Assembly: GCF_016906535.1 (NCBI RefSeq)
Contig: NC_057374.1
Location: 1,178,001-1,242,000 of the forward strand
DNA from: Rhizoctonia solani
Taxonomy: Eukaryota; Basidiomycota; Agaricomycetes; Cantharellales; Ceratobasidiaceae
Length of the DNA: 64,000 nt
Direction: 5' to 3'
How positions within the stretch are numbered: the first letter of the stretch is position 1; each line of letters starts with the position of its first letter. The position numbers were made by a program, and so were the translations under genes. The notes beneath the pieces are model-generated. The model had not been told where the DNA came from and searched no databases. It was given only the letters and a program-made list of their open reading frames with translations. Below, one piece after another: positions 1 through 64,000 of the stretch.

Positions 1-3000
1 CCATCCCAATAGAACCACTCCATCAAGCGGCTCCTACACGTCGTATAGGAAGGTCGCTGGATCGTCGTCGAGGACCCGGAAATCGTCGAGGAGCCACTCT
101 CCCTGCTCGCCCCAGCTTACCTTCGCTCTCTACCCTTACTCGGAAGAACGTCATTGTTCCTATACCGCGCTCAGCTGCAGCTGCACGATTTCCTTCAGAG
201 CCGTGGGATGACATTCCAAGCCGTACACTCTATAGCCCTGCTACTCGCGGCCTAGGCTCGTTGATCATCCCTTCTCGCCCATCTCACTCCCCTGTCCGCG
301 GCTCTCCGTTCCCAAGGTCTCCTATGCGGAGCCTGGTAAGGATGGCAAGTGAGAGCTCTATTGCCGAAGATGAAGATGAGGATGAGGGAGATGAAGATGA
401 GAATGAGAATGAGGAAGATGAAGATGAAAACGAAGACGTGGATGAGGGCGAAGAATCCGCCGGTCGGGTTTTATCTGGTAGCGAGGATCAAAAAGTCTGG
501 TGGTCCAGTCCGCCCTCGCGAGTTGGCTCGTCTCGAAAGAGTTCGTTCGTAGGCTCTTATGACGATCCAACTATATCCTTGACAGCTCCAACGGACCCAA
601 TTGTTCGCGCCAGCGTGGCGTCGACGATTCAACCCCGGGAGAGCATTGTTTCCCAGGTCAGTGAGGGGTTGTCAGCCTCTGTTCGGGACAGCATGGTTTC
701 ATCCACTTCGCACGAGGAGATCGATGTATCGTCCGAATCGTTCTTGCAAACGCTAAACGAGCTCGATACAGCAGTCACGCCCCCGCCTTCGAGTCGTACA
801 TCATCCGACCGTAGTATGGACACCACTTCATCCGAGCCCATGTTAAACGAGGCCCCCGCAGGTGTCGGTCCACGCAATCAGATGGGATCAGATGGAATCC
901 AAGGCGGTGCCGAAGGAGATTATCAGAAGCAAGGTGTTAGTTACGAGTGGCAAAGTGGACAGAGCAAGGTTAATTTTGGAGGAAACGAAGGGGACGGTCA
1001 CTGCCAACAAGCGCCCGAAGATTCGGATTCATCCGAGACTGGCTCCGAGTCCGAGTCTGAATCCGGACAACGACCCTGGCGTGGCCGTGACACCCACCCT
1101 GGGCCAAGCTTTCCTACTCACTCTCGCTCTCAATTCATGCCACGTCCACCATCGTCCAACTCTCGCACCATGAACAGAGAAATTGCAACTCCCTACGATA
1201 GCTCCGACGATGAAATACCCCTTGCTCAACGTCTGCCTACTGCGCTCAAGGCCCAGAAGTCGATCAGGCTCCAAGATAAAGCGGATCGTGAAGAGCGAAG
1301 ACAGAGACGACTTGAACGTATGAACAAGCGCGCTGCAGAACGCGCTACAGCCACTGGAGGTGAAGGCGGCGTAGTTGCTGGCGAATTGGCAAAACGCCTC
1401 CTGAATGTTCAGGTTGGTGGTGAGCACTCACGCGACCGTGTTCCGCTCCCTTCCCCGCGCTCGCCCAGGCAGATGCAATCCGAAACGAACTTGGGTCCCG
1501 GAAGTCTGTTGCCTGCTCCTGGTGTGCGATCGCGTACTACCTCGAATGTTTCCTACGTCAGTCGTTCGAGGACGCATACCCGAAATGGATCCATGGAGCA
1601 ACAAGCGCCACTTAACCCCCCTCCTGGCCCCACTTCCCTGTCACGCTCCGCGACGTTGTCCAACCGCCGCCCCTCCGCCCCCGATATCGCACCACCTGTG
1701 CCAACCTCCAAGGCCGCTCTTTCGCGCAGCGGCACTATATCCAGGCCTAGAGGTTCACAAGACAATCCCCGTGACCATGGAGCCAAGGGCTTGTCACGTA
1801 ACGGCACTTTGTCTCGGCACCGTGGTGGTAGCAAGACCGATGACGAAGGGGAAAGTTCGCGTGTGGCGCGTTCTCGCTCTATGCGAGACCCATCCAGTGC
1901 CCGTCCCCCAATGCCGCCGATGCCTCCTGTGGAAACTCTGCCAGTCCCAGGTCGAAGGCCCTCTCAACCAGAACCTTATGTTCCTCCGGTCGTTGAACAG
2001 CGAATTTACATTGGAGACCGCCAGCGGTTCATCGTGGTTGATATTGGAGCGCCCAATACAACGGCTGCGGATGTCCTCGATATGGCCAGGCAACGTGGGG
2101 AACTCGACATCGATGAAACTGGGTCATGGCAACTTTGGGAGCAGTCAAATGAATGTGGTATGGGTGAGTCATTCCAATTCACTTCATTCGGACCTAATTG
2201 CTGAGTTTAATTTCAGAGCGACCTGTGCGCGATTTTGAGCTCATCACCGACGTGCTTAAAGCTTGGAACCCGGAGAAACGTGTCAACGTGCTCATTATCA
2301 GATTTTCGTCTTTTTGTTCGCTCCTAAAACCAGAGGTGAGACTGCTTTCAACTTATGCTATTGCCCGAAGGCTAAACAGCTCTATAGAATATTCCTTCTA
2401 GCTCTCCCTTAATGGCTGGCTGGGTGATGTGGATCTCTCGGCCTGGAAAATGGAGTAAGCGGTGGCTCGAGCTCAGGGAGCATGGTCTCTTTGCTTGTAA
2501 GAACGAAAAGGTCGGTTTATCTGCTCAATACAACGATACCCAGAATCAAACAAACGTTCTATGATAGGGTAAAGACAGGACACATCTTTGCAGCCTTTCT
2601 CATTTCGACGGATACATCGTTACCCACGTACCTCGCGCTCCCAAGCCATACGTCTTTGCTGTCAAGTCGATTGACATAAGTGGCGTATTCGAGAAAGAAG
2701 AGGATAGCTCCCACATCTTCTCTTGTGATAAGAATAGTGGAGAACTATGGCTCGCTAGGATCTTGTTGGCTCGAGTGAGTACTCTTAGCGTGTTACATTG
2801 ACTCTTTCTAACACCAACAATCAGTCTTATATACTTCAGCAAGAACGCACTGTTCTCTTTAGACCTGTCAATGCTGGCACCACCCTTACTTCTTCAAAGT
2901 CAATGTTATCACGATCTGGTACCAAGAAAAACAATGTATCATCTAGAGCTGCCGGACCCCAATATCCTCCTCCACTTGTTCAAGATTCCACCCCAAGCCC

Positions 3001-3049
3001 GTTTGCTCAAGGCTCGCTTCTAGCCAAGGCCGCAGCAAATGGAGTTTGA
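1..3049 (+). CDS. RA-like plus PH domain adaptor protein (5' end outside window)
   Basis: The reading frame is open from base 3, so the start lies upstream; about 944 residues are visible. Exons as read: 1-2163, 2217-2335, 2388-2510, 2568-2774, 2825-3049, joined by short GT-AG introns with the frame kept at each join. The long N-terminal part is disordered: Ser/Arg/Pro-rich with a Glu/Asp run at about 360-450. The C-terminal part starts with a ubiquitin-fold, Ras-association-like segment (DRQRFIVVDIG ... NVLIIRF) followed by a PH domain (GWVMWISRPGKWSKRWLEL ... LCSLSHFDGYIVTHVP ... KPYVFAVKS). The order RA-PH is that of Grb7/RIAM-type adaptors, which link small GTPases and phosphoinositides to the cortex. 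Role here is inferred from domains only. Confidence 0.8.
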
Positions 3050-3595
3050 TACTAATGTATCTGGGCACGTTTATGACCATTCCTTTTTATCCTTTTCTTT
3101 GTCTCTATTTACCTAGTTACTCCGACTCGTTTGTCTTTCCAATATCGCTCATTCCATCTGTCTCTCCTTGATATATCATTCTTTGGGTCTTCGTTCGTAG
3201 GTGTTTGCGTCAGGAGTAGTCCTATCTGTATCTTCCATAGTCATTCGTGTCGAGTCCTTATATATACTAACGATGAATGTTTCCATAATCATCCCTGCTG
3301 CATGAGTACTTTAATAATTCCTTGCGTTCTCGGTGGATGATTCGCTGGTTGGTACTAATTGCGTTTCCAACAATAGGCACTTCATCGAACGACACCACTA
3401 TATCAATGAACAATTTACTTACAGAATGGAAATCGTTTTGGGGTATTATAGCCCAATGATTACTTCTGAATTTCAGTTCGTGGTTTCGTCATGGGACACT
3501 GTTCAACATTCGCTATGGCTACTTTGTCCGACTGATGCTCTTCGTTTATCAGATTCAAATATATATACGTATACGAAGTCCCGCGCACATCACGG
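3050..3595. other. Intergenic, convergent 3' ends
   Basis: This AT-rich stretch lies between the stop of the RA-PH gene and the stop of the GH43 gene on the opposite strand. I see short open frames without coding character and no RNA gene. It probably holds the 3' untranslated parts of both genes. Confidence 0.5.
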
Positions 3596-5063
3596 TTAGA
3601 GGCCAGAAAGATTTTGCATTTCCTGAACCAGAATGTCAGCACTTGATTGAGCGAACGCATTCAAAACATACCTTGGTGGTGATCCCAAAAACTGTTCCAT
3701 GACGAGGGTTCGTTGGAAGAGCGTAGTTTGTCGATTTTTTCCATACACCCGATGTGATGTTTCCAGTCTCGAATGGAACATAGCCACGGGGACTGAGGTG
3801 GAGATAGTCTCAACGAAAACACAGACGTATTTTAGTCATTGATAACGTGAACTTACGAAAGATCGTCAATAAACAGATGGTAAACACCTGCATATCGGTT
3901 GGAGAGGAAACACGTCGGCCCCTCACTCTGGCCGATTTCAGCATTCCCAATTCCCGTCGTCACGGTCGTCCATTTCCCGAAGAACGATGAGCTCTTTTCT
4001 TGTACCTGTCAGGATCTGAATTGAGGGTATGTATCAATAGAAAACTGGACCGTGTACGCACGATATTCCCGACTGCTTTGCTGTAGTTTGCGTCAGATTG
4101 ATCCTGGCGGCACTAAGAATGTTACCACAAATCGACATACCTGAAGCGGTGCCAGTACTGGTGGCTTGGTCATAAATCGCGCTGGTGTCGATAACAGCCG
4201 AGCCGGTATCAATGTAGACTTGCGCAGGGGTAAAAGTTTTGAAGTCAGTGGTATTGGCATACATGATGCGCGAATACGAGGTTCCGGTGTGGTTCGTATC
4301 GCTAGCAGCAAAGAGGTTGCTTGCCCAGAATACGATGAAATGGCCCGCTTTGGCATCATAAACAGCTTCTGGAGCCCATGACATTCCTTTTCGCACACCC
4401 AAAGTTTAGGCCAGATTATATGCGTCGCCAAACCCCAATGACTTACCCGCAGTGGGAGGCGAGACCTCCACCAAGCGCTGTGCAGACCATGTCTTCAAAT
4501 CCGGTGACTCCCAAATGGCCAGCGAGCGGCTTCCTTTGCGACCTGCAACATCCCAGCTATTTACGGCTGCGAACCGCAAGTCGGTCGCGATCAGGTAGAA
4601 TTTGTCGTTTTGGGGAGAACGAATGATGAATGGGTCACGAACCCCCTTTGTGCCGAGCGTAGCATTGAGCACCGCATAGCCGTTGTTGATCACGTTCCAG
4701 TGTAGGGGGTCATTCCCTTGACTGACAGCTATTTTGAAAGATCAGTACAAGTTATATATATGCGGTTGGCGTACTCACCGAAATAAATTTGTTCCCCTAG
4801 GAATGTAGGTGACATCAGAATAATTGTGGATTAAAGCGGGGCCATGTACACACCGTTTGGTAGATCTTCGCCAGTAAAGTATACAAACCCATACCCCTGG
4901 TATTGGGTATTTTGCTAACGGGTCAGTCAGCACACTTCCAGCAGTACACTGCCAACCCACTCACTCTGCTCTGAAGCTCCTGGAACTCAGATGGGATTGT
5001 ACGAGCAGCAACCAAGAGATTAAGCCCAGCAACAGCCGCTGCGAAAAACTTTGCCACAAACAT
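3596..5063 (-). CDS. Secreted glycoside hydrolase family 43 enzyme
   Basis: Starts at the ATG read from 5063-5061 and ends with TAA at 3598-3596. The first residues (MFVAKFFAAAVAGLNLLVAA) form a clear secretion signal. Six or more exons join in frame. The family-43 five-bladed propeller is recognisable: a GVRDPFII segment (general-base Asp), SLAIWESPDLKTW, MSWAPEAVYD, FVWFW-like blade, and a GQSEGPTCF segment holding the likely acid Glu. Family members remove arabinose or xylose from plant cell-wall side chains; exact specificity cannot be read here. The gene is convergent with the RA-PH gene. Length, near 340 residues, suits a single-domain secreted enzyme without a binding module. Confidence 0.85.
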
Positions 5064-5438
5064 GACCTGCGAGATGGAGAGGGTCGAGGGGGGAAGGCTT
5101 AACGTCAGAGGGCCAAATATATATTCTTAAGAGTGCCACGCCAGAGTCGGTCCCCGGCTAAAGAATATTCTATGGGCTTATCATGTGGTAATTACGAACT
5201 CATCCAACCCATTTAGACAAACCGAGAAGGGCGGAAGACAGAGCGGTACTTCGTACCAAAAGGGGTTACAGCACCGTTGCTTAAAAATAAACTTGGTTCG
5301 TTAGCCTAAAGGTATATCGAAATTATGCCATACTGTGTTACAAGGTAGCATGGCCCGTTCACTTCAACCCGAGCAAAAAAAGAAGGAACCAAACTCTAGT
5401 CTAAATCAAACGTATGAGGGGAGGGTAATGAGTGAGGG
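5064..5438. other. Intergenic between GH43 start and alpha-actinin stop
   Basis: Promoter side of the GH43 gene. A tatatata-like stretch near 5118-5125 could serve as a TATA element about 55 bases before the ATG. Nothing else is recognisable. Confidence 0.35.
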
Positions 5439-8364
5439 CTATGCGAAAACGTCATCCAACCAGGCCTCATAATCAAACTCTGTGTCAGAACCAGTTCGCC
5501 GGGGCATGGCTTGTTGGAGATATTCAACCGCAGTTGGTGGAAGAAGTGCGGCTCGAAGATCGACCTCTGTTACGAATGGCTTTTGTCGGAAATATCAGCA
5601 CTAGCACGTAAAAGGATAACAGGTGTATCGTTACCTTGTCTCCTGCTAGTCCACGGAACGCATCCCGGAGCTGGGCGGGAGATGTTTGATCCTCGGTTAT
5701 ATCGACCTTTATAAGGAGATGATGGTTGGCCGGTCGTAGATATGCGTTTGTACCGAGTGACTCACGAGTAGATTAATAAAAGCCTCGAAAGTAACAGCGC
5801 CGTAGTCTTCCGTCAATTGTTCATGTATGGTAATCAAATCTTCCTCCTATCGGACGATTGGCTTGAACTGTCAATTTCGGAAGTAGGATGAATATAACTT
5901 ACTGAATAGACAATTCCAAGACTCGCGAGCGCGGCTGTCATCTCAGCCAATTCGAGCGTATTAGTTTCGTTCCTATCAAAGTACCTAAACGTGCTTTCAA
6001 ATTGCTCGAGTTGCGCCGGAGTGAGGTTGCTCATGTTTCGTGCCACAATCTACCAATCTATCGTCAGCTCATTGATACGGAGGGGAGAAAGATAGGGACT
6101 CACCTGGTTATCAATAAACGAAATCTTCTGTACAACATTCTGTATAACAAGTTCTAACTCAAACTGTAGATCTTGGTGCGTGAAAATGGTGTAATCGTTT
6201 TCTTCTACGTTGGCCGCTAGGCATTCTTGTTCCGTACTTGCTACGTCTTTGAGTGATTCGGAAAAAGGGCCGAGTCGGGTCTGAATTATCTTGGCTGATG
6301 TAAGTTGGTCCTTTTCGTATCTTTCGTTGGTACTCGTATGTAAAGAGAGGAATTGGAGCATGTACCTCAAGAGGTCCGTCCAAGTTTGACAGCTCATTAG
6401 AAAGGTCTCGAAGTCGGCGTTCAAAGTTGTTTGCGACATTTGCAAACTTTTTACGCAACGATTCCTTGATTCTGCCCCAGTCATATAAGTATATGCTTTA
6501 GACTATATCAAAGGAAACTCACTCTCGAATTTGAGCATTGATACTCTTCGAACGAGTAGCTTCAGCCGCCAAAAGTGCGGACCAAGCCTCGTCCATGTTC
6601 TATAAACAATTCGGTCAACCAAATCAGCTTGTATTCGTTCGAAAGCCATCGCCATTTGCTCACCGAAAGTTCCAAGCCCTCAGGAGGAACATATTCCCTC
6701 AGCCCATAAGTCCTCAGCTTGGTCTGTACATTGGTATATAGCATTGCCAGGTCTTGTTTCTCCGATACCCACTGGCGTTTGGATGCATTCTTGTACGCTT
6801 GAAATTCGACGAGTTGTTGCTTTGCATCTGTGTACGTACCGTCGAAAACATTTGAGCCGAGGGTAGCAGTTTTTTCAGACCATTCGGCCAGAAGCTGGAT
6901 GTTTTTAATGTTAGTTTACGGTAGCAACATACGGAACATGATTGATTGAACGAATTGGGACATACAGCACGCATACGTTTCTCGTAGTCGTTCCTGCTCA
7001 ACCAGACTGAATACATTAAATCCGCAAACTTCTCGATTCGGCGTGAAACGGTTTCTTGTTGGTCTGTTTTGAAGAAGTGTGCATATTAGTTATCAAGGTC
7101 AACATTATATGGTCAATTGTTAGGTAAAAAAAAAATGGGGTGGAAAGAGAGGGCTTGGACATACCCATTGATGAAAATGCGTGAAAGAAACTGGCGATAT
7201 AGGTCATTACCGATCGTTCGTCGGGAGGGTTCGCATCACATAAATCTTCTACGTCTAGGAGTTGCTACATAGTTCATTAGTTGGGAATCTACCAAAGGGG
7301 CGAGTGAGTATGAGAAGAAAGGCCAGAGGGACTTACAGGAATGCCAAGGTGCTTTTCTGCGACATCGAATGCGAGCTTGGTGTTTGTATACTTGTCGGTC
7401 TACAGCAATTTAACTGCGTTTTAGTTTTGGACGGTTGTATGACTTTGGAGGTGTGTTTGGTACGATGGATAGTGGGGTAGAGGTAGGTTGGAATGTCAAG
7501 GAGACACACCTTGTCTAGTGAACCGTAATCGATCAAATCGGGTCGATGGTGATGTATAAGTGCGCATCTGAGATTGACCACTTAGTGCTGATCTAGGTTG
7601 TGATATTCGGGGAGAGCCTACAAAGCCAAGCCATCTGACCAGCTGTACCCAAAGTCTTGGACGTCGACCTCCTTGTAACCTGCTGTCTTTCGTTGACACC
7701 ACAGGAGGAGACCTTCTTTAGCCGAGAGACCCTCTCGCTACCCGTCTGATCAGCCCAAGGCAACGAACTAAGGGGAGATATACCAACCTAATATCCGCAA
7801 TCGTGAACCTTAAAATAAGTGTCCATATCATTCCTAGAATAAGCTTAACATTTCCGTCGATTATGTCTGTATCCTGCCCATGAGCGTTCGTATACGGAGA
7901 AGAGAAATAGAGGCGCACCCTCAGGCCCAATATTTGTCAATTTAACGCCTCTGGAAGTGATAAATTCCAAAGCCTTGTTGACATTTTCGGCTTTCTGGAC
8001 TCGCATACGGGGCGTCTTGTTGTATCGTCCGAGGGAAACGTCTCCTATAGTCCTCTCTCCGTTGAATTCATACCGCACTTAGATAATAGAGGAAACTTGC
8101 CCATTATTTCCTAGAATAAATGATTGAGTGAGGATAAAAAAGCTTTGTATGTATCGGACGTGCCATGATCTGAATAAGCTTTACTCCGTCGGAGAGATCC
8201 CGAACGAGCGAAGTCATTGGAGGATAGCTGTGCGACTCGAGTTTGGTGTTGAGCCTGAATGCATCCTATCTGTGAACCGATGAAAATAAATAAAAGATAT
8301 GTTAATACCATTTACAAAATGTACGCTCTTGAACGTCTCGTGAGCGAGCTTCAAGACTGTCCAT
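5439..8364 (-). CDS. ain1: Alpha-actinin, actin cross-linker
   Basis: ATG at 8364-8362 ([19 protein letters not shown]), stop TAG at 5441-5439. Domain order: two calponin-homology domains (first with [16 protein letters not shown] and [28 protein letters not shown]; second with [21 protein letters not shown] and [20 protein letters not shown]), then a short coiled-coil spectrin-like rod, then a C-terminal EF-hand part ([20 protein letters not shown]) ending in [17 protein letters not shown] sequence, here [12 protein letters not shown]. The rod is short, as usual for fungal alpha-actinins. The protein bundles actin at the cytokinetic ring. About a dozen small introns split the gene; the joins I checked keep frame. 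It shares a 140-bp upstream region with POB3. Confidence 0.93.
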
Positions 8365-8504
8365 TGAGGGCTAAGGTAATATAATCGGATGTAATATGAT
8401 GGTAGAGCTAGAAGCACTGGCAGGGTTGAACTTGGTCCCGGCGCTTAGACGCGTCGCGTTTATGATCAAGCTTCGATATCCCAGCCACCACTGCTGCGAC
8501 AACA
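8365..8504. promoter_or_regulatory. Shared divergent promoter, alpha-actinin and POB3
   Basis: Only 140 bases separate the two divergent start codons. The piece must hold both promoters and both 5' leaders. I see no clear TATA box. A GACGCGTCGC element near 8449-8458 resembles the MCB cell-cycle box (ACGCGT), which would suit an S-phase chromatin gene, but this is a single short match. Confidence 0.5.
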
Positions 8505-10917
8505 ATGACCACCCAATTCGATAGTATTTACCATGGAACTGGGTTGAACTTGGGAGTAAGCCCTCAGATATCCACTATTTACTTTTCAGCTAATACCGGC
8601 TTGTAGAGATCCGCTTTGCGCCTGCTGGTATCGCATGGAAAGCACTCGAGGGTGAAGGAAGTATCATGATCCAGGCCGGAGACATAAAATATTGCCAGTG
8701 GCTACGGTGAGCGAATAGCATGCTGGCATATTTCGAGGGACTAAATACCCCACAGAGTGTCACGCAATTTTCAACTCCGGCTGATTCTAAAGGAGAACAG
8801 GAGGAGAGAAACTTTTGATGGATTTTTACGAGAGGTCAGTCTTTGGATTTTTTCTTGCCGAATTTCTTGTTAATATTGGAATGCGTTCTAGGACCACGAC
8901 AAGGTTTCTCAGCTCGTTACTCAACACTACAAAACACAGCTTGAAACGAAAGAAATCAGTGTCAAGGGCTGGAACTGGGGGTCTACAGACGTTCAAGGTC
9001 TGCTCTCTTTCCCCTAGACCCCTTATTGCACTTGAGCTCATGCAATAGACAGGCTCCGATCTAGCGTTTATAATCTCCAACCGGACAGCGTTCGAGATTC
9101 CTCTTCGCTCGGTTGCAAACTCCAATATTGCAGGGCGAACTGAGGTCTCACTTGAATTCAACATGTCTAATCCTACCTCACAGCCAAAAAGCAAAAAAGG
9201 CCGACCAGACGAGCTGTCTGAGATTCGTTTCTATGTTCCGGGCACCCACGAAGGCGATGGTGATGATGAAGATGTCTCGGCCGCACAGGCTTTCCACGAT
9301 TTGATCAAGGACAAGGCCGATATCGGTCAAGTCACTGGAGACGTATTGGTTAGTTTCAGCGAGGTCAATATCAGACTCCTCGGTATGTCTTATTCCTTCT
9401 GGCCATCTATTTCTCCGACATGAGGTTAACTTGGCACGTCGAATAACTAGTGGTCGCTACGATATCGACATGTTTCCAACTTTCCTTCGACTACGTGGAA
9501 AAACATACGATTACAAGATTTTGTATTCATCGATTACAAGGCTGTTTTTGCTCTCCCCGGACGATTTGCATGTTGAGATGGTGGTAAGTTTCTTTGTTTT
9601 ATGTGTCGATTTCCAGTTATTTTGCTTGCACTGTCTGATCCAATTTTATTTTTGTGTGCCCACAGGTTGGACTTGATCCTCCAATTCGACAAGGTCAAAC
9701 CCGTTATCCTTACTTGCGTATGCTATTCGGAGGGACGAGGACCTAGAGACCGAGATTCAAATGGACGAGTGCGTGCTCCTTTCTCATCTTTATCCTCTAT
9801 TCCCTCCAAAAATTCTAGTATCCGAGTCCCTATCGTTATTCGAAGAGGCACATTTAACTAAAAATTGAATTAAATGTGCAGGGAGCAACTCAAAGCTAAA
9901 TATGAAGGAAAACTCGAAAAGAAGTACGATGGTCCAGCACACGAGGTCATCTCGAGAATTTTCAGAGGGCTGAGTGGCAAGAAGATTATTGCACCACCAC
10001 GTTCCGCAGGTATATCTTGCCCTTTTGCTGGATTCAATTATGCCACCGAAAACTGATTTGTCGCTCGCAGTCATGAAGATATGTACGGTGTAAAGTGCAA
10101 CTTGAAAGCCGTCCAAGGCACGCTTTCCCGCTCGAAAAGTCATTGTTCTTCGTGGCCAAGCAACCTCATCTTGTCGAGTTTACGGACATACATCAGGTCG
10201 TGTTTTCTCGGTATGTCTTTTCTGCTCGTCTCTTTCCATTCTGCTTATTCTCTGCTCTCAAACTCTGCCCATTCGAATACTGACCTAATCACGCCTGTGC
10301 AGAATGGGCTCTGGTACATCATCGGCGCGTACATTCGATCTTAAAGTCATTTCCAAAACTGGACCAGAAGTCACGTTTACATCTATAAACAAGGAAGAGC
10401 ATGACCCAATCGAAAACTACCTTACTTCCAAAAAGTGCGCAAAAATCGGTACAGTCTGATTTTGGTTAAAGCTAATCTATGCTGCTTTAACAGGTCCGAA
10501 CCAAAAATGAGATGGCTGACCTGATTTGCTGGGAGCTGTTGTGGAAGACAGCGATGATGAGATGCAGAGTGTTGCCAGTGACGGAAGCGAGCGTCCTAAA
10601 CCAAGGGCGATGGATAGCGACGATGAGAGTGAGGCAGGTACGTAACCTTCTCCCTCTCCCCCTATTTCTTGTTTTCGTGGCTAACAGAGCGAACAGACGA
10701 AGACTTTGAAGCCTCTGAATCCGACGGCGGATCGCCATCCGAAAGTGATTCCGAAGTATCTGACCGAATGTCGATTGTCAGCGGAGACCTCGCTGTTGCC
10801 GATGCCCCTAAGAAGAAGAAAAAGGATGGGGAGGCACCAAAAAAGGGAAAGAAGGACAAGGCTGCCAAAAAAGAGGACGGGCCCGCGAAGAAGAAACAGA
10901 AGAAGAATACCGACTAG
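8505..10917 (+). CDS. POB3: FACT complex subunit Pob3 (SSRP1 family), apparent frameshift
   Basis: ATG at 8505 (MTTQFDSIYHGTGLNLG), stop TAG at 10915-10917. FACT moves and rebuilds nucleosomes during transcription and replication. Seen in order: N-terminal PH-like dimerisation domain (WKALEGEGSIMIQAGDIKY, ETFDGFLREDHDKV), the SSRP1 middle domain (DMFPTFLRLRGKTYDYKILY, RLFLLSPDDLH, GLDPPIRQGQTRYPYL), the second PH fold (FPLEKSLFFVAKQPHLVEF) and an acidic then Lys-rich tail without an HMG box, as in fungal Pob3. Between RYPYL... and RRDEDLETEIQMDE the frame breaks by one base near 9726-9733; one extra C restores it. I read this as a sequence error, not gene death, since both sides are well conserved. 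Confidence 0.92.
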
Positions 10918-11260
10918 ATGGGGCTGTCACGTTATCTTGTATTCCTTTTGCGAGCTTCATATATATTATACATTTAATCCGCGTAGGTTGTTGGCCGCAA
11001 AGGTTTCTCGACGCATATACGCGTGAGGAGTGATAAATGATCTGACTCGTGATTATTCTGGAACAGGAGAGGTATTTTCTGTTATTCTCTTGGTGACTCA
11101 CTTACTCCCTTGATTGTAAATTAGTCGAGTCAATTTATACGGGCTCATCGGTCTCACCCCCACACGTCGAAGCCAAAAATAGGGCCAACGCGAGCATTCA
11201 TGAGATATAAAAGAATACCACTTGCTTCGTCGCAGAACCTGGTCTACAAACCAACCCACC
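10918..11260. other. Intergenic between POB3 and acyltransferase
   Basis: Contains the POB3 3' end and the promoter of the next gene. A possible TATA-like element (GATATAAAAG) lies at about 11203-11212, about 50 bases before the ATG. No gene is seen. Confidence 0.4.
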
Positions 11261-12957
11261 ATGTCTTACATCCTAAGCCTTCCGTTCATGGACCTCAACT
11301 CTGCAGCCGAATCCGTCACGCTCAGTGCGGGGCTGGTGTTTAGTGGTGCGGTCGACCAACATCACGTTGAAGAGGCGTGCGCCAAAATTGCAAAGGAATG
11401 GCCCATCTTGGGATCAAAAATTCAGAGAAATTACCAAGTGAGTACGAATGAACTCCCGCTTTAAGAGAGGGGCAAAAACGTGACGATTGCTCCATAAAGA
11501 CTGGTAAAATCGAAGCCGTGATTCCTCATCCCGAGGAGGCACGATTGAAAGTTACCTTCCAAGTGCGTTGAATTTACTTGCTTGATCTTCGTGCATATAT
11601 ACTCATTCTGGGAATGAGCCTAGGCGACTGATTCCGAACTGGCCGAACTGGAAAGCCTATACACAAAAACCAAGTCGATATCCACCCAAGTTATGCGACG
11701 AAATCAAACCCTTTACCGAGAACATCCACTAAAAACCGTTGAACACTATCTCGCAACCGGAGAACCCGCATTCAGTCTACATGTTGCCTACCTATCTGAT
11801 GCGACGATAATCACTTTGACTATCCTGCATATCCTCATGGACGCATCTGGGTTTACCGAGTTCGCTAAAGCTTTTATCCGTGCTCTAAACGAGGAGCCCA
11901 TTCCACCCATCTTGGCTCATGACCCTTGGTCAATTCTGCTTCCTCGCGCTCTGGAGTTACCTGACAATCCTGATTCAAGCTTTGGCTGGGTGATCTGGGG
12001 CCCTGAGCAAGGTATTGCACTTCGTAATGCAGAAAGTAAAGCCTTTGAGGTAGATGGGCCATTCGAACAACGGATCGTCTACTTCCCGGCCTCTGAAATC
12101 GATCGATTAAAAAGTGAAGCACTCGCAGGACTTGAACTGGCTGGAACTCCGGTTTCGTTCTTGAGTACCAGCGATGTGATTTCTGCTTGGCTGTACAAGG
12201 TAAGTTTACAATACACTCAATATTAATATTTAGCGCTCAATCCATAAATAGCATACATTCATCGATGAGAACGAACCCGAAGAACAAACTCGCTTCATCT
12301 ACGTAGTCGACGCCAGGTACGACATCAGGCTTTTCACATGTCATTATATTCACTTTGGGTATCAGAAATCGGTTCCCAGAAGCATTTACCCCGGGTCATG
12401 CATATCTACAGAATGCCTTTTTCAACATGTCCACTGAACATTTGACGAGTGTGCAAGTGCGCTCCAAGTCTCTTGGCGAACTAGCCTACTTGATTCGTAA
12501 TTCTGTTCAAAAACAAACCACACCTGGTCAATTACTCGGTCAACTCAAATGGAAGCATGATCATGCTGGGCAGACACAGGTTGGGTTCAGTCCCGGAGAA
12601 GGCATGCAATGTAAGTCCCTGTGCTCTATAATATCTCGCATCATCCTAATCATAAAGCATGAGCAGTCGCATCGAGCTGTAGGTACACACATGGTGGTTT
12701 GCTTCAATTTAACTGATTAAAAATCATATAGGGCTGTCGTTTGGTCTGGGAAATTTGAACATCGAGAAACATATTAAGCCGGGAACTGGCTCTGGCAAGT
12801 TTTAGATGTGATTTATGACGTTATAGGTACCGTCCGCAATACTTCTGCTATCAAATTCAAAGATACAGATGGCGGGGTCATCTGTGAAGTGGCCTGGGGA
12901 GCGCGGAAGTGGACATCTGGGGCGATGGCAGAGTATGCGCTAGAGAACCAGACTTAA
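11261..12957 (+). CDS. BAHD/HxxxD-type acyltransferase
   Basis: ATG at 11261 (MSYILSLPFMDLNSAAES), stop TAA at 12955-12957; roughly 470 residues in six or seven exons. The key motif is HILMDASG near the middle, the HxxxD catalytic signature of CoA-dependent acyltransferases of the transferase family (PF02458 type). The C-terminal DFGWG motif of plant members is only weakly matched (LSFGLGNL), as is common in fungal relatives. Such enzymes acylate alcohols or amines in secondary metabolism, for example trichothecene 3-O-acetyltransferase. No other biosynthetic gene lies beside it, so the substrate is unknown and a self-standing detoxification role is also possible. Confidence 0.75.
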
Positions 12958-13348
12958 TATGTGCGAGTTCAACTTATTTTATAGTTTACACCTACACTTA
13001 ATGTTTATGCTGAGTGTCAATTATGTCACTAAAATTCCACTCAGTCTCAAACTAAGGAATTTATTGGAATGTTGTTCACAGTTGCATTGCAAACAAGACA
13101 TGCGATGCGAGTGCTTTGTTCTACTATATATATGTCACTGATGCACTGAAACGCATATCGCCGAAGTGTTGACATCCTATTTAACAAAACAAAGTTCAAT
13201 TCTATTCAATAGAGCAGTGAAGTGAGCTATAGATACAAATAATGAATGGGGGGGGGGTATGATCTAGGAAAAGTCGCCTAGAAAACCCCGATATTTCTGT
13301 TTACACAAATCCAGGTCCATCGCAGGAGACACTCCAACTGGCATCAAT
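12958..13348. other. AT-rich intergenic, convergent 3' ends
   Basis: Lies between convergent stops of the acyltransferase and the F-box gene. It has a run of nine G near 13249-13257. No coding frame or RNA gene is seen. Confidence 0.5.
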
Positions 13349-15099
13349 CTACGCATGGTCAAGCGATTGATGTTGGTGGTCATCCATTGGACGCTCTCGA
13401 ATATAAAAACGTGTATCGTGATCAAATTTGCTGCCTTCTTCCGGTAGGATGCGAACCACTTCGAGACTGGTACACTCATGAGCAAGTTGAAGCACCTCCC
13501 GTAACTCTTGTTGAACGGGTACAGCCTGGTAGGGTCGATTGACCAAGTGAGGCATAACATTGAATCCCACAGCAAGCGACTTGAGGTACTTTAGTCCAGC
13601 CAAAGTTTGTATAGTGGCCTCCTGAAAATTAATCTGGACTTAGTGGATGTTATCCCAAACCTCGAAGACTAAAACTCACCGGATCTCCATCGACCCAGTT
13701 CACGGTAAGCTCAGTGATGTTTGGAGTTGCCTTCATTATTTCGGAGAAACTTGTAGTATCTAACATATAAGTGGACTGAAGCTCAAGGACTCGCAGGTTC
13801 GGTAACCGAGGGAAATTTTCTATAAATTTAGCTAAATCCGACTCTTCGTCTTCAGAAGAGTCCACGACTACTAAACGTTCGAGCTGCTGGGCGAGTTTGA
13901 GTTTCAGGAAGATGATGACCAAATATATGGGTCCCTCAAAGCATCGTAGGTTTGGAAGAGCACCTTGAAGGGTCATCCAAGTTTCGTGAATAGGCTCTCG
14001 AATCAGTGAATTCATGTCCCAGTCCCAAGGTAGCTGAAGTGTATGCAAGCCGGGATGTCTTAAGATAAACCCTCTAATAAGGCTCTCCTCTTCGGGCCGC
14101 AACAGAAGTTCTGAATCAATGTTTGCAGTCCCACCCAGGCGGAAGACTTTCAAGTGTTCAAAAGTATGTTTCAAAACCGGGGATATTGCTTCGACGAGCC
14201 AACCTGCCGACAGGAATTGTGGATCGTCAGGATCTTCTTTGAGGTCGAGCTCTAAATATTCGAGATTGGGCGATCGCATTATCATATTTACCAGAGCCGG
14301 CGATATATGGCCATTAGTTTCAGGGTCGAACGCTATATGCGAGGAGCTGAGGGTGAGCTTCGGCCGGTGGGATGAAGATATAACTTTCTTACGGAGTCGG
14401 CTATCCTTGACCTGAATGTGCTTGAGCTCGCTAAAAGTAAACAGCTTAACGAGATTTTAAGCCCAAGCTGCCATTATTGCCAAATACATTCACTCACCGA
14501 AGTTAAATCCTGATCTGTTAACCGCCCGGGTTTAACATTCCGTAAACCACGAAATTAAAAGCGATTCTCACCTGAAATCCTCCTATAAAGGGAATGGTCG
14601 GAGATCTCAAAAGAAACGTATTCGATGTCTGGGCAACGGAAGCTCAGGTAGTCGAAAAACCTCATGTCCATCGGGTAAAAAGGCAAAGTCCAATCGATGC
14701 GCTTTAGTTTTTTCAAAAGCAGAAGTCCCACGTGCAGGATACGTTCCTCTAGAGGCTGCATAACAGGCACTTCTCTTTGCAAGCGGTTATCCAGAATCAG
14801 AGCTCGAACGTGGTCAGCTGCTCGAAGCCCTCTATAGGAGGAGGTATGTTTATTCCTAGTGTCCCCAGAGTAGACAGACGAGGGTGATGTGCCAAAAGGA
14901 GATCTTCATCTAAAAGACGAGTGGCGAATGCAGGGGCATTCCAAGAGAGGTAGACTGTGTTGTACAAAATAGGAAAGACGATCCGGTACCATAAACGACA
15001 CACTCTTAAGAGTAAAGCGAGTTGATCGAGTGTTTCCCATTTAGTGTGTAGTATTTGAGAGATTATTTCCAGTGGTAGTTTGGCATGGATTGAAGCCAT
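13349..15099 (-). CDS. F-box protein with leucine-rich repeats
   Basis: ATG at 15099-15097, stop TGA/TAA side at 13349. The N-terminus (KLPLEIISQILHTKWETLDQLALLLRVCRLW) is a typical F-box, which binds Skp1 in SCF ubiquitin ligases. The rest has irregular leucine-rich repeats (NLEYLELDL, LKVFRLGG, LHTLQLPWD, LPNLRCFEG, LERLVVVDS, LPNLRVLELQS, NITELTVNW, LKYLKSLAVGF), the substrate-binding part. Four or more exons are needed; the one around 14290-14550 is the least certain. F-box/LRR genes form large, quickly changing families in Agaricomycetes, so a specific target cannot be named. It is tail-to-tail with the acyltransferase. Confidence 0.75.
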
Positions 15100-15307
15100 C
15101 GTTCGTGTAGCTAGTTTCGACTTACCAACCCCATACCTGCGACTTTATAAACCTGGACGTAGGTTCATGTATCACAAAGACCTATCAGAAGCCTGTGCGA
15201 ATACAGACATAGGGCTACGAGTTAAGGATGACGGCGTGAAGTCTTTTAGGAAGGCTTGAAGTGGCCTCTGTAGTCGAATAAGTATTCCTCGGGGTTAAAG
15301 TTAAAAG

Positions 15308-15964
15308 TCAAATATAGATTAATTCATCGGACTCAGAGTCTGCAGGAGCCGGGAATTGGCAGAAAAACTCTCTTTGTCGGCCATTGTAGGGACATCGCCG
15401 CAGCGCTTGCTCAAAGAGCTTTGTATTTTGTGCTGTTTGCTCCAAAGGCTTTGAGCTGAGATGGAATAAGCCCTGAGAATTGGCAACCAAGAGAGCAAGG
15501 CCACGAGTATCCAGTATCCGATGGTAGACCATCCTTCGACTTTCTGAAGCACGACAAAGAGCTGTATCGCGGAGCGCCATAAGTCGAGATACATCCCAGC
15601 TTCCAATAGCAGGGCCGGGTGATGCAAGGCAAAGCTCATAAGCTCAAGGGAGACACGCTCCTGAATAACCTCACGCACACGGGCTTCACCTCCTATTCCT
15701 ATATGCTAAGAATCCACCGAACCGCTACTCCGCTTTGGTAACTCAGGTCAAGACAAGCCGGCGGAACCAGTCTAATTACCAGCAAGTAATTTGATCCCGC
15801 CCACAATGTGGCTGTGTCTGCCTTTCTTGCCCTTTTAGTTGAGTTGTCAAGTCCATCTAACAAGCGCCCGAAATAGAAGATGCTTACACTCGCACTGTGA
15901 AATGCACAAGGATGCCAAGGTCTACATAAGCTGGACGCCCATCTAGGATGTCTCTGAGATACCT
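15308..15964 (-). CDS. Uncharacterised intron-containing gene (start not found)
   Basis: I do not recognise the family. Three stretches join by good splice sites: a block ending VDLGILVHFTVRV, a 56-nt intron (GTAAGC...AAAAG), then ARKADTATLWAGSNYLL, a second intron, then HIGIGGEARVREVIQERVSLELMSF... The last exon starts in one frame (HHPALLLEAGMYLD) and continues one base off (MALRDTALCRASESRRMVYH ... DSESDELIYI, stop near 15308), consistent with one T missing near 15575-15582. The upstream end is unclear; a candidate ATG at 16127 (MASGTVATANAAS) does not join in frame. The acidic C-terminus and even codon use look coding, but no motif gives a function. Chance open frames remain possible. Confidence 0.4.
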
Positions 15965-16822
15965 CTGCTATACTTCGACGACCATGCTGAAGATCCCAGT
16001 CAAGCACCAGGTTTGTCGTGATAGGACTCACTCATTCATCCGAAGGTGTCTAACGTAGATCACTTTTAGCGCTCTACGGCTCTATGGCACTTGCAGCGTT
16101 CGCGGTGGCTACAGTCCCACTCGCCATATCTTCCCCGCCTAAGTCCACCCGAGGCAGTTACAAAGCTCCGGAACAGGCTCCACAAGTCTAGTAAAAAAGG
16201 TCAAAGGGGACGCAAGACTCAGAGCGCCCGGGCGATATAAAACCCAAGGCCCCTTTGCCCTGAAAGGATGGAACACACATGGTATTTCTGGAGCGGTAAG
16301 TTGTATTGATACTTTATGGAACACGTTTCAAGTTCTCAGCGAACTGGGGTTGATTAGAGGGCCAATAGCCGGCATGAGTTCCACAGGTGGTAATTGGCGC
16401 CTGAATCACATTTGTGTGTGTGATCGGTCAAACACGACTTGAACTAGGCTGCTTCCATCTGTATCCCCGCCTTGTGAATACAGCAGGGGGCGACTCGGCA
16501 AGGCGCAGGTGCAGGTACGACTCTAGCCCTATTCTGGGGTTTCCGAGTTTGAAGACAGTATTTTACCCCTCGTTGAACTATGATCGCTTTATGAAATTAC
16601 GTGTATGTATATTAGACTTCCCAACTTAGATTAAACTTTGCATAAATGTTCTGTTGGTGTACATCATTCACGTTTCACCCACACACTCTTTTCACTCCCA
16701 TATTATCTAGCTTTACAACCGTATCCTCTCTTTTAAGCTCTCTTTCTCGATTTCTATTTCTCATACGCTTTTGTCCACTGGAATATCCTATATTCTTCTG
16801 ATCTAATAAAGTCCAGATACAA
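15965..16822. other. Intergenic, no clear gene
   Basis: May hold the 5' end of the uncharacterised gene below 15965 and the 3' end of the cyclophilin-WD40 gene. Short frames here have no family features. Confidence 0.35.
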
Positions 16823-19301
16823 CTACTCGACATCCACATTAACTATCTTGATATCCTCAAACGGTTTGTCAACCTTGTTAACCTTGACATTCTCAATCGC
16901 ATGCACAACCTCCAGACCATGCACGACTCGACCAAAGACCGTATGCTTGTTATCGAGCCAAGGCGTGACACGGTGGTGATGAAGAATTGAGAACCGTTGG
17001 TATTGGGCCCAGCATTAGCCATGCTAAGTGTATATGGTCTATAGAGACGCGGGTAGAGAGGCAAGAGGGGCCGGGAGATGCGGAGAACGTACCGATCATG
17101 TTTGACAGCGGGCGAAAATCGTCTTCGAATTCTCTACCCCAGATGGACGTACCACCCGTTCCATCTCCAAGTGGATCACCCGTTTGAATCATCTATTCCT
17201 CCCCCATCGTCGATCAATACAAATACGGATGATCAGGAAGGAAAACAAGACTTACAAACTTCTTGATAACTCGGTGGAAAATGACACCTTCAAAGTACCC
17301 GCTCTTTGCGTGTCCGACGAAATTCTCGACGGCCTTGGGTGCATGTTCTGGGAAGAGACGACAGTGTATGTCACCCATGGTTGTGTGGATTACGGCTGTG
17401 GTGCCCAGGGATTGAGCAGCCTTGACCGGCTGGGCAGATGCAATAGTTTGTTCTTCTCGCGTAGGCTTTTCGTTGAACACGTCGCGGTCTCCTGATACCT
17501 TGTTGTCCCTGTTTACGCCCAACAATCAATCAGATGAACGGACGACAAAAGAGGAAACTTACTCTGGCTCGTCGCGTGTAAACATATAGAACCGAGGTCG
17601 TTTATATGCGGTGCAAAACAACGTTGGGTCTCGCACTTCTTATTCGCAAGAATAGGATTTGCAGAAGCTGCCATTGCCATTGTAGTTATTCCCTTTTTAG
17701 CCGGAGCGCCTTGGTAAAGCGCCAGATTCAACCATCGACCCGTTTCGTCCTTGCCCAACAATCGTACAACGCGGTTCGTAACCGTATTAACCACTACACC
17801 CAATCAACTTCAGATCGCATATTTGGACTTTAGCCAGTAAACTCACCCTTGATCCCAACTAGGGTGGGATACAAAACCATCGTCCCGCTCTCGTCCCATA
17901 CTGCGGAAATAGTAGACAAGACCTTTGGATCTTTTTCGATCTCTCGCTCGACGGCCAGTCGTCGTCCGAATTCCATGTCATCAAGTTTATGCGACGCTGT
18001 ACCGGCTTGCTGCATTTCCTGAATAGCCGTGAGCGATTCGTCATACCGTCGGGTCATTTTCCCTGTAAGGGTGTTGAAGATCCGGACTTGGCGGTCTGTA
18101 CTGCTCGAGAGCGTGACGAAATGTGAAGAGTTGGGCGAGAATGTGAGAGAAGTTGGGATTGATTTTGTCTGTGTTCCCGACTCAAGTTAGCTCCGAAATG
18201 AACTAACCCAGTGAATAACACACACCTTTTTGAATTCGTACAAATCGGTACTGCTCTTGAATTCCCACATACCCGGAACGTCTTTCGGAGGCTCATAAGG
18301 CTCCCTGGGCTGCCAGTACTCGACAAAGCCTGACTCGTCGGCTGAAACGACTGTGTCAAAATGGTCGGTGTACTGACTTGAGATGTGAATATCACTTTTG
18401 TGCGTCAACAGGAAGAGTTCGGGGTCAGCTTACGGTCATGAGATGAACAGGGGCGCGATGGAGGGACGAGATGGTTTGGAGGGGAGTTCCGTCGCCTCTG
18501 CCGTCGTAGATTCGAATTGTAGATGATTTTTCGTCCGAACTGGGTATGGGGTGTCAGTACCAAGTGAACGAGTACATACGGTAGACCTACATGGCCAGTA
18601 GCGCCTGAGCTTGCCCTCGCCTATGAACCCAGCAAGCGGTTTTGGGGGTATAATCCAACTTGATCATGTTTATCATGTCTATTGACTATCAGACACTGTC
18701 AAAACGACCAAGACCTATACGCACCAAAGTTGATAACATCAAATACTTTGACGCTCCCATCTCCGCAACGCTTGCGACACAGTTCCATCGGTAGACGCGG
18801 TAGAAGCAACGATCGGTGCCAAATGCGCGCGAAAGTGCTTAACAAACTCGATGCCTTGTTCTTGCTTTTTCCAGAATTTGAGGTGGCCGTCGATAGAGGT
18901 AGTGATCAAAAAGCCAGTTCTATATGTACTGTGAGTGGTGTGGGCCAGCATAGAGTGTCGAAAAGACGTACTTGGTGATTATGACATAATTAAGGACGTC
19001 GCGGTGCATAAAGCTCTTGGAATAGCGGTCTGCGCTGGGCAGGTGGTCCAAGAACAGACGTTCATGCGGGAGAACTATACACGCGCATAAGCACTAGATA
19101 TTCGACAGAAAACAAACACCCACCTTTTCGCTTTTTCTTCGCAGCTCCAGAGGTAGGTGCACCCTCTGGAACAGGCATAGGCCCAATGTCATCGTCGTCA
19201 TCGTCATCTTCGACGTCAGGCGTAGCTTCGGCAACATCATCGGCAGGAGCTTCGTCACTGACGCGTGGGCGCTTGCGAGTTTCTTGCGCGTCGTCGGCCA
19301 T
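16823..19301 (-). CDS. CYP15: Cyclophilin with N-terminal WD40 repeats (PPWD1/Cyp15), frame breaks
   Basis: ATG at 19301-19299 ([17 protein letters not shown]), stop TAG at 16825-16823. After an acidic N-terminus come WD40 repeats ([68 protein letters not shown]) and then a complete cyclophilin domain ([84 protein letters not shown]). This is the PPWD1 architecture, a spliceosome-linked peptidyl-prolyl isomerase. Two one-base gaps disturb the cyclophilin part: an A run at 17115-17118 (needs five to give [13 protein letters not shown]) and 16964-16971 (before TPWLDNKH). Both look like sequence errors. Shares an upstream region with POR1. Confidence 0.92.
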
Positions 19302-19453
19302 GGCAGAGTAACATGTACAAAAATGGGTGGCGCGGACCAAACAGGAGCAAGCACTCGGGTCGAGTCGGGCCATGTGTCCGTGTCATAAAAAGTCGAGTGT
19401 GCGCGTGTGCTATTCCGACCATCCCACTTGACCTCTGCTCAACGCACCATATA
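19302..19453. promoter_or_regulatory. Shared divergent promoter, PPWD1/Cyp15 and porin
   Basis: A 152-base piece between divergent start codons. I see no convincing TATA box for either gene. Both products are expressed in all growing cells, which fits a constitutive bidirectional promoter; this is inference. Confidence 0.5.
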
Positions 19454-20538
19454 ATGTCGAACCAGCCCGTGCCCCCCAACTGGAAGGCAAGTGCATACAA
19501 TCGACGCGTGAATCCGTGTGCTTATGCGCGATCGAGTAGGATCTTGGCAAGTCTTCCAACGACTTGCTGAGCAAGGACTTGCCTGTCTTTGGAACTTCGC
19601 TCGAGGTCAAGACCAAGACTCCCAGCGGCCAATCTTCAAGGTTGCCGGAACCCGCGACAACAAGTCGCGGTCATCAACGGAGATGTCGAGGCCAAGTACT
19701 CTGACCCTAAGAACGGCCTCGTCATCACCCAGGCATGGACCACTGCCAACGTCCTCCGGTACGTCTAATCACGCCATAGTAGCGTCAATTTCGTTTACTA
19801 ATTTTAGAATATAGCACTCAAGTCGAGCTCGAGAACCAAATCGCCAAGGGTCTCAAGCTTGATTTGAATACCGCACTCCTCCCTGACAAGGGCCAAAAGA
19901 CTGCACTTGTTAACGCTATCTGGAAGCAGCCTGGTCTCCACTCGCGCGCTGTCGTCGATCTCTTCAAGGGTCCCACTTTTACCGCCGACACTGTCGTCGG
20001 CCGCGACGGCTTCTTGCTCGGTGGTGAGGCCGCGTACGATGTTACTGCCGGCAAGGTCACCCGGTATGCCGCTGCCATTGGCTTCTCTGCTCCCGAGTAT
20101 GCTGTCACTCTTCACGGATTGGGCAACTTCTCGTCCTACTCTGCGAGCTATTACCACCGTGTTTCTCGCGATGTCGAGGCTGGTGCCAAGGCCGTCTACG
20201 ACACCAAGGCGACTACTGGTGGTGTGAACCTCGAAGTTGGTGCCAAGGCGTAAGTGCTGCGCATTCAATGAGCCGTGCACCCATTGACCCGCATACAGAT
20301 ACCTCGACTCGGCTGCTTTTGTCAAGGCCAAGATTAACAATACTGGTGTCCTCGTTCTTGGCTACACCCAGGCTCTTCGGTAGGTTAATTCAATAGCATG
20401 ATTGGAATTCTCTCTAACCAGTTTATTAGCCCCGGTGTTCGCGCCTCGTTCGGTCTCGCACTCGACACCCAGCGTCTCAATGACACTGCTGCTCCTGCTG
20501 CACACAAGGTCGGAGCCAGCTTCACCTTTGAAGGATAA
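19454..20538 (+). CDS. POR1: Mitochondrial outer-membrane porin (VDAC), frame breaks
   Basis: ATG at 19454 (MSNQPVPPNWK), stop TAA at 20536-20538. The product forms the beta-barrel channel for ATP and metabolites in the mitochondrial outer membrane. Recognisable: N-terminal helix followed by DLGKSSNDLLSKDLPVFGTSLEVKT, barrel strands such as VAGTRDNKS and QVELENQIAKGLKLDLNTALLPD, KGPTFTADTVVGRDGFLLGGEAAYDV and the end RPGVRASFGLALDTQRLN ... KVGASFTFEG. Expected length near 290 residues is met. Intron 1 (19487-19539) has a GC donor (GCAAGT) instead of GT. Two single-base gaps at 19627-19632 (CCC to CC) and 19666-19672 (GGG to GG) shift the frame in exon 2; the protein is conserved on both sides, so I take them as errors. 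Confidence 0.94.
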
Positions 20539-20870
20539 ACGATGCATTGCATGTTATACTTATTGCCCACAATGTGGAATAAAATCTGTTTTTTGAACTT
20601 GTACATTTGCCCCAACCAAAATTGCCAAGGAACCAACGTGTGATCCCCCGAGTCTATCAATCGTCGAAGCAGAGAAAAAAAAAGTTCACATGACGTGAGG
20701 ACCAATCAGACGAAATGAAAAACCCAAAGTCGAATCTCTCCTTCGACTCCAGGCAACGCTTGATTACCTCCGGGCGCCTAATGGATCCGGAACGCCAACA
20801 AGTGGCTCGGTCTATTACGTTAAAAGGCCCGCCTTGCACAAGACGTCCACTGGTACAAGTACGTACATAA
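20539..20870. other. Intergenic after porin
   Basis: Holds the porin 3' end. A run of nine A at about 20676-20684 is present. No gene recognised. Confidence 0.4.
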
Positions 20871-20871
20871 T

Positions 20872-22200
20872 ATGGCAGCGTATTATAGCGGCCCTCGCAT
20901 CCGACTTCCCTCGAATCGGTCTTTGCAGCTTCGGACGTGTCGGGGCCTAGTTCACCGCCTGGAACAAGAGAAAGAGACTATAGTACTATTGGACGCGATG
21001 CTTACACTCATCCTCAATCACCCATCCTTATTTTCCCAGCTGCCCATCCTCGGAACCTGCCTCTCCCCATCCCGAATCGCCCGTCTACGCCATGCCCGAG
21101 TCGACTCGACGGTATCTGCTTCGTCCAGTCGAGCCGTATCTTCCTCTTCCCGAGCTCGAGTCGATTCGACTGCTACGTCAGATCTTTCGTCTCCTATCCG
21201 AGTCGGCTCGGACTTGTCCCTGGTACGAACCAGTTCAGACTATTCCCCTCCCATCCGGTCGATTCGGACATGTCACTCCTCGCCCGACTCGGTTCAGACA
21301 ACTCGGTCCGCACCCGGGTCGACTCGAACGCATCTTCATCCGTATTACCCTCTCCTTCATTCATCGACGTGCCCAGTCCGCGTTTTCCCTCGCGAGTACG
21401 AGCGGATGGGAGTTTAGTCCAACGGGGAGCGCGCCTCTCACTCGAGATAGGATCGTTCGTTTGGGAAGTGCGCGCGTGATTCCGAGTTGGAGTTTGGGTT
21501 CGGGTTCGGGTTCAGGTTCGGGGTTGGGGTTGGGTTCAGGCTCGGGTTCGGGTTCAGGCTCAGGTTTGGGATTGGGCTCGGGTTCTGGATCGGCCGAGGT
21601 CGAGATGTGGGAGTGGACTTCGGACGGGAGCGAGTGGCAGGGAAGAGAGTCGAGGGGAGACGAAAACGAAACGCAGTATGAAGATGCGCTTTCCCAGTTT
21701 CATTTTCCGACGTTGGAAGAGAGCAGGTGGGCCTATCGTGCGGCTGGCGTTGGCATTGACGTTGGGACTGGCATTGGGACTGGGGCTGTGGAGAAAGGCG
21801 GAACGGGAACAGGTGGTTTGGGCCTGTTCCACAAGGGCATCGTAAAAGGAGAGTGGGTCTAGTCGAGCGGAACGGGTGGATGGTGGCGCATCCGGCACTA
21901 GGCGAGTACGACCAGCAACAACAGCGCACGGTGCGGTTTCCGTTTCGGTTCATACTCGAAACGGTACTAGGGATCGATCCTGCGACGCTCAATTTGCTGG
22001 AACGTGGGACGCACGAGCCCGAGTCTATTTCAGACACGGCGATATTTGGAACGGCGACGGATGCGGGAATCACAGACGAGGATATGGAAGCGATCGAGCG
22101 GAGCGAACGTATGGTGTGGCCGTCATTTTCGCTGCTTTGCGTCTGGGCTGCCGCTGGCCTGGGGCTTCCGAGCTCGAAATGGCGCGTGGGACAGAGATAG
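20872..22200 (+). CDS. Low-complexity hypothetical protein, reading frame disrupted
   Basis: No family recognised and the start is uncertain (ATG at 20872 is only a candidate). Coding-like sequence moves between three frames: SGPSSPPGTRERDYSTIGRD and following, then RVDST-rich Ser/Arg sequence, then ARLGSDNSVRTRVDSNASSS, then a (Gly-Ser/Leu) hexamer repeat with SAEVEMWEWTSDGSEWQ and SQFHFPTLEESRWAYRAA, and finally VERNGWMVAHPALGEYDQQQ ... IGIDPATLN-like sequence to the stop at 22198-22200. The last shift is at about 21855-21865. Repeated single-base contractions would explain these shifts, as in neighbouring conserved genes. The end contains a hydrophobic patch (VWPSFSLLCVWAAAGLGL) that could be a membrane segment. 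A true pseudogene cannot be ruled out. Confidence 0.4.
21484..21592 (+). repeat. Degenerate TTCGGG hexamer repeat coding for Gly-Ser
   Basis: About eighteen imperfect copies of a GGTTCG/GGTTCA/GGGTTG hexamer lie in tandem. In the frame of the surrounding coding sequence they give alternating Gly-Ser and Gly-Leu, a flexible linker. The array is G-rich on the plus strand. Confidence 0.8.
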
Positions 22201-22926
22201 TTAGTGCTGGTGTATTGTGTATGATTAACCCGCGTGTAATGCGACGTATGAATTGCCACGCTGTGTGTGTCCAAATGGGGTCAGATTGTGTGGAATTTTT
22301 TTTTTTGACGTCACGCCGCGTTGTGGCCACGCGCGACGGGTCGCAATGCCACGAGGCGGGCGGGCGGGGGGCGGTGTCAGGGGGGAAGGCGTGGGGGAGA
22401 GATGAGCTCATCCAGTCGGGTCGGACGATGGGCAAGGGCATATGGGCAGCGGGGAGCGCATATACAAGCGGCGATCAGGCGATTTAAGGGCAATGGACAG
22501 GGGGCTTCAGACAGCGAAAGCGAGGAAACGGTGCCTGCACGTGAGGACCCGGCGGCAGCAGCGGGCGGTTATGTCAGGGACTGTATTTTATTTGGATCCG
22601 GGAGCGAGGCAACGTTGGCCTCGTGTGTTTCTGCTGGGTCCCTGCTGGCAGCAGCGCTTGGAGTGGCAGGCCCGACCGCTTCGAGACTTGATGCAGCAAG
22701 CAGACGACCATCGCAGTTAACTTATTCCGTGGAGCCGCCCATCGCAGCAAGCACAAGTAGCAGCAATCCAAATAGCTAAGCTATAGCTCCCCAGTAGCTC
22801 CCCCAGTAGCCGCATATTCCCCTTTCGCCTCCCCGACTATTTAGTATCTAGTACCTAGTATCCCGGCCGCTTCTTGCCCAGTGCGCGCTTTCGCACGGAC
22901 AAGTCGGCTCGCTTCTGCCGCCGCAC
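22201..22926. other. GC-rich intergenic region and 5' leader
   Basis: A strongly G-rich stretch (22340-22470) with several GGG runs, followed by pyrimidine-rich sequence just before the next ATG. Probably promoter and 5' leader of the polyglutamine gene. Open frames exist because of high GC content but lack coding character. Confidence 0.4.
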
Positions 22927-25195
22927 ATGATGCACAACTCGTCTCCGTCCCACCAAGCCCGCCATTATCCCCCGATACACCATCCTGACCCTATGCTCTC
23001 AAACTTTTCCCAGCAGCAGCCTGGCTCCAGCAACAGCAAACACACTCCCATCCGTCCGCCCATGCCATCCCGTCTGCCGACCTCTCCCAGGATATCTTCG
23101 ATGGCCAGTCACAGCAGCCCGTTCGCAAGCGAGGCGGCCGTGGTCCAGGCAAGAAGGACGTCGACCGGCCCAGCATCTCTGTCGGTACGTTCACTCCCAC
23201 CACTCCCCGACTCGACACTAATACCCACTCGCTCATCGGTTTGTTATTTTGATTGTTATTGTTATGCCTATTGCCATTGTTGGCCTCTTACTAGCTGGGA
23301 GGAAGGCGATCTCACCGACCGCCTCATCCAGGCCCTCGAGCGGACCGACAAGCAATGGCACGCAGTCATCGCCCAGGTCGGTCCAGAACACACCCGTGTC
23401 GTCATCGGCGTCCCCAAGCGCGATCTCCAGCGCGAAATTGCCCGCCATCTCTTTGCCGCCGACTCGCGCTACGACCTCGAAGATAAACGTACGCTCGAGC
23501 CCCTCGCCGTCAGCGTAAAGAATAAATTGTTCAAGTGAGTGAGTTGGCGTTCCCTCATTTCCGACAACGCTCGGTCATGTGATGCCCCCCCCTCCCCTCC
23601 ATCTCGTACTTTCATATCTAATCTCGATCGTCAGAATTGTCAACCTCTATCAAGATTGCGAGCGCGAACTCGTCGAATGGCTCCCCATGATCAACGACGA
23701 GCACGACGTTACCAGCTCGTCAGACCCCCATCTCGCCGCCGCCTGGGGTACGTCCTCCTCTCTAAGAATTTACCTTCTTCTGATGCGATCCGGCTCCTGG
23801 TTCTCCCTATCCATTCCGGGCGCCCGTCCGTGTCACGATCCTTGATGCGATGGGATGACGCCTGACATCCCGTCCTTTGTCTTGGGTTGTTTCAACCCGC
23901 CCCCTCCACCCTCCCCCCTCCCTTCTCTCGCTCCTCTACTTTCCGTTGTCCTGTTTGCGCGTTGTGTACGCGTCCCGCTCACACATCTCAATCAGGCAGG
24001 GTCAAGGAAAAGCTTCCTCAGTTCTTTCGCGTTCGAGACCTGATTAAGCGCACCCAGAACTCTTCGTCCGTGCCCACCAATTCCATCTCCACTTCTGGCC
24101 AGACGTCACCGATCCGCGCAACTGCGCAAAACCCGCAGGTTCGCGCGACGACCCAAGCCCCCCAGGTCATACCTACCCCCCAGACCCCCAGACATCAGAC
24201 ATCCGGCTCGCTCGGCGAGTCTTCTACGGGCGCCACGCGACAGTCTGCGATGCAAGGCGCAACCGGTCATGCCGCTGCCAATCTAGCCCTTTCTGGGCCT
24301 CATAGCCCCGCAACCAGAAACTTTGTTCAGCAACCACAACAGCATGGGGGAAATATTGGATTTTCATATGGCATGCCGCCCAATGTCCCTCAATCAACCC
24401 CGCACTTGACCCATCCGTCGACTCAGCAGCAGCAATTGCAGCAGCAGCAACAGCAACAACAACAACAGCAGCAACAACAGCAGCAACAACAACAACAACA
24501 GCAGCAGCAGCAGCAGCACCAACAGCAACAATTTCAACAACAACAGTCGCAACACCATCAAACTCAGCGGCTTCAGCACCCACAGCACCCGGCGCCTCAT
24601 CCCATTTCGATTCATAGACCATATGCGTCTGGAAGCGGAGTCTCGGGCCCAGCGTCCGCATCGGCTCCCTCTCCCTCATTCCCAGCGCCTCACAGCATAT
24701 TGACTCGCTCCCCGGCGCTTCCGCCCCCGCCTGTACCACCGCCAACCATGGCAGGACCATCGACTCAGCGTCCGCCGAGCGGACATACCCGAGCACCTTC
24801 AGTCACACGCACAACCGGACCGTCTCATCCATCGCCCAGACACAGCGCTTCGCCTTCGCCCCCGCCCGTGAGCCCACCACTTTCGGCTTCTGTGATTGTC
24901 AAGTTTGTAGAGGCACACGAATCGCGGAAGCGGAAGCGGGAGGAAGACTGGTTAACGTTGAAGCGCATGCGGTACGAAGAGCGAGAAAAGGAACGAGCCG
25001 AGAGAGAAAAACAACGGCAACATGAGCGGTGCGCTTATTTTCTGAAAATTTGACCTCATGTTACTGACTAAACTGGGTAGTGATATGATGCGATTGCGCA
25101 TCGAGCTGGCTCGTGCTTCGCGGGGCGAACCTCCCGAAATGCTGGACGGGGAGAACGAATTAGAGCATTTGGGGCTTCGAGAGGCCCCTGGGTGA
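22927..25195 (+). CDS. PolyQ protein with a putative SANT/helix DNA-binding module
   Basis: Candidate ATG at 22927 (MMHNSSPSHQARHYPP); stop TGA at 25193-25195. A basic RKRGGRGPGKK patch, similar to an AT-hook, sits in a different frame from the N-terminus, so one base is probably missing around 23020-23085. After an intron comes a compact helical domain (WEEGDLTDRLIQALERTDKQW ... KRDLQREIARHLFAAD ... VSVKNKLFKIVNLYQDCE) and then KLPQFFRVRDLIKRTQN. This pattern resembles basidiomycete proteins with trihelix/SANT-like domains, a family guess only. A long disordered region with about 40 glutamines follows, then a Lys/Arg/Glu coiled coil (KRKREEDWLTLKRMRYEERE). A transcription-regulator role is inferred from composition. 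Confidence 0.65.
24424..24557 (+). repeat. CAG/CAA polyglutamine tract
   Basis: Mixed CAG and CAA codons coding for glutamine with few interruptions (Leu, His, Phe). The mixture of codons, not a pure CAG run, suggests selection for the protein tract and lowers slippage. Confidence 0.9.
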
Positions 25196-26842
25196 CTTCA
25201 AGTAAAACTGTAACCTTGTGCTTTTTTTGATTATTTTCTCATTGACTCGATATACCACTGGACCAGACTTCCTATTATCAACTTGGCATTCCGTCTTGCG
25301 CAACCCATACCATTCACTATTAGCAATACTGTCCACATCGCTATCTTGGTTCACTTTTTCTTAACTCTCCACATGATTTCAAGCCTTTCTTTCCCTTTCT
25401 CTCCGAGGGCCTACCATGCTAGCCAGTTACCCCCCTTTAGCCTTTTGGATCGTCGCGACTGCTTTTGGTTAAACACTAATTCCGGGCGAATCGTTCAAAC
25501 ATTAGCTTCGTTCTCGACCTTTCTTCTCTATTCTATCACGACCGCCCATATGACTTTTTTGCTGTATACGCTCATTTTATTTCAATCCGCTCCGCCCTTG
25601 TCCCCGGCCTCCCACCTACTACCCCCCAAACACACATTACCACATTTGTTGTATCATAACCCATCCCAGGTTAGACTGTGATTCTTACTTGCCTGCTGTC
25701 GGGATTCGTTGTTTAACTCCTATATACATCATTTATAGCGACGTCCTGTAAGATAATTTCCTAGTTGACTTGGTCATCTTCGTGTGTTTGTTTATTTTCG
25801 ATTTTCTTGTTGATCTTGGTCTAGATTATGCAGTTTGTATGCCCTGATATTTTATTGTTATGCTTTCATACTATCATCACCCTCGTTATTTTGCCGTAAT
25901 TGCCGGTCACGTCTGAAATACCAGCGCGAGTCGCCGGTAACGTTACAATCGATATCTTCCGTGCCAAACGAGAAAACTATACAAAACAGCTGAAACTGTC
26001 GATCGGTGGGATGGTCGAGGGGACCAGCTTAGCCCGATTGGAGCACCAATCAGTTTTGGACGAAGTTGAATTGATGAAATACCAATATAAAAACGAAAGA
26101 AATTCAGTTTTGCAGATCGGCCCATGTGCACAGATCTTGCCGCATCGAGAATGGTGGCGGCGAGCGTCATGTGGGGAGGGGGAGTTCTGTGTGGGTCCGA
26201 GGGGATGAATGAGCTCCATGAGCTAGTTCTTGCCGACGGACTACGGGCGTGCCTGCTGGGTCGAGGAAGTCGCGTTATTTCATAGAGCTCGGCTCGGGCG
26301 GGCAAGCGAGGGGAGCAGAGTATGGCCGTCCTTTGCGGTTCCCTTGATGCGGGATTCAGTAGCGGGGCTTCTGTGCCAACTGACCATACATTTGTCTGGA
26401 CACTTCAAGGTTTCAATTCCCAGGGTCAGATAGGCCGATGTGAAGAGGTACTACGATTCGACTTGCGTGTGTGTGTATCTCTGTGTGTGTACTTTAATTT
26501 TTTGAATAAGGTCCGAATGTCCTGAGGTCTTTTCAGCAGTTGGGTTCTGCTGCGGGGGGACGGCCGTGGTAATGAACAAGATGTCTGATGACAGGAATGG
26601 TTAATCACGGCGACTGCAATTAATATTTCACCGTGCTTAGATTAGACTACCGCCACTCTGTGTGTGGGTCACCGATATGGACGAGCGGGAGCTGATGATT
26701 TGCAGACGAAATTTGCTCATTTATGCGCTGATTCAATTACAACCTGATTTGGCCGGATTGATCGGATCACGTGCAGGGTTCTCACAGCTATGTCCGAAGG
26801 CCGAAATTCTATTCTAGTCATTGGCTCTGGTCTCTGTCCATC
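25196..26842. other. Long intergenic region, no clear gene
   Basis: The first 600 bases are pyrimidine-rich and look like a long 3' untranslated region. The rest is the upstream region of the dihydroxyacid dehydratase gene, with a CACGTG box at 26768-26773. A 132-codon open frame at 25283-25681 has T/C-driven composition and no coding features. Confidence 0.45.
26768..26773. promoter_or_regulatory. CACGTG box upstream of ILV3
   Basis: Perfect palindrome 70 bases before the ILV3 start codon. Such sites bind Cbf1/USF-type bHLH proteins in fungi; function here is inference. Confidence 0.4.
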
Positions 26843-29349
26843 ATGCTCAAGTCGAATACAGGATCAAGGGTGGCTTCAAGGGCGGCATTCAAGTCTCAAA
26901 GATGCATACATGCTTCGTCCCCTATGCGTGCGTCTGGAGAAAGGGTGCTTAATCGTTACAGTCGGACCGTGACAGCACCAAAGGACCAAGGAGCGAGCCA
27001 AGTAAGTCGCATTCATGTGAATTCATTGGTTGTTTATTTTATATTATAAAGGCTATGTTATTGGCGACGGAAGGTGTGGGTGCAACCACAGATCTTGGGA
27101 AGCCCATGGTCGGCGTTGCTAGCGTATGGTGCGTTGTATTTTGACGATTCTTTCTTTGATTGTATCCAAGTAAATTTCCTGTGTAGGTATGAGGGAAACC
27201 CGTGAGTTCAATAAGTACGCATAATGCGCTCAAAACACACAAAACCAATACCATATGCACAGATGTAACCGACATCTTCTCGGTCTGGGGCAAAAAATTA
27301 CCAAATCACTTCGTCAGGCAAATATTACTGGATACCAATTCGGAACTGTTGGTGTCTCTGATGGAATTAGTATGGGAACAGATGGCATGAGATACTCGTT
27401 ACAAAGTCGAGACCTAATTGCAGACCAGGTATGGTTCCCCCACATATCTTTGCAGTGTTACCCCCCAAACATCTCACTTTACAATTACCCCCTCCCCTCC
27501 GAGACAGGTTGAGACAGCCGCTGGAGGCCATTGGTTAGATGGGATGGTTGTTGTACCGGGGTGCGATAAGAACATGCCTGGTGTATTGATGGCACGTAAG
27601 TGGAGAAGCCACGCTACAAGCTTAGGCTGTACTCTGAAACAGGAGCTCCTTGAACTTACGTTTTTGTACATTGGCTAGTCGGCCGACTAAACCGTCCTGG
27701 ACTGATGGTCTACGGCGGTACGATCAGGCCTGGGTCTTGCGCCGGCCACCACAGCTCGATATCGTCAGCGCGTTCCAATCTTATGGCAAGTATCTTCAGG
27801 ATGGTGAAACTCCAGATGCGGAAAAGTTCCGGCAAGATACGATCAACCACGCCTGCCCAGGACCTGGCGCCTGTGGAGGAGTGAGTGTCCAAGTGGAGCA
27901 ACAAATGATTAGAGGCACGCCAGACTAAACTGGAATATTACAGATGTATACCGCAAACACCATGGCATCTGCCGCGGAGGCGATGGGAATGACACTTCCA
28001 GGATCTTCATCCTTCCCCGCGGAATACCCAGAGAAACAACAGGAATGTGAGACTATTGGTCAGGCCATGCTAAATTTGCTTGAGAAAAACATTCTTCCGA
28101 GAGACATTATGACAAGGAGTGCATTTGAGAACGCTATGGTTGGTTTGATACTCGATCTTTTCGTGAAGAGATGGATGCTGATAGGGACGTTTAGGTTTTG
28201 ACAATGATTTTGGGTGGCTCGACAAACGCAGTTCTACACTTGATTGCGATTGCGCATTCTGTCGGAATCAACCTCACAATCGACGACTTCCAATCTGTCT
28301 CTGACCGCGTGCCATTCCTCGCGGATCTAAAGCCAAGTGGTAAATATGTGATGGAAGATGTTCACAAGATTGGAGGCATTCCGGGTCCGTGCATATACGC
28401 TTTGGTTGACTCATTTGATATTTACGCCTTCGTTTTCACAGCTGTCCTCGCCTATCTACTTGAGAATAAACTTATCGATGGGAACAACATGACAGTGACA
28501 GGAAAGACGCTCGGAGAGAACCTTGAGAGATGGACTGTGGAGAAGGGAAGGCTTCAATCGGGCCAAAAGGTCATACGCCCGCTGTCTGAACCCATCAAGG
28601 CAACTGGCCACATCCGGTGAGCTCCCAGTCGGCGCACTCTAAATTATTCGCCTTGCTGATCTCCACGCTGCTCCATGCCCAATCAACCCACATAATTACT
28701 TGCACATGCACCACTTTTCAATGTTTGCGATCAGCATATTACGCGGTAATCTTGCGCCTGGGGGCGCAGTCTCTAAAATAACGGGCAAAGAAGGCCTGTC
28801 CTTCAAAGGAAAGGCTCGTGTATTTGACAACGAGGCAGAGTTTGTACATGCTATTGAGACCAAGTCGATCAAGAAAGGCGAGAAGACTGTTGTCGTTTTG
28901 AGGTATCTTGGCCCGAAGGGCGGTCCCGGTATGCCTGAAATGCTCAAGCCCACGAGCCTGATCATGGGTGCCGGGCTCGGCCTGGACGTCGCGTGTTTGA
29001 CGGACGGTCGATTCAGTGGAGGGTGAGCGTTGATTATATCTCCATATATGCGTGGAGTCATATTGGCTACGGACATTGATTGATCGTTCCCAACAGATCT
29101 CATGGCTTTGTAGTAGGCCATGTGGTTCCTGAAGCGCAAGTTGGCGGACCAATAGCTCTCGTACGCGACGGAGACACAATCGTAATCGATGCGGTCGCAA
29201 ATACGATTGACATGGACGTCTCGGAGAGCGAACTTACCCGCCGGCGGAGCGAGTGGACTGCCCCGCCGCTAAAGGTGAAACAGGGCACCCTATTCAAGTA
29301 TACAAAGGTCGTGGAGGACGCGAGTCATGGTTGTGTAACCGACGCGTAA
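26843..29349 (+). CDS. ILV3: Dihydroxyacid dehydratase, mitochondrial
   Basis: ATG at 26843, stop TAA at 29347-29349. The enzyme makes the 2-keto acids of the valine, leucine and isoleucine pathway and needs an iron-sulfur cluster. The N-terminus ([20 protein letters not shown]) is basic, Ser-rich, without acidic residues: a mitochondrial target signal. Conserved stretches: [91 protein letters not shown] and GHVVPEA. The three cluster cysteines (NPCN, GCDKN, GACGGM) are present. About ten short introns. One base seems missing at 27743-27748 (GGCCACC; CCC expected), shifting RPGSCAG to [14 protein letters not shown]. The gene is convergent with RIO1. Confidence 0.95.
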
Positions 29350-29438
29350 TTTGCAAGCTTAAAATGAATATACGTTTAAATCACACACACATAATCACAT
29401 CATTATTGAATTTATCAGGATCAAGTGATTAGGATTTC

Positions 29439-31598
29439 CTATGCCTTGGTCGCCTTTATCCTTCGTTTCTTCTCAGCCTTGGGCATTTTCTGTTTACGCT
29501 TCTCGCGCGCCTCCTCCTTGGCCGCCTTTTTCCTCTCCTGTAAACGAGTCCCCCGCGTCAGTACGGTAGGTGAAATGCGGCGCGAACCAGTTCTACCTTT
29601 TTGGCATCTTTATCCTCATGCCTCTTTCCCCGAGGCTTCCTTTCCACGAACCCATTTTCTTCACCTGCACCATCCTCTTCACTGCTGTCGACTTCTTCTT
29701 CACTATCCTCTAGATCACCATCCTTATCCCTGTTTGTGTCCGTCACAACCAGGCCCTCCGCTGCCTCATTGATTCGGACGACCCCCGTTAAATCTCCGTA
29801 AATCAGGTCCTTCCCCTCACCACGGTGCAAGCGCTCTATGTCCCTCTCCGGATCATAAACGTCGTTTAGCGTTCGTGGGATATACGATTGTAGGAACACG
29901 GCATCTTCCTGTTTGTTGGACCCTTCCAGGGGAGCACGAGTATCGCCGCCTTCTGCGTCGGCTAATCCTTGAGGTTCTGGTCTAGTTAACCACTCTTGTA
30001 AGATAGCTTCCAGAGTCGAGAAGTCTTCAGGCCCTCCATTCGTCAAATTCTCGTGGGTTACAAACTCGAACAGCCGTCGGGATCCAAGAGTGCGCACACC
30101 ATCTCGTGTGAAAAATGCCTCGACGTTGCGGATGTCACTACGTAGAAAATCAAACGCGGAAGGGTGATCGTGCTCGACAGATTGAGAGACATCGATGATG
30201 TATAGGTGGAAATTGTGATAAAGTATGTTATACTCCGACAAATCGGCATGTACGAGTTTGCAGACGTGGTAAAGGAGGCGCATGACGGCCACGAGCTCGG
30301 CATATAGTGACGGAAGGTCTGAAGAAGGTATTTGCGCGTCTTTGAGCCGTGGCGAAGCCCTTGTGATTCTATCAGCTATTATAATTGAATTGTAATAGAG
30401 GAATAGTTTACCATCCGTCCTTGTTGCCTAAGAATCCCATGACTAGAACGTTTTCCCGAACTTCGATGGGCTCCGGACAGCGAATCCCAGCCGCCATCAG
30501 CCGCTTGAGATTTCGCATTTCTTTTTCTGCCCATAGGCGTACCATTTTACGCGGATTTCGTTTCGAATATCCATGGCGGAAACGATGTTCACCAGTGACA
30601 TAGCTAGAACGTGACCGTGAGCAGCGTTTACCAGCCACAGGGATCCCATCATACTCACCGATCACGGTCTTTGAACACCAAGATAGACGTTTTATAGATC
30701 TTCAGCGCAAGGTGGCCCGGTGGCTGGGAAGGGGTAAGAGCATGGTAAACATTGGCCTAGTGGCTGCCGTGAGCATCACGTCAGACTATGTCAAGTGAAG
30801 TGCATATGGCTCACCTCCTTCCCAGTGCTCACACATCCATTGACCTCCCACACCAAGCCCCTGCCAATCATCTTGAATAGTATAATGCGTGTTCGAGGAT
30901 CTAACACTTGTTCATTGGTCGCGCGGTCTGATTTGTCTTTGACGTTTGCTCGTTCACTTGCAGCTTTACGGTTGACGCTGATACCTGGTTTCATATCCTC
31001 ATATGGCCGGGAGATGTTGGCGATCCTAGAGTTGAATTTGGCAAACAATACTGCCTGGTCTGCTAGACGCTTGTCGTTGGTGGGTATGTTGGCTGCTGTC
31101 CTTTTTGGCACAGACCTATTCACAGCTGGGAGTGGAGCCACAGAGGTGTTTTGTCCCAGGGCAGAGCGTGAGCCGGGTGCCGTACCAGAACGGACTTGAA
31201 TATGTTGCCTTAGACGGTTATATTGTTTGGTAAAATCTAAAATGGTTAATTATACTGGGTAAACCTTGGACACTGGAGTTAAAAGGCGTACCCCCATCGG
31301 CGACTTCCCAGTCCGCTTGGTTGACTTCATCATATTCAAGCCCATCATCCGACAGGTCCTCCTCGTCTTTGTCCTCGCCCTCTGACCATTCCAGTGTACC
31401 TCCAGTAGGATCGTCGTCAATAAATGTTTGGCCGTCCCTAGGATCAAAATCTGGAGCACGATCCAGTACATCGAGTTCAGATTGGAGAGCTTCACGAGCT
31501 TCACGTCTGGTCGACATATTTGGTTGAGTAACATCCTCTTCTGCGTCATCGAATTGACCTGGGTGTACGATATGAATTTCATGAACTGGGATAGCCAT
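29439..31598 (-). CDS. RIO1: RIO1 atypical protein kinase (40S maturation)
   Basis: ATG at 31598-31596 ([16 protein letters not shown]), chosen over an in-frame ATG at 31679 because the region between is AT-rich and hydrophobic, unlike the family. Stop TAG at 29441-29439. Rio1 acts late in 18S rRNA maturation in the cytoplasm. Seen: acidic N-terminus, glycine-loop and STGKEANVYHA motif, [34 protein letters not shown], catalytic loop [13 protein letters not shown], metal motif [27 protein letters not shown], and a Lys-rich C-tail ([18 protein letters not shown]). All kinase residues typical for RIO1 are present and no frame break was found. Convergent with ILV3. Confidence 0.95.
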
Positions 31599-32777
31599 GA
31601 TGGAAAAGTGTGTGTTCGAAATATTTCTCCATACATGAATTACATAAGATTGATTTATTAGCATTATTAGCACAGCCACACATGAGTAAATCAGTCACGT
31701 GAAGACACTCACGGATCCAGGCCCGGGTGACCTCCGGCTCACTCGCCGGTCTTGTCCGCCCGTTTGTCCAAGGTTTTCATATCCAAGTTATCATATGACA
31801 ACCCCAGATTAACAGATCCGACGGGGCCTGCTCTACGCCGGAGGGGACCGCTTACTAATACCCAATTGAGGCAGGTCCTTCAGGTAAGACTGCCGTTGTG
31901 CCCTCTATCTGGCTAGTGTGACCCACTCTGTCGGCTTCATCAAGGATACCATCCTTTTCGGGTAGTCCTGACCCCCAGTCCCGGAAACCCCCCTTTAGCA
32001 TGACATCGTGTCGATCGAGTCGATGAAGTATCTAAAAAGGCCTCGAGGCGTGAGCAAGACGCATATAAATGGCCTCCGAGTGCATACAATCCGACTTCCA
32101 GTCATACCCTCCATTTTTTTCGACTTTTTCTGAGAATAGGCGCCCATCTACCATGTATCCCATTCCCAGGTCAACGGCAAGTTGCGCTTTATAGATGTCC
32201 CTCTGACGTCTCCCCCAAATCTGTGGTCCTCGAAATTTGCCATAGGGTGAGCGAGTCCTAGCACCATTAAGGCCTCCAATGGCCCGACGAACTCGCGATC
32301 GCTACGCCACGTCTCCGGGACTATTTAAGATTGACTGCCTCGGAGAGGATTGTTCCCCTTCTACGTACTCGAGACACCTTCCAGGTCCTAGAGCTAAAGC
32401 TTTGCGCCCCAGTCACTGCTAACTTGTACCTGCTTCGTGTTATATCCTTTGCTATTGTTATCTTATAATAAGGAGGTCCTATCCTTCAATCGAACCGGAG
32501 AGACAAAATCCCTCTGACCGACGCGGACTTTTCCAATTAAAAACTCAGACCACAACGATATCCGGAGTTTACGATCAAACTGGCTTGCATCCGGGCTCCT
32601 GCTATTAATTCTGGCGACAGATCCCTCTGGCCAGCGCCTCGCCACCTAATCGAACAAAACGCCCCAGAAATACCACAGGTCAACTTGGAGAGTGGTCTTT
32701 CAAAGCTTTGTTTCACCCCCCCTAGCCCCTATAGGGCCCATTTTCTTACTGGGGTTTATCCCAAAGAAACGTGTATA
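31599..32777. other. Divergent intergenic region, long leader of Zn2Cys6 gene
   Basis: Holds the RIO1 promoter on the left and the promoter of the Zn2Cys6 gene on the right. A TATAAAT element at 32064-32070 is followed by pyrimidine-rich sequence with likely start sites near 32090-32110, which would give a leader of nearly 700 bases, possibly with introns. No protein gene seen. Confidence 0.45.
31696..31701. promoter_or_regulatory. CACGTG box upstream of RIO1
   Basis: Perfect palindrome in TCACGTGA context, 98 bases upstream of the RIO1 start codon. Confidence 0.4.
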
Positions 32778-35092
32778 ATGCATCACCCCCGGCCACAACA
32801 CCCACCCTCCTCTCGTCCCTATTTATACACCGGACTTGTGGATAGTCACCTATCGTCTCGCAACGCTTCTTCCAACATTAGAGATTCTCGACAGGTTCCT
32901 TCAGAAGAGGCGCGCAGTGCTCAGAGGAACGTTAAACCGCAGCATCCTACTATGAGTGTGCATCCTCCCGTTCCACCTGGTGCGTTTTGGTGGACCTCAA
33001 AGTGCCAGCGAGACCTCTTACCAAAATATTACTCTTTTATAGCCATTGAAACTAGTGAAAAGGAGGACTATCATGGGTTTCAGGTATCAGCTGCTCGCCT
33101 TCCACCGGGGAGCCCAACCTTTGCTTTGCGCCGAGTGACAGCGCCCTTTAGTCACATTGAGTACCCGAATATCTCTCCCGCTAAGTCTCAGATATCGGAT
33201 GATTACGATTCTGAGTCGCACAAGTCTATGGCGATGGCCTATGACGACTTGAGTACGGGCGGAAGGTCACATTCTGAGCGACGACGCGGTTACGGGACAA
33301 CCGCCCTCGGGTTTCGCTATTCCGAGCCTCAAAGGTCTCAGAATCCAGCCGCTCACTCTTACCAAGCCCCGTCTGAGCGCTCCCTAGGAGAGGAGCATAG
33401 CTTTAGAGAGACAGGTCAACAGGTGGAACTCATGAGTGCCGTGCGCCCTCCAGCCCGACGGAGGGTCCGAGGTGACTCGAACTCCTCGATAGCAAGCATA
33501 TGGTCGAATATTGCTGTCGCAGGCGACCCAGCTTACCGCAATGACATGTTTCTTGATGATAGAAACAGTGAGTTATCATCGAATTCTAGGAGTCAATGGC
33601 TGAGACTATGTAATGCGTAGCGAGCAGACACGCTGGAGCACAGACTAGCCCCAGCCAACCGAGCGGCCGTTTTCTGCCGCATTCAGCTCCGGCCACGTAT
33701 TCGTATGATTATGCCCTTGAAGTGAACAGCGACCGACATGTTAGCGCCATGGATGTAGTTTCGCAGGGCAACTTCCCATCTTCGCCAGCCATTGGGATGG
33801 ATGTTGATCCTCCTATGATAATCCCGCCCGCACCGAGGCCAAGTGAGCTGGAACTTGCCGACCCGGATTCCCCCTTCACATATCAAGGGGCGCATTGGGA
33901 CGTCTCTAATGGAGTGTTCAGCATGGCCAGCACCGATGCAGATGCAGCTTCGTTGCATAGTCAAGATCGACCTAGTTCTCGTGACAGCATTGACCCAATA
34001 GGTGGTGGTCGGCGTAGTCGCAAGGCCACCCCCGAACAACGTAAGCCGAATGTCGATGGACGAAAGAAGACCACAATGGCATGTCATTTTTGTAGATGTG
34101 AGTGTTCTAGTCCCCAAGTAAACGAGCCCACCGCTCATCGATTGTTTCCATCCGCATACACCGCATCTTAGACCGCAAACTTCGTTGCGATGGAGGGCAT
34201 CCATGCACCCACTGTATTCATCGTGAGAAGGAGTGTACTTATGATGCCACAATTCGCCGACGTGGCCCTGGAAGAAAGAACAAGTCTGCGCAAGAGACTG
34301 CGCGAGTGCAGCTCGCAAACCGGCTCCGCGAAGAAGTTGTTAGGGAAGCATCAGTTCAAAAAGAAGTACAAAAGAGCCAGGGACGGGTTACCCGAAGTAA
34401 GGTCGAAAAACAGGAAACTCACAAGGATGCTTGGTCGCAAACTTCCCCACAGGCCAGTAATTTCCCCGTGTCATTCTCCAGCACCGAGACATCCGTCTAT
34501 TCGGCGGATGTTGGCTCTCGGCCCCAGTTTCCTACCCCGGAGGACTCTCCTACTGGAAGACATGAGTACCAGCCATTGTCAACGCCTTTCGGATATACCA
34601 CGAGGGAGAACCTGGCACTTCTGGAACGATTCAAGCTCTAACCCATACGTCGCCAGTTGTGCGCCAATATCAACTCGAAGGGCATCGCCGCCTCGCTAGT
34701 GGCCCGTTGGCTCCAGGTTTGCAAACTCCGGTGTCACAAGCATCGTCTAGCTTCTACGATGGCTCCCCGGGACGTATTACGAGTCAACATGTGTACTATC
34801 CGCCCAGTACTGCTGGGCATGCTTCGAATCGTTACTCGATCGCTACAACGAGCGGAGAAACCACTTATTCACATACGGATTCGGAGAGTGGTTATGCATA
34901 TTCTGAGGGCGCCAATGTTTTGCCATATGGGTACCAACAGGACCAATGCAATTCCCGGACCAACGACACATACAGAGCCGTTTTAGACAGAACACTGGGA
35001 TCTCGCAGTATCCGAAGGAAGGCATTGGGATGACGATGAAAGCATACGACGATGACCGAGCCACTATGGAGAAGTATGACGCGCGTCGCTAG
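32778..35092 (+). CDS. Zn2Cys6 transcription factor with central zinc cluster
   Basis: ATG at 32778 (MHHPRPQHPPSSRPYLY); stop TAG at 35090-35092. The zinc cluster is in the middle, unlike most Gal4-type factors: MACHFCRYRKLRCDGGHPCTHC followed by IHREKEC, spacing CX2CX6CX5CX2CX6C, then a basic RRRGPGRKNK patch. It is joined across an intron splitting the Tyr codon. N-terminal to it lies a conserved-looking block (PPGAFWWTSKCQRDLLPKYYSF, VSAARLPPGSP) and Ser-rich linkers; no fungal-specific factor domain is seen. Two frame changes occur, near 34625-34630 (ALLER to IQALTHTSP) and near 34940-34950 (YGYQQDQ to QFPDQRHIQSR), ending DDDRATMEKYDARR. Both fit one missing base. Target genes unknown. 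Confidence 0.8.
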
Positions 35093-35674
35093 AGAGGGAT
35101 ACTGAGCACTCAACCAGTGAGTCACAGATATTTCTGACGTCATCACACGGAGCTGACACCCTTTTCAGCGACAATAAAATGATCATTTTACGAAGATGGA
35201 GAGGACAGCATTTAACATATCAGACTTAAAAATTATTTTCATTGCCCGACTATTTGAATGTTTCCGAAGAATCTGTGTCGAAAGCATTGCCATTTGTGAA
35301 ATTTCGCGTTTTATTTGTTTTTGCGATCACAGCACCTGGCTTCGGTTGTGCTGTAGGTTTTACTGTCATTTTACTTGCTATTAAATTGGTGAATTATAGC
35401 TATGTATTACATCTGATTTTCTCTTAAATATCAAGTGTTTTTTTTACTTGTGATCGTGCTTATAATGTTGACCGGTCGTGTCAACTCTAGCACGGATCAA
35501 ATGTAATTAGAAACGAGGCGCTCATCAACGGTCATGTGACTTGACGATTGTTACCTCGCCTCTTCCTGCTAACTACCACCGAGTCGTCTAGTTTTTGCTG
35601 CAGGTCAAGCTCTACTGGGGCCGGTTGGGAACCAAATATTATTTCAATTTATCCCACACATATATTGGTTTGGA
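35093..35674. other. Intergenic upstream of SSL2
   Basis: AT-rich 3' end of the Zn2Cys6 gene, then the SSL2 promoter with a GTCATGTGACT element near 35531-35541. No gene seen. Confidence 0.4.
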
Positions 35675-38781
<3,107 letters not shown>

Positions 38782-39095
38782 ATGGAGTTGCTCGATTCGG
38801 TTTGCTTGGTTGTATTTTAATTCCAGGATGACAGTCCGCGTCCGATAATAATGACCAGTCAATTGACATTCTGTGTCACAGCGAGTAATTGTGCAAAAAG
38901 CGAGTTATGAATGTTATACAATCCGCGAGTGAAACAACTGAACTATCCAAAATATTCTTATCACACCCCAACCTGCTCACTTGCATCGAGAAGGGCCCCA
39001 AATGATCAAATTCGCCTTACCATCCAGGCGGAATCTTTGAAACAAACTACGGCTACAATACGTTCTTCCCATAACCAGGCATGACCTGTCCATAT
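38782..39095. other. Intergenic, convergent 3' ends of SSL2 and Aurora kinase
   Basis: Only untranslated sequence is seen. Confidence 0.45.
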
Positions 39096-40656
39096 TTAAT
39101 CGAGTTGCATAGCATCGCTCTTGCGCTTGTAGCGAACAACCCAAGGATGAGTTGCGACCTGAGTGAGCGGCAGCCTTCGTTCGGGATCGTGTTGCAGGAG
39201 CTGTGATAATCACGTCAGTGACGAGGCAAATAGGACAAATGGTAGCGAGCAAGTAATAGTTTGACACATAGACGCTCGTGGCTCATCTAAAGAAAATGCA
39301 TGACTTTACCTTTCGAATCAAATCTGCCGCGTCACTGGAGATGTGGGATGGGATCTGGAAGCTGACGGCCGAGATCTTGGTGTACGTAGCTATATAAAAA
39401 ACGTGCAGTCAGTAAAAGTCTCTGGGTTCCTTCTCCCTTGACAACTCGATAGACTACCGCGTTGTCCACTGAGGTCCTCGAATGGTGGTTTGCCGACTAA
39501 GAACTCGAACATGAGCACGCCGAGCGCCCAGTAATCGACTTTTTCTGTATGGGGACGCCCTTCGACCATCTCGGGTGGGAGATAATCAAGTGTACCGCAC
39601 AAAGTTGTTCGTCTGCCCTTTTGGTTAGTGGGACAGTGCAAAGCAACAACCGAACATAGCTAACCGGTTGCCAGGCGCATGAACACTCCAACCAAAGTCA
39701 CCGATTTTCAGTTCTCCGTTAATACCAAGGAGAAGATTTCGGTTGATATCCCGGTGAATAACATGTTTGCTATGAAGATAGCTTAGGGCATCGGCCATTT
39801 GGTAGATGTACTGTTAAAATGTTAGAGTCGCGTACGGCTCGGGAATCAAAAAACAACATACTCGGCTACTCCGTTTCTCGGTGAATCGGCCTTGTTTGGA
39901 TAACTGCTTGTACAGCTCGCCTTTTCCGGCAAATTCGAGCATTAGGAAAATGCGCTTCGTGTCGTGGAAATATCCATAGAGCCGAAGTACGTTCGGGTGC
40001 CTAGAATCCAGGTAATTTGCCCCGAGTTTCAATCCATATATTCAGACCGACCCACCTCAAGTTTTGCTGGATTTCAATCTCACGTCGAATTTGCTTCTCG
40101 ACCTGGCACTGGACGATTTCCGACTTGTAAAGACACTTGAGGGCAACAATATACTGGGGAGGGCATTTTGTTCGGACCATGTAGACTCGACCGAATTTTC
40201 CTTTACCCAGGGGACGACCCATGTCGAAATCGGTAAGGTGCCATTCGCGGGTGGGGCGATGACTATAGAGCACATGTGAGCCGCATTGGAGTCAAAATAT
40301 TCACTTTTCGCTCACCCGCTATAGATGCTTGGTGCACTCGAATCCAGAGCAAGGTCAGATGCTGCCTCTCCAGTCACCGGTTGGCCACGACTCTCGTCTT
40401 CCTTCTCGAATCCACCATCGTAGTTTCCGATATCGATGCCGCCCATTCCAGCACTAGCGCCATCTCCGGAACCACTTCGGGTAGGAGAGACGGGCCTACT
40501 TGCACGGGAAGACGCGGTGGTGGGCATGTTGGATTCGGAACTTCCCGAAGTGCCAAACGGTGGTCGCGATACGGGTCGTGGGGCAGCAGCAGTAGACGCT
40601 CCGAACTTGGTTAGCAGCCGCGATACGTTTCCAGCAGGCGGCAGTGTTGTCGACAT
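39096..40656 (-). CDS. IPL1: Aurora kinase (Ipl1/Ark1), altered catalytic loop as read
   Basis: ATG at 40656-40654 ([15 protein letters not shown]), stop TAA at 39098-39096. Aurora drives chromosome bi-orientation and cytokinesis. After a Ser/Pro-rich N-terminus the kinase domain begins [21 protein letters not shown], then [10 protein letters not shown] (ATP lysine), [47 protein letters not shown], the activation segment [19 protein letters not shown], and [20 protein letters not shown]. The catalytic loop reads [11 protein letters not shown] where HRDIKPENLLLG is expected. Restoring one base to each of three runs (AAA, CCC, AAAA) gives the normal loop exactly, so the kinase is probably active and the sequence wrong here. 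Shares a short promoter with the septin-like gene. Confidence 0.94.
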
Positions 40657-40771
40657 CGTGCTCTCTCTATCGAAGAATCCAGACAAACGCGTGCCAGGCC
40701 ACGTGACTTAAGTACTACGATCACGTGTCAATCTCATGACAGTTTCGTGACACCTGACAACGACTACTGCA
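40657..40771. promoter_or_regulatory. Shared 115-bp promoter of Aurora kinase and septin, two CACGTG boxes
   Basis: Between divergent ATGs there are only 115 bases, with CACGTG at 40700-40705 and 40722-40727, 22 bases apart, i.e. about two helical turns. The spacing suggests that two bHLH dimers could bind the same face. That they control both genes is inference. Confidence 0.6.
40700..40727. promoter_or_regulatory. Pair of CACGTG boxes
   Basis: Two identical palindromes starting 22 bases apart inside the Aurora-septin promoter. Confidence 0.5.
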
Positions 40772-42733
40772 ATGGTGCTAGGATTCTCGCTGCGCAAGAA
40801 AAAGAGCACACAGGATGTGCCGGCTCCCGCTCGCTCGCCGTCTCTTCCGGACATCAGAGCACAGCAAATGGCATGGCCCGAGTCACTGGTTGACCTTCCA
40901 TCCTATCGCCAGCCAGGTCCTGAGCATCCCCCTCCGAGAACTTCCACAAGCGGGCCTATTGCCTCTATCTATGCTCGGCCTCCCCCTTCTTCCTTCAATC
41001 GCCAGGCAGAACCTACCCCTCGCCGCTCATCTGCGAGCCAGCGCAGGCCTCGCATGCCTGTTCCTTTCAATCTTATGGTTGCTGGCCCCCGCGGTGTTGG
41101 TAAATCTTCGTTACTCCGACTCCTCATCGAGACGTCCGAGCTTTCCGTCCCTCTCGAAGTCCTCCCTATTCGACCTACTCGAGATATCTCGACTTTTACG
41201 GCCGAGGTTTCCAACTCTGATCGCCTTGTGCTCACAGTGATCGACACCCCTGGGCTGGACTATTCAGATGGTTCTGAGCTCGAATTGGAAAAAGCTGTCA
41301 CCGGGCTGGTCAAGTATGTTGACGCCCAATATGCGGAAACGCTTGGTGAGGTAAGTATTCTCGCTTTAGGCTTTCTTTTTAGGTTTGTGTTCATTGTAAT
41401 ATAACCATCCCGCTTTCCTTTCTAGGAATCGAAAGTCGTTCGCCAAAGTAAAGGCGACCACCATGTTCATCTGTGCATTTATCTCATCGATCCATCCTCA
41501 ATTCAATCTCCTGCGCAACGCAACCAACTGAGACCGTTGCGCGCTAGGTCGTCTACGCCTGAAAACTCGGCTGAGGACTGGGATTCAGAGTCCGACGACG
41601 AGATCAATGACCAAACTCACAGGTTAAGCATGCTTCCAGCCGAGATTCGGGCCATCCAACGTCTATCGCAACGGACAAACATATTCCCCGTGATCGCCCG
41701 GGGAGATACCCTCACCGATGCGCGCTTGAATCGCATCAAACGTGTCATCAAACGAGACCTTGCCAATGCTGGAGTCGATCTCAAATTATTTGGGATTGGG
41801 GACGATGACGATATGCCTCAACGTGGTCGAGTTGAGAGTCGTGTCGGACCTGGTGGCGAAGAGGAGCCCAAAGTTATCAAGACTAAGTACCGGCGTCCCA
41901 GCAAACCCCGTGCCAGCCTAGAATCTAGCAACGACGCTGCCCCCATCGACACTGCAAATGTTCACGTCATTCCCAAAGTCGACAACTCGGAGCTCTCGCA
42001 GATGTTCCCCCTGGTAGTCATCGCTCCAGATGTACTCAAAGTAAAGGGGTCCAAGTCCAAGCGCCAAGCCACTGAGGAGAGCGGGTCTCCCAGCATACCC
42101 GGTACGCCCATGGCCGTGACTACAGATGACCCAGATTTGCCAAGCGCCGAGCTTGCGGGATCGTTCTCGCCTCAGGAAGCTGCTCCTACCCAGCCGCCGC
42201 CGATCCAAACGCAAACCGACGCAGCTGGAAACTTGACCACCCCTCCTCAGCCTTCTTCGCGCTCCCCTTCAATGTATGCGTCTCCTGGCGTGTTGCCGCC
42301 CAGCTCTTGGCGTGGAGGTGCACCATCCGTCTCGGGCGCTCCAGCCACAAGGACATACCCTCGTGGTCAATTTACTCGCAAGTACCGTTGGGGGACCATT
42401 GATGTACTCGACCCATCCCATTGCGACCTCGGCGTTTTGAGGGGCGTTGTGCTAGGATCGCATATGAAGGTATGTGGTTCTTATTTGTCCACGGTTCAAA
42501 TTAGAATTAAGGCTGATATATTGGTCATACTTCGCCAGGTGCTAAAAACGCATACACGCGAAGTGATGTACGAGCGATTCAGAACGGAGAAACTTCTCGC
42601 GCGCCGGGCGACTGCAAATATCAGTGCTGAACAGCGTAGCCGACTTTTGAAAGGTACGTTTTGGGCTCTGATTGGGTGGTTGACTAGGATAGATGGCTTA
42701 TGACATTGTCGATTGCTAGGTCTTGACCCCTAA
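40772..42733 (+). CDS. Divergent septin-type GTPase with large insertion
   Basis: ATG at 40772 (MVLGFSLRKKKSTQDVP), stop TAA at 42731-42733; about 580 residues, three introns (last exon is only LDP after a split Gly). Septin features: P-loop GPRGVGKSSLL, switch II DTPGLDYSD, the G4 region FPVIARGDTLTDARL (canonical septins have AKAD), and the septin unique element RKYRWGTIDVLDPSHCDLGVLRGVVL ... THTREVMYERFRTEKL. Between G4 and the unique element there is a Pro/Ser-rich insertion of about 190 residues absent from core septins, and no C-terminal coiled coil is seen. Core septins form filaments at the bud neck or septum; this member may be regulatory. Grouping with core fungal septins or a separate class needs a tree. 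Confidence 0.85.
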
Positions 42734-43229
42734 GTAGCTCAAATATCCGGAACACAAACTATCATTCGTGGTTGTTCTTGTCTATATCTCTTTTTTTGTT
42801 CAATTCGTTTCTTGGTTTAGTCCAGGCGACTCCATCCCACATTCCTTCCTCCCCGTCCTAAGCTTTGGCCTCATCCACAACGCTCGATCCTGTCTCGAAT
42901 CTTGTAACCAATCTACCACCAAATTCTCGTGTCCATATACCTCGACTCGTGGATTAACTCGCTTTGGTCCACATATACCTCTATACTGCCCTGTCCTGTT
43001 ATATTACTTGAGTTGCTCTATGTTTGTTAGTTGATCTGTTTTTTACTCTTTGTATCTGGGGTGCGATGTTGATTAATGGAATACCTGATATTTCCTATAC
43101 TCATCGCTGGGTTTTACTGTTAAGTTGTGTGGCACGCAGTATCTTTACAATACATGGCATCATCTTTTGTCCCATCATTTTGCACTTGAAAACATCACAG
43201 CCACAAACACACGACTGAGTGACATGCCA

Positions 43230-43250
43230 TATGATGGTGCCGCCATCATA
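43230..43250. repeat. Short perfect inverted repeat
   Basis: Stem TATGATGG / CCATCATA with loop TGCCG. Could be a 3'-end hairpin or a protein site. Confidence 0.5.
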
Positions 43251-43325
43251 CGGTGTTAGCCTCGTGGGGAGCTAGAACTATTACAGAGGCGTAGACCGAC
43301 TCAGTCTCCTACGATAGACGTCGAG

Positions 43326-43348
43326 GCCTCTCACGCCGCGTGTGAGGC
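43326..43348. repeat. Near-palindrome, 11-bp arms
   Basis: Arms GCCTCTCACGC and GCGTGTGAGGC, one mismatch, with one central base. GC-rich and unlike the flanking sequence. Confidence 0.5.
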
Positions 43349-43418
43349 GTAAACGCTATTGTACAATTAGGCACCCCCCTCTGCGCATATTTACAATCAC
43401 CTCGACTTGTACTCTGAG

Positions 43419-43904
43419 TCAATCTCGCTGACCGCCACTCCTAGACGTTCCGCTCCCCTTCCCGCCGGCTCCCATCCTCATCTCGATCATTTGATTAACC
43501 TCCCTAACTTGGAGCTTGCCACTTGGTTTTTCTTCTTAGCGGGGTCCACCTGAAGAACCTCCCCTTTCCCCATGCCGGACCTGCTATTTATCAACGATTT
43601 GCCCTACTTGGTCGTCGTTTCACTTTTCATGGTCGAACGAAGTGGGGAACATCGGCTCTTGGCGAGAAGAGAGGTCGATGGGTACGATCAAGTAAGATTC
43701 AGACGACGGACGGCTGTGCCGTAAGCCCAAAATGTCTCTTGTAGCCACGTTAAATCATTCTGACTGTTGAACTTGGGAATACCGTAGCCGAGGAGCACGA
43801 TTCTACATGATCTTTCACAACGATTTGAGCACGTTGATCCGGGTCCAGGCGTTTCGAAATCGTAATAAAGTGAGAGACGAAGAGGTGGAATCGACGGGTA
43901 CCAT
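43419..43904 (-). CDS. Uncharacterised small gene with introns
   Basis: Not recognised. Candidate ATG at 43904-43902 begins MVPVDSTSSSLTLLRFRNAW, continues TRINVLKS and, across a 53-nt intron (GTGAAAG...CAACAG), FQNDLTWLQETFWAYGTAVRRLN. After a part I cannot resolve (43560-43690) the C-terminal piece reads SGMGKGEVLQVDPAKKKNQ then VASSKLG and, with one G restored to a GGG run near 43510, EVNQMIEMRMGAGGKGSGTSR ending SGGQRD (stop TGA 43421-43419). Helical N-terminus, basic Gly-rich C-terminus, about 130-150 residues. Coding character is good on both sides, yet frame uncertainty leaves room for a decayed gene. Neighbours: septin (convergent) and cofilin (same strand). Confidence 0.4.
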
Positions 43905-44310
43905 GCGATTGTCGGGATTTTTTGTTTAAATTGAATATTTTCTTACGGGCCACTAGGTTAGACTATATTAATGATTCTATACGTACCGTACATGCATCTT
44001 CCTTCTCTTTCTTTCTAAAGGTCTCTGCTTGGGATATGTGATGTACGATATACGATTGTGTCCACATGTAATAACGTTCTTGGTAGTATAAGGATATCAA
44101 TAGCTTATCACACTATCAGGATCAGGAAAATCGCGTGTCGCCGTAAGACGCGTTCACCTAATGCCTGTGTTTCGAATTGTAACACACCGGTTCGATATAG
44201 ATATACTACCAATAGATTCGCTCGATAACGTGGCTTGGGTCTTCTGTATTATATCCATGTTTATACAAAATGTTCAAGCGGTTCTCGTAAATGATATTAA
44301 AACAGGACGT

Positions 44311-44986
44311 TTAGTAGCCGCGCGATACCTTCTCCAAAACTAAGGATGCAAGTTTAGTAATAATTCCCAACGAAAAACATATATATTACTGACCTGCTTC
44401 CCAGCTAACCTCATCAAGCGCCGTCCCCTGAATCTCAGCTGCAATGCCATCCAAAGATTTACGGATAGCCTCCTTTGAGGACGAGTACACCATCTTCTTC
44501 TTGATCGTCGCGGAATCGGGGTTCCTGTATGGTGTACCATTGAATCTACCACCCAATACACAAACGATAATTCTCACCAGCTAAAGAATGTGAGCTTGTT
44601 GCGTTGCCCAGCGCCACTTTTCTCGTACTGAACATCGTAGACGGCCCAACGAGGCTCATCCTATAATAGCGGACATAAAGGTAAGCAATTATAGGACAAG
44701 ATTATCAATAATATCAACGTCACCTCAGGGAGATCCTTGACAAAAGTCTCATAGCTGGGGTCATCGGAAGTTTTGTCAACAACGATCTGCTTCATGTCCT
44801 CCGAGAGTTTGAAGATAACGTATTTTTTCTTCTTCCCAAGCTTGAGCTCTTGGTAGGCATCCTGGCATGCAGAGCTCACTCCAACTCCGGAAGACTATAC
44901 GCGATGAAACGCGCATTGGGCAAGGGGTTTGGCGTCAGTCGCATCGCGTCGATCGCGTCTTATAACAAACATATAAAGCTCACCAT
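44311..44986 (-). CDS. COF1: Cofilin, actin-severing factor
   Basis: The ATG at 44986-44984 is alone in exon 1; the donor GTGAGC follows directly and exon 2 begins SSGVGVSSACQDAYQELKLG. Stop TAA at 44313-44311. The ADF-homology domain is complete: KKKKYVIFKLSEDMKQIVVDK, EPRWAVYDVQYEKSGAGQRNKL, TFFSWNPDSATIKKKMVYSS, SKEAIRKSLDGIAAEIQGTA and the end DEVSWEAVLEKVSRGY. The serine next to the initiator Met is the usual regulatory site region, and the actin-binding helix SATIKKKMVYSSSKEA is conserved. Length near 138 residues is typical. Cofilin severs and turns over actin filaments at patches and rings. A CACGTG box lies at 45136-45141, 150 bases upstream. Confidence 0.96.
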
Positions 44987-45135
44987 GTTTATTCAAATAA
45001 TATAGTTTAGATGGAGGGAAGTTATGGGTGCGTGTCGTGTACAAGTGCAGGAGTGGTACCTATATAAGAGGAATCGGCAAGATCAAAGTCGCCCCAGGGC
45101 TCGTTTGTCCCTATATGGCCTAAGCGGTGGGAGCT

Positions 45136-45141
45136 CACGTG
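45136..45141. promoter_or_regulatory. CACGTG box upstream of cofilin
   Basis: TCACGTGA context, 150 bases before the cofilin ATG. Confidence 0.35.
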
Positions 45142-45266
45142 ACTTCTCATAGCTTAACCCCAGCTGCGGGCGCAGACAATTGAGTCACTGTGCTCGGTAT
45201 GGCAATGAAGTAACATATATTCAACTTCAAATGCTTGTATAGTATGATACGTTTGTAATAATGCAT

Positions 45267-46090
45267 TTATTTGGACCCGGACTTAGACCGAGCCTCCTTC
45301 TCCTCAGTTGGCTTGGCAATCGCGGGGACATCTGCTTTCTAAAAAATCGACGGATCTGTTACTAAAGTGAAGCATTAGCCCGAAGTCTACTCACCTCGCT
45401 CTGAGCCAACGCTTCTTGGGTGTCCTTTGCTGAAATATTTTCGACTTTGACGTATTCGTCGTCACCAGATTCGGAGCCGGAGTCGGTGGATTTCTTAGGA
45501 GGGCCAGAAGACTTAGCTTCCTCAGCTTTTGCGGTCGAAGGCTCATCTACTTTCTTTTGAAGCGTGCTAGTCAGGCAATAAGTTAATATGCCTTGTATAT
45601 TGGGACTTACAATACTCTGTTTAATAGATTCCTGCACTTCAGCTGGGCTTACGCTTCCATCAACGTTATCAGCTCCAGCCTCGTTATCATCACTCTTTTG
45701 AGGAGCGCCTTTCGATGAACTTTTCTCTTTGTGTTCTTCTTTAGGCTCCTCTTTAGCGGAGGCTTTTGGTTTGCTAGCGTGATGGGCGGCCTTATCACCT
45801 CCACCCAAAATAGTCGCGAACTAAACAAACCTCTCAGCATATATTTCACATACGCGACTACTGAATTAACTCACACCTCCAACTGTTATAATAGCAGCGA
45901 TACCCTATCAGGTACCCGGTCAGTCACTACATCTCAGGAGCCCATGATTATAAAACGATCTCACAATCCAAGGTGCATCGGACGACTGTTTAGGTGTAGC
46001 AGACGACATTGCCCGTCGGCCAAGCTGGACCCGGGCAACGGGTTGTCTCAAAGACCTAGTGGCCAATCTGATTCCCAGTCGAGATGCCAT
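45267..46090 (-). CDS. Small mitochondrial inner-membrane protein, uncharacterised
   Basis: ATG at 46090-46088 (MASRLGIRLATRSLRQPVAR); stop TAA at 45269-45267. The N-terminus is an Arg-rich amphipathic presequence (RVQLGRRAMSSATPKQ), then SSDAPWIV and, across an intron, a hydrophobic helix GIAAIITVGGFATIL, then a highly charged tail (Lys/Glu/Ser-rich, SDSGSESGDDEYVKVENISAKD ... ARSKSGSK). Small fungal mitochondrial proteins of the kind presequence-W-I-TM-His/Lys tail are widespread, but I cannot name a specific family. One single-pass segment with the tail probably in the intermembrane space is inferred. Five exons. No frame problems. Confidence 0.65.
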
Positions 46091-46464
46091 TTTTTTCGGT
46101 AGTGAAGAGAGGTTGGAAGAACGTGAGCCGAGTTCGTCCGACTACCAGGAGTGACGTTCACACAGAAATATACGCCCTCGTGATGACGTGATTCAGGCGC
46201 TTGAGCACTCTTCAATTAGTGCCGAACGTTCGGCCCTGTTTAGTCAAAACAGTCTCCCGTCATATTTTATAGAGTGTGCAGGGCCAGATACACATAATAT
46301 CTTTAGGTGCTCTTTAATTATTAAGGGAGATGCGAGTAGAAGAGAATCGAGCACGCATATATGAGTAACGCAAAGAGATGACTTGATAGCGAAAGCAACT
46401 AGCGCAAGTGGTAGTATATGGGTAGATTGGTCTCGTTGTACTCAATTGCAGGGCAATGAAACAG

Positions 46465-46782
46465 CTAGCTCTTGGAAGCCACTATCCAATAGCTTGAATC
46501 TGCACTCGGTTTCTCCGGGCCTGAAATTAAATCGAGTAGGCTAAGTACAGTGGTGCTTTTTACTCGGTGTGGATTTAATCTTATAAATTGCCATTCGAGC
46601 ACATGGGAGAAGCATGCCTGCATTAGCGAAAACGAAGCCCGAGCCGTTCGATAATACTCGAGGCGGCCGAGACACGGCTGTACGCGAGTCGGAAATGGTG
46701 ACCAATTTACAAATAGCACTTCTAGGGCTGACGTTCCGAAAATAAGACTCTTGAGATCTGTGAGTTGAAGACCAGGAGACAA
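46465..46782 (-). CDS. Doubtful small open frame
   Basis: About 100 codons (contains SALEVLFVNWSPFPTRVQPC and SGPEKPSADSSYWIVASKS) upstream of the mitochondrial protein and downstream of the pectinesterase. No domain, no convincing ATG, and splice sites are unclear. It could be a last exon of a small gene or chance. Kept only because codon use looks moderately coding. Confidence 0.15.
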   Translation of the reverse strand: MSPGLQLTDLKSLIFGTSALEVLFVNWSPFPTRVQPCLGRLEYYRTARASFSLMQACFSHVLEWQFIRLNPHRVKSTTVLSLLDLISGPEKPSADSSYWIVASKS

Positions 46783-46941
46783 AATGTTGGAATGAAAAGG
46801 GTGTATTGTTGAGCGAGACGAACTTATGGGAGAGGGGCATAAATGGACAACCCAACGCTGGTGGTCATATAGAGTTACTGATATTATGAATTTTACAAGG
46901 GAGAATTACCCCATGAGAAGCTCTGGGAGCAGTATTGAGGT

Positions 46942-48629
46942 CTAGTATGAAAAATCGATCCAATTAAGGTCTGCGCCAAAGATGCTCCCGAGTGAGAATC
47001 GCTTAGTCTCTTTTGCGCTAGTCAAAATTCTTTCTATTGAAATATTCCGTGCTGTAGCGTTCCATCCGGGACCTAATACAAGTATCAGTCCCAAGCTTAA
47101 GTTATAATCGCGTCACCTACCGTGGCTTTTGTATTCGGCAAAATATGTTACATTGTAGTTGAAACGGGGATCGGTCGACCCCCAAATTGTGTACCCAACT
47201 GGCATTACAGTGTTGTCCATATAGGTCTAAAAACTCAGAGTGTAAGGCACCGATGTTGGAATAAGTATTCATAGCACTTACATCCATAACCACGACAGTT
47301 GAGAGGTTATTCCACGGTCGACCGAGCCCCATAGTTCCAACCAGATCTAGACTAGGATCGGCATCCGGAGACTTGGTGATCCGGCATTTATCAAAGTACA
47401 CCCCATTCTTATTTTTATAGCGATCGTCACCTATCCGTGTATTAGCAAAGAGCATGGTATTAAAAGCGCATACGACCAACCTTTCCAGGCTGTGAGGCTG
47501 ATAATTAAAGAAATTTATCTTTAGAAGTGTCCCTGTGAGGGAAACTAACGCTTACCGTCCGGGTCCGCGGTTCGACAGAGTGCTTTCAAGAAAATAGGCT
47601 GTACCAAATCCATATATATAATCCCTGTGAAATGGTTTGTTAAATTCAGAAAGATAGATATATCGTGAGGAAAACTTACGTTGAACCGGCAACTTCACTT
47701 CCCTTGAATACCGCAGATCCATTCTTCCCTATGAATACGGTGTCTTGATAAGATTTGAACGTGCAACCGTAGAAAGAAGCTCGGGCGAATGCCACTCCCA
47801 CAGCTAAGGCAGGGCCTACTGCTTTTGTTGCCTAGAGAGAAAAGCGATCAATGATTTTGCTGAGGGATTTAAGGGGCGCCATACTGCTCGATTCTCAAAG
47901 TTGATATTGTATGCTCTGAAGTCCGTACAGCCCCATTCCTTACGATGGGTGAAAATTGTTAGACAGTTAGCCCAACATAGAATGCATTGACTCACATTGG
48001 GTACTGGTTCAGGCGTGTCTCCGTAGAAACCCTTTCCAGTCCATGTTGACCACTTGTTGGGAGCTACCGTGAGGACTTGAGTATCTGCGTTATCTTGCTC
48101 TGCCGTCTGAGTCGTTTGGTTCATGAACGTCGTATTGTATACTGTGACGAGATTCTGTACATCTGTGAGAGCCGTGAGTATGTATGGGTAACGAGGATTA
48201 GATATACATACATTTATCTGCGTGGTTGGTAGTGCCAAGAAGAGTAGTGGGTCCTTTACGAGTGACGTTGACTGCCTCCTTGTAAACGCCTGCCCCAATC
48301 AAAATCCATTGTGGTGACGTGTCTTGTGGCCTATTTTGTCTTTCAGTACGGAACCTATCAAAAATTTGGCGGTATACTCACAACGAGAGAACCGCCTCCT
48401 GAATAGATTTGAAGTCCGCCCTGGTGTCGTTCAAAGAGACATACTTGGTACCTGTTGGCGAGCCTCAGCATTTTAAGCATGTCAACGCAGGTAGTATTGT
48501 ACTCGCCTACAGGGCACCCCGCCGTCGGACTGAGCTTCTTCCCCTGAGTTGACTGGCAAGCTTCATAAATTGACTTGGCAGATGCTCCAACCGCCAACGA
48601 CCAAGCAAATCCGAAGCCAAGGATTTCAT
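46942..48629 (-). CDS. Pectinesterase, carbohydrate esterase family 8
   Basis: ATG at 48629-48627, stop TAG at 46944-46942. It demethylates pectin so that lyases and hydrolases can cut it. As read MKSL is followed by a one-base shift into GFGFAWSLAVGASAKS, a signal peptide; adding one G to the GG at 48614-48617 region joins them. Family landmarks: NTTFMNQTTQTAEQDNADTQ, GKGFYGDTPEP, FRAYNINFENRA, YGCTFKSYQDTVFIG (catalytic Gln-Asp), GSTDYIYGFGTAYF (nucleophile Asp) and TMGLGRPWNN (arginine and tryptophan of the site), then GYTIWGSTDPRF. Around nine exons. Same strand and next to a rhamnogalacturonate lyase. Confidence 0.92.
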
Positions 48630-48899
48630 GAGGCGAAGTATTGGCGGGGTTAGGATAGCTCTGATTACTCCCGTATGCCTTTATAGTATTGTATTAATGC
48701 TCAAATAGAAGTCGGAAAACAGAAAGTTTGGGTTGTTGCGGGGCTCCGGTCCGGAGAAACGATGCGGCCCGGGGTAATTCTGGAGTATTTGCTTCTATCT
48801 TTGGATCCTCACAAGGCCAGGGTAAACTAATGTCATTTTTGGCACGCTGGTGATGTACCTGAAGTTCTAAGTATATACTACATGGTTGTTGTTTACATA
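48630..48899. other. Short intergenic, promoter of pectinesterase
   Basis: Between the lyase stop and the pectinesterase ATG on the same strand, 270 bases. Sequence CCGGGGTAATTC-like GC-rich patches near 48760-48780. Nothing firm. Confidence 0.35.
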
Positions 48900-51612
48900 T
48901 CAGCTGACTTCGAGGCGCAGAGCATCATACTGCACATAAATCGATGCCTGGTGACATGTGTTAGAAAATCTCACTTGGAATTCGGGATGCTTCAACTTAC
49001 TGGAAGAACTGCCGTTTCAATATCAGTTGCATTGAAAGGCAAACTCAAAACAATAGAGTTTTTCCCATTATTCAGCCAAGACTCTGGGAATTTCAGCTTT
49101 TCTCCAAGGTTGTAACAGGAAACGGCGGAGCGAACAGCACAGCTACTAGATTGATACCTATACGCAATAACGCATTAATGCAGTGAACTTGGGACCCATT
49201 GATATGATGCTCTTACCAAGGAATATGGAATGGTAGTGGTGCATTCCCATTTACCACCACATTCAAATCGAAGTTGGTATATGGTCCATTATCACTGCAA
49301 ATGTAATTAGTAGTGAATAAAACAAACTAAAATCTAACCAATTCACCATCAGTATTACCACTATTAATAACACATCCTCAGTCAGCCAAGGCCAATCAAA
49401 AGCCCCTGGGCAGGGAAACACTCACCTTGCGGTCTTGGCGCCTGCCAATTGGACCGTAAAAGTCGCGGTCGAGTTAGCCTTTAACTTTTTGCGAGAATAG
49501 TCAAAGTTGATCGTCCAGTTATTCATGTTATCCCAAACCGCGTTCTTCCGAGTATAGCTCGGTCCAAAGACACTCCAGTGAACATAGTTCCAGTCTTTCG
49601 CGATGTCACTCTTCCCAATTGTGAAATTAACGCCATTGGGGAAGTCGGTCGGGAAATCGTGATAGCCCCAGCTAAAACCCAAATTTTAGTCACCCAAGGC
49701 ACAGAGTGGAAGTTTACTGACTATATGCGGTATTCCTCTGGATGGAGTGACTTTTTCGGATCAGTAGTAAACCCATGGCGGAACTCCCCTGATGTCTTGT
49801 CCGGTGTTCCCAAACGCCATAGTTCCGTGCCTGAGGTTTTCGATGAGCAAATTTACCGATACGAAGATAGCAATGATATCCTTACCAGCAGATTCTTCCT
49901 TCCATGTAACCTTTATGGCAGGATTGACGATCCCAGCTTTGACCGTAACGTTGTCCTGAATATACTGTCCGAAAATACCTGAGGCGACGTCAAACTAAAT
50001 GCTTGATCGTGGAGCATTGTAACCTACCGTCCGCATAAACCGTTAGCCGATAATTGCCCGCCTTTACTCGAGGATCGAAATGGCCCATCTGGTTTAATGT
50101 CGCCCCAATATTGAAGTGCTTTCGTGTCAACTTCGTTAGCCTGGAAGTCGTAGCCGCTAACGCTAAGCACAGCAATTGGCCTTTTCGCGCCCTTGGGAAG
50201 GTTGATTTTCGCTGGAATGTACCACGGCCAGAAGTGGTGACGTAGTTGGGTACGTGCGATGCAATGTCATCGTAAAATGCAGCATTCCAGGTAGGATCCG
50301 CAAGCTTCTCAGCATCAGCTCGAAGGGTTGAAAGACTAGTACGCGAATCAAGCTGGTCGTTTGTGAAGAATCAAGTAAAAGCATACCTTGCTCCCTTTCC
50401 AGAGTTGAAATGATAGTAAAAGGGCCCATAGTACGATCAATCCGTCTGTAATATATGTTAGTATTTCAATATTCCTAAGATATGGGAATGGATTCATACG
50501 GGTAATGTTGGGAGTGCTGGCCAATAGTTTGATCAAATGGCATTGAACAACTATCTGACTTACCCATCTCCGTGATGATTGGAAACAATGTAATTATACG
50601 TGATCCATCCACGGTTAAATCGGTATGAATCGGGCCTCCAAAGTAGGTATCCCGGGTGTTCATCACGAGCCAAGCTCCGTAAGCAGTTCCATTCGACGTG
50701 GAACCATCAGCGTATAAGCCGTGAGCCTTGTGGTCGCGCCAGCTAAATGCGCGATCAGAGCCAATTGCGTACCAATTCATTCGATACTTACGTATCCGCA
50801 AACGTATACTTTGTGAAGTAGTCAGCAACTTGCTGAACGTAAGGATCATTCGGAGTATTGCCAAGGTACCACTGAAAGCGATATTAGCCATGTTTACGGT
50901 GATATTCAAAAAGTGAAAAACCTACGTAGCATCCTGGGCAACTACCTGAGAAGCTACTGCAGCCTTGGACGGCAAAGGCCCCCACTGCTTCTGATTGGTG
51001 GATAAATGTGTCCAAAGAGGTGTGTTTGGGCGGAAAAGTGTGCGTAGCTCCTGTAGGTTGCGCAAGAATGGCACCTGAAAGCAGAGTAAGTAGTGGTACC
51101 CAGCCGAATGACAGCTGCTTACTGATTCGTTGAAGTAGGCCGTTCTTGTGAACGCATGAAGGCCTGTTTCTCCTTCTCGCAGGAACCAGAGTTGTTCAAA
51201 GACTTGTCCGGTAGGTTTATAATTCTCTCTTAAAGCAATACCACCCCATTTGGTTCCGGTTGAATCTGTCCCATTGAGGAGCTCGAGGGTTGGCGAGGAG
51301 CTTCCTGGTACGTAGAAACCGGATGGTGTGCAGTAGCAATCGAGATATAGACCTTGACCTGGACCAAGCAAGGATGTGCCATCGAGAGTTACCTCGGTGA
51401 TCTTACCGCCTGGTTTAGCAACACTGTCATTTCAAGCGGTATCAATATAGTCTCAGAGCTGGATAGGCTGGAATATTCGTGACTTACACAGCCTTGAGAC
51501 GTTCGTTCTGCAAGGTATACGTCGTCGATGTCTCACTCAACGTCAGTGTCGCAGCTGCCTGCCACGCAAGTGGGAACAGAGCCAATAAACTGGACTTGAA
51601 GTGGGGCCCCAT
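48900..51612 (-). CDS. Rhamnogalacturonate lyase, PL4 family, copy A
   Basis: ATG at 51612-51610 (MGPHFKSSLLALFPLAWQAA), stop TGA at 48902-48900. It cleaves the rhamnogalacturonan I backbone of pectin by beta-elimination. Signal peptide, then catalytic beta-sandwich (GLYLDCYCTPSGFYVPGSS, WGGIALRENYKPTGQVFEQLW, HAFTRTAYFNES, LRTLFRPNTPLWTHLSTN), DTWRDHKAHGLYADG, then a fibronectin-like domain and a carbohydrate-binding-like C-domain (YHDFPTDFPNGVNFTIGKSD, DWNYVHWSVFGPSYTRKNAV). Two T-run contractions at 50417-50421 and 50438-50441 shift DGFDRT and MGPFYYHFNSGKG; the paralogous copy B has the runs intact. Roughly 15 exons, similar exon plan to copy B. Confidence 0.93.
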
Positions 51613-52191
51613 GTCGGTTTGAGCTCAAAGATACGGTATCTCCGTGGGCCGTACGCCTTAAATACGTCCAGCCTATGAATCCGCGCTGGGTATTATGCCG
51701 AGGGTCATCTTGAGTGCCATGTAAACTCCGGATTAATAACCTTTTGGGGCGAAGAAGCAGCTTTGTATGCATTTAAGGATCAGAGAAGGGCGCGCGGGCC
51801 GTCAAAATAACATACTTCGGTCCGGGAAGGCACCAGCATTGGGAAGGGATCATCATGTGGTTGGGAGATTTGACTTTACGGCATCACGTGAGCCAGGGGC
51901 AAGACAAAAAAATGGATAATTAATTTGCTGCGGGTAACTGGATGCGCAAATCTTTGGGCCATCCTTGAGGAATGTTCTGTAGATATAGGAAACTAAGAGC
52001 GGGTCACAATATGCGAATTGGTACTCGGTTGTTTGATATTTGTAAAATTTTGATTGAAATATTTGCTACAAACAACGCTTTAAGATGTTGGTTAGGAAGA
52101 GGCGCAAGGGGCTACAACTGTCAACGCACAGAGTTCCTGAACTACTAGCAGGTCCTTTCTTCAGCTTGACCACTGTTCTCGCCGATTTCTT
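51613..52191. other. Intergenic, lyase A promoter and bL35m 3' end
   Basis: Upstream region of the lyase with the CACGTG box, then the 3' end of bL35m. No other gene seen. Confidence 0.4.
51885..51890. promoter_or_regulatory. CACGTG box upstream of lyase copy A
   Basis: Perfect palindrome 273 bases before the ATG in TCACGTGA context. Confidence 0.35.
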
Positions 52192-52536
52192 CTATGAACC
52201 TGGCAGAAGTCTTCGGAGATGCTTGGCTTGTGTCCTAGTCGATATGACCGTCCCACCCAGTGCGTTGATTTTTGAGGCAGGCATATGTGTATTAAGATGC
52301 CTTTTCCCACATTTTCCCTAGTTGATTTGTGCTCATACTCAATATCCAACGATGGTCGCATACATAGACGAAACACATACCCGTTTAAACATTCCATTCG
52401 CGATTGTCGACCACCTCTTCTTTGTGCCCGTATGAGTCTTGAGTTTATAGCCGGCAAGGTTTACTGGAGTACTAGAGAAAGACCTGACATTTCCAGCTAT
52501 CGAAAACAAAGACCGAGTTAGGCTGAACAAGGACAT
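52192..52536 (-). CDS. Mitochondrial large-subunit ribosomal protein bL35m
   Basis: ATG at 52536-52534, stop TAG at 52194-52192. Exon 1 encodes a mitochondrial presequence (MSLFSLTRSLFSIAGNVRSF) and the start of the L35 fold (KLKTHTGTKKRWSTIANGMFKR). The intron has GTATGT and ...CTAG; exon 2 continues GKCGKRHLNTHMPASKIN, ALGGT and ends TQAKHLRRLLPGS. KTHKGAKKRWK-type basic motif and the RRLLP end are family hallmarks. About 95 residues. It is easily missed, being small and split. It is divergent to UFD2 with 132 bases between. Confidence 0.85.
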
Positions 52537-52668
52537 TTCCTGGTGGGAGAGTGGAGGTCACCACAAGCGCCGAAGCACGTCTCAGGGCATGTATTACGCG
52601 AGAATCGCCCCTTCGACGCGTACTTGCACCACCGCAAGCCTGTCGTCACGTATCCCAACTAGAAGATT
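52537..52668. promoter_or_regulatory. Shared promoter, bL35m and UFD2
   Basis: 132 bases between divergent ATGs. No clear TATA box. Confidence 0.45.
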
Positions 52669-55600
52669 ATGTCTGCTCCGCTGAATACACCACAAGAAGA
52701 TGCTGAACGAGTGTGTGACATGGACGCGCGTATATCTCGCAAAATACTAAATTTATTTGTTTAGATTCGCTTGAAACGCCTTGCTCGACTTGGCGGTGGC
52801 GGACAAGCATCGCCAGCCGCTTCGGGTTCCACGAGTACACCGGCCACACCACCGGCCGCTCCCAAACCTGTCATTGCTCATACTCCTGTCACTGCTTTAC
52901 CTAAGCCTAAACCTATTGTCAAGCCCGCCGCTCCTGCCTCACCCGCCCCCGAACCTGCCAAGCCATCGCCAGTTAAACAATCGCAACCGGTCCCACTAAA
53001 TTTCCCTCAATGGGAATCTGAAACACTAGGGAAAGTATTCAATGTTACGTTGGATGTAGCCTGTGCCCATAGCCGCCCTATTCCCCAGCGCTAACAATTT
53101 GGGCAGAGAGAGCAGGCAGAAAAGTCAGGATGGACTATTACATGGCTTCGCGGTGTGCGAAACGAACTACTAGAGGAGGATCCAGGTACGATACTCGACA
53201 CCAGCCCCGCATTAATATAAACGTTTTTGACAGCCCGTCCTCAACCGATCCCTTTGGAGGCCGACCTCGCAGACAGGCTGATAATCGACCGACTCAGTCT
53301 CGACCCGCGTAGTCCGACTGATGATCCCGAACTTCTTACTGTCCTAGTGGGTTACCCCCACTGGAAACCTCGTTGGGATACCTTGTAGGATGCTGGAAGA
53401 GGATACACACTATACGAACCCAACTTTCACGGAGACCCCCACCTTTAGCTGATTTGCAGCGAGCAACGCAAATACTCGATAAGTTGCGCGAGCTCGTCGT
53501 ATCCTATGCTGGTTTCACGCTACAAGATCCCGGCATGTTCCCTCAACCCGAGGGTGTGGTCCTTGGGGCCCAGGAGCTTCTTCCCAGCCTTCTAAGCCTC
53601 AGTTCTGCGCCACTTAATGCCGGGTCGACAGAGCTTGGTCTCGGTGCTGGAGACGTGGAGGCTTTTATAGGAGATCTTGCCAAAAGATTTGCTGATGATG
53701 GGATGGATGAAATCTTTGGACCTATAATCACCATGGTCATCGGCGCACTACCTGCTGAAGGTTTGGGGAGCGGGGGATCAGAGTGGAGGGCCGTAGTAGG
53801 TGCCTTGGAAGCTCTTGTTTCCGATAAAAATGTAGCAATGGCGGTAAGTCGACTCGCCAAGGTGACATGAGCCTTGCTTATTCTGTCCAGTTCCCTCGGC
53901 TGCCAAATTGGTTACCTGAGCATGTAACTCCCCATGAGGTCGAGTTTGCCTCTTTGTTGGGACCCTTGGCCCGCATGGGTATATTTGGCCGGGAATGGGT
54001 TAGTAGACTTGTTCTGATTCGGGTAATATAAGCTGACGGTCATATTTGTACCGGCGTAATAGCCCGCTCTCGCCCAATCCTATTACCCAGAGCCAGATAA
54101 GCGAACATCTCAAAATGCAGAGGCCGTGGATACTACGTTGCGTGCGACCCTAGTTAACCTCCAGGTGAATTTTTGGGCTATTTATACTTACAGGGCAAGC
54201 ACTTACATTAAACCTCTCAGCAATCCCTTTTCCTCGTCTTCAATGCAATTGTCCGCGCATCGGCAGATTCTCGAGAAAGGGTGCTCAAATACTTTTCGAC
54301 GGTGCTAAATATCAATGTGAAAAGGGCTGGTGCTCACGTGAGTTTACCTATGAGTTTCTGGTAGCATGCGTTTGAGCAGTCCCTTCAGGTTGACCCGCGT
54401 ACGGTTGCATCGGATGCGTTTATGATCAACTTGCAAGCAGCTCTACTCAGATTTGCGGAACCATTCTTGGATGCCAAGTACAGCAAAGTAATAACACAAA
54501 CTCTAGTGCATAAATATATTCTAACTCCTCTGCCCCTAGATCGACCGTATTGATGCTAAATACTTCGCTATGACCACCCGTATCAATCTTGCCGAAGAAA
54601 CTAGGTTAAAGGCAACAGCAGAGGAAGTAAACGCATGGGAGCAACGCGTGGCCCAGAATGGAGGTGAGGGTGTCTCGCCTCAATCACACGCAGTGACTTA
54701 TTTGTACGGTCTAGTCACTCCACAAAACTTCATCTCGGATATATTTTTCCTGTGTGCCGGCTACAACCACCTTGGAATCATCCGTACTATTGCTACTCAT
54801 GGAGAAATCCTCAAGCACCTGGGCGAGATTGACAAGTGGCTTGAAACGGCCGAAGCAGCAGAAGTCCCTCCAGGGCCGCAACAGACCCTCCATCAAGCAC
54901 GGATCGAGCGTGTCAAGGTACGATATTCCAGGGGCCTTGAGAATCGGAGTTGACCTACAATCGCGTTCAGGCTGACAAAACAAAATTCCAACGAGAGCTA
55001 CTCACTTATGAAGTCCAACTGCAAGACCCAGAAATTACCCAACGTAATCTTGCATTCACTAACTTCATGATGGTTTGGATATTAAGAATGGTCGACCCTA
55101 CGCACCAATACCCGAGCAAACCCATGACGTGCGTATTTAGCATCTGCTCGTGGGTAGTAACTAACGCAGTGCATATAGTCTGCCCTTGCCGAACAAGTTC
55201 CCGATGAGTTCCGCATACTACCAGAGTATTTCGTCGAAGATGTAGTAGATTATTATATCTACATCATGAAGTGAGTTCTATCAGTAGGAGAAAGATTCGA
55301 GATATTCACCGCTCGATTACAGGTATCGCTCTGATTTACTCGATACCACACTGAGGACGGAATTCTTAGTATTTGCCCTGACGTTCTTATCATCTACATG
55401 GTATATTAAGAATCCGTTCCTGAAATCCAAGATACTCCAGGTTGGTACATGCCGCCAAATTTGGCGGGAAAGCTAACTCAGGCATTGGATCAGGGCTTAT
55501 TCTACGGATCCATACATATTGGGCGTGAGCGTGATGGTCTGCTTGGAGCACTCTTCAATAGCCACCCGTTGGCTCTGCAACATCTGTTCCCGTCATTAAT

Positions 55601-56944
55601 GTGGTTCTACGTTGGTGAGTCTCCGAACTGCTTGGTGATACGACCATAATTAACAAAGCGATTAGAGGTGGAGCAAACTGGTGCAAGCACTCAGTTTTAT
55701 GACAAATTTGAGTCTAGGTATGAAAACCGAGTCAAGTGTCGGCTGTGATTGCCTCTAATACTCAGGCTGCAGACGCAACATTGCATACATTCTCCGAGGG
55801 ATATGGAATAATCCAAACCATCGTGATACTCTCCTCAAAGCAGCCGAGTGAGCTTTACATACCCCCTTGCCTTGGTCTGGCCTATTGACCTGTCCCGTCT
55901 AATATAGGGGTTCGGACAAGTTCGTCCGCTTCGCGAACTTACTTATGAACGATGCTACATACCTGCTCGACGAACTTCTCACCAAATTGGCCGCTATCAA
56001 GCAGCTTCAGCAGTTGATGGCAAATAAGGAACAATGGGATGCGCTCCCTGCAGAAGAACGCCGAGAAAAGGAGAAAAACTTCCGCCAATACGAAGGGATG
56101 GCTGCTTCGTATGCTACGCTAGGAAAATCCACCGTTGGGCTTCTTCGTGACTTTACCAAGGAGACTAAAGCAGCGTTCTTGAGGCCTGAAATCGTAGATC
56201 GTCTGGCTGCTATGTTGTCGTACAACATCGACATGCTTTGTGGGCCACGCTGTTCATCGCTACACGTGAAGGACATGGAGAAGTATCGATTCCAGCCACG
56301 CGCTCTCTTGGGCGAAATCTTCCAAATCTTCCTAAATCTGTCGGGAGAGGCACCTTTCATCCAAGCCGTTGCGAGCGAAGGACGCAGCTACAAAAAGGAG
56401 GTGTTCTTAAACGCGGCTGGGATCGTTCGCAAGCATAGTATCAAATCCGAAACGGAAATCGAGAAATTTGTGGCGTTCATTCAGAACGTAGAGGAGGCTA
56501 AGGTTTTGATAGAGCAGGAAGATGACTTGGGCGACGCTCCTGACGAATTCATGGGTAAGTGTCAAACTATGGGTCGCTGCGACCGATATACTTAAAACGT
56601 CGATTATTGCAGATCCGCTCATGTATACTCTCATGCGCGATCCGGTCATTCTCCCGTCTTCGAAGGCCACTGTGGACCGCTCTACTATCAAGGCCCACTT
56701 GCTATCTGACACGACGGATCCTTTCAACAGGTCGCCACTGAAGATCGAGGAGGTTGTACCAGGTATGTCTTCGCGATTGAAATCAAGATTTATCCTAACT
56801 CGATGGTATCTATCAGACGTGGAGTTAAAGGCAAAGATCGAAACTTGGCTTGCAGAGAGGCGTGATGGCAGACTCAAGGAAGCCCTAGAGAATGCTGCCG
56901 TGGGGACAAGCGAGATTCCGATGGAGGTTGACGAGGCTACATAA
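52669..56944 (+). CDS. UFD2: Ubiquitin conjugation factor E4 (Ufd2), U-box protein
   Basis: ATG at 52669 ([20 protein letters not shown]), stop TAA at 56942-56944; about 1,100 residues in some 20 exons. Ufd2 elongates ubiquitin chains and works with Cdc48. Order: Pro-rich N-terminus, Ufd2 core ([150 protein letters not shown]), then the U-box ([25 protein letters not shown]) at the end. One apparent base gap near 53344-53350 shifts LTVL to GLPPLETS. It sits between the two rhamnogalacturonate lyases. Confidence 0.94.
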
Positions 56945-57075
56945 GATTTTATCTGTTATTTTTCTTTCATGTATTATTCCGCAGTAAACCCTAATATTTA
57001 GACTGAATGTTTTAGCAAACGAGCGGTGCAAGTCGTGATAAAATACTGGGATAGGTGTCAACGTTAACATTTTGG

Positions 57076-59886
57076 CTAATCTAACTCCATCCTCAAGGCG
57101 TCGTACTGGACATAGACTGCATTCTTATTGAATGGCAATGAAAGTATGACCTTGTTCCAGCCCTCCTTCAGCCAACTTCCAGGAAATGGAAGCTTCTTAG
57201 CAATATTGTAGCACGATATACCTGAACGAACCGCACAGCTACTCGATTGATACCTGGACCGATTATGAGCGTTACATCAATATGGACGTAAAGTACTCCT
57301 ACCATAGGACATCAAATTTCAGTGGTCCGTGGTCATTTATATAGGCTTGCAGTGTAAAGTTGCTCAGAGAACCACTGGGTACTATACATTTGAGGTAGGT
57401 TATTGAAAGTCAAGAATGTGCCACCAGTGCGTAGAGCTCACCATCTGTGTTTCCGCTGAGTAACTTGGTTAGTTTGTTTCTGGTACGCTTAAATAGACTA
57501 CCTATCACCTGGAAGACTTTGCCCCAGCAAGTTGTATAGTGAGTGTTCCGGTCGATCTCGTGTCAATTAGATCAATGTGCTCGAAATTAATTGTCCAATT
57601 GTTCATGTTGGTGCTAACAGCTCCCGTCCTAGTATACGAGGGTCCGAATACGCTCCAATGAACATAGTTCCAGTCTTGGGCGACATCGGATTCCCCGACG
57701 GTATAATTGATACCATTAGGGAAGTCGGTTGGAAAGTCCCACCTGGCAGCCAAATATCAATCTTATTTCAAGCACACCCTTCGGTACTTACTGTCCCCAG
57801 CTAATAAAAACCAGTCAGCATCATTGATTTGTGCAACCCTGATAATGCTCACTATATGCGGTATTCTTGCGGGTGTAGCGGATGAGAAGGGTCTCCTGCA
57901 AAACCATGTCGGAATTCTCCTGCTGTCTTATCGGGACTCCCTATCCTCCAAAGCTCCTTGCCTGTCCGCCACGGTATCAACGTCGCTTTATTGATACTGA
58001 ATCCACTATTTGATCACTTACCCGCTGACTCTGGTGTCCATTTAGCTTCGTGATTTGTAATCTTTCCTGCTATTATCACAATGCCGTCCTCTTCGTACTG
58101 GCCAAAGATACCTAAGAAAGGCCGTTAAAACTACCTGCGTATAATTTAAAACCAGCTTACCATCGGCGTATATTGTAAGCCTGTAAACTCCCTCCTTCAC
58201 TCGTGGAATGGTAAGGATCCCAGCATCTGACACGTCACCCCAGTACTGATATGCGGTGGTATCCTGCGCGTTATCCTGCGGGTCGAGGCCATCTACACTA
58301 AGGATAGCAATGGGTCTTTTTGCTCCCGTGGGTACATTGACGGAAAGAGAAAAGGTACCCCGGTGAGATGTGGCCACGTAGTTAGGCACAGAGGAAGCAA
58401 TCGAGTCATAGAACTCGGCGTTCCATTCAGGATCGGCGTACTTTTCAGCGTCATCTCGAAGAGCGTTGAGCCTACAATAGAATAATGCGTCTGTTTGTTG
58501 CAATTTTCGTATGCTACAATGCATACATACGATTCGTTTTCGCCAGAATTGAAGTAATAGAAGAATGGTCCGAAAGTACGGTCAAATCCATCTGAGAGCG
58601 ATTAGTGGATACGTGCGCATTAGAACTTAAGATACAGAGAGTAACGTACGAGTAATGTTAGGTGCACTACCGCATGAAGTTGGTCAGTAAGACTTCTTTG
58701 TTTCAACTAAATTATGCATACGTATCACCATGGTGATTGGAGACAATCTATATAAGATTATCATAGGCATGACATCGTGAGTGGTGCTTTATAATGCACC
58801 CACGTAGTTATAAGTTATTCCATCTACAGTCAAGTCACTGTGAACGGGTCCTCCAAAGTACCTATACATCTTCACATTATTATTATTGTTATTCCTACGA
58901 TGGCTAGCAAGTATCACTTACGTATCTCTTGTGTTCATTACAAGCCAAGCTCCATAGGTCGTACCGTTAGAAGTGGACCCATCTGCATATAGCCCATGTG
59001 CCTTGTGATCGCGCCAGCTAGCGAGACAAGACATCAAAATCAAACAGACTAGATGATTATTTTGATTTAACACCCACGTATCCGCGAAAGTGTACTTTGT
59101 GAAGTAATCCGCTTCTTGTTGAACATAAGAATCATTGGGTGTATTCCCGAGATACCACCTGGTGGGCCAGTTGGGTCATGGTTTTGCTAAAAATAGAGCG
59201 AATGACATCACTAACGTCGCATCTTGCACTACAACCTCTTTGGAAACAGCTTCCGCAGACGGTAGTGGTGCCCAGTGTTGACGGTTTGTTGATATATGCG
59301 TCCACAGGTTTGAGGTCGGGCGGAATAATGTTCTGAGTTCACCGAGGTCGCGAAGGAATGGGGTCTGACAAATTAAGCAGATATTTGGTACATATTTCAT
59401 GGCGGAACATACTGTTTCATTATAATAGGCTACCCGGCTGAATGAGTGTAGCCCAGCTTCTCCATCCCTGAGGAACCAGTACTGTTCAAATAGCTGACCA
59501 GTTGCTGGGTATGTGTCCTGAAGTACTAGGCCACCCCAAGGAGTCCCAGTAGAGTCCGTACCACTAAGTGACTTGACTTTCGGGTTCGACGATCCGGGTG
59601 TATAGAATCCTGCGGGAGTGCAGTAACAGTCCAAATAAAGGCCCTTGCCGGTTCCTAGGAGACTCCTCCCATCAAGCGACAGACTCACAATATTGCCGGA
59701 TGATTTGAGCATGCTGAATATTTTCGGAATAACTTAGCGATGTTCTGCGGGGCTACTGGCATCGTACCTAGCGGAAAGCCTGTCATTGCTAATCTCGAAC
59801 GACGTGGATGTTTCCTTAACAGACAACGCCGTAATAGCCCTCGGTAAGGAACATAAGGTGACTGTGACAGGCAAGACCCAGAACAT
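57076..59886 (-). CDS. Rhamnogalacturonate lyase, PL4 family, copy B
   Basis: ATG at 59886-59884 begins a signal peptide (MFWVLPVTVTLCSLPRAITA), then LSVKETSTSFEISNDRLSA and, across an intron, NIVSLSLDGRSLLGTGKGLY. Stop TAG at 57078-57076. Same domain plan as copy A: LDCYCTPAGFYTPGSSNPK, WGGLVLQDTYPATGQLFEQYW, FLRDLGELRTLFRPTSNLW, WRDHKAHGLYADGSTS, DGFDRTFGPFFYYFNSGE, KELWRIGSPDKTAGEFRHG, YWGQWDFPTDFPNGINYTVG, DWNYVHWSVFGPSYTRTGAV, CYNIAKKLPFPGSWLKEGWN and the end YVQYDALRMEL. No frame break found, so it serves as a control for copy A. Copies differ at many residues, so duplication is not recent. Tail-to-tail with UFD2, 131 bases between stops. Confidence 0.93.
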
Positions 59887-60385
59887 GACAGTCGCAGAGG
59901 GGCTCATTCATGCATATGGGCACTATTCTGGTGCGCCTCTGGATTTTATAATAAGTCGTAACCACTCGGAGCGAAATGAACGAGGAATTCCCAAGAACGC
60001 GACTCCTTAGCGAACTTAGGCATAATTCCGTATGGTTCAGGTCTTATGATAGCCCAGATAAGACAGTGATTCGTAGCGCACGAGCACGCAATCCCATTTT
60101 GGGTATCAAGAACCGGGTATTTATGCACGGGCGGGCCGCGACGGAGATCCAGCTTTAGCCAGCCATATAACTCCGATCAGAATCAAGACGCTAGCGCTAT
60201 AGACGCTCAATTGATGATACATGTGTATTATACAAGTAGGTCCACGTTAACGGCCTAGAGAATAATTAGCACTAATCAATAGTGCTGTGGCTGTCATAAA
60301 ATGCAGTTAATAGTGTAACATGTAACACGATGATCAATGCTCATTTCATTTCACTTTTCGGAAGACACCTTTCATAAACCACGAC
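59887..60385. other. Divergent intergenic region, lyase B and COX20
   Basis: Holds both promoters. GC-poor; repeated TGTAACA/TGTTACA-like pieces near 60315-60330. No gene seen. Confidence 0.4.
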
Positions 60386-60961
60386 ATGTCCAAAACTATA
60401 GATCCAAACCAAGGGGACGCAGATGGAACTGTGACGACTCCAGGAACTGGAACTTCGCGTACACTTGAAGCATTAAAGGTGCGCATCATTCCGCGTTCTC
60501 CGATAAAGTGTTTATCTAATTTGGATTTGGAAGAAAGCGGATTGACCCAGTGCAGGATTTTAAGCGTATTCCGTCCATGCCATGTGCTAGAGAAAGTTTG
60601 CTGTATGGTATTGGAACAGGTGCAGGCATTGGAGGGATTAGGTTCATTTCCAGTCGTAGTAAGTAGACGGCATTCACGTGCCTAACCTTCGAATTGACCC
60701 TAATCGACAGGTATTTTGACAAGCTGTCATTGGGCGGTCGGAACCTTCGTCCTGGTCTCTTCGTTTTCATGGTAAGTTCTTTATGCAACAATCTCACGCT
60801 CTAATGTCTTAGTGTATAGGTATACATGTCGTTCTGCCCTGTCGAAGGAGCAAAGGGTAATGAGAACAATTGCAGAACGCTATCCAGAGCGGAACGCCAA
60901 AAAGCTCAAACGGAGGGACAACTTAAATCCTCCTTCTGAAGCCTCGACAAGTAGCTCGTAA
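60386..60961 (+). CDS. COX20: Cytochrome oxidase assembly factor Cox20
   Basis: ATG at 60386 (MSKTIDPNQGDADGTVTTPG), stop TAA at 60959-60961, four exons, about 130 residues. Cox20 is a chaperone of the mtDNA-encoded Cox2 in the inner membrane. Family signature: DFKRIPSMPCARESLLYGIG, the first membrane helix (GTGAGIGGIRFIS), then SCHWAVGTFVLVSSFSW (second helix) and YTCRSALSKEQ. The PCAR motif and the W-x-C-R motif are the best marks of this family. The tail is basic. Start chosen as first ATG of the frame; the N-terminus is variable in the family. Confidence 0.88.
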
Positions 60962-61085
60962 ACACTATGTTATTATCCGAAATCCCTGGAATGAATTACA
61001 CCACAACATCTTACGTATATGCACCCATTTCCCTATCTAATACCCTTGCCACACTTCCTTTCTCCATTTTTCGACTAATACGGGG

Positions 61086-61743
61086 TCATCCTATCGCATT
61101 ATTAGGGTCCGAGTCACCAGCTAGTATACTGAGGCTGCGCACCTTGAACAATCGTTGAAATTCCGTAAATCCGCCACGGAGGACGTAGATTTCCTGTGTT
61201 GGTGTCTCGCCGGGATTAAGTTTATTATTACGAGTTTCGGCGTAAACCCTCGCAGCCTTGGGCCCCCTGGTGCACGGCGGACATAAAATAAGTGCCCAAC
61301 AAGCTGAAAGATAAAAAAAAAAAAACCTTTGTTGCGACAAAGCACAATGAAATATCATTTTGGGGACATCTTTAGTCTTGGAGATAAGGCTGTCTACGGT
61401 AGTAAGGTAATTTGACGAGGGCGCCCTCACGCAACCAACGATATTTCCTCCCTTTGCGAATAAGTTATTTTTACGCGGCAAAGTGATAACGGTACATTGC
61501 TCACAAGGAAATCTTCGTCGCGAACGTCGATGACAACCTATTTACTGAGTTAGGGCGAAGGATCCCCCAGGAAAAATAACTCACATAATCCTTCATAGGT
61601 TCCTTCCCACTCTTCATAAGTTCACTCAATTCGGTGGGGGATATGTAACGGATTGATGGTGCACTGAAAGTCGAAGTCATTGTACGAGATTGTAAAGAGA
61701 AAAATCGGAGCACTGGTACTCTCTTGGATTTAGTCAATAGCAT
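61086..61743 (-). CDS. CDC25-like rhodanese phosphatase (Ych1/Ibp1 type)
   Basis: Stop near 61086; ATG at 61743 (MLLTKSKRVPVLRFF), or the internal MTSTFSAPSIRYI at 61680. Single rhodanese domain: IRYISPTELSELMKSGKEPM, DYVVIDVRDEDFLGGNIVG, VPKMIFHCALSQQRGPKAARV, VYAETRNNK, YVLRGGFTEFQRLF. The active loop HC-ALSQQ-R is the CX5R signature of CDC25 phosphatases and arsenate reductases; S. pombe Ibp1 and yeast Ych1 share this plan. Intron 61267-61326 divides the arginine codon of the motif. If the upstream ATG is used, its basic Leu/Phe-rich leader could target mitochondria. Three introns. Confidence 0.83.
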
Positions 61744-61939
61744 TCAACGGTGGGGCCGTCGTCGTGGGATACACGTAGCACTACAAGTTGGCGCGTGTCC
61801 ATTTTGAGTACAAGGGCCCAACGAGAGGCTTCGGATTGCCTGATTCAATAGGGGTAACTGATTTGTCATCTTACGCTAAGCGCCATAGTTTCGATCAATT
61901 CTCAGCCTTGAAGTTTGATTTCGACTTGGATGTTTAAAA
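61744..61939. promoter_or_regulatory. Shared promoter, CDC25-like and WD40 gene
   Basis: 196 bases between divergent ATGs. No obvious TATA box. Confidence 0.4.
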
Positions 61940-63731
61940 ATGTCTCTTAATCTACCTGGGTTTTATTATGACCCCGAGCGCAATCGATATTTCCCCATTA
62001 CGAGCTCTACACCGGAGTATCTTCTTCCTGGATACAAGGCCAACTCGCAACGACCGGGTGATAACTCAAGGGGGAAGCAGAAGAAAATAAGTATCAGTGG
62101 CTACGGTTTCCCGTCAGGTGGTGGTTCAACTCTCCCTAGGCCTTCTATACAAGGCTCGAATGTATGGTCTGCGACTCGTACGATGAGATTGAACCCCGCA
62201 ATGTCTTATGGAAAGAAAAGTCATATGTTTCAGTAAGCCTGGTTGCGTATGTTTAATTTTCACGACCGGGCTCAGAGAAAAGAATAAACAGTCAAGTAGA
62301 ATCGTGCGCCATATCACGGACTCGATTGCGTAAAGAGGAGGAGCTTCCACTCGGTCCCGGTTGTGGAATAACGGCTCTAGCGGTAGGCTCTCAAAAAGTG
62401 TATATTTCATTTATTCACAAAGTTACAACAATCGCAGGTTAGCGATGACCCTGAGGGTTATCAGGTTGCAGGCGATGATAGAGGCTGGATATTCATTCGC
62501 CAACCACACTCAGACGCCCAGGAAACCCAAACCGGATCCTTCCACAGTGGCCGTTTTGATGAAAACGGAATCTATATTAGTCCAGTGCGGTGGTTTTGTG
62601 ACATGGGTCTCATGACCAAGGTACGTACAGGTACCATAAGACAGCGACTGGGACGTTCAAATTGGCCATGTGAAGATTACTGCAATCAACATAATCCAGG
62701 ACAAGGTCTTGTAAGTTTCCGTCGAATTGAGAATGGTTCCCAATTGTTCAGATCTGCAGTGTTGCTTCATTTGGACCACACGCCAAGGTTATGGTTGGTG
62801 CACTTGACGTGACACAAGAGTAAGCATCGTATTTGTACATCTCGCTATTTTGGTTGAGCAAGCGCAGAGCCGATGTTTCCGCGTTTATCCTGGAACCCGC
62901 CAAGGCTCATGACCTGTGGACGGCCGTATTTGAGTCAGACGGACAAACAGGCTCTGCAACTCTCGGGCTGCATGGTAAAGCCATGTATGTCCAGGATCTG
63001 GACAACCGCATGGGCATGCGAACGCTGCACACCGGTAGTGATGTGATGAGTATATGTAAGAGACAGGTATGCATCATTCTATTAGAGCAAAAGCACTCCA
63101 AAATAGAAACTGAATTTCAGAAGGATATCGTTTACACAGGCGAAAGGTCGGGTACAGTCCGGCTGTTTGATTTGAGATCTGACTCGGTTTCGACGGGGTC
63201 TCCTTGGTAAAAATGGATTCCATGGTTACAAATGTGGAAGTCTACCGAGACTGGGAAATGATTGTCGCAGCGGCAAAGGGAGATGTATGCGCACATGCCT
63301 TATCATGTCCGACAAGCTTACAGGGAGTGGCTAGATGCGAAGCTTCGACATGCGTTTCATGCGGACGGAACCAGGCGGCAAGACAAAACCGTTGCTGGAA
63401 TTTATTGGGCATAAAAATACGCATATGAATGACTTGGTGAGTCTACTTGAACCAATCAGCATTTTACCCAAGTCACCCCTTGCAATAGGGATTCGAGGTC
63501 TTTCCATCTGGTGACTTTGTTGCTGCGGCTGGAATCGACAAGAAGATTCGAGTATGGTCGACAAGGACGGGAGAGCAAGTGTCGAGCCCAAATCAGGGAT
63601 CAACTCACGCGCTATTGGACGAGCGAGCACTTGAGGACCACATCCTTGCGATTCGGGCAGCCGGGACCGAACTGTGGCATAGCACGGGGAGGTCTGTGCG
63701 CCATTTTCAAATCGGCTCCGCCCACGAATAA
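61940..63731 (+). CDS. WD40-repeat protein, DCAF4-like
   Basis: ATG at 61940 (MSLNLPGFYYDPERNRYFPI); stop TAA at 63729-63731. The beginning, FYYDPERNRYFPI, is the mark of DCAF4-type proteins, substrate receptors of the Cul4-Ddb1 ubiquitin ligase. WD40 pieces: GITALAVGSQKVYISFIHKV, DDRGWIFIRQPHSDAQ, DWDVQIGHVKITAINIIQD, GERSGTVRLFDLRSDS, EFIGHKNTHMNDL and DFVAAAGIDKKIRVWSTRTGEQV. Several short introns; last exons end VRHFQIGSAHE. Codons read well across the joins I checked. No catalytic function expected. Divergent to the CDC25-like gene. Confidence 0.8.
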
Positions 63732-64000
63732 TTTACCGGACTTCGGAAGAACTTTCCGGGTCCTTATGGAAGCGCGGGACAGACATGTGGAGCTATTTGA
63801 CACTGTATTTGCAATGCAACCACGATCACTCATCTCTGCGCACGAACCACCGGCCGAGGGGTATAAATAAAGCACACTTTGTTGCTGTCTCTCATCACTT
63901 CAAGTGTTCAGTCCTTCCCTCCTCCCCCTCGCTCACAAAGCGAACGTCGCCTCCTCACGGGAAACACGCCCTATGAACGGCGAGCCGGGCCTTTATACAG
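63732..64000. other. Downstream region at window end
   Basis: 3' untranslated part of the WD40 gene and perhaps the promoter or first exon of a gene beyond the window; TATAAAT at 63862-63868. Not enough sequence to call a gene. Confidence 0.35.

What the first reader, a model, noticed from the sequence alone, without database searches (positions are those of the whole stretch)
9726..53350. Window-wide pattern of one-base contractions in conserved genes
At least ten conserved genes (POB3, PPWD1/Cyp15, POR1, ILV3, Zn2Cys6 factor, SSL2, Aurora, pectinesterase, PL4 copy A, UFD2) lose their frame at isolated points, and every case I could resolve needs one added base, mostly lengthening a run of identical bases. 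Essential genes would not all decay this way. The simplest reading is homopolymer shortening in an unpolished assembly. Any automatic annotation of this window will over-split genes and call false introns or pseudogenes.
Basis: partly seen in the sequence, partly recalled or inferred. Interest (0 to 1): 0.75.

Follow-up and report, generated by a model that had tools for sequence, protein, structure and literature searches.

The report
Lost bases in a collapsed genome
Several essential genes in this fungal genome look broken by single missing letters; this is almost surely an assembly error, probably where the fungus's different nuclei carry different letters, and it puts false introns into the published gene models.

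Summary
The frame breaks are in the sequence, but they are not biology, and they are not mainly homopolymer shortening. The window lies in the assembly of Rhizoctonia solani XN: size and N50 match the paper exactly. I aligned 15 genes to close relatives with an intron- and frameshift-aware aligner. Consensus: 19 breaks in 28.1 kb of coding sequence, 15 in 9 window genes and 4 in 6 genes on other contigs. All 19 lack one base; no consensus gain.

Breaks lie no nearer to long runs than random exon positions (13 sites). All 19 are compatible with the lost letter being a synonymous position: 54% expected for random loss (P 1e-5), 76% for loss from runs of two or more (P 0.005), 96% for runs of three or more. 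XN is heterozygous, collapsed and Pilon-polished, so the likeliest cause is loss of heterozygous sites, where two alleles split the polishing vote. That is inferred; no reads were seen. Seven XN gene models bridge breaks with altered introns.

The parts
8505..10915 (+). POB3 (FACT subunit), 5 one-base frame losses
   Evidence: 542 identical of 551 aligned residues to P0135 (split codons counted as not identical); breaks found with 5 of 5 relatives; own model P0142 has 509 aa against 558
11261..12955 (+). BAHD-type transferase (PF02458 in its relative), 1 one-base frame loss
   Evidence: 449 of 450 residues identical to P0274, the only relative used
16825..19301 (-). PPWD1/Cyp15-type WD40-cyclophilin, 5 one-base frame losses, two of them about 20 nt apart
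   Evidence: found with 7 of 7 relatives
26900..29347 (+). ILV3 dihydroxy-acid dehydratase, 1 one-base frame loss (span as aligned)
   Evidence: 5 of 5 relatives; own model P0155 has 576 aa against 602
29441..31598 (-). RIO1 kinase, intact
   Evidence: no break with 6 of 6 relatives
35675..38779 (+). SSL2/XPB helicase, 2 one-base frame losses
   Evidence: 5 of 5 relatives; own model P0016 has 828 aa against 875
39098..40656 (-). Aurora kinase, intact apart from introns
   Evidence: no break with 5 of 6 relatives, one lone call with the sixth (P0263); best relative P0261 382 of 386 identical
40772..42731 (+). Septin, intact (end differs between relatives)
   Evidence: no consensus break; 3 of 5 relatives give none, lone calls with the other two
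52669..56942 (+). UFD2 ubiquitin ligase, 1 one-base frame loss
   Evidence: 5 of 5 relatives; own model P0131 has 1049 aa against 1105

Best explanation
The breaks are consensus errors in the collapsed assembly of R. solani XN, a multinucleate, heterozygous strain. Most likely each marks a heterozygous single-base site. When long reads of two alleles are merged into one sequence, neither allele wins at such a site and the base is dropped. Short-read polishing then sees two competing one-base insertions, neither with a majority, and leaves the gap, while ordinary one-base losses at homozygous sites are repaired. Gene finders then cut the bad stretch out as a false or enlarged intron. Shown here: the losses, their direction, their compatibility with synonymous positions, no excess of long runs nearby, and altered introns in the models. 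Inferred: that the sites are heterozygous, and the two-step loss.
For: 19 of 19 breaks are losses of one base and 19 of 19 are compatible with a degenerate codon position; same routine on synthetic codons: 0.544 for random loss (P 9.5e-6), 0.759 for loss from runs of two or more (P 0.0053). Given the observed run classes, P(all degenerate) is 0.004 under random loss and 0.011 under run loss (the latter for 18 sites; the 19th cannot be a run loss), and loss at degenerate sites predicts the run classes 2.4, 7.5, 5.8, 2.2, 1.1 against 1, 8, 5, 4, 1 seen. XN has 2.56 heterozygous SNPs per kb, the highest of the strains compared (PMC7884421 section 9). Pilon makes an indel call only with a majority of valid reads, and its authors say its diploid indel handling could be improved (PMC4237348 passages). 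Breaks are patchy: 11 of 15 window breaks in 8.5-19.3 kb (P 4e-4, boundary chosen afterwards; all 15 genes P 0.006).
Against: No read or allele data were seen, so heterozygosity of the sites is not shown. The degenerate-position test does not separate this from loss in true runs of three or more (0.963; P 0.49), which remain possible for 10 of 19 sites. In the inverted C11/C13 duplicate, runs of three or more hold 15 of 37 one-base gaps against about 17% of bases, so runs do have some effect. The sample is 19 breaks. Heterozygous sites that change an amino acid should also drop out; none was seen.
Confidence: 0.58

Rival explanations
1. Ordinary one-base losses of PacBio consensus calling, with a mild preference for short runs, that survived incomplete polishing for reasons unrelated to heterozygosity, such as poor short-read coverage in patches.
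For: Short indels causing frameshifts are described as the most common errors of PacBio CLR contigs before polishing (PMC8081667 passage). 18 of 19 sites could be losses from a run of two or more. One-base gaps between the C11 and C13 copies are enriched in runs of three or more, 15 of 37 against about 17% of bases. Patchiness also fits patchy polishing.
Against: Blind loss should hit non-degenerate positions in about 46% of cases and run loss in about 24%; 0 of 19 seen. XN had 114- to 265-fold Illumina coverage as a group statement for the six strains and was Pilon-corrected.
Confidence: 0.36
2. One reading: shortening of homopolymer runs in an unpolished assembly.
For: 10 of 19 losses could come from a true run of three or more.
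Against: The window's run-length spectrum fits an order-3 Markov expectation; break sites have no longer runs than random exon positions; 9 of 19 cannot come from a true run of three or more and 14 of 19 not from four or more; the assembly was polished.
Confidence: 0.03
3. The frame losses are real: gene decay, or null alleles carried by one nucleus.
For: Only the sequence itself; reads were not seen.
Against: FACT and TFIIH subunits are essential in other fungi (established knowledge, recalled). The SSL2 stretch has one copy in the assembly. Decay would include gains, larger indels and stops; only one-base losses were seen by consensus.
Confidence: 0.02
4. Programmed ribosomal frameshifting or another recoding that skips the missing base.
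For: All breaks have the same direction.
Against: Proteins of other R. solani isolates continue at the same places and their gene models read through; no common motif by eye in the 13 contexts printed (not tested statistically).
Confidence: 0.01

Closest known systems
False indels in collapsed diploid assemblies (Trypanosoma brucei Lister 427, PMC8445201; passages read)
   Same: Merging two alleles introduced indel errors and apparent frameshifts; nearby allelic variants were a named cause; an annotation tool showed such genes as having introns
   Different: There the cause was traced with reads and phasing and includes length-variable repeats and misaligned variants; here the signal is single lost letters at possible synonymous sites, inferred without reads
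Residual indels of long-read (CLR) assemblies (PMC8081667; passages read)
   Same: Short indels in the consensus that give frameshift errors in proteins
   Different: That account is of assemblies before polishing; XN was polished, and codon position points to a selected remainder
Pilon's majority rule for indels (PMC4237348; passages read)
   Same: An insertion is made only if a majority of valid reads support it; evidence for two alternatives is expected at heterozygous sites
   Different: The split-vote loss at a heterozygous base is my inference and was not in the passages I read
Homopolymer shortening of long reads (general knowledge, recalled)
   Same: One-base losses that break frames
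   Different: No excess of long runs at the sites

Membership tests
Collapsed-heterozygosity consensus artefact | Assembly merges haplotypes of a heterozygous organism | tested here: met
   Taken from print, not from reads: XN, 2.56 heterozygous SNPs per kb, 16 chromosomes as one set (PMC7884421 sections 6 and 9)
Collapsed-heterozygosity consensus artefact | Errors sit where harmless allelic differences are expected | tested here: met
   19 of 19 compatible with degenerate positions; compatible, not proven, and loss in runs of three or more would give the same
Collapsed-heterozygosity consensus artefact | Reads show two alleles at the error sites | not testable with these tools
   No reads held
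Homopolymer shortening in an unpolished assembly | Losses concentrate in long runs | tested here: not met
   13 sites; 19 sites
Homopolymer shortening in an unpolished assembly | Run-length spectrum of the assembly is cut short | tested here: not met
   against an order-3 Markov model of the same window; no true sequence to compare with
Homopolymer shortening in an unpolished assembly | No short-read polishing | tested here: not met
   Pilon with Illumina reads
Gene decay (pseudogenes) | Mixed lesions: gains, losses, stops, loss of conservation | tested here: not met
   Only one-base losses by consensus; exons otherwise align closely to relatives
Programmed frameshifting | Shared slippery motif | tested here: inconclusive
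   None by eye in 13 contexts; no statistical motif search

The most novel reading that the evidence does not exclude
The frame breaks of the XN reference are a footprint of its hidden second haplotype. Each marks a heterozygous, mostly synonymous site, so the map of breaks reads local heterozygosity out of the assembly alone, and codon position at frame breaks is a read-free test that separates collapsed-allele errors from ordinary sequencing errors in published genomes. The published 'more and larger introns' of XN would be partly an artefact of it.
Probability: 0.5. Interest if true: 0.42.

Novelty: not a real feature. Interest (0 to 1): 0.27.

Why it matters
This assembly appears to be the RefSeq reference of the species: PMC11551851 gives GCF_016906535.1 as 40.85 Mb in 17 contigs and calls it the model reference strain (passages); that it is XN plus a mitochondrion is my inference from the sizes. 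In my sample 9 of 15 genes carry at least one break. The seven own models compared lose 4.8% of residues and gain 13.5% of intron sequence against one relative each. Gene-loss claims, effector lists, orthology and intron statistics built on this proteome need care. The codon-position test needs no reads and could sort error types in other heterokaryotic genomes.

Tried and rejected
Truncated homopolymer spectrum: not seen. Introns alone: enough for Aurora, RIO1 and septin; for the broken genes the aligner, free to use GT/GC-AG introns of about 38 nt or more, kept the breaks at every penalty tried, except one POB3 break that went at the highest frameshift penalty. Shared motif: none by eye (no statistics). 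Codon position in the C11/C13 duplicate: only 3 of its 37 one-base gaps fall in stretches called coding, so it says nothing. Rfam and tRNA scans of the window: nothing. Literature for the split-vote mechanism: the listings showed no title that names it; PMC8445201 is the closest (passages). This is not a claim that it is unpublished.

Dropped before the counts: 19 frame calls seen with single relatives only (PPWD1 2, septin 4, Aurora 1, OFD1 2, AMG1 3, bestrophin 7), some of them gains, taken as misannotated relatives; two further losses that appear only at a lower frameshift penalty (POB3, UFD2). The bestrophin break has 5 of 6 relatives, AMG1 2 of 2, the transferase 1 of 1. Query pieces of the Zn2Cys6 gene and of an F-box gene at 13.7-14.5 kb brought no relative into the 120 rows listed and were not followed. 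Of 16 sampled stretches 11 long frames were printed and 6 genes carried through.
Full report
What was claimed.

Where the window comes from. The genome held for this window (G000) has 40,703,773 bases in 16 contigs, and the window is C5:1178001-1242000. The closest listed homologs, up to 99-100% identical over the query pieces, are from Rhizoctonia solani. Table 1 of PMC7884421 (section 6 read) gives strain XN 41,104,060 bases, of which 400,287 are in five unplaced scaffolds, leaving exactly 40,703,773; its N50 of 2,303,118 is exactly the length of C7. The window is therefore from R. solani XN, assembled from PacBio reads and corrected with Pilon and Illumina reads. It is not an unpolished assembly.

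Gene models annotated on the same contigs. They align to the DNA with 0 frame breaks and all unsplit codons identical, but for one residue in SSL2. I take them as XN's own models.

Counting the breaks. I wrote a protein-to-DNA aligner with GT/GC-AG introns in all phases and explicit frameshift states, and ran it for 15 genes against 1 to 7 relatives each, own models apart. Six of the 15 lie on six other contigs (C1, C4, C6, C10, C13, C16), chosen from 16 sampled 10-kb stretches by long open frames that brought relatives. Consensus: POB3 5, PPWD1 5, ILV3 1, SSL2 2, UFD2 1, BAHD-type transferase 1, OFD1 2, AMG1 1, bestrophin 1; RIO1, septin, Aurora, cyclin B, a transmembrane protein and NDC80 0. 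One event called 'short by two' in PPWD1 is better read as two losses about 20 nt apart, each of which fits the relative exactly. Total 19 in 28,098 coding nt, all losses of one base: 0.86 per kb in the window, 0.38 per kb elsewhere (difference P 0.16). Other penalties leave the pattern in place (17 to 20 calls).

Not mainly homopolymers. The window's run-length spectrum fits an order-3 Markov expectation. At 13 break sites the longest run within about 5 nt averages 2.54 against 2.66 for random exon positions (P 0.73), with no run of 5 or more. Asking which run the lost letter could belong to as the sequence stands: none for 1 site, a neighbour of length 1 for 8, of 2 for 5, of 3 for 4, of 4 for 1. 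So at most 10 of 19 can be losses from a true run of three or more; 18 of 19 could be from two or more.

Synonymous positions. For each break I asked, with a wildcard and the relative's protein, which codon positions the lost letter could have occupied. In 19 of 19 at least one is degenerate. The same routine on synthetic random codons, drawn with the codon use of the 15 aligned genes, gives 54% for random loss (P 9.5e-6), 76% for loss from runs of two or more (P 0.0053) and 96% for runs of three or more (P 0.49). Given the observed run classes the probability that all are degenerate is 0.004 under random loss and 0.011 under run loss (18 sites; the 19th cannot be a run loss), with codon use of the seven genes; loss at degenerate sites predicts run classes close to those seen, not formally tested. 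Sequencing error does not know codon position; selection on standing variation does. That points to heterozygous sites, with the limit that runs of three or more would look the same.

Mechanism (partly inferred). PMC7884421 reports 2.56 heterozygous SNPs per kb in XN, the highest of its strains (section 9 read). Pilon makes an indel call only if a majority of valid reads support it (PMC4237348 passages). If the merged consensus lacks a base where the nuclei differ, the reads offer two different one-base insertions, neither with a majority, and the gap stays. This predicts losses only, little bias to long runs, synonymous positions, and patchiness; all four are seen. Heterozygosity at the sites themselves was not seen.

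Consequence for annotation. In the seven own models introns number 76 against 72 and total 4,754 against 4,187 nt, and proteins total 4,629 against 4,863 aa, compared with one relative each. Of the 13 breaks in these genes, 11 lie inside or within 70 nt of an intron that only the XN model has (counted by hand; the second OFD1 break and the bestrophin break do not). Some of the 16 model-only introns are far from any break and may be ordinary annotation differences. [quoted passage not shown] My sample suggests that part of this is artefact; how much is unknown, since JN and LY were not examined and the excess in intron number here is 4 in 72. BUSCO completeness of XN is given as 89.5% against 94.1% for BRS1 (PMC9890813 passage), consistent with broken genes among other causes.

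A check without relatives. A terminal arm is shared, inverted, by C13 and C11, from the first sampled point (C13:1001) to about C13:781,000, not at 902,000. In 34.6 kb of three compared stretches the copies differ by 73 substitutions and 37 one-base gaps. 22 of the 37 gaps lie in runs of one or two, 14 of them at lone letters. Runs of three or more hold 15 of 37 against about 17% of bases, so runs have some effect, which counts in part against my reading. Codon position could not be tested there.

Patchiness. 11 of 15 window breaks fall in POB3, the transferase and PPWD1 (8.5-19.3 kb; 2.2 per kb) and 4 in the other six genes (0.32 per kb), P 4e-4 with a boundary chosen afterwards; dispersion over all 15 genes P 0.006.

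Verdict. Breaks confirmed in five of the ten named genes, refuted in Aurora, untested in POR1, the Zn2Cys6 factor, pectinesterase and the PL4 copy. An assembly artefact (about 0.97 in all): loss of heterozygous sites 0.58, ordinary residual losses 0.36, homopolymer shortening in an unpolished assembly 0.03.

Noticed in passing
G000 C11 about 1,310,000-2,099,829 and C13 about 1-781,000 (L019-L022, L025-L030, L032, L033): Near-identical inverted terminal duplicate of about 0.78 Mb or more: 99.3-99.9% identity in three compared stretches (34.6 kb), matches at five further points, none at C13:902,000. Either a recent arm duplication or translocation, or haplotypes kept apart and scaffolded as two chromosomes; it could hold many of the 670 genes that PMC9890813 counts in duplicated blocks of XN (passage; my inference).
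   Followed up: partly
G000 C1:14,001-24,000 and C5:2,136,001-2,146,000 (L023, L024): Subtelomeric inverted duplicate, 8.6 kb, 99.66% identity, 26 substitutions and 3 one-base gaps, these in runs of 5, 5 and 9.
   Followed up: partly
window about 54,900-55,200: In UFD2, 4 of 5 relatives align with a one-codon insertion at an intron edge that the own model places 4 nt away; perhaps a further unresolved event, not counted.
   Followed up: no
window 24,424-24,545: CAG/CAA repeat coding a long glutamine tract in an open frame without Pfam match at 23,866-25,050.
   Followed up: no
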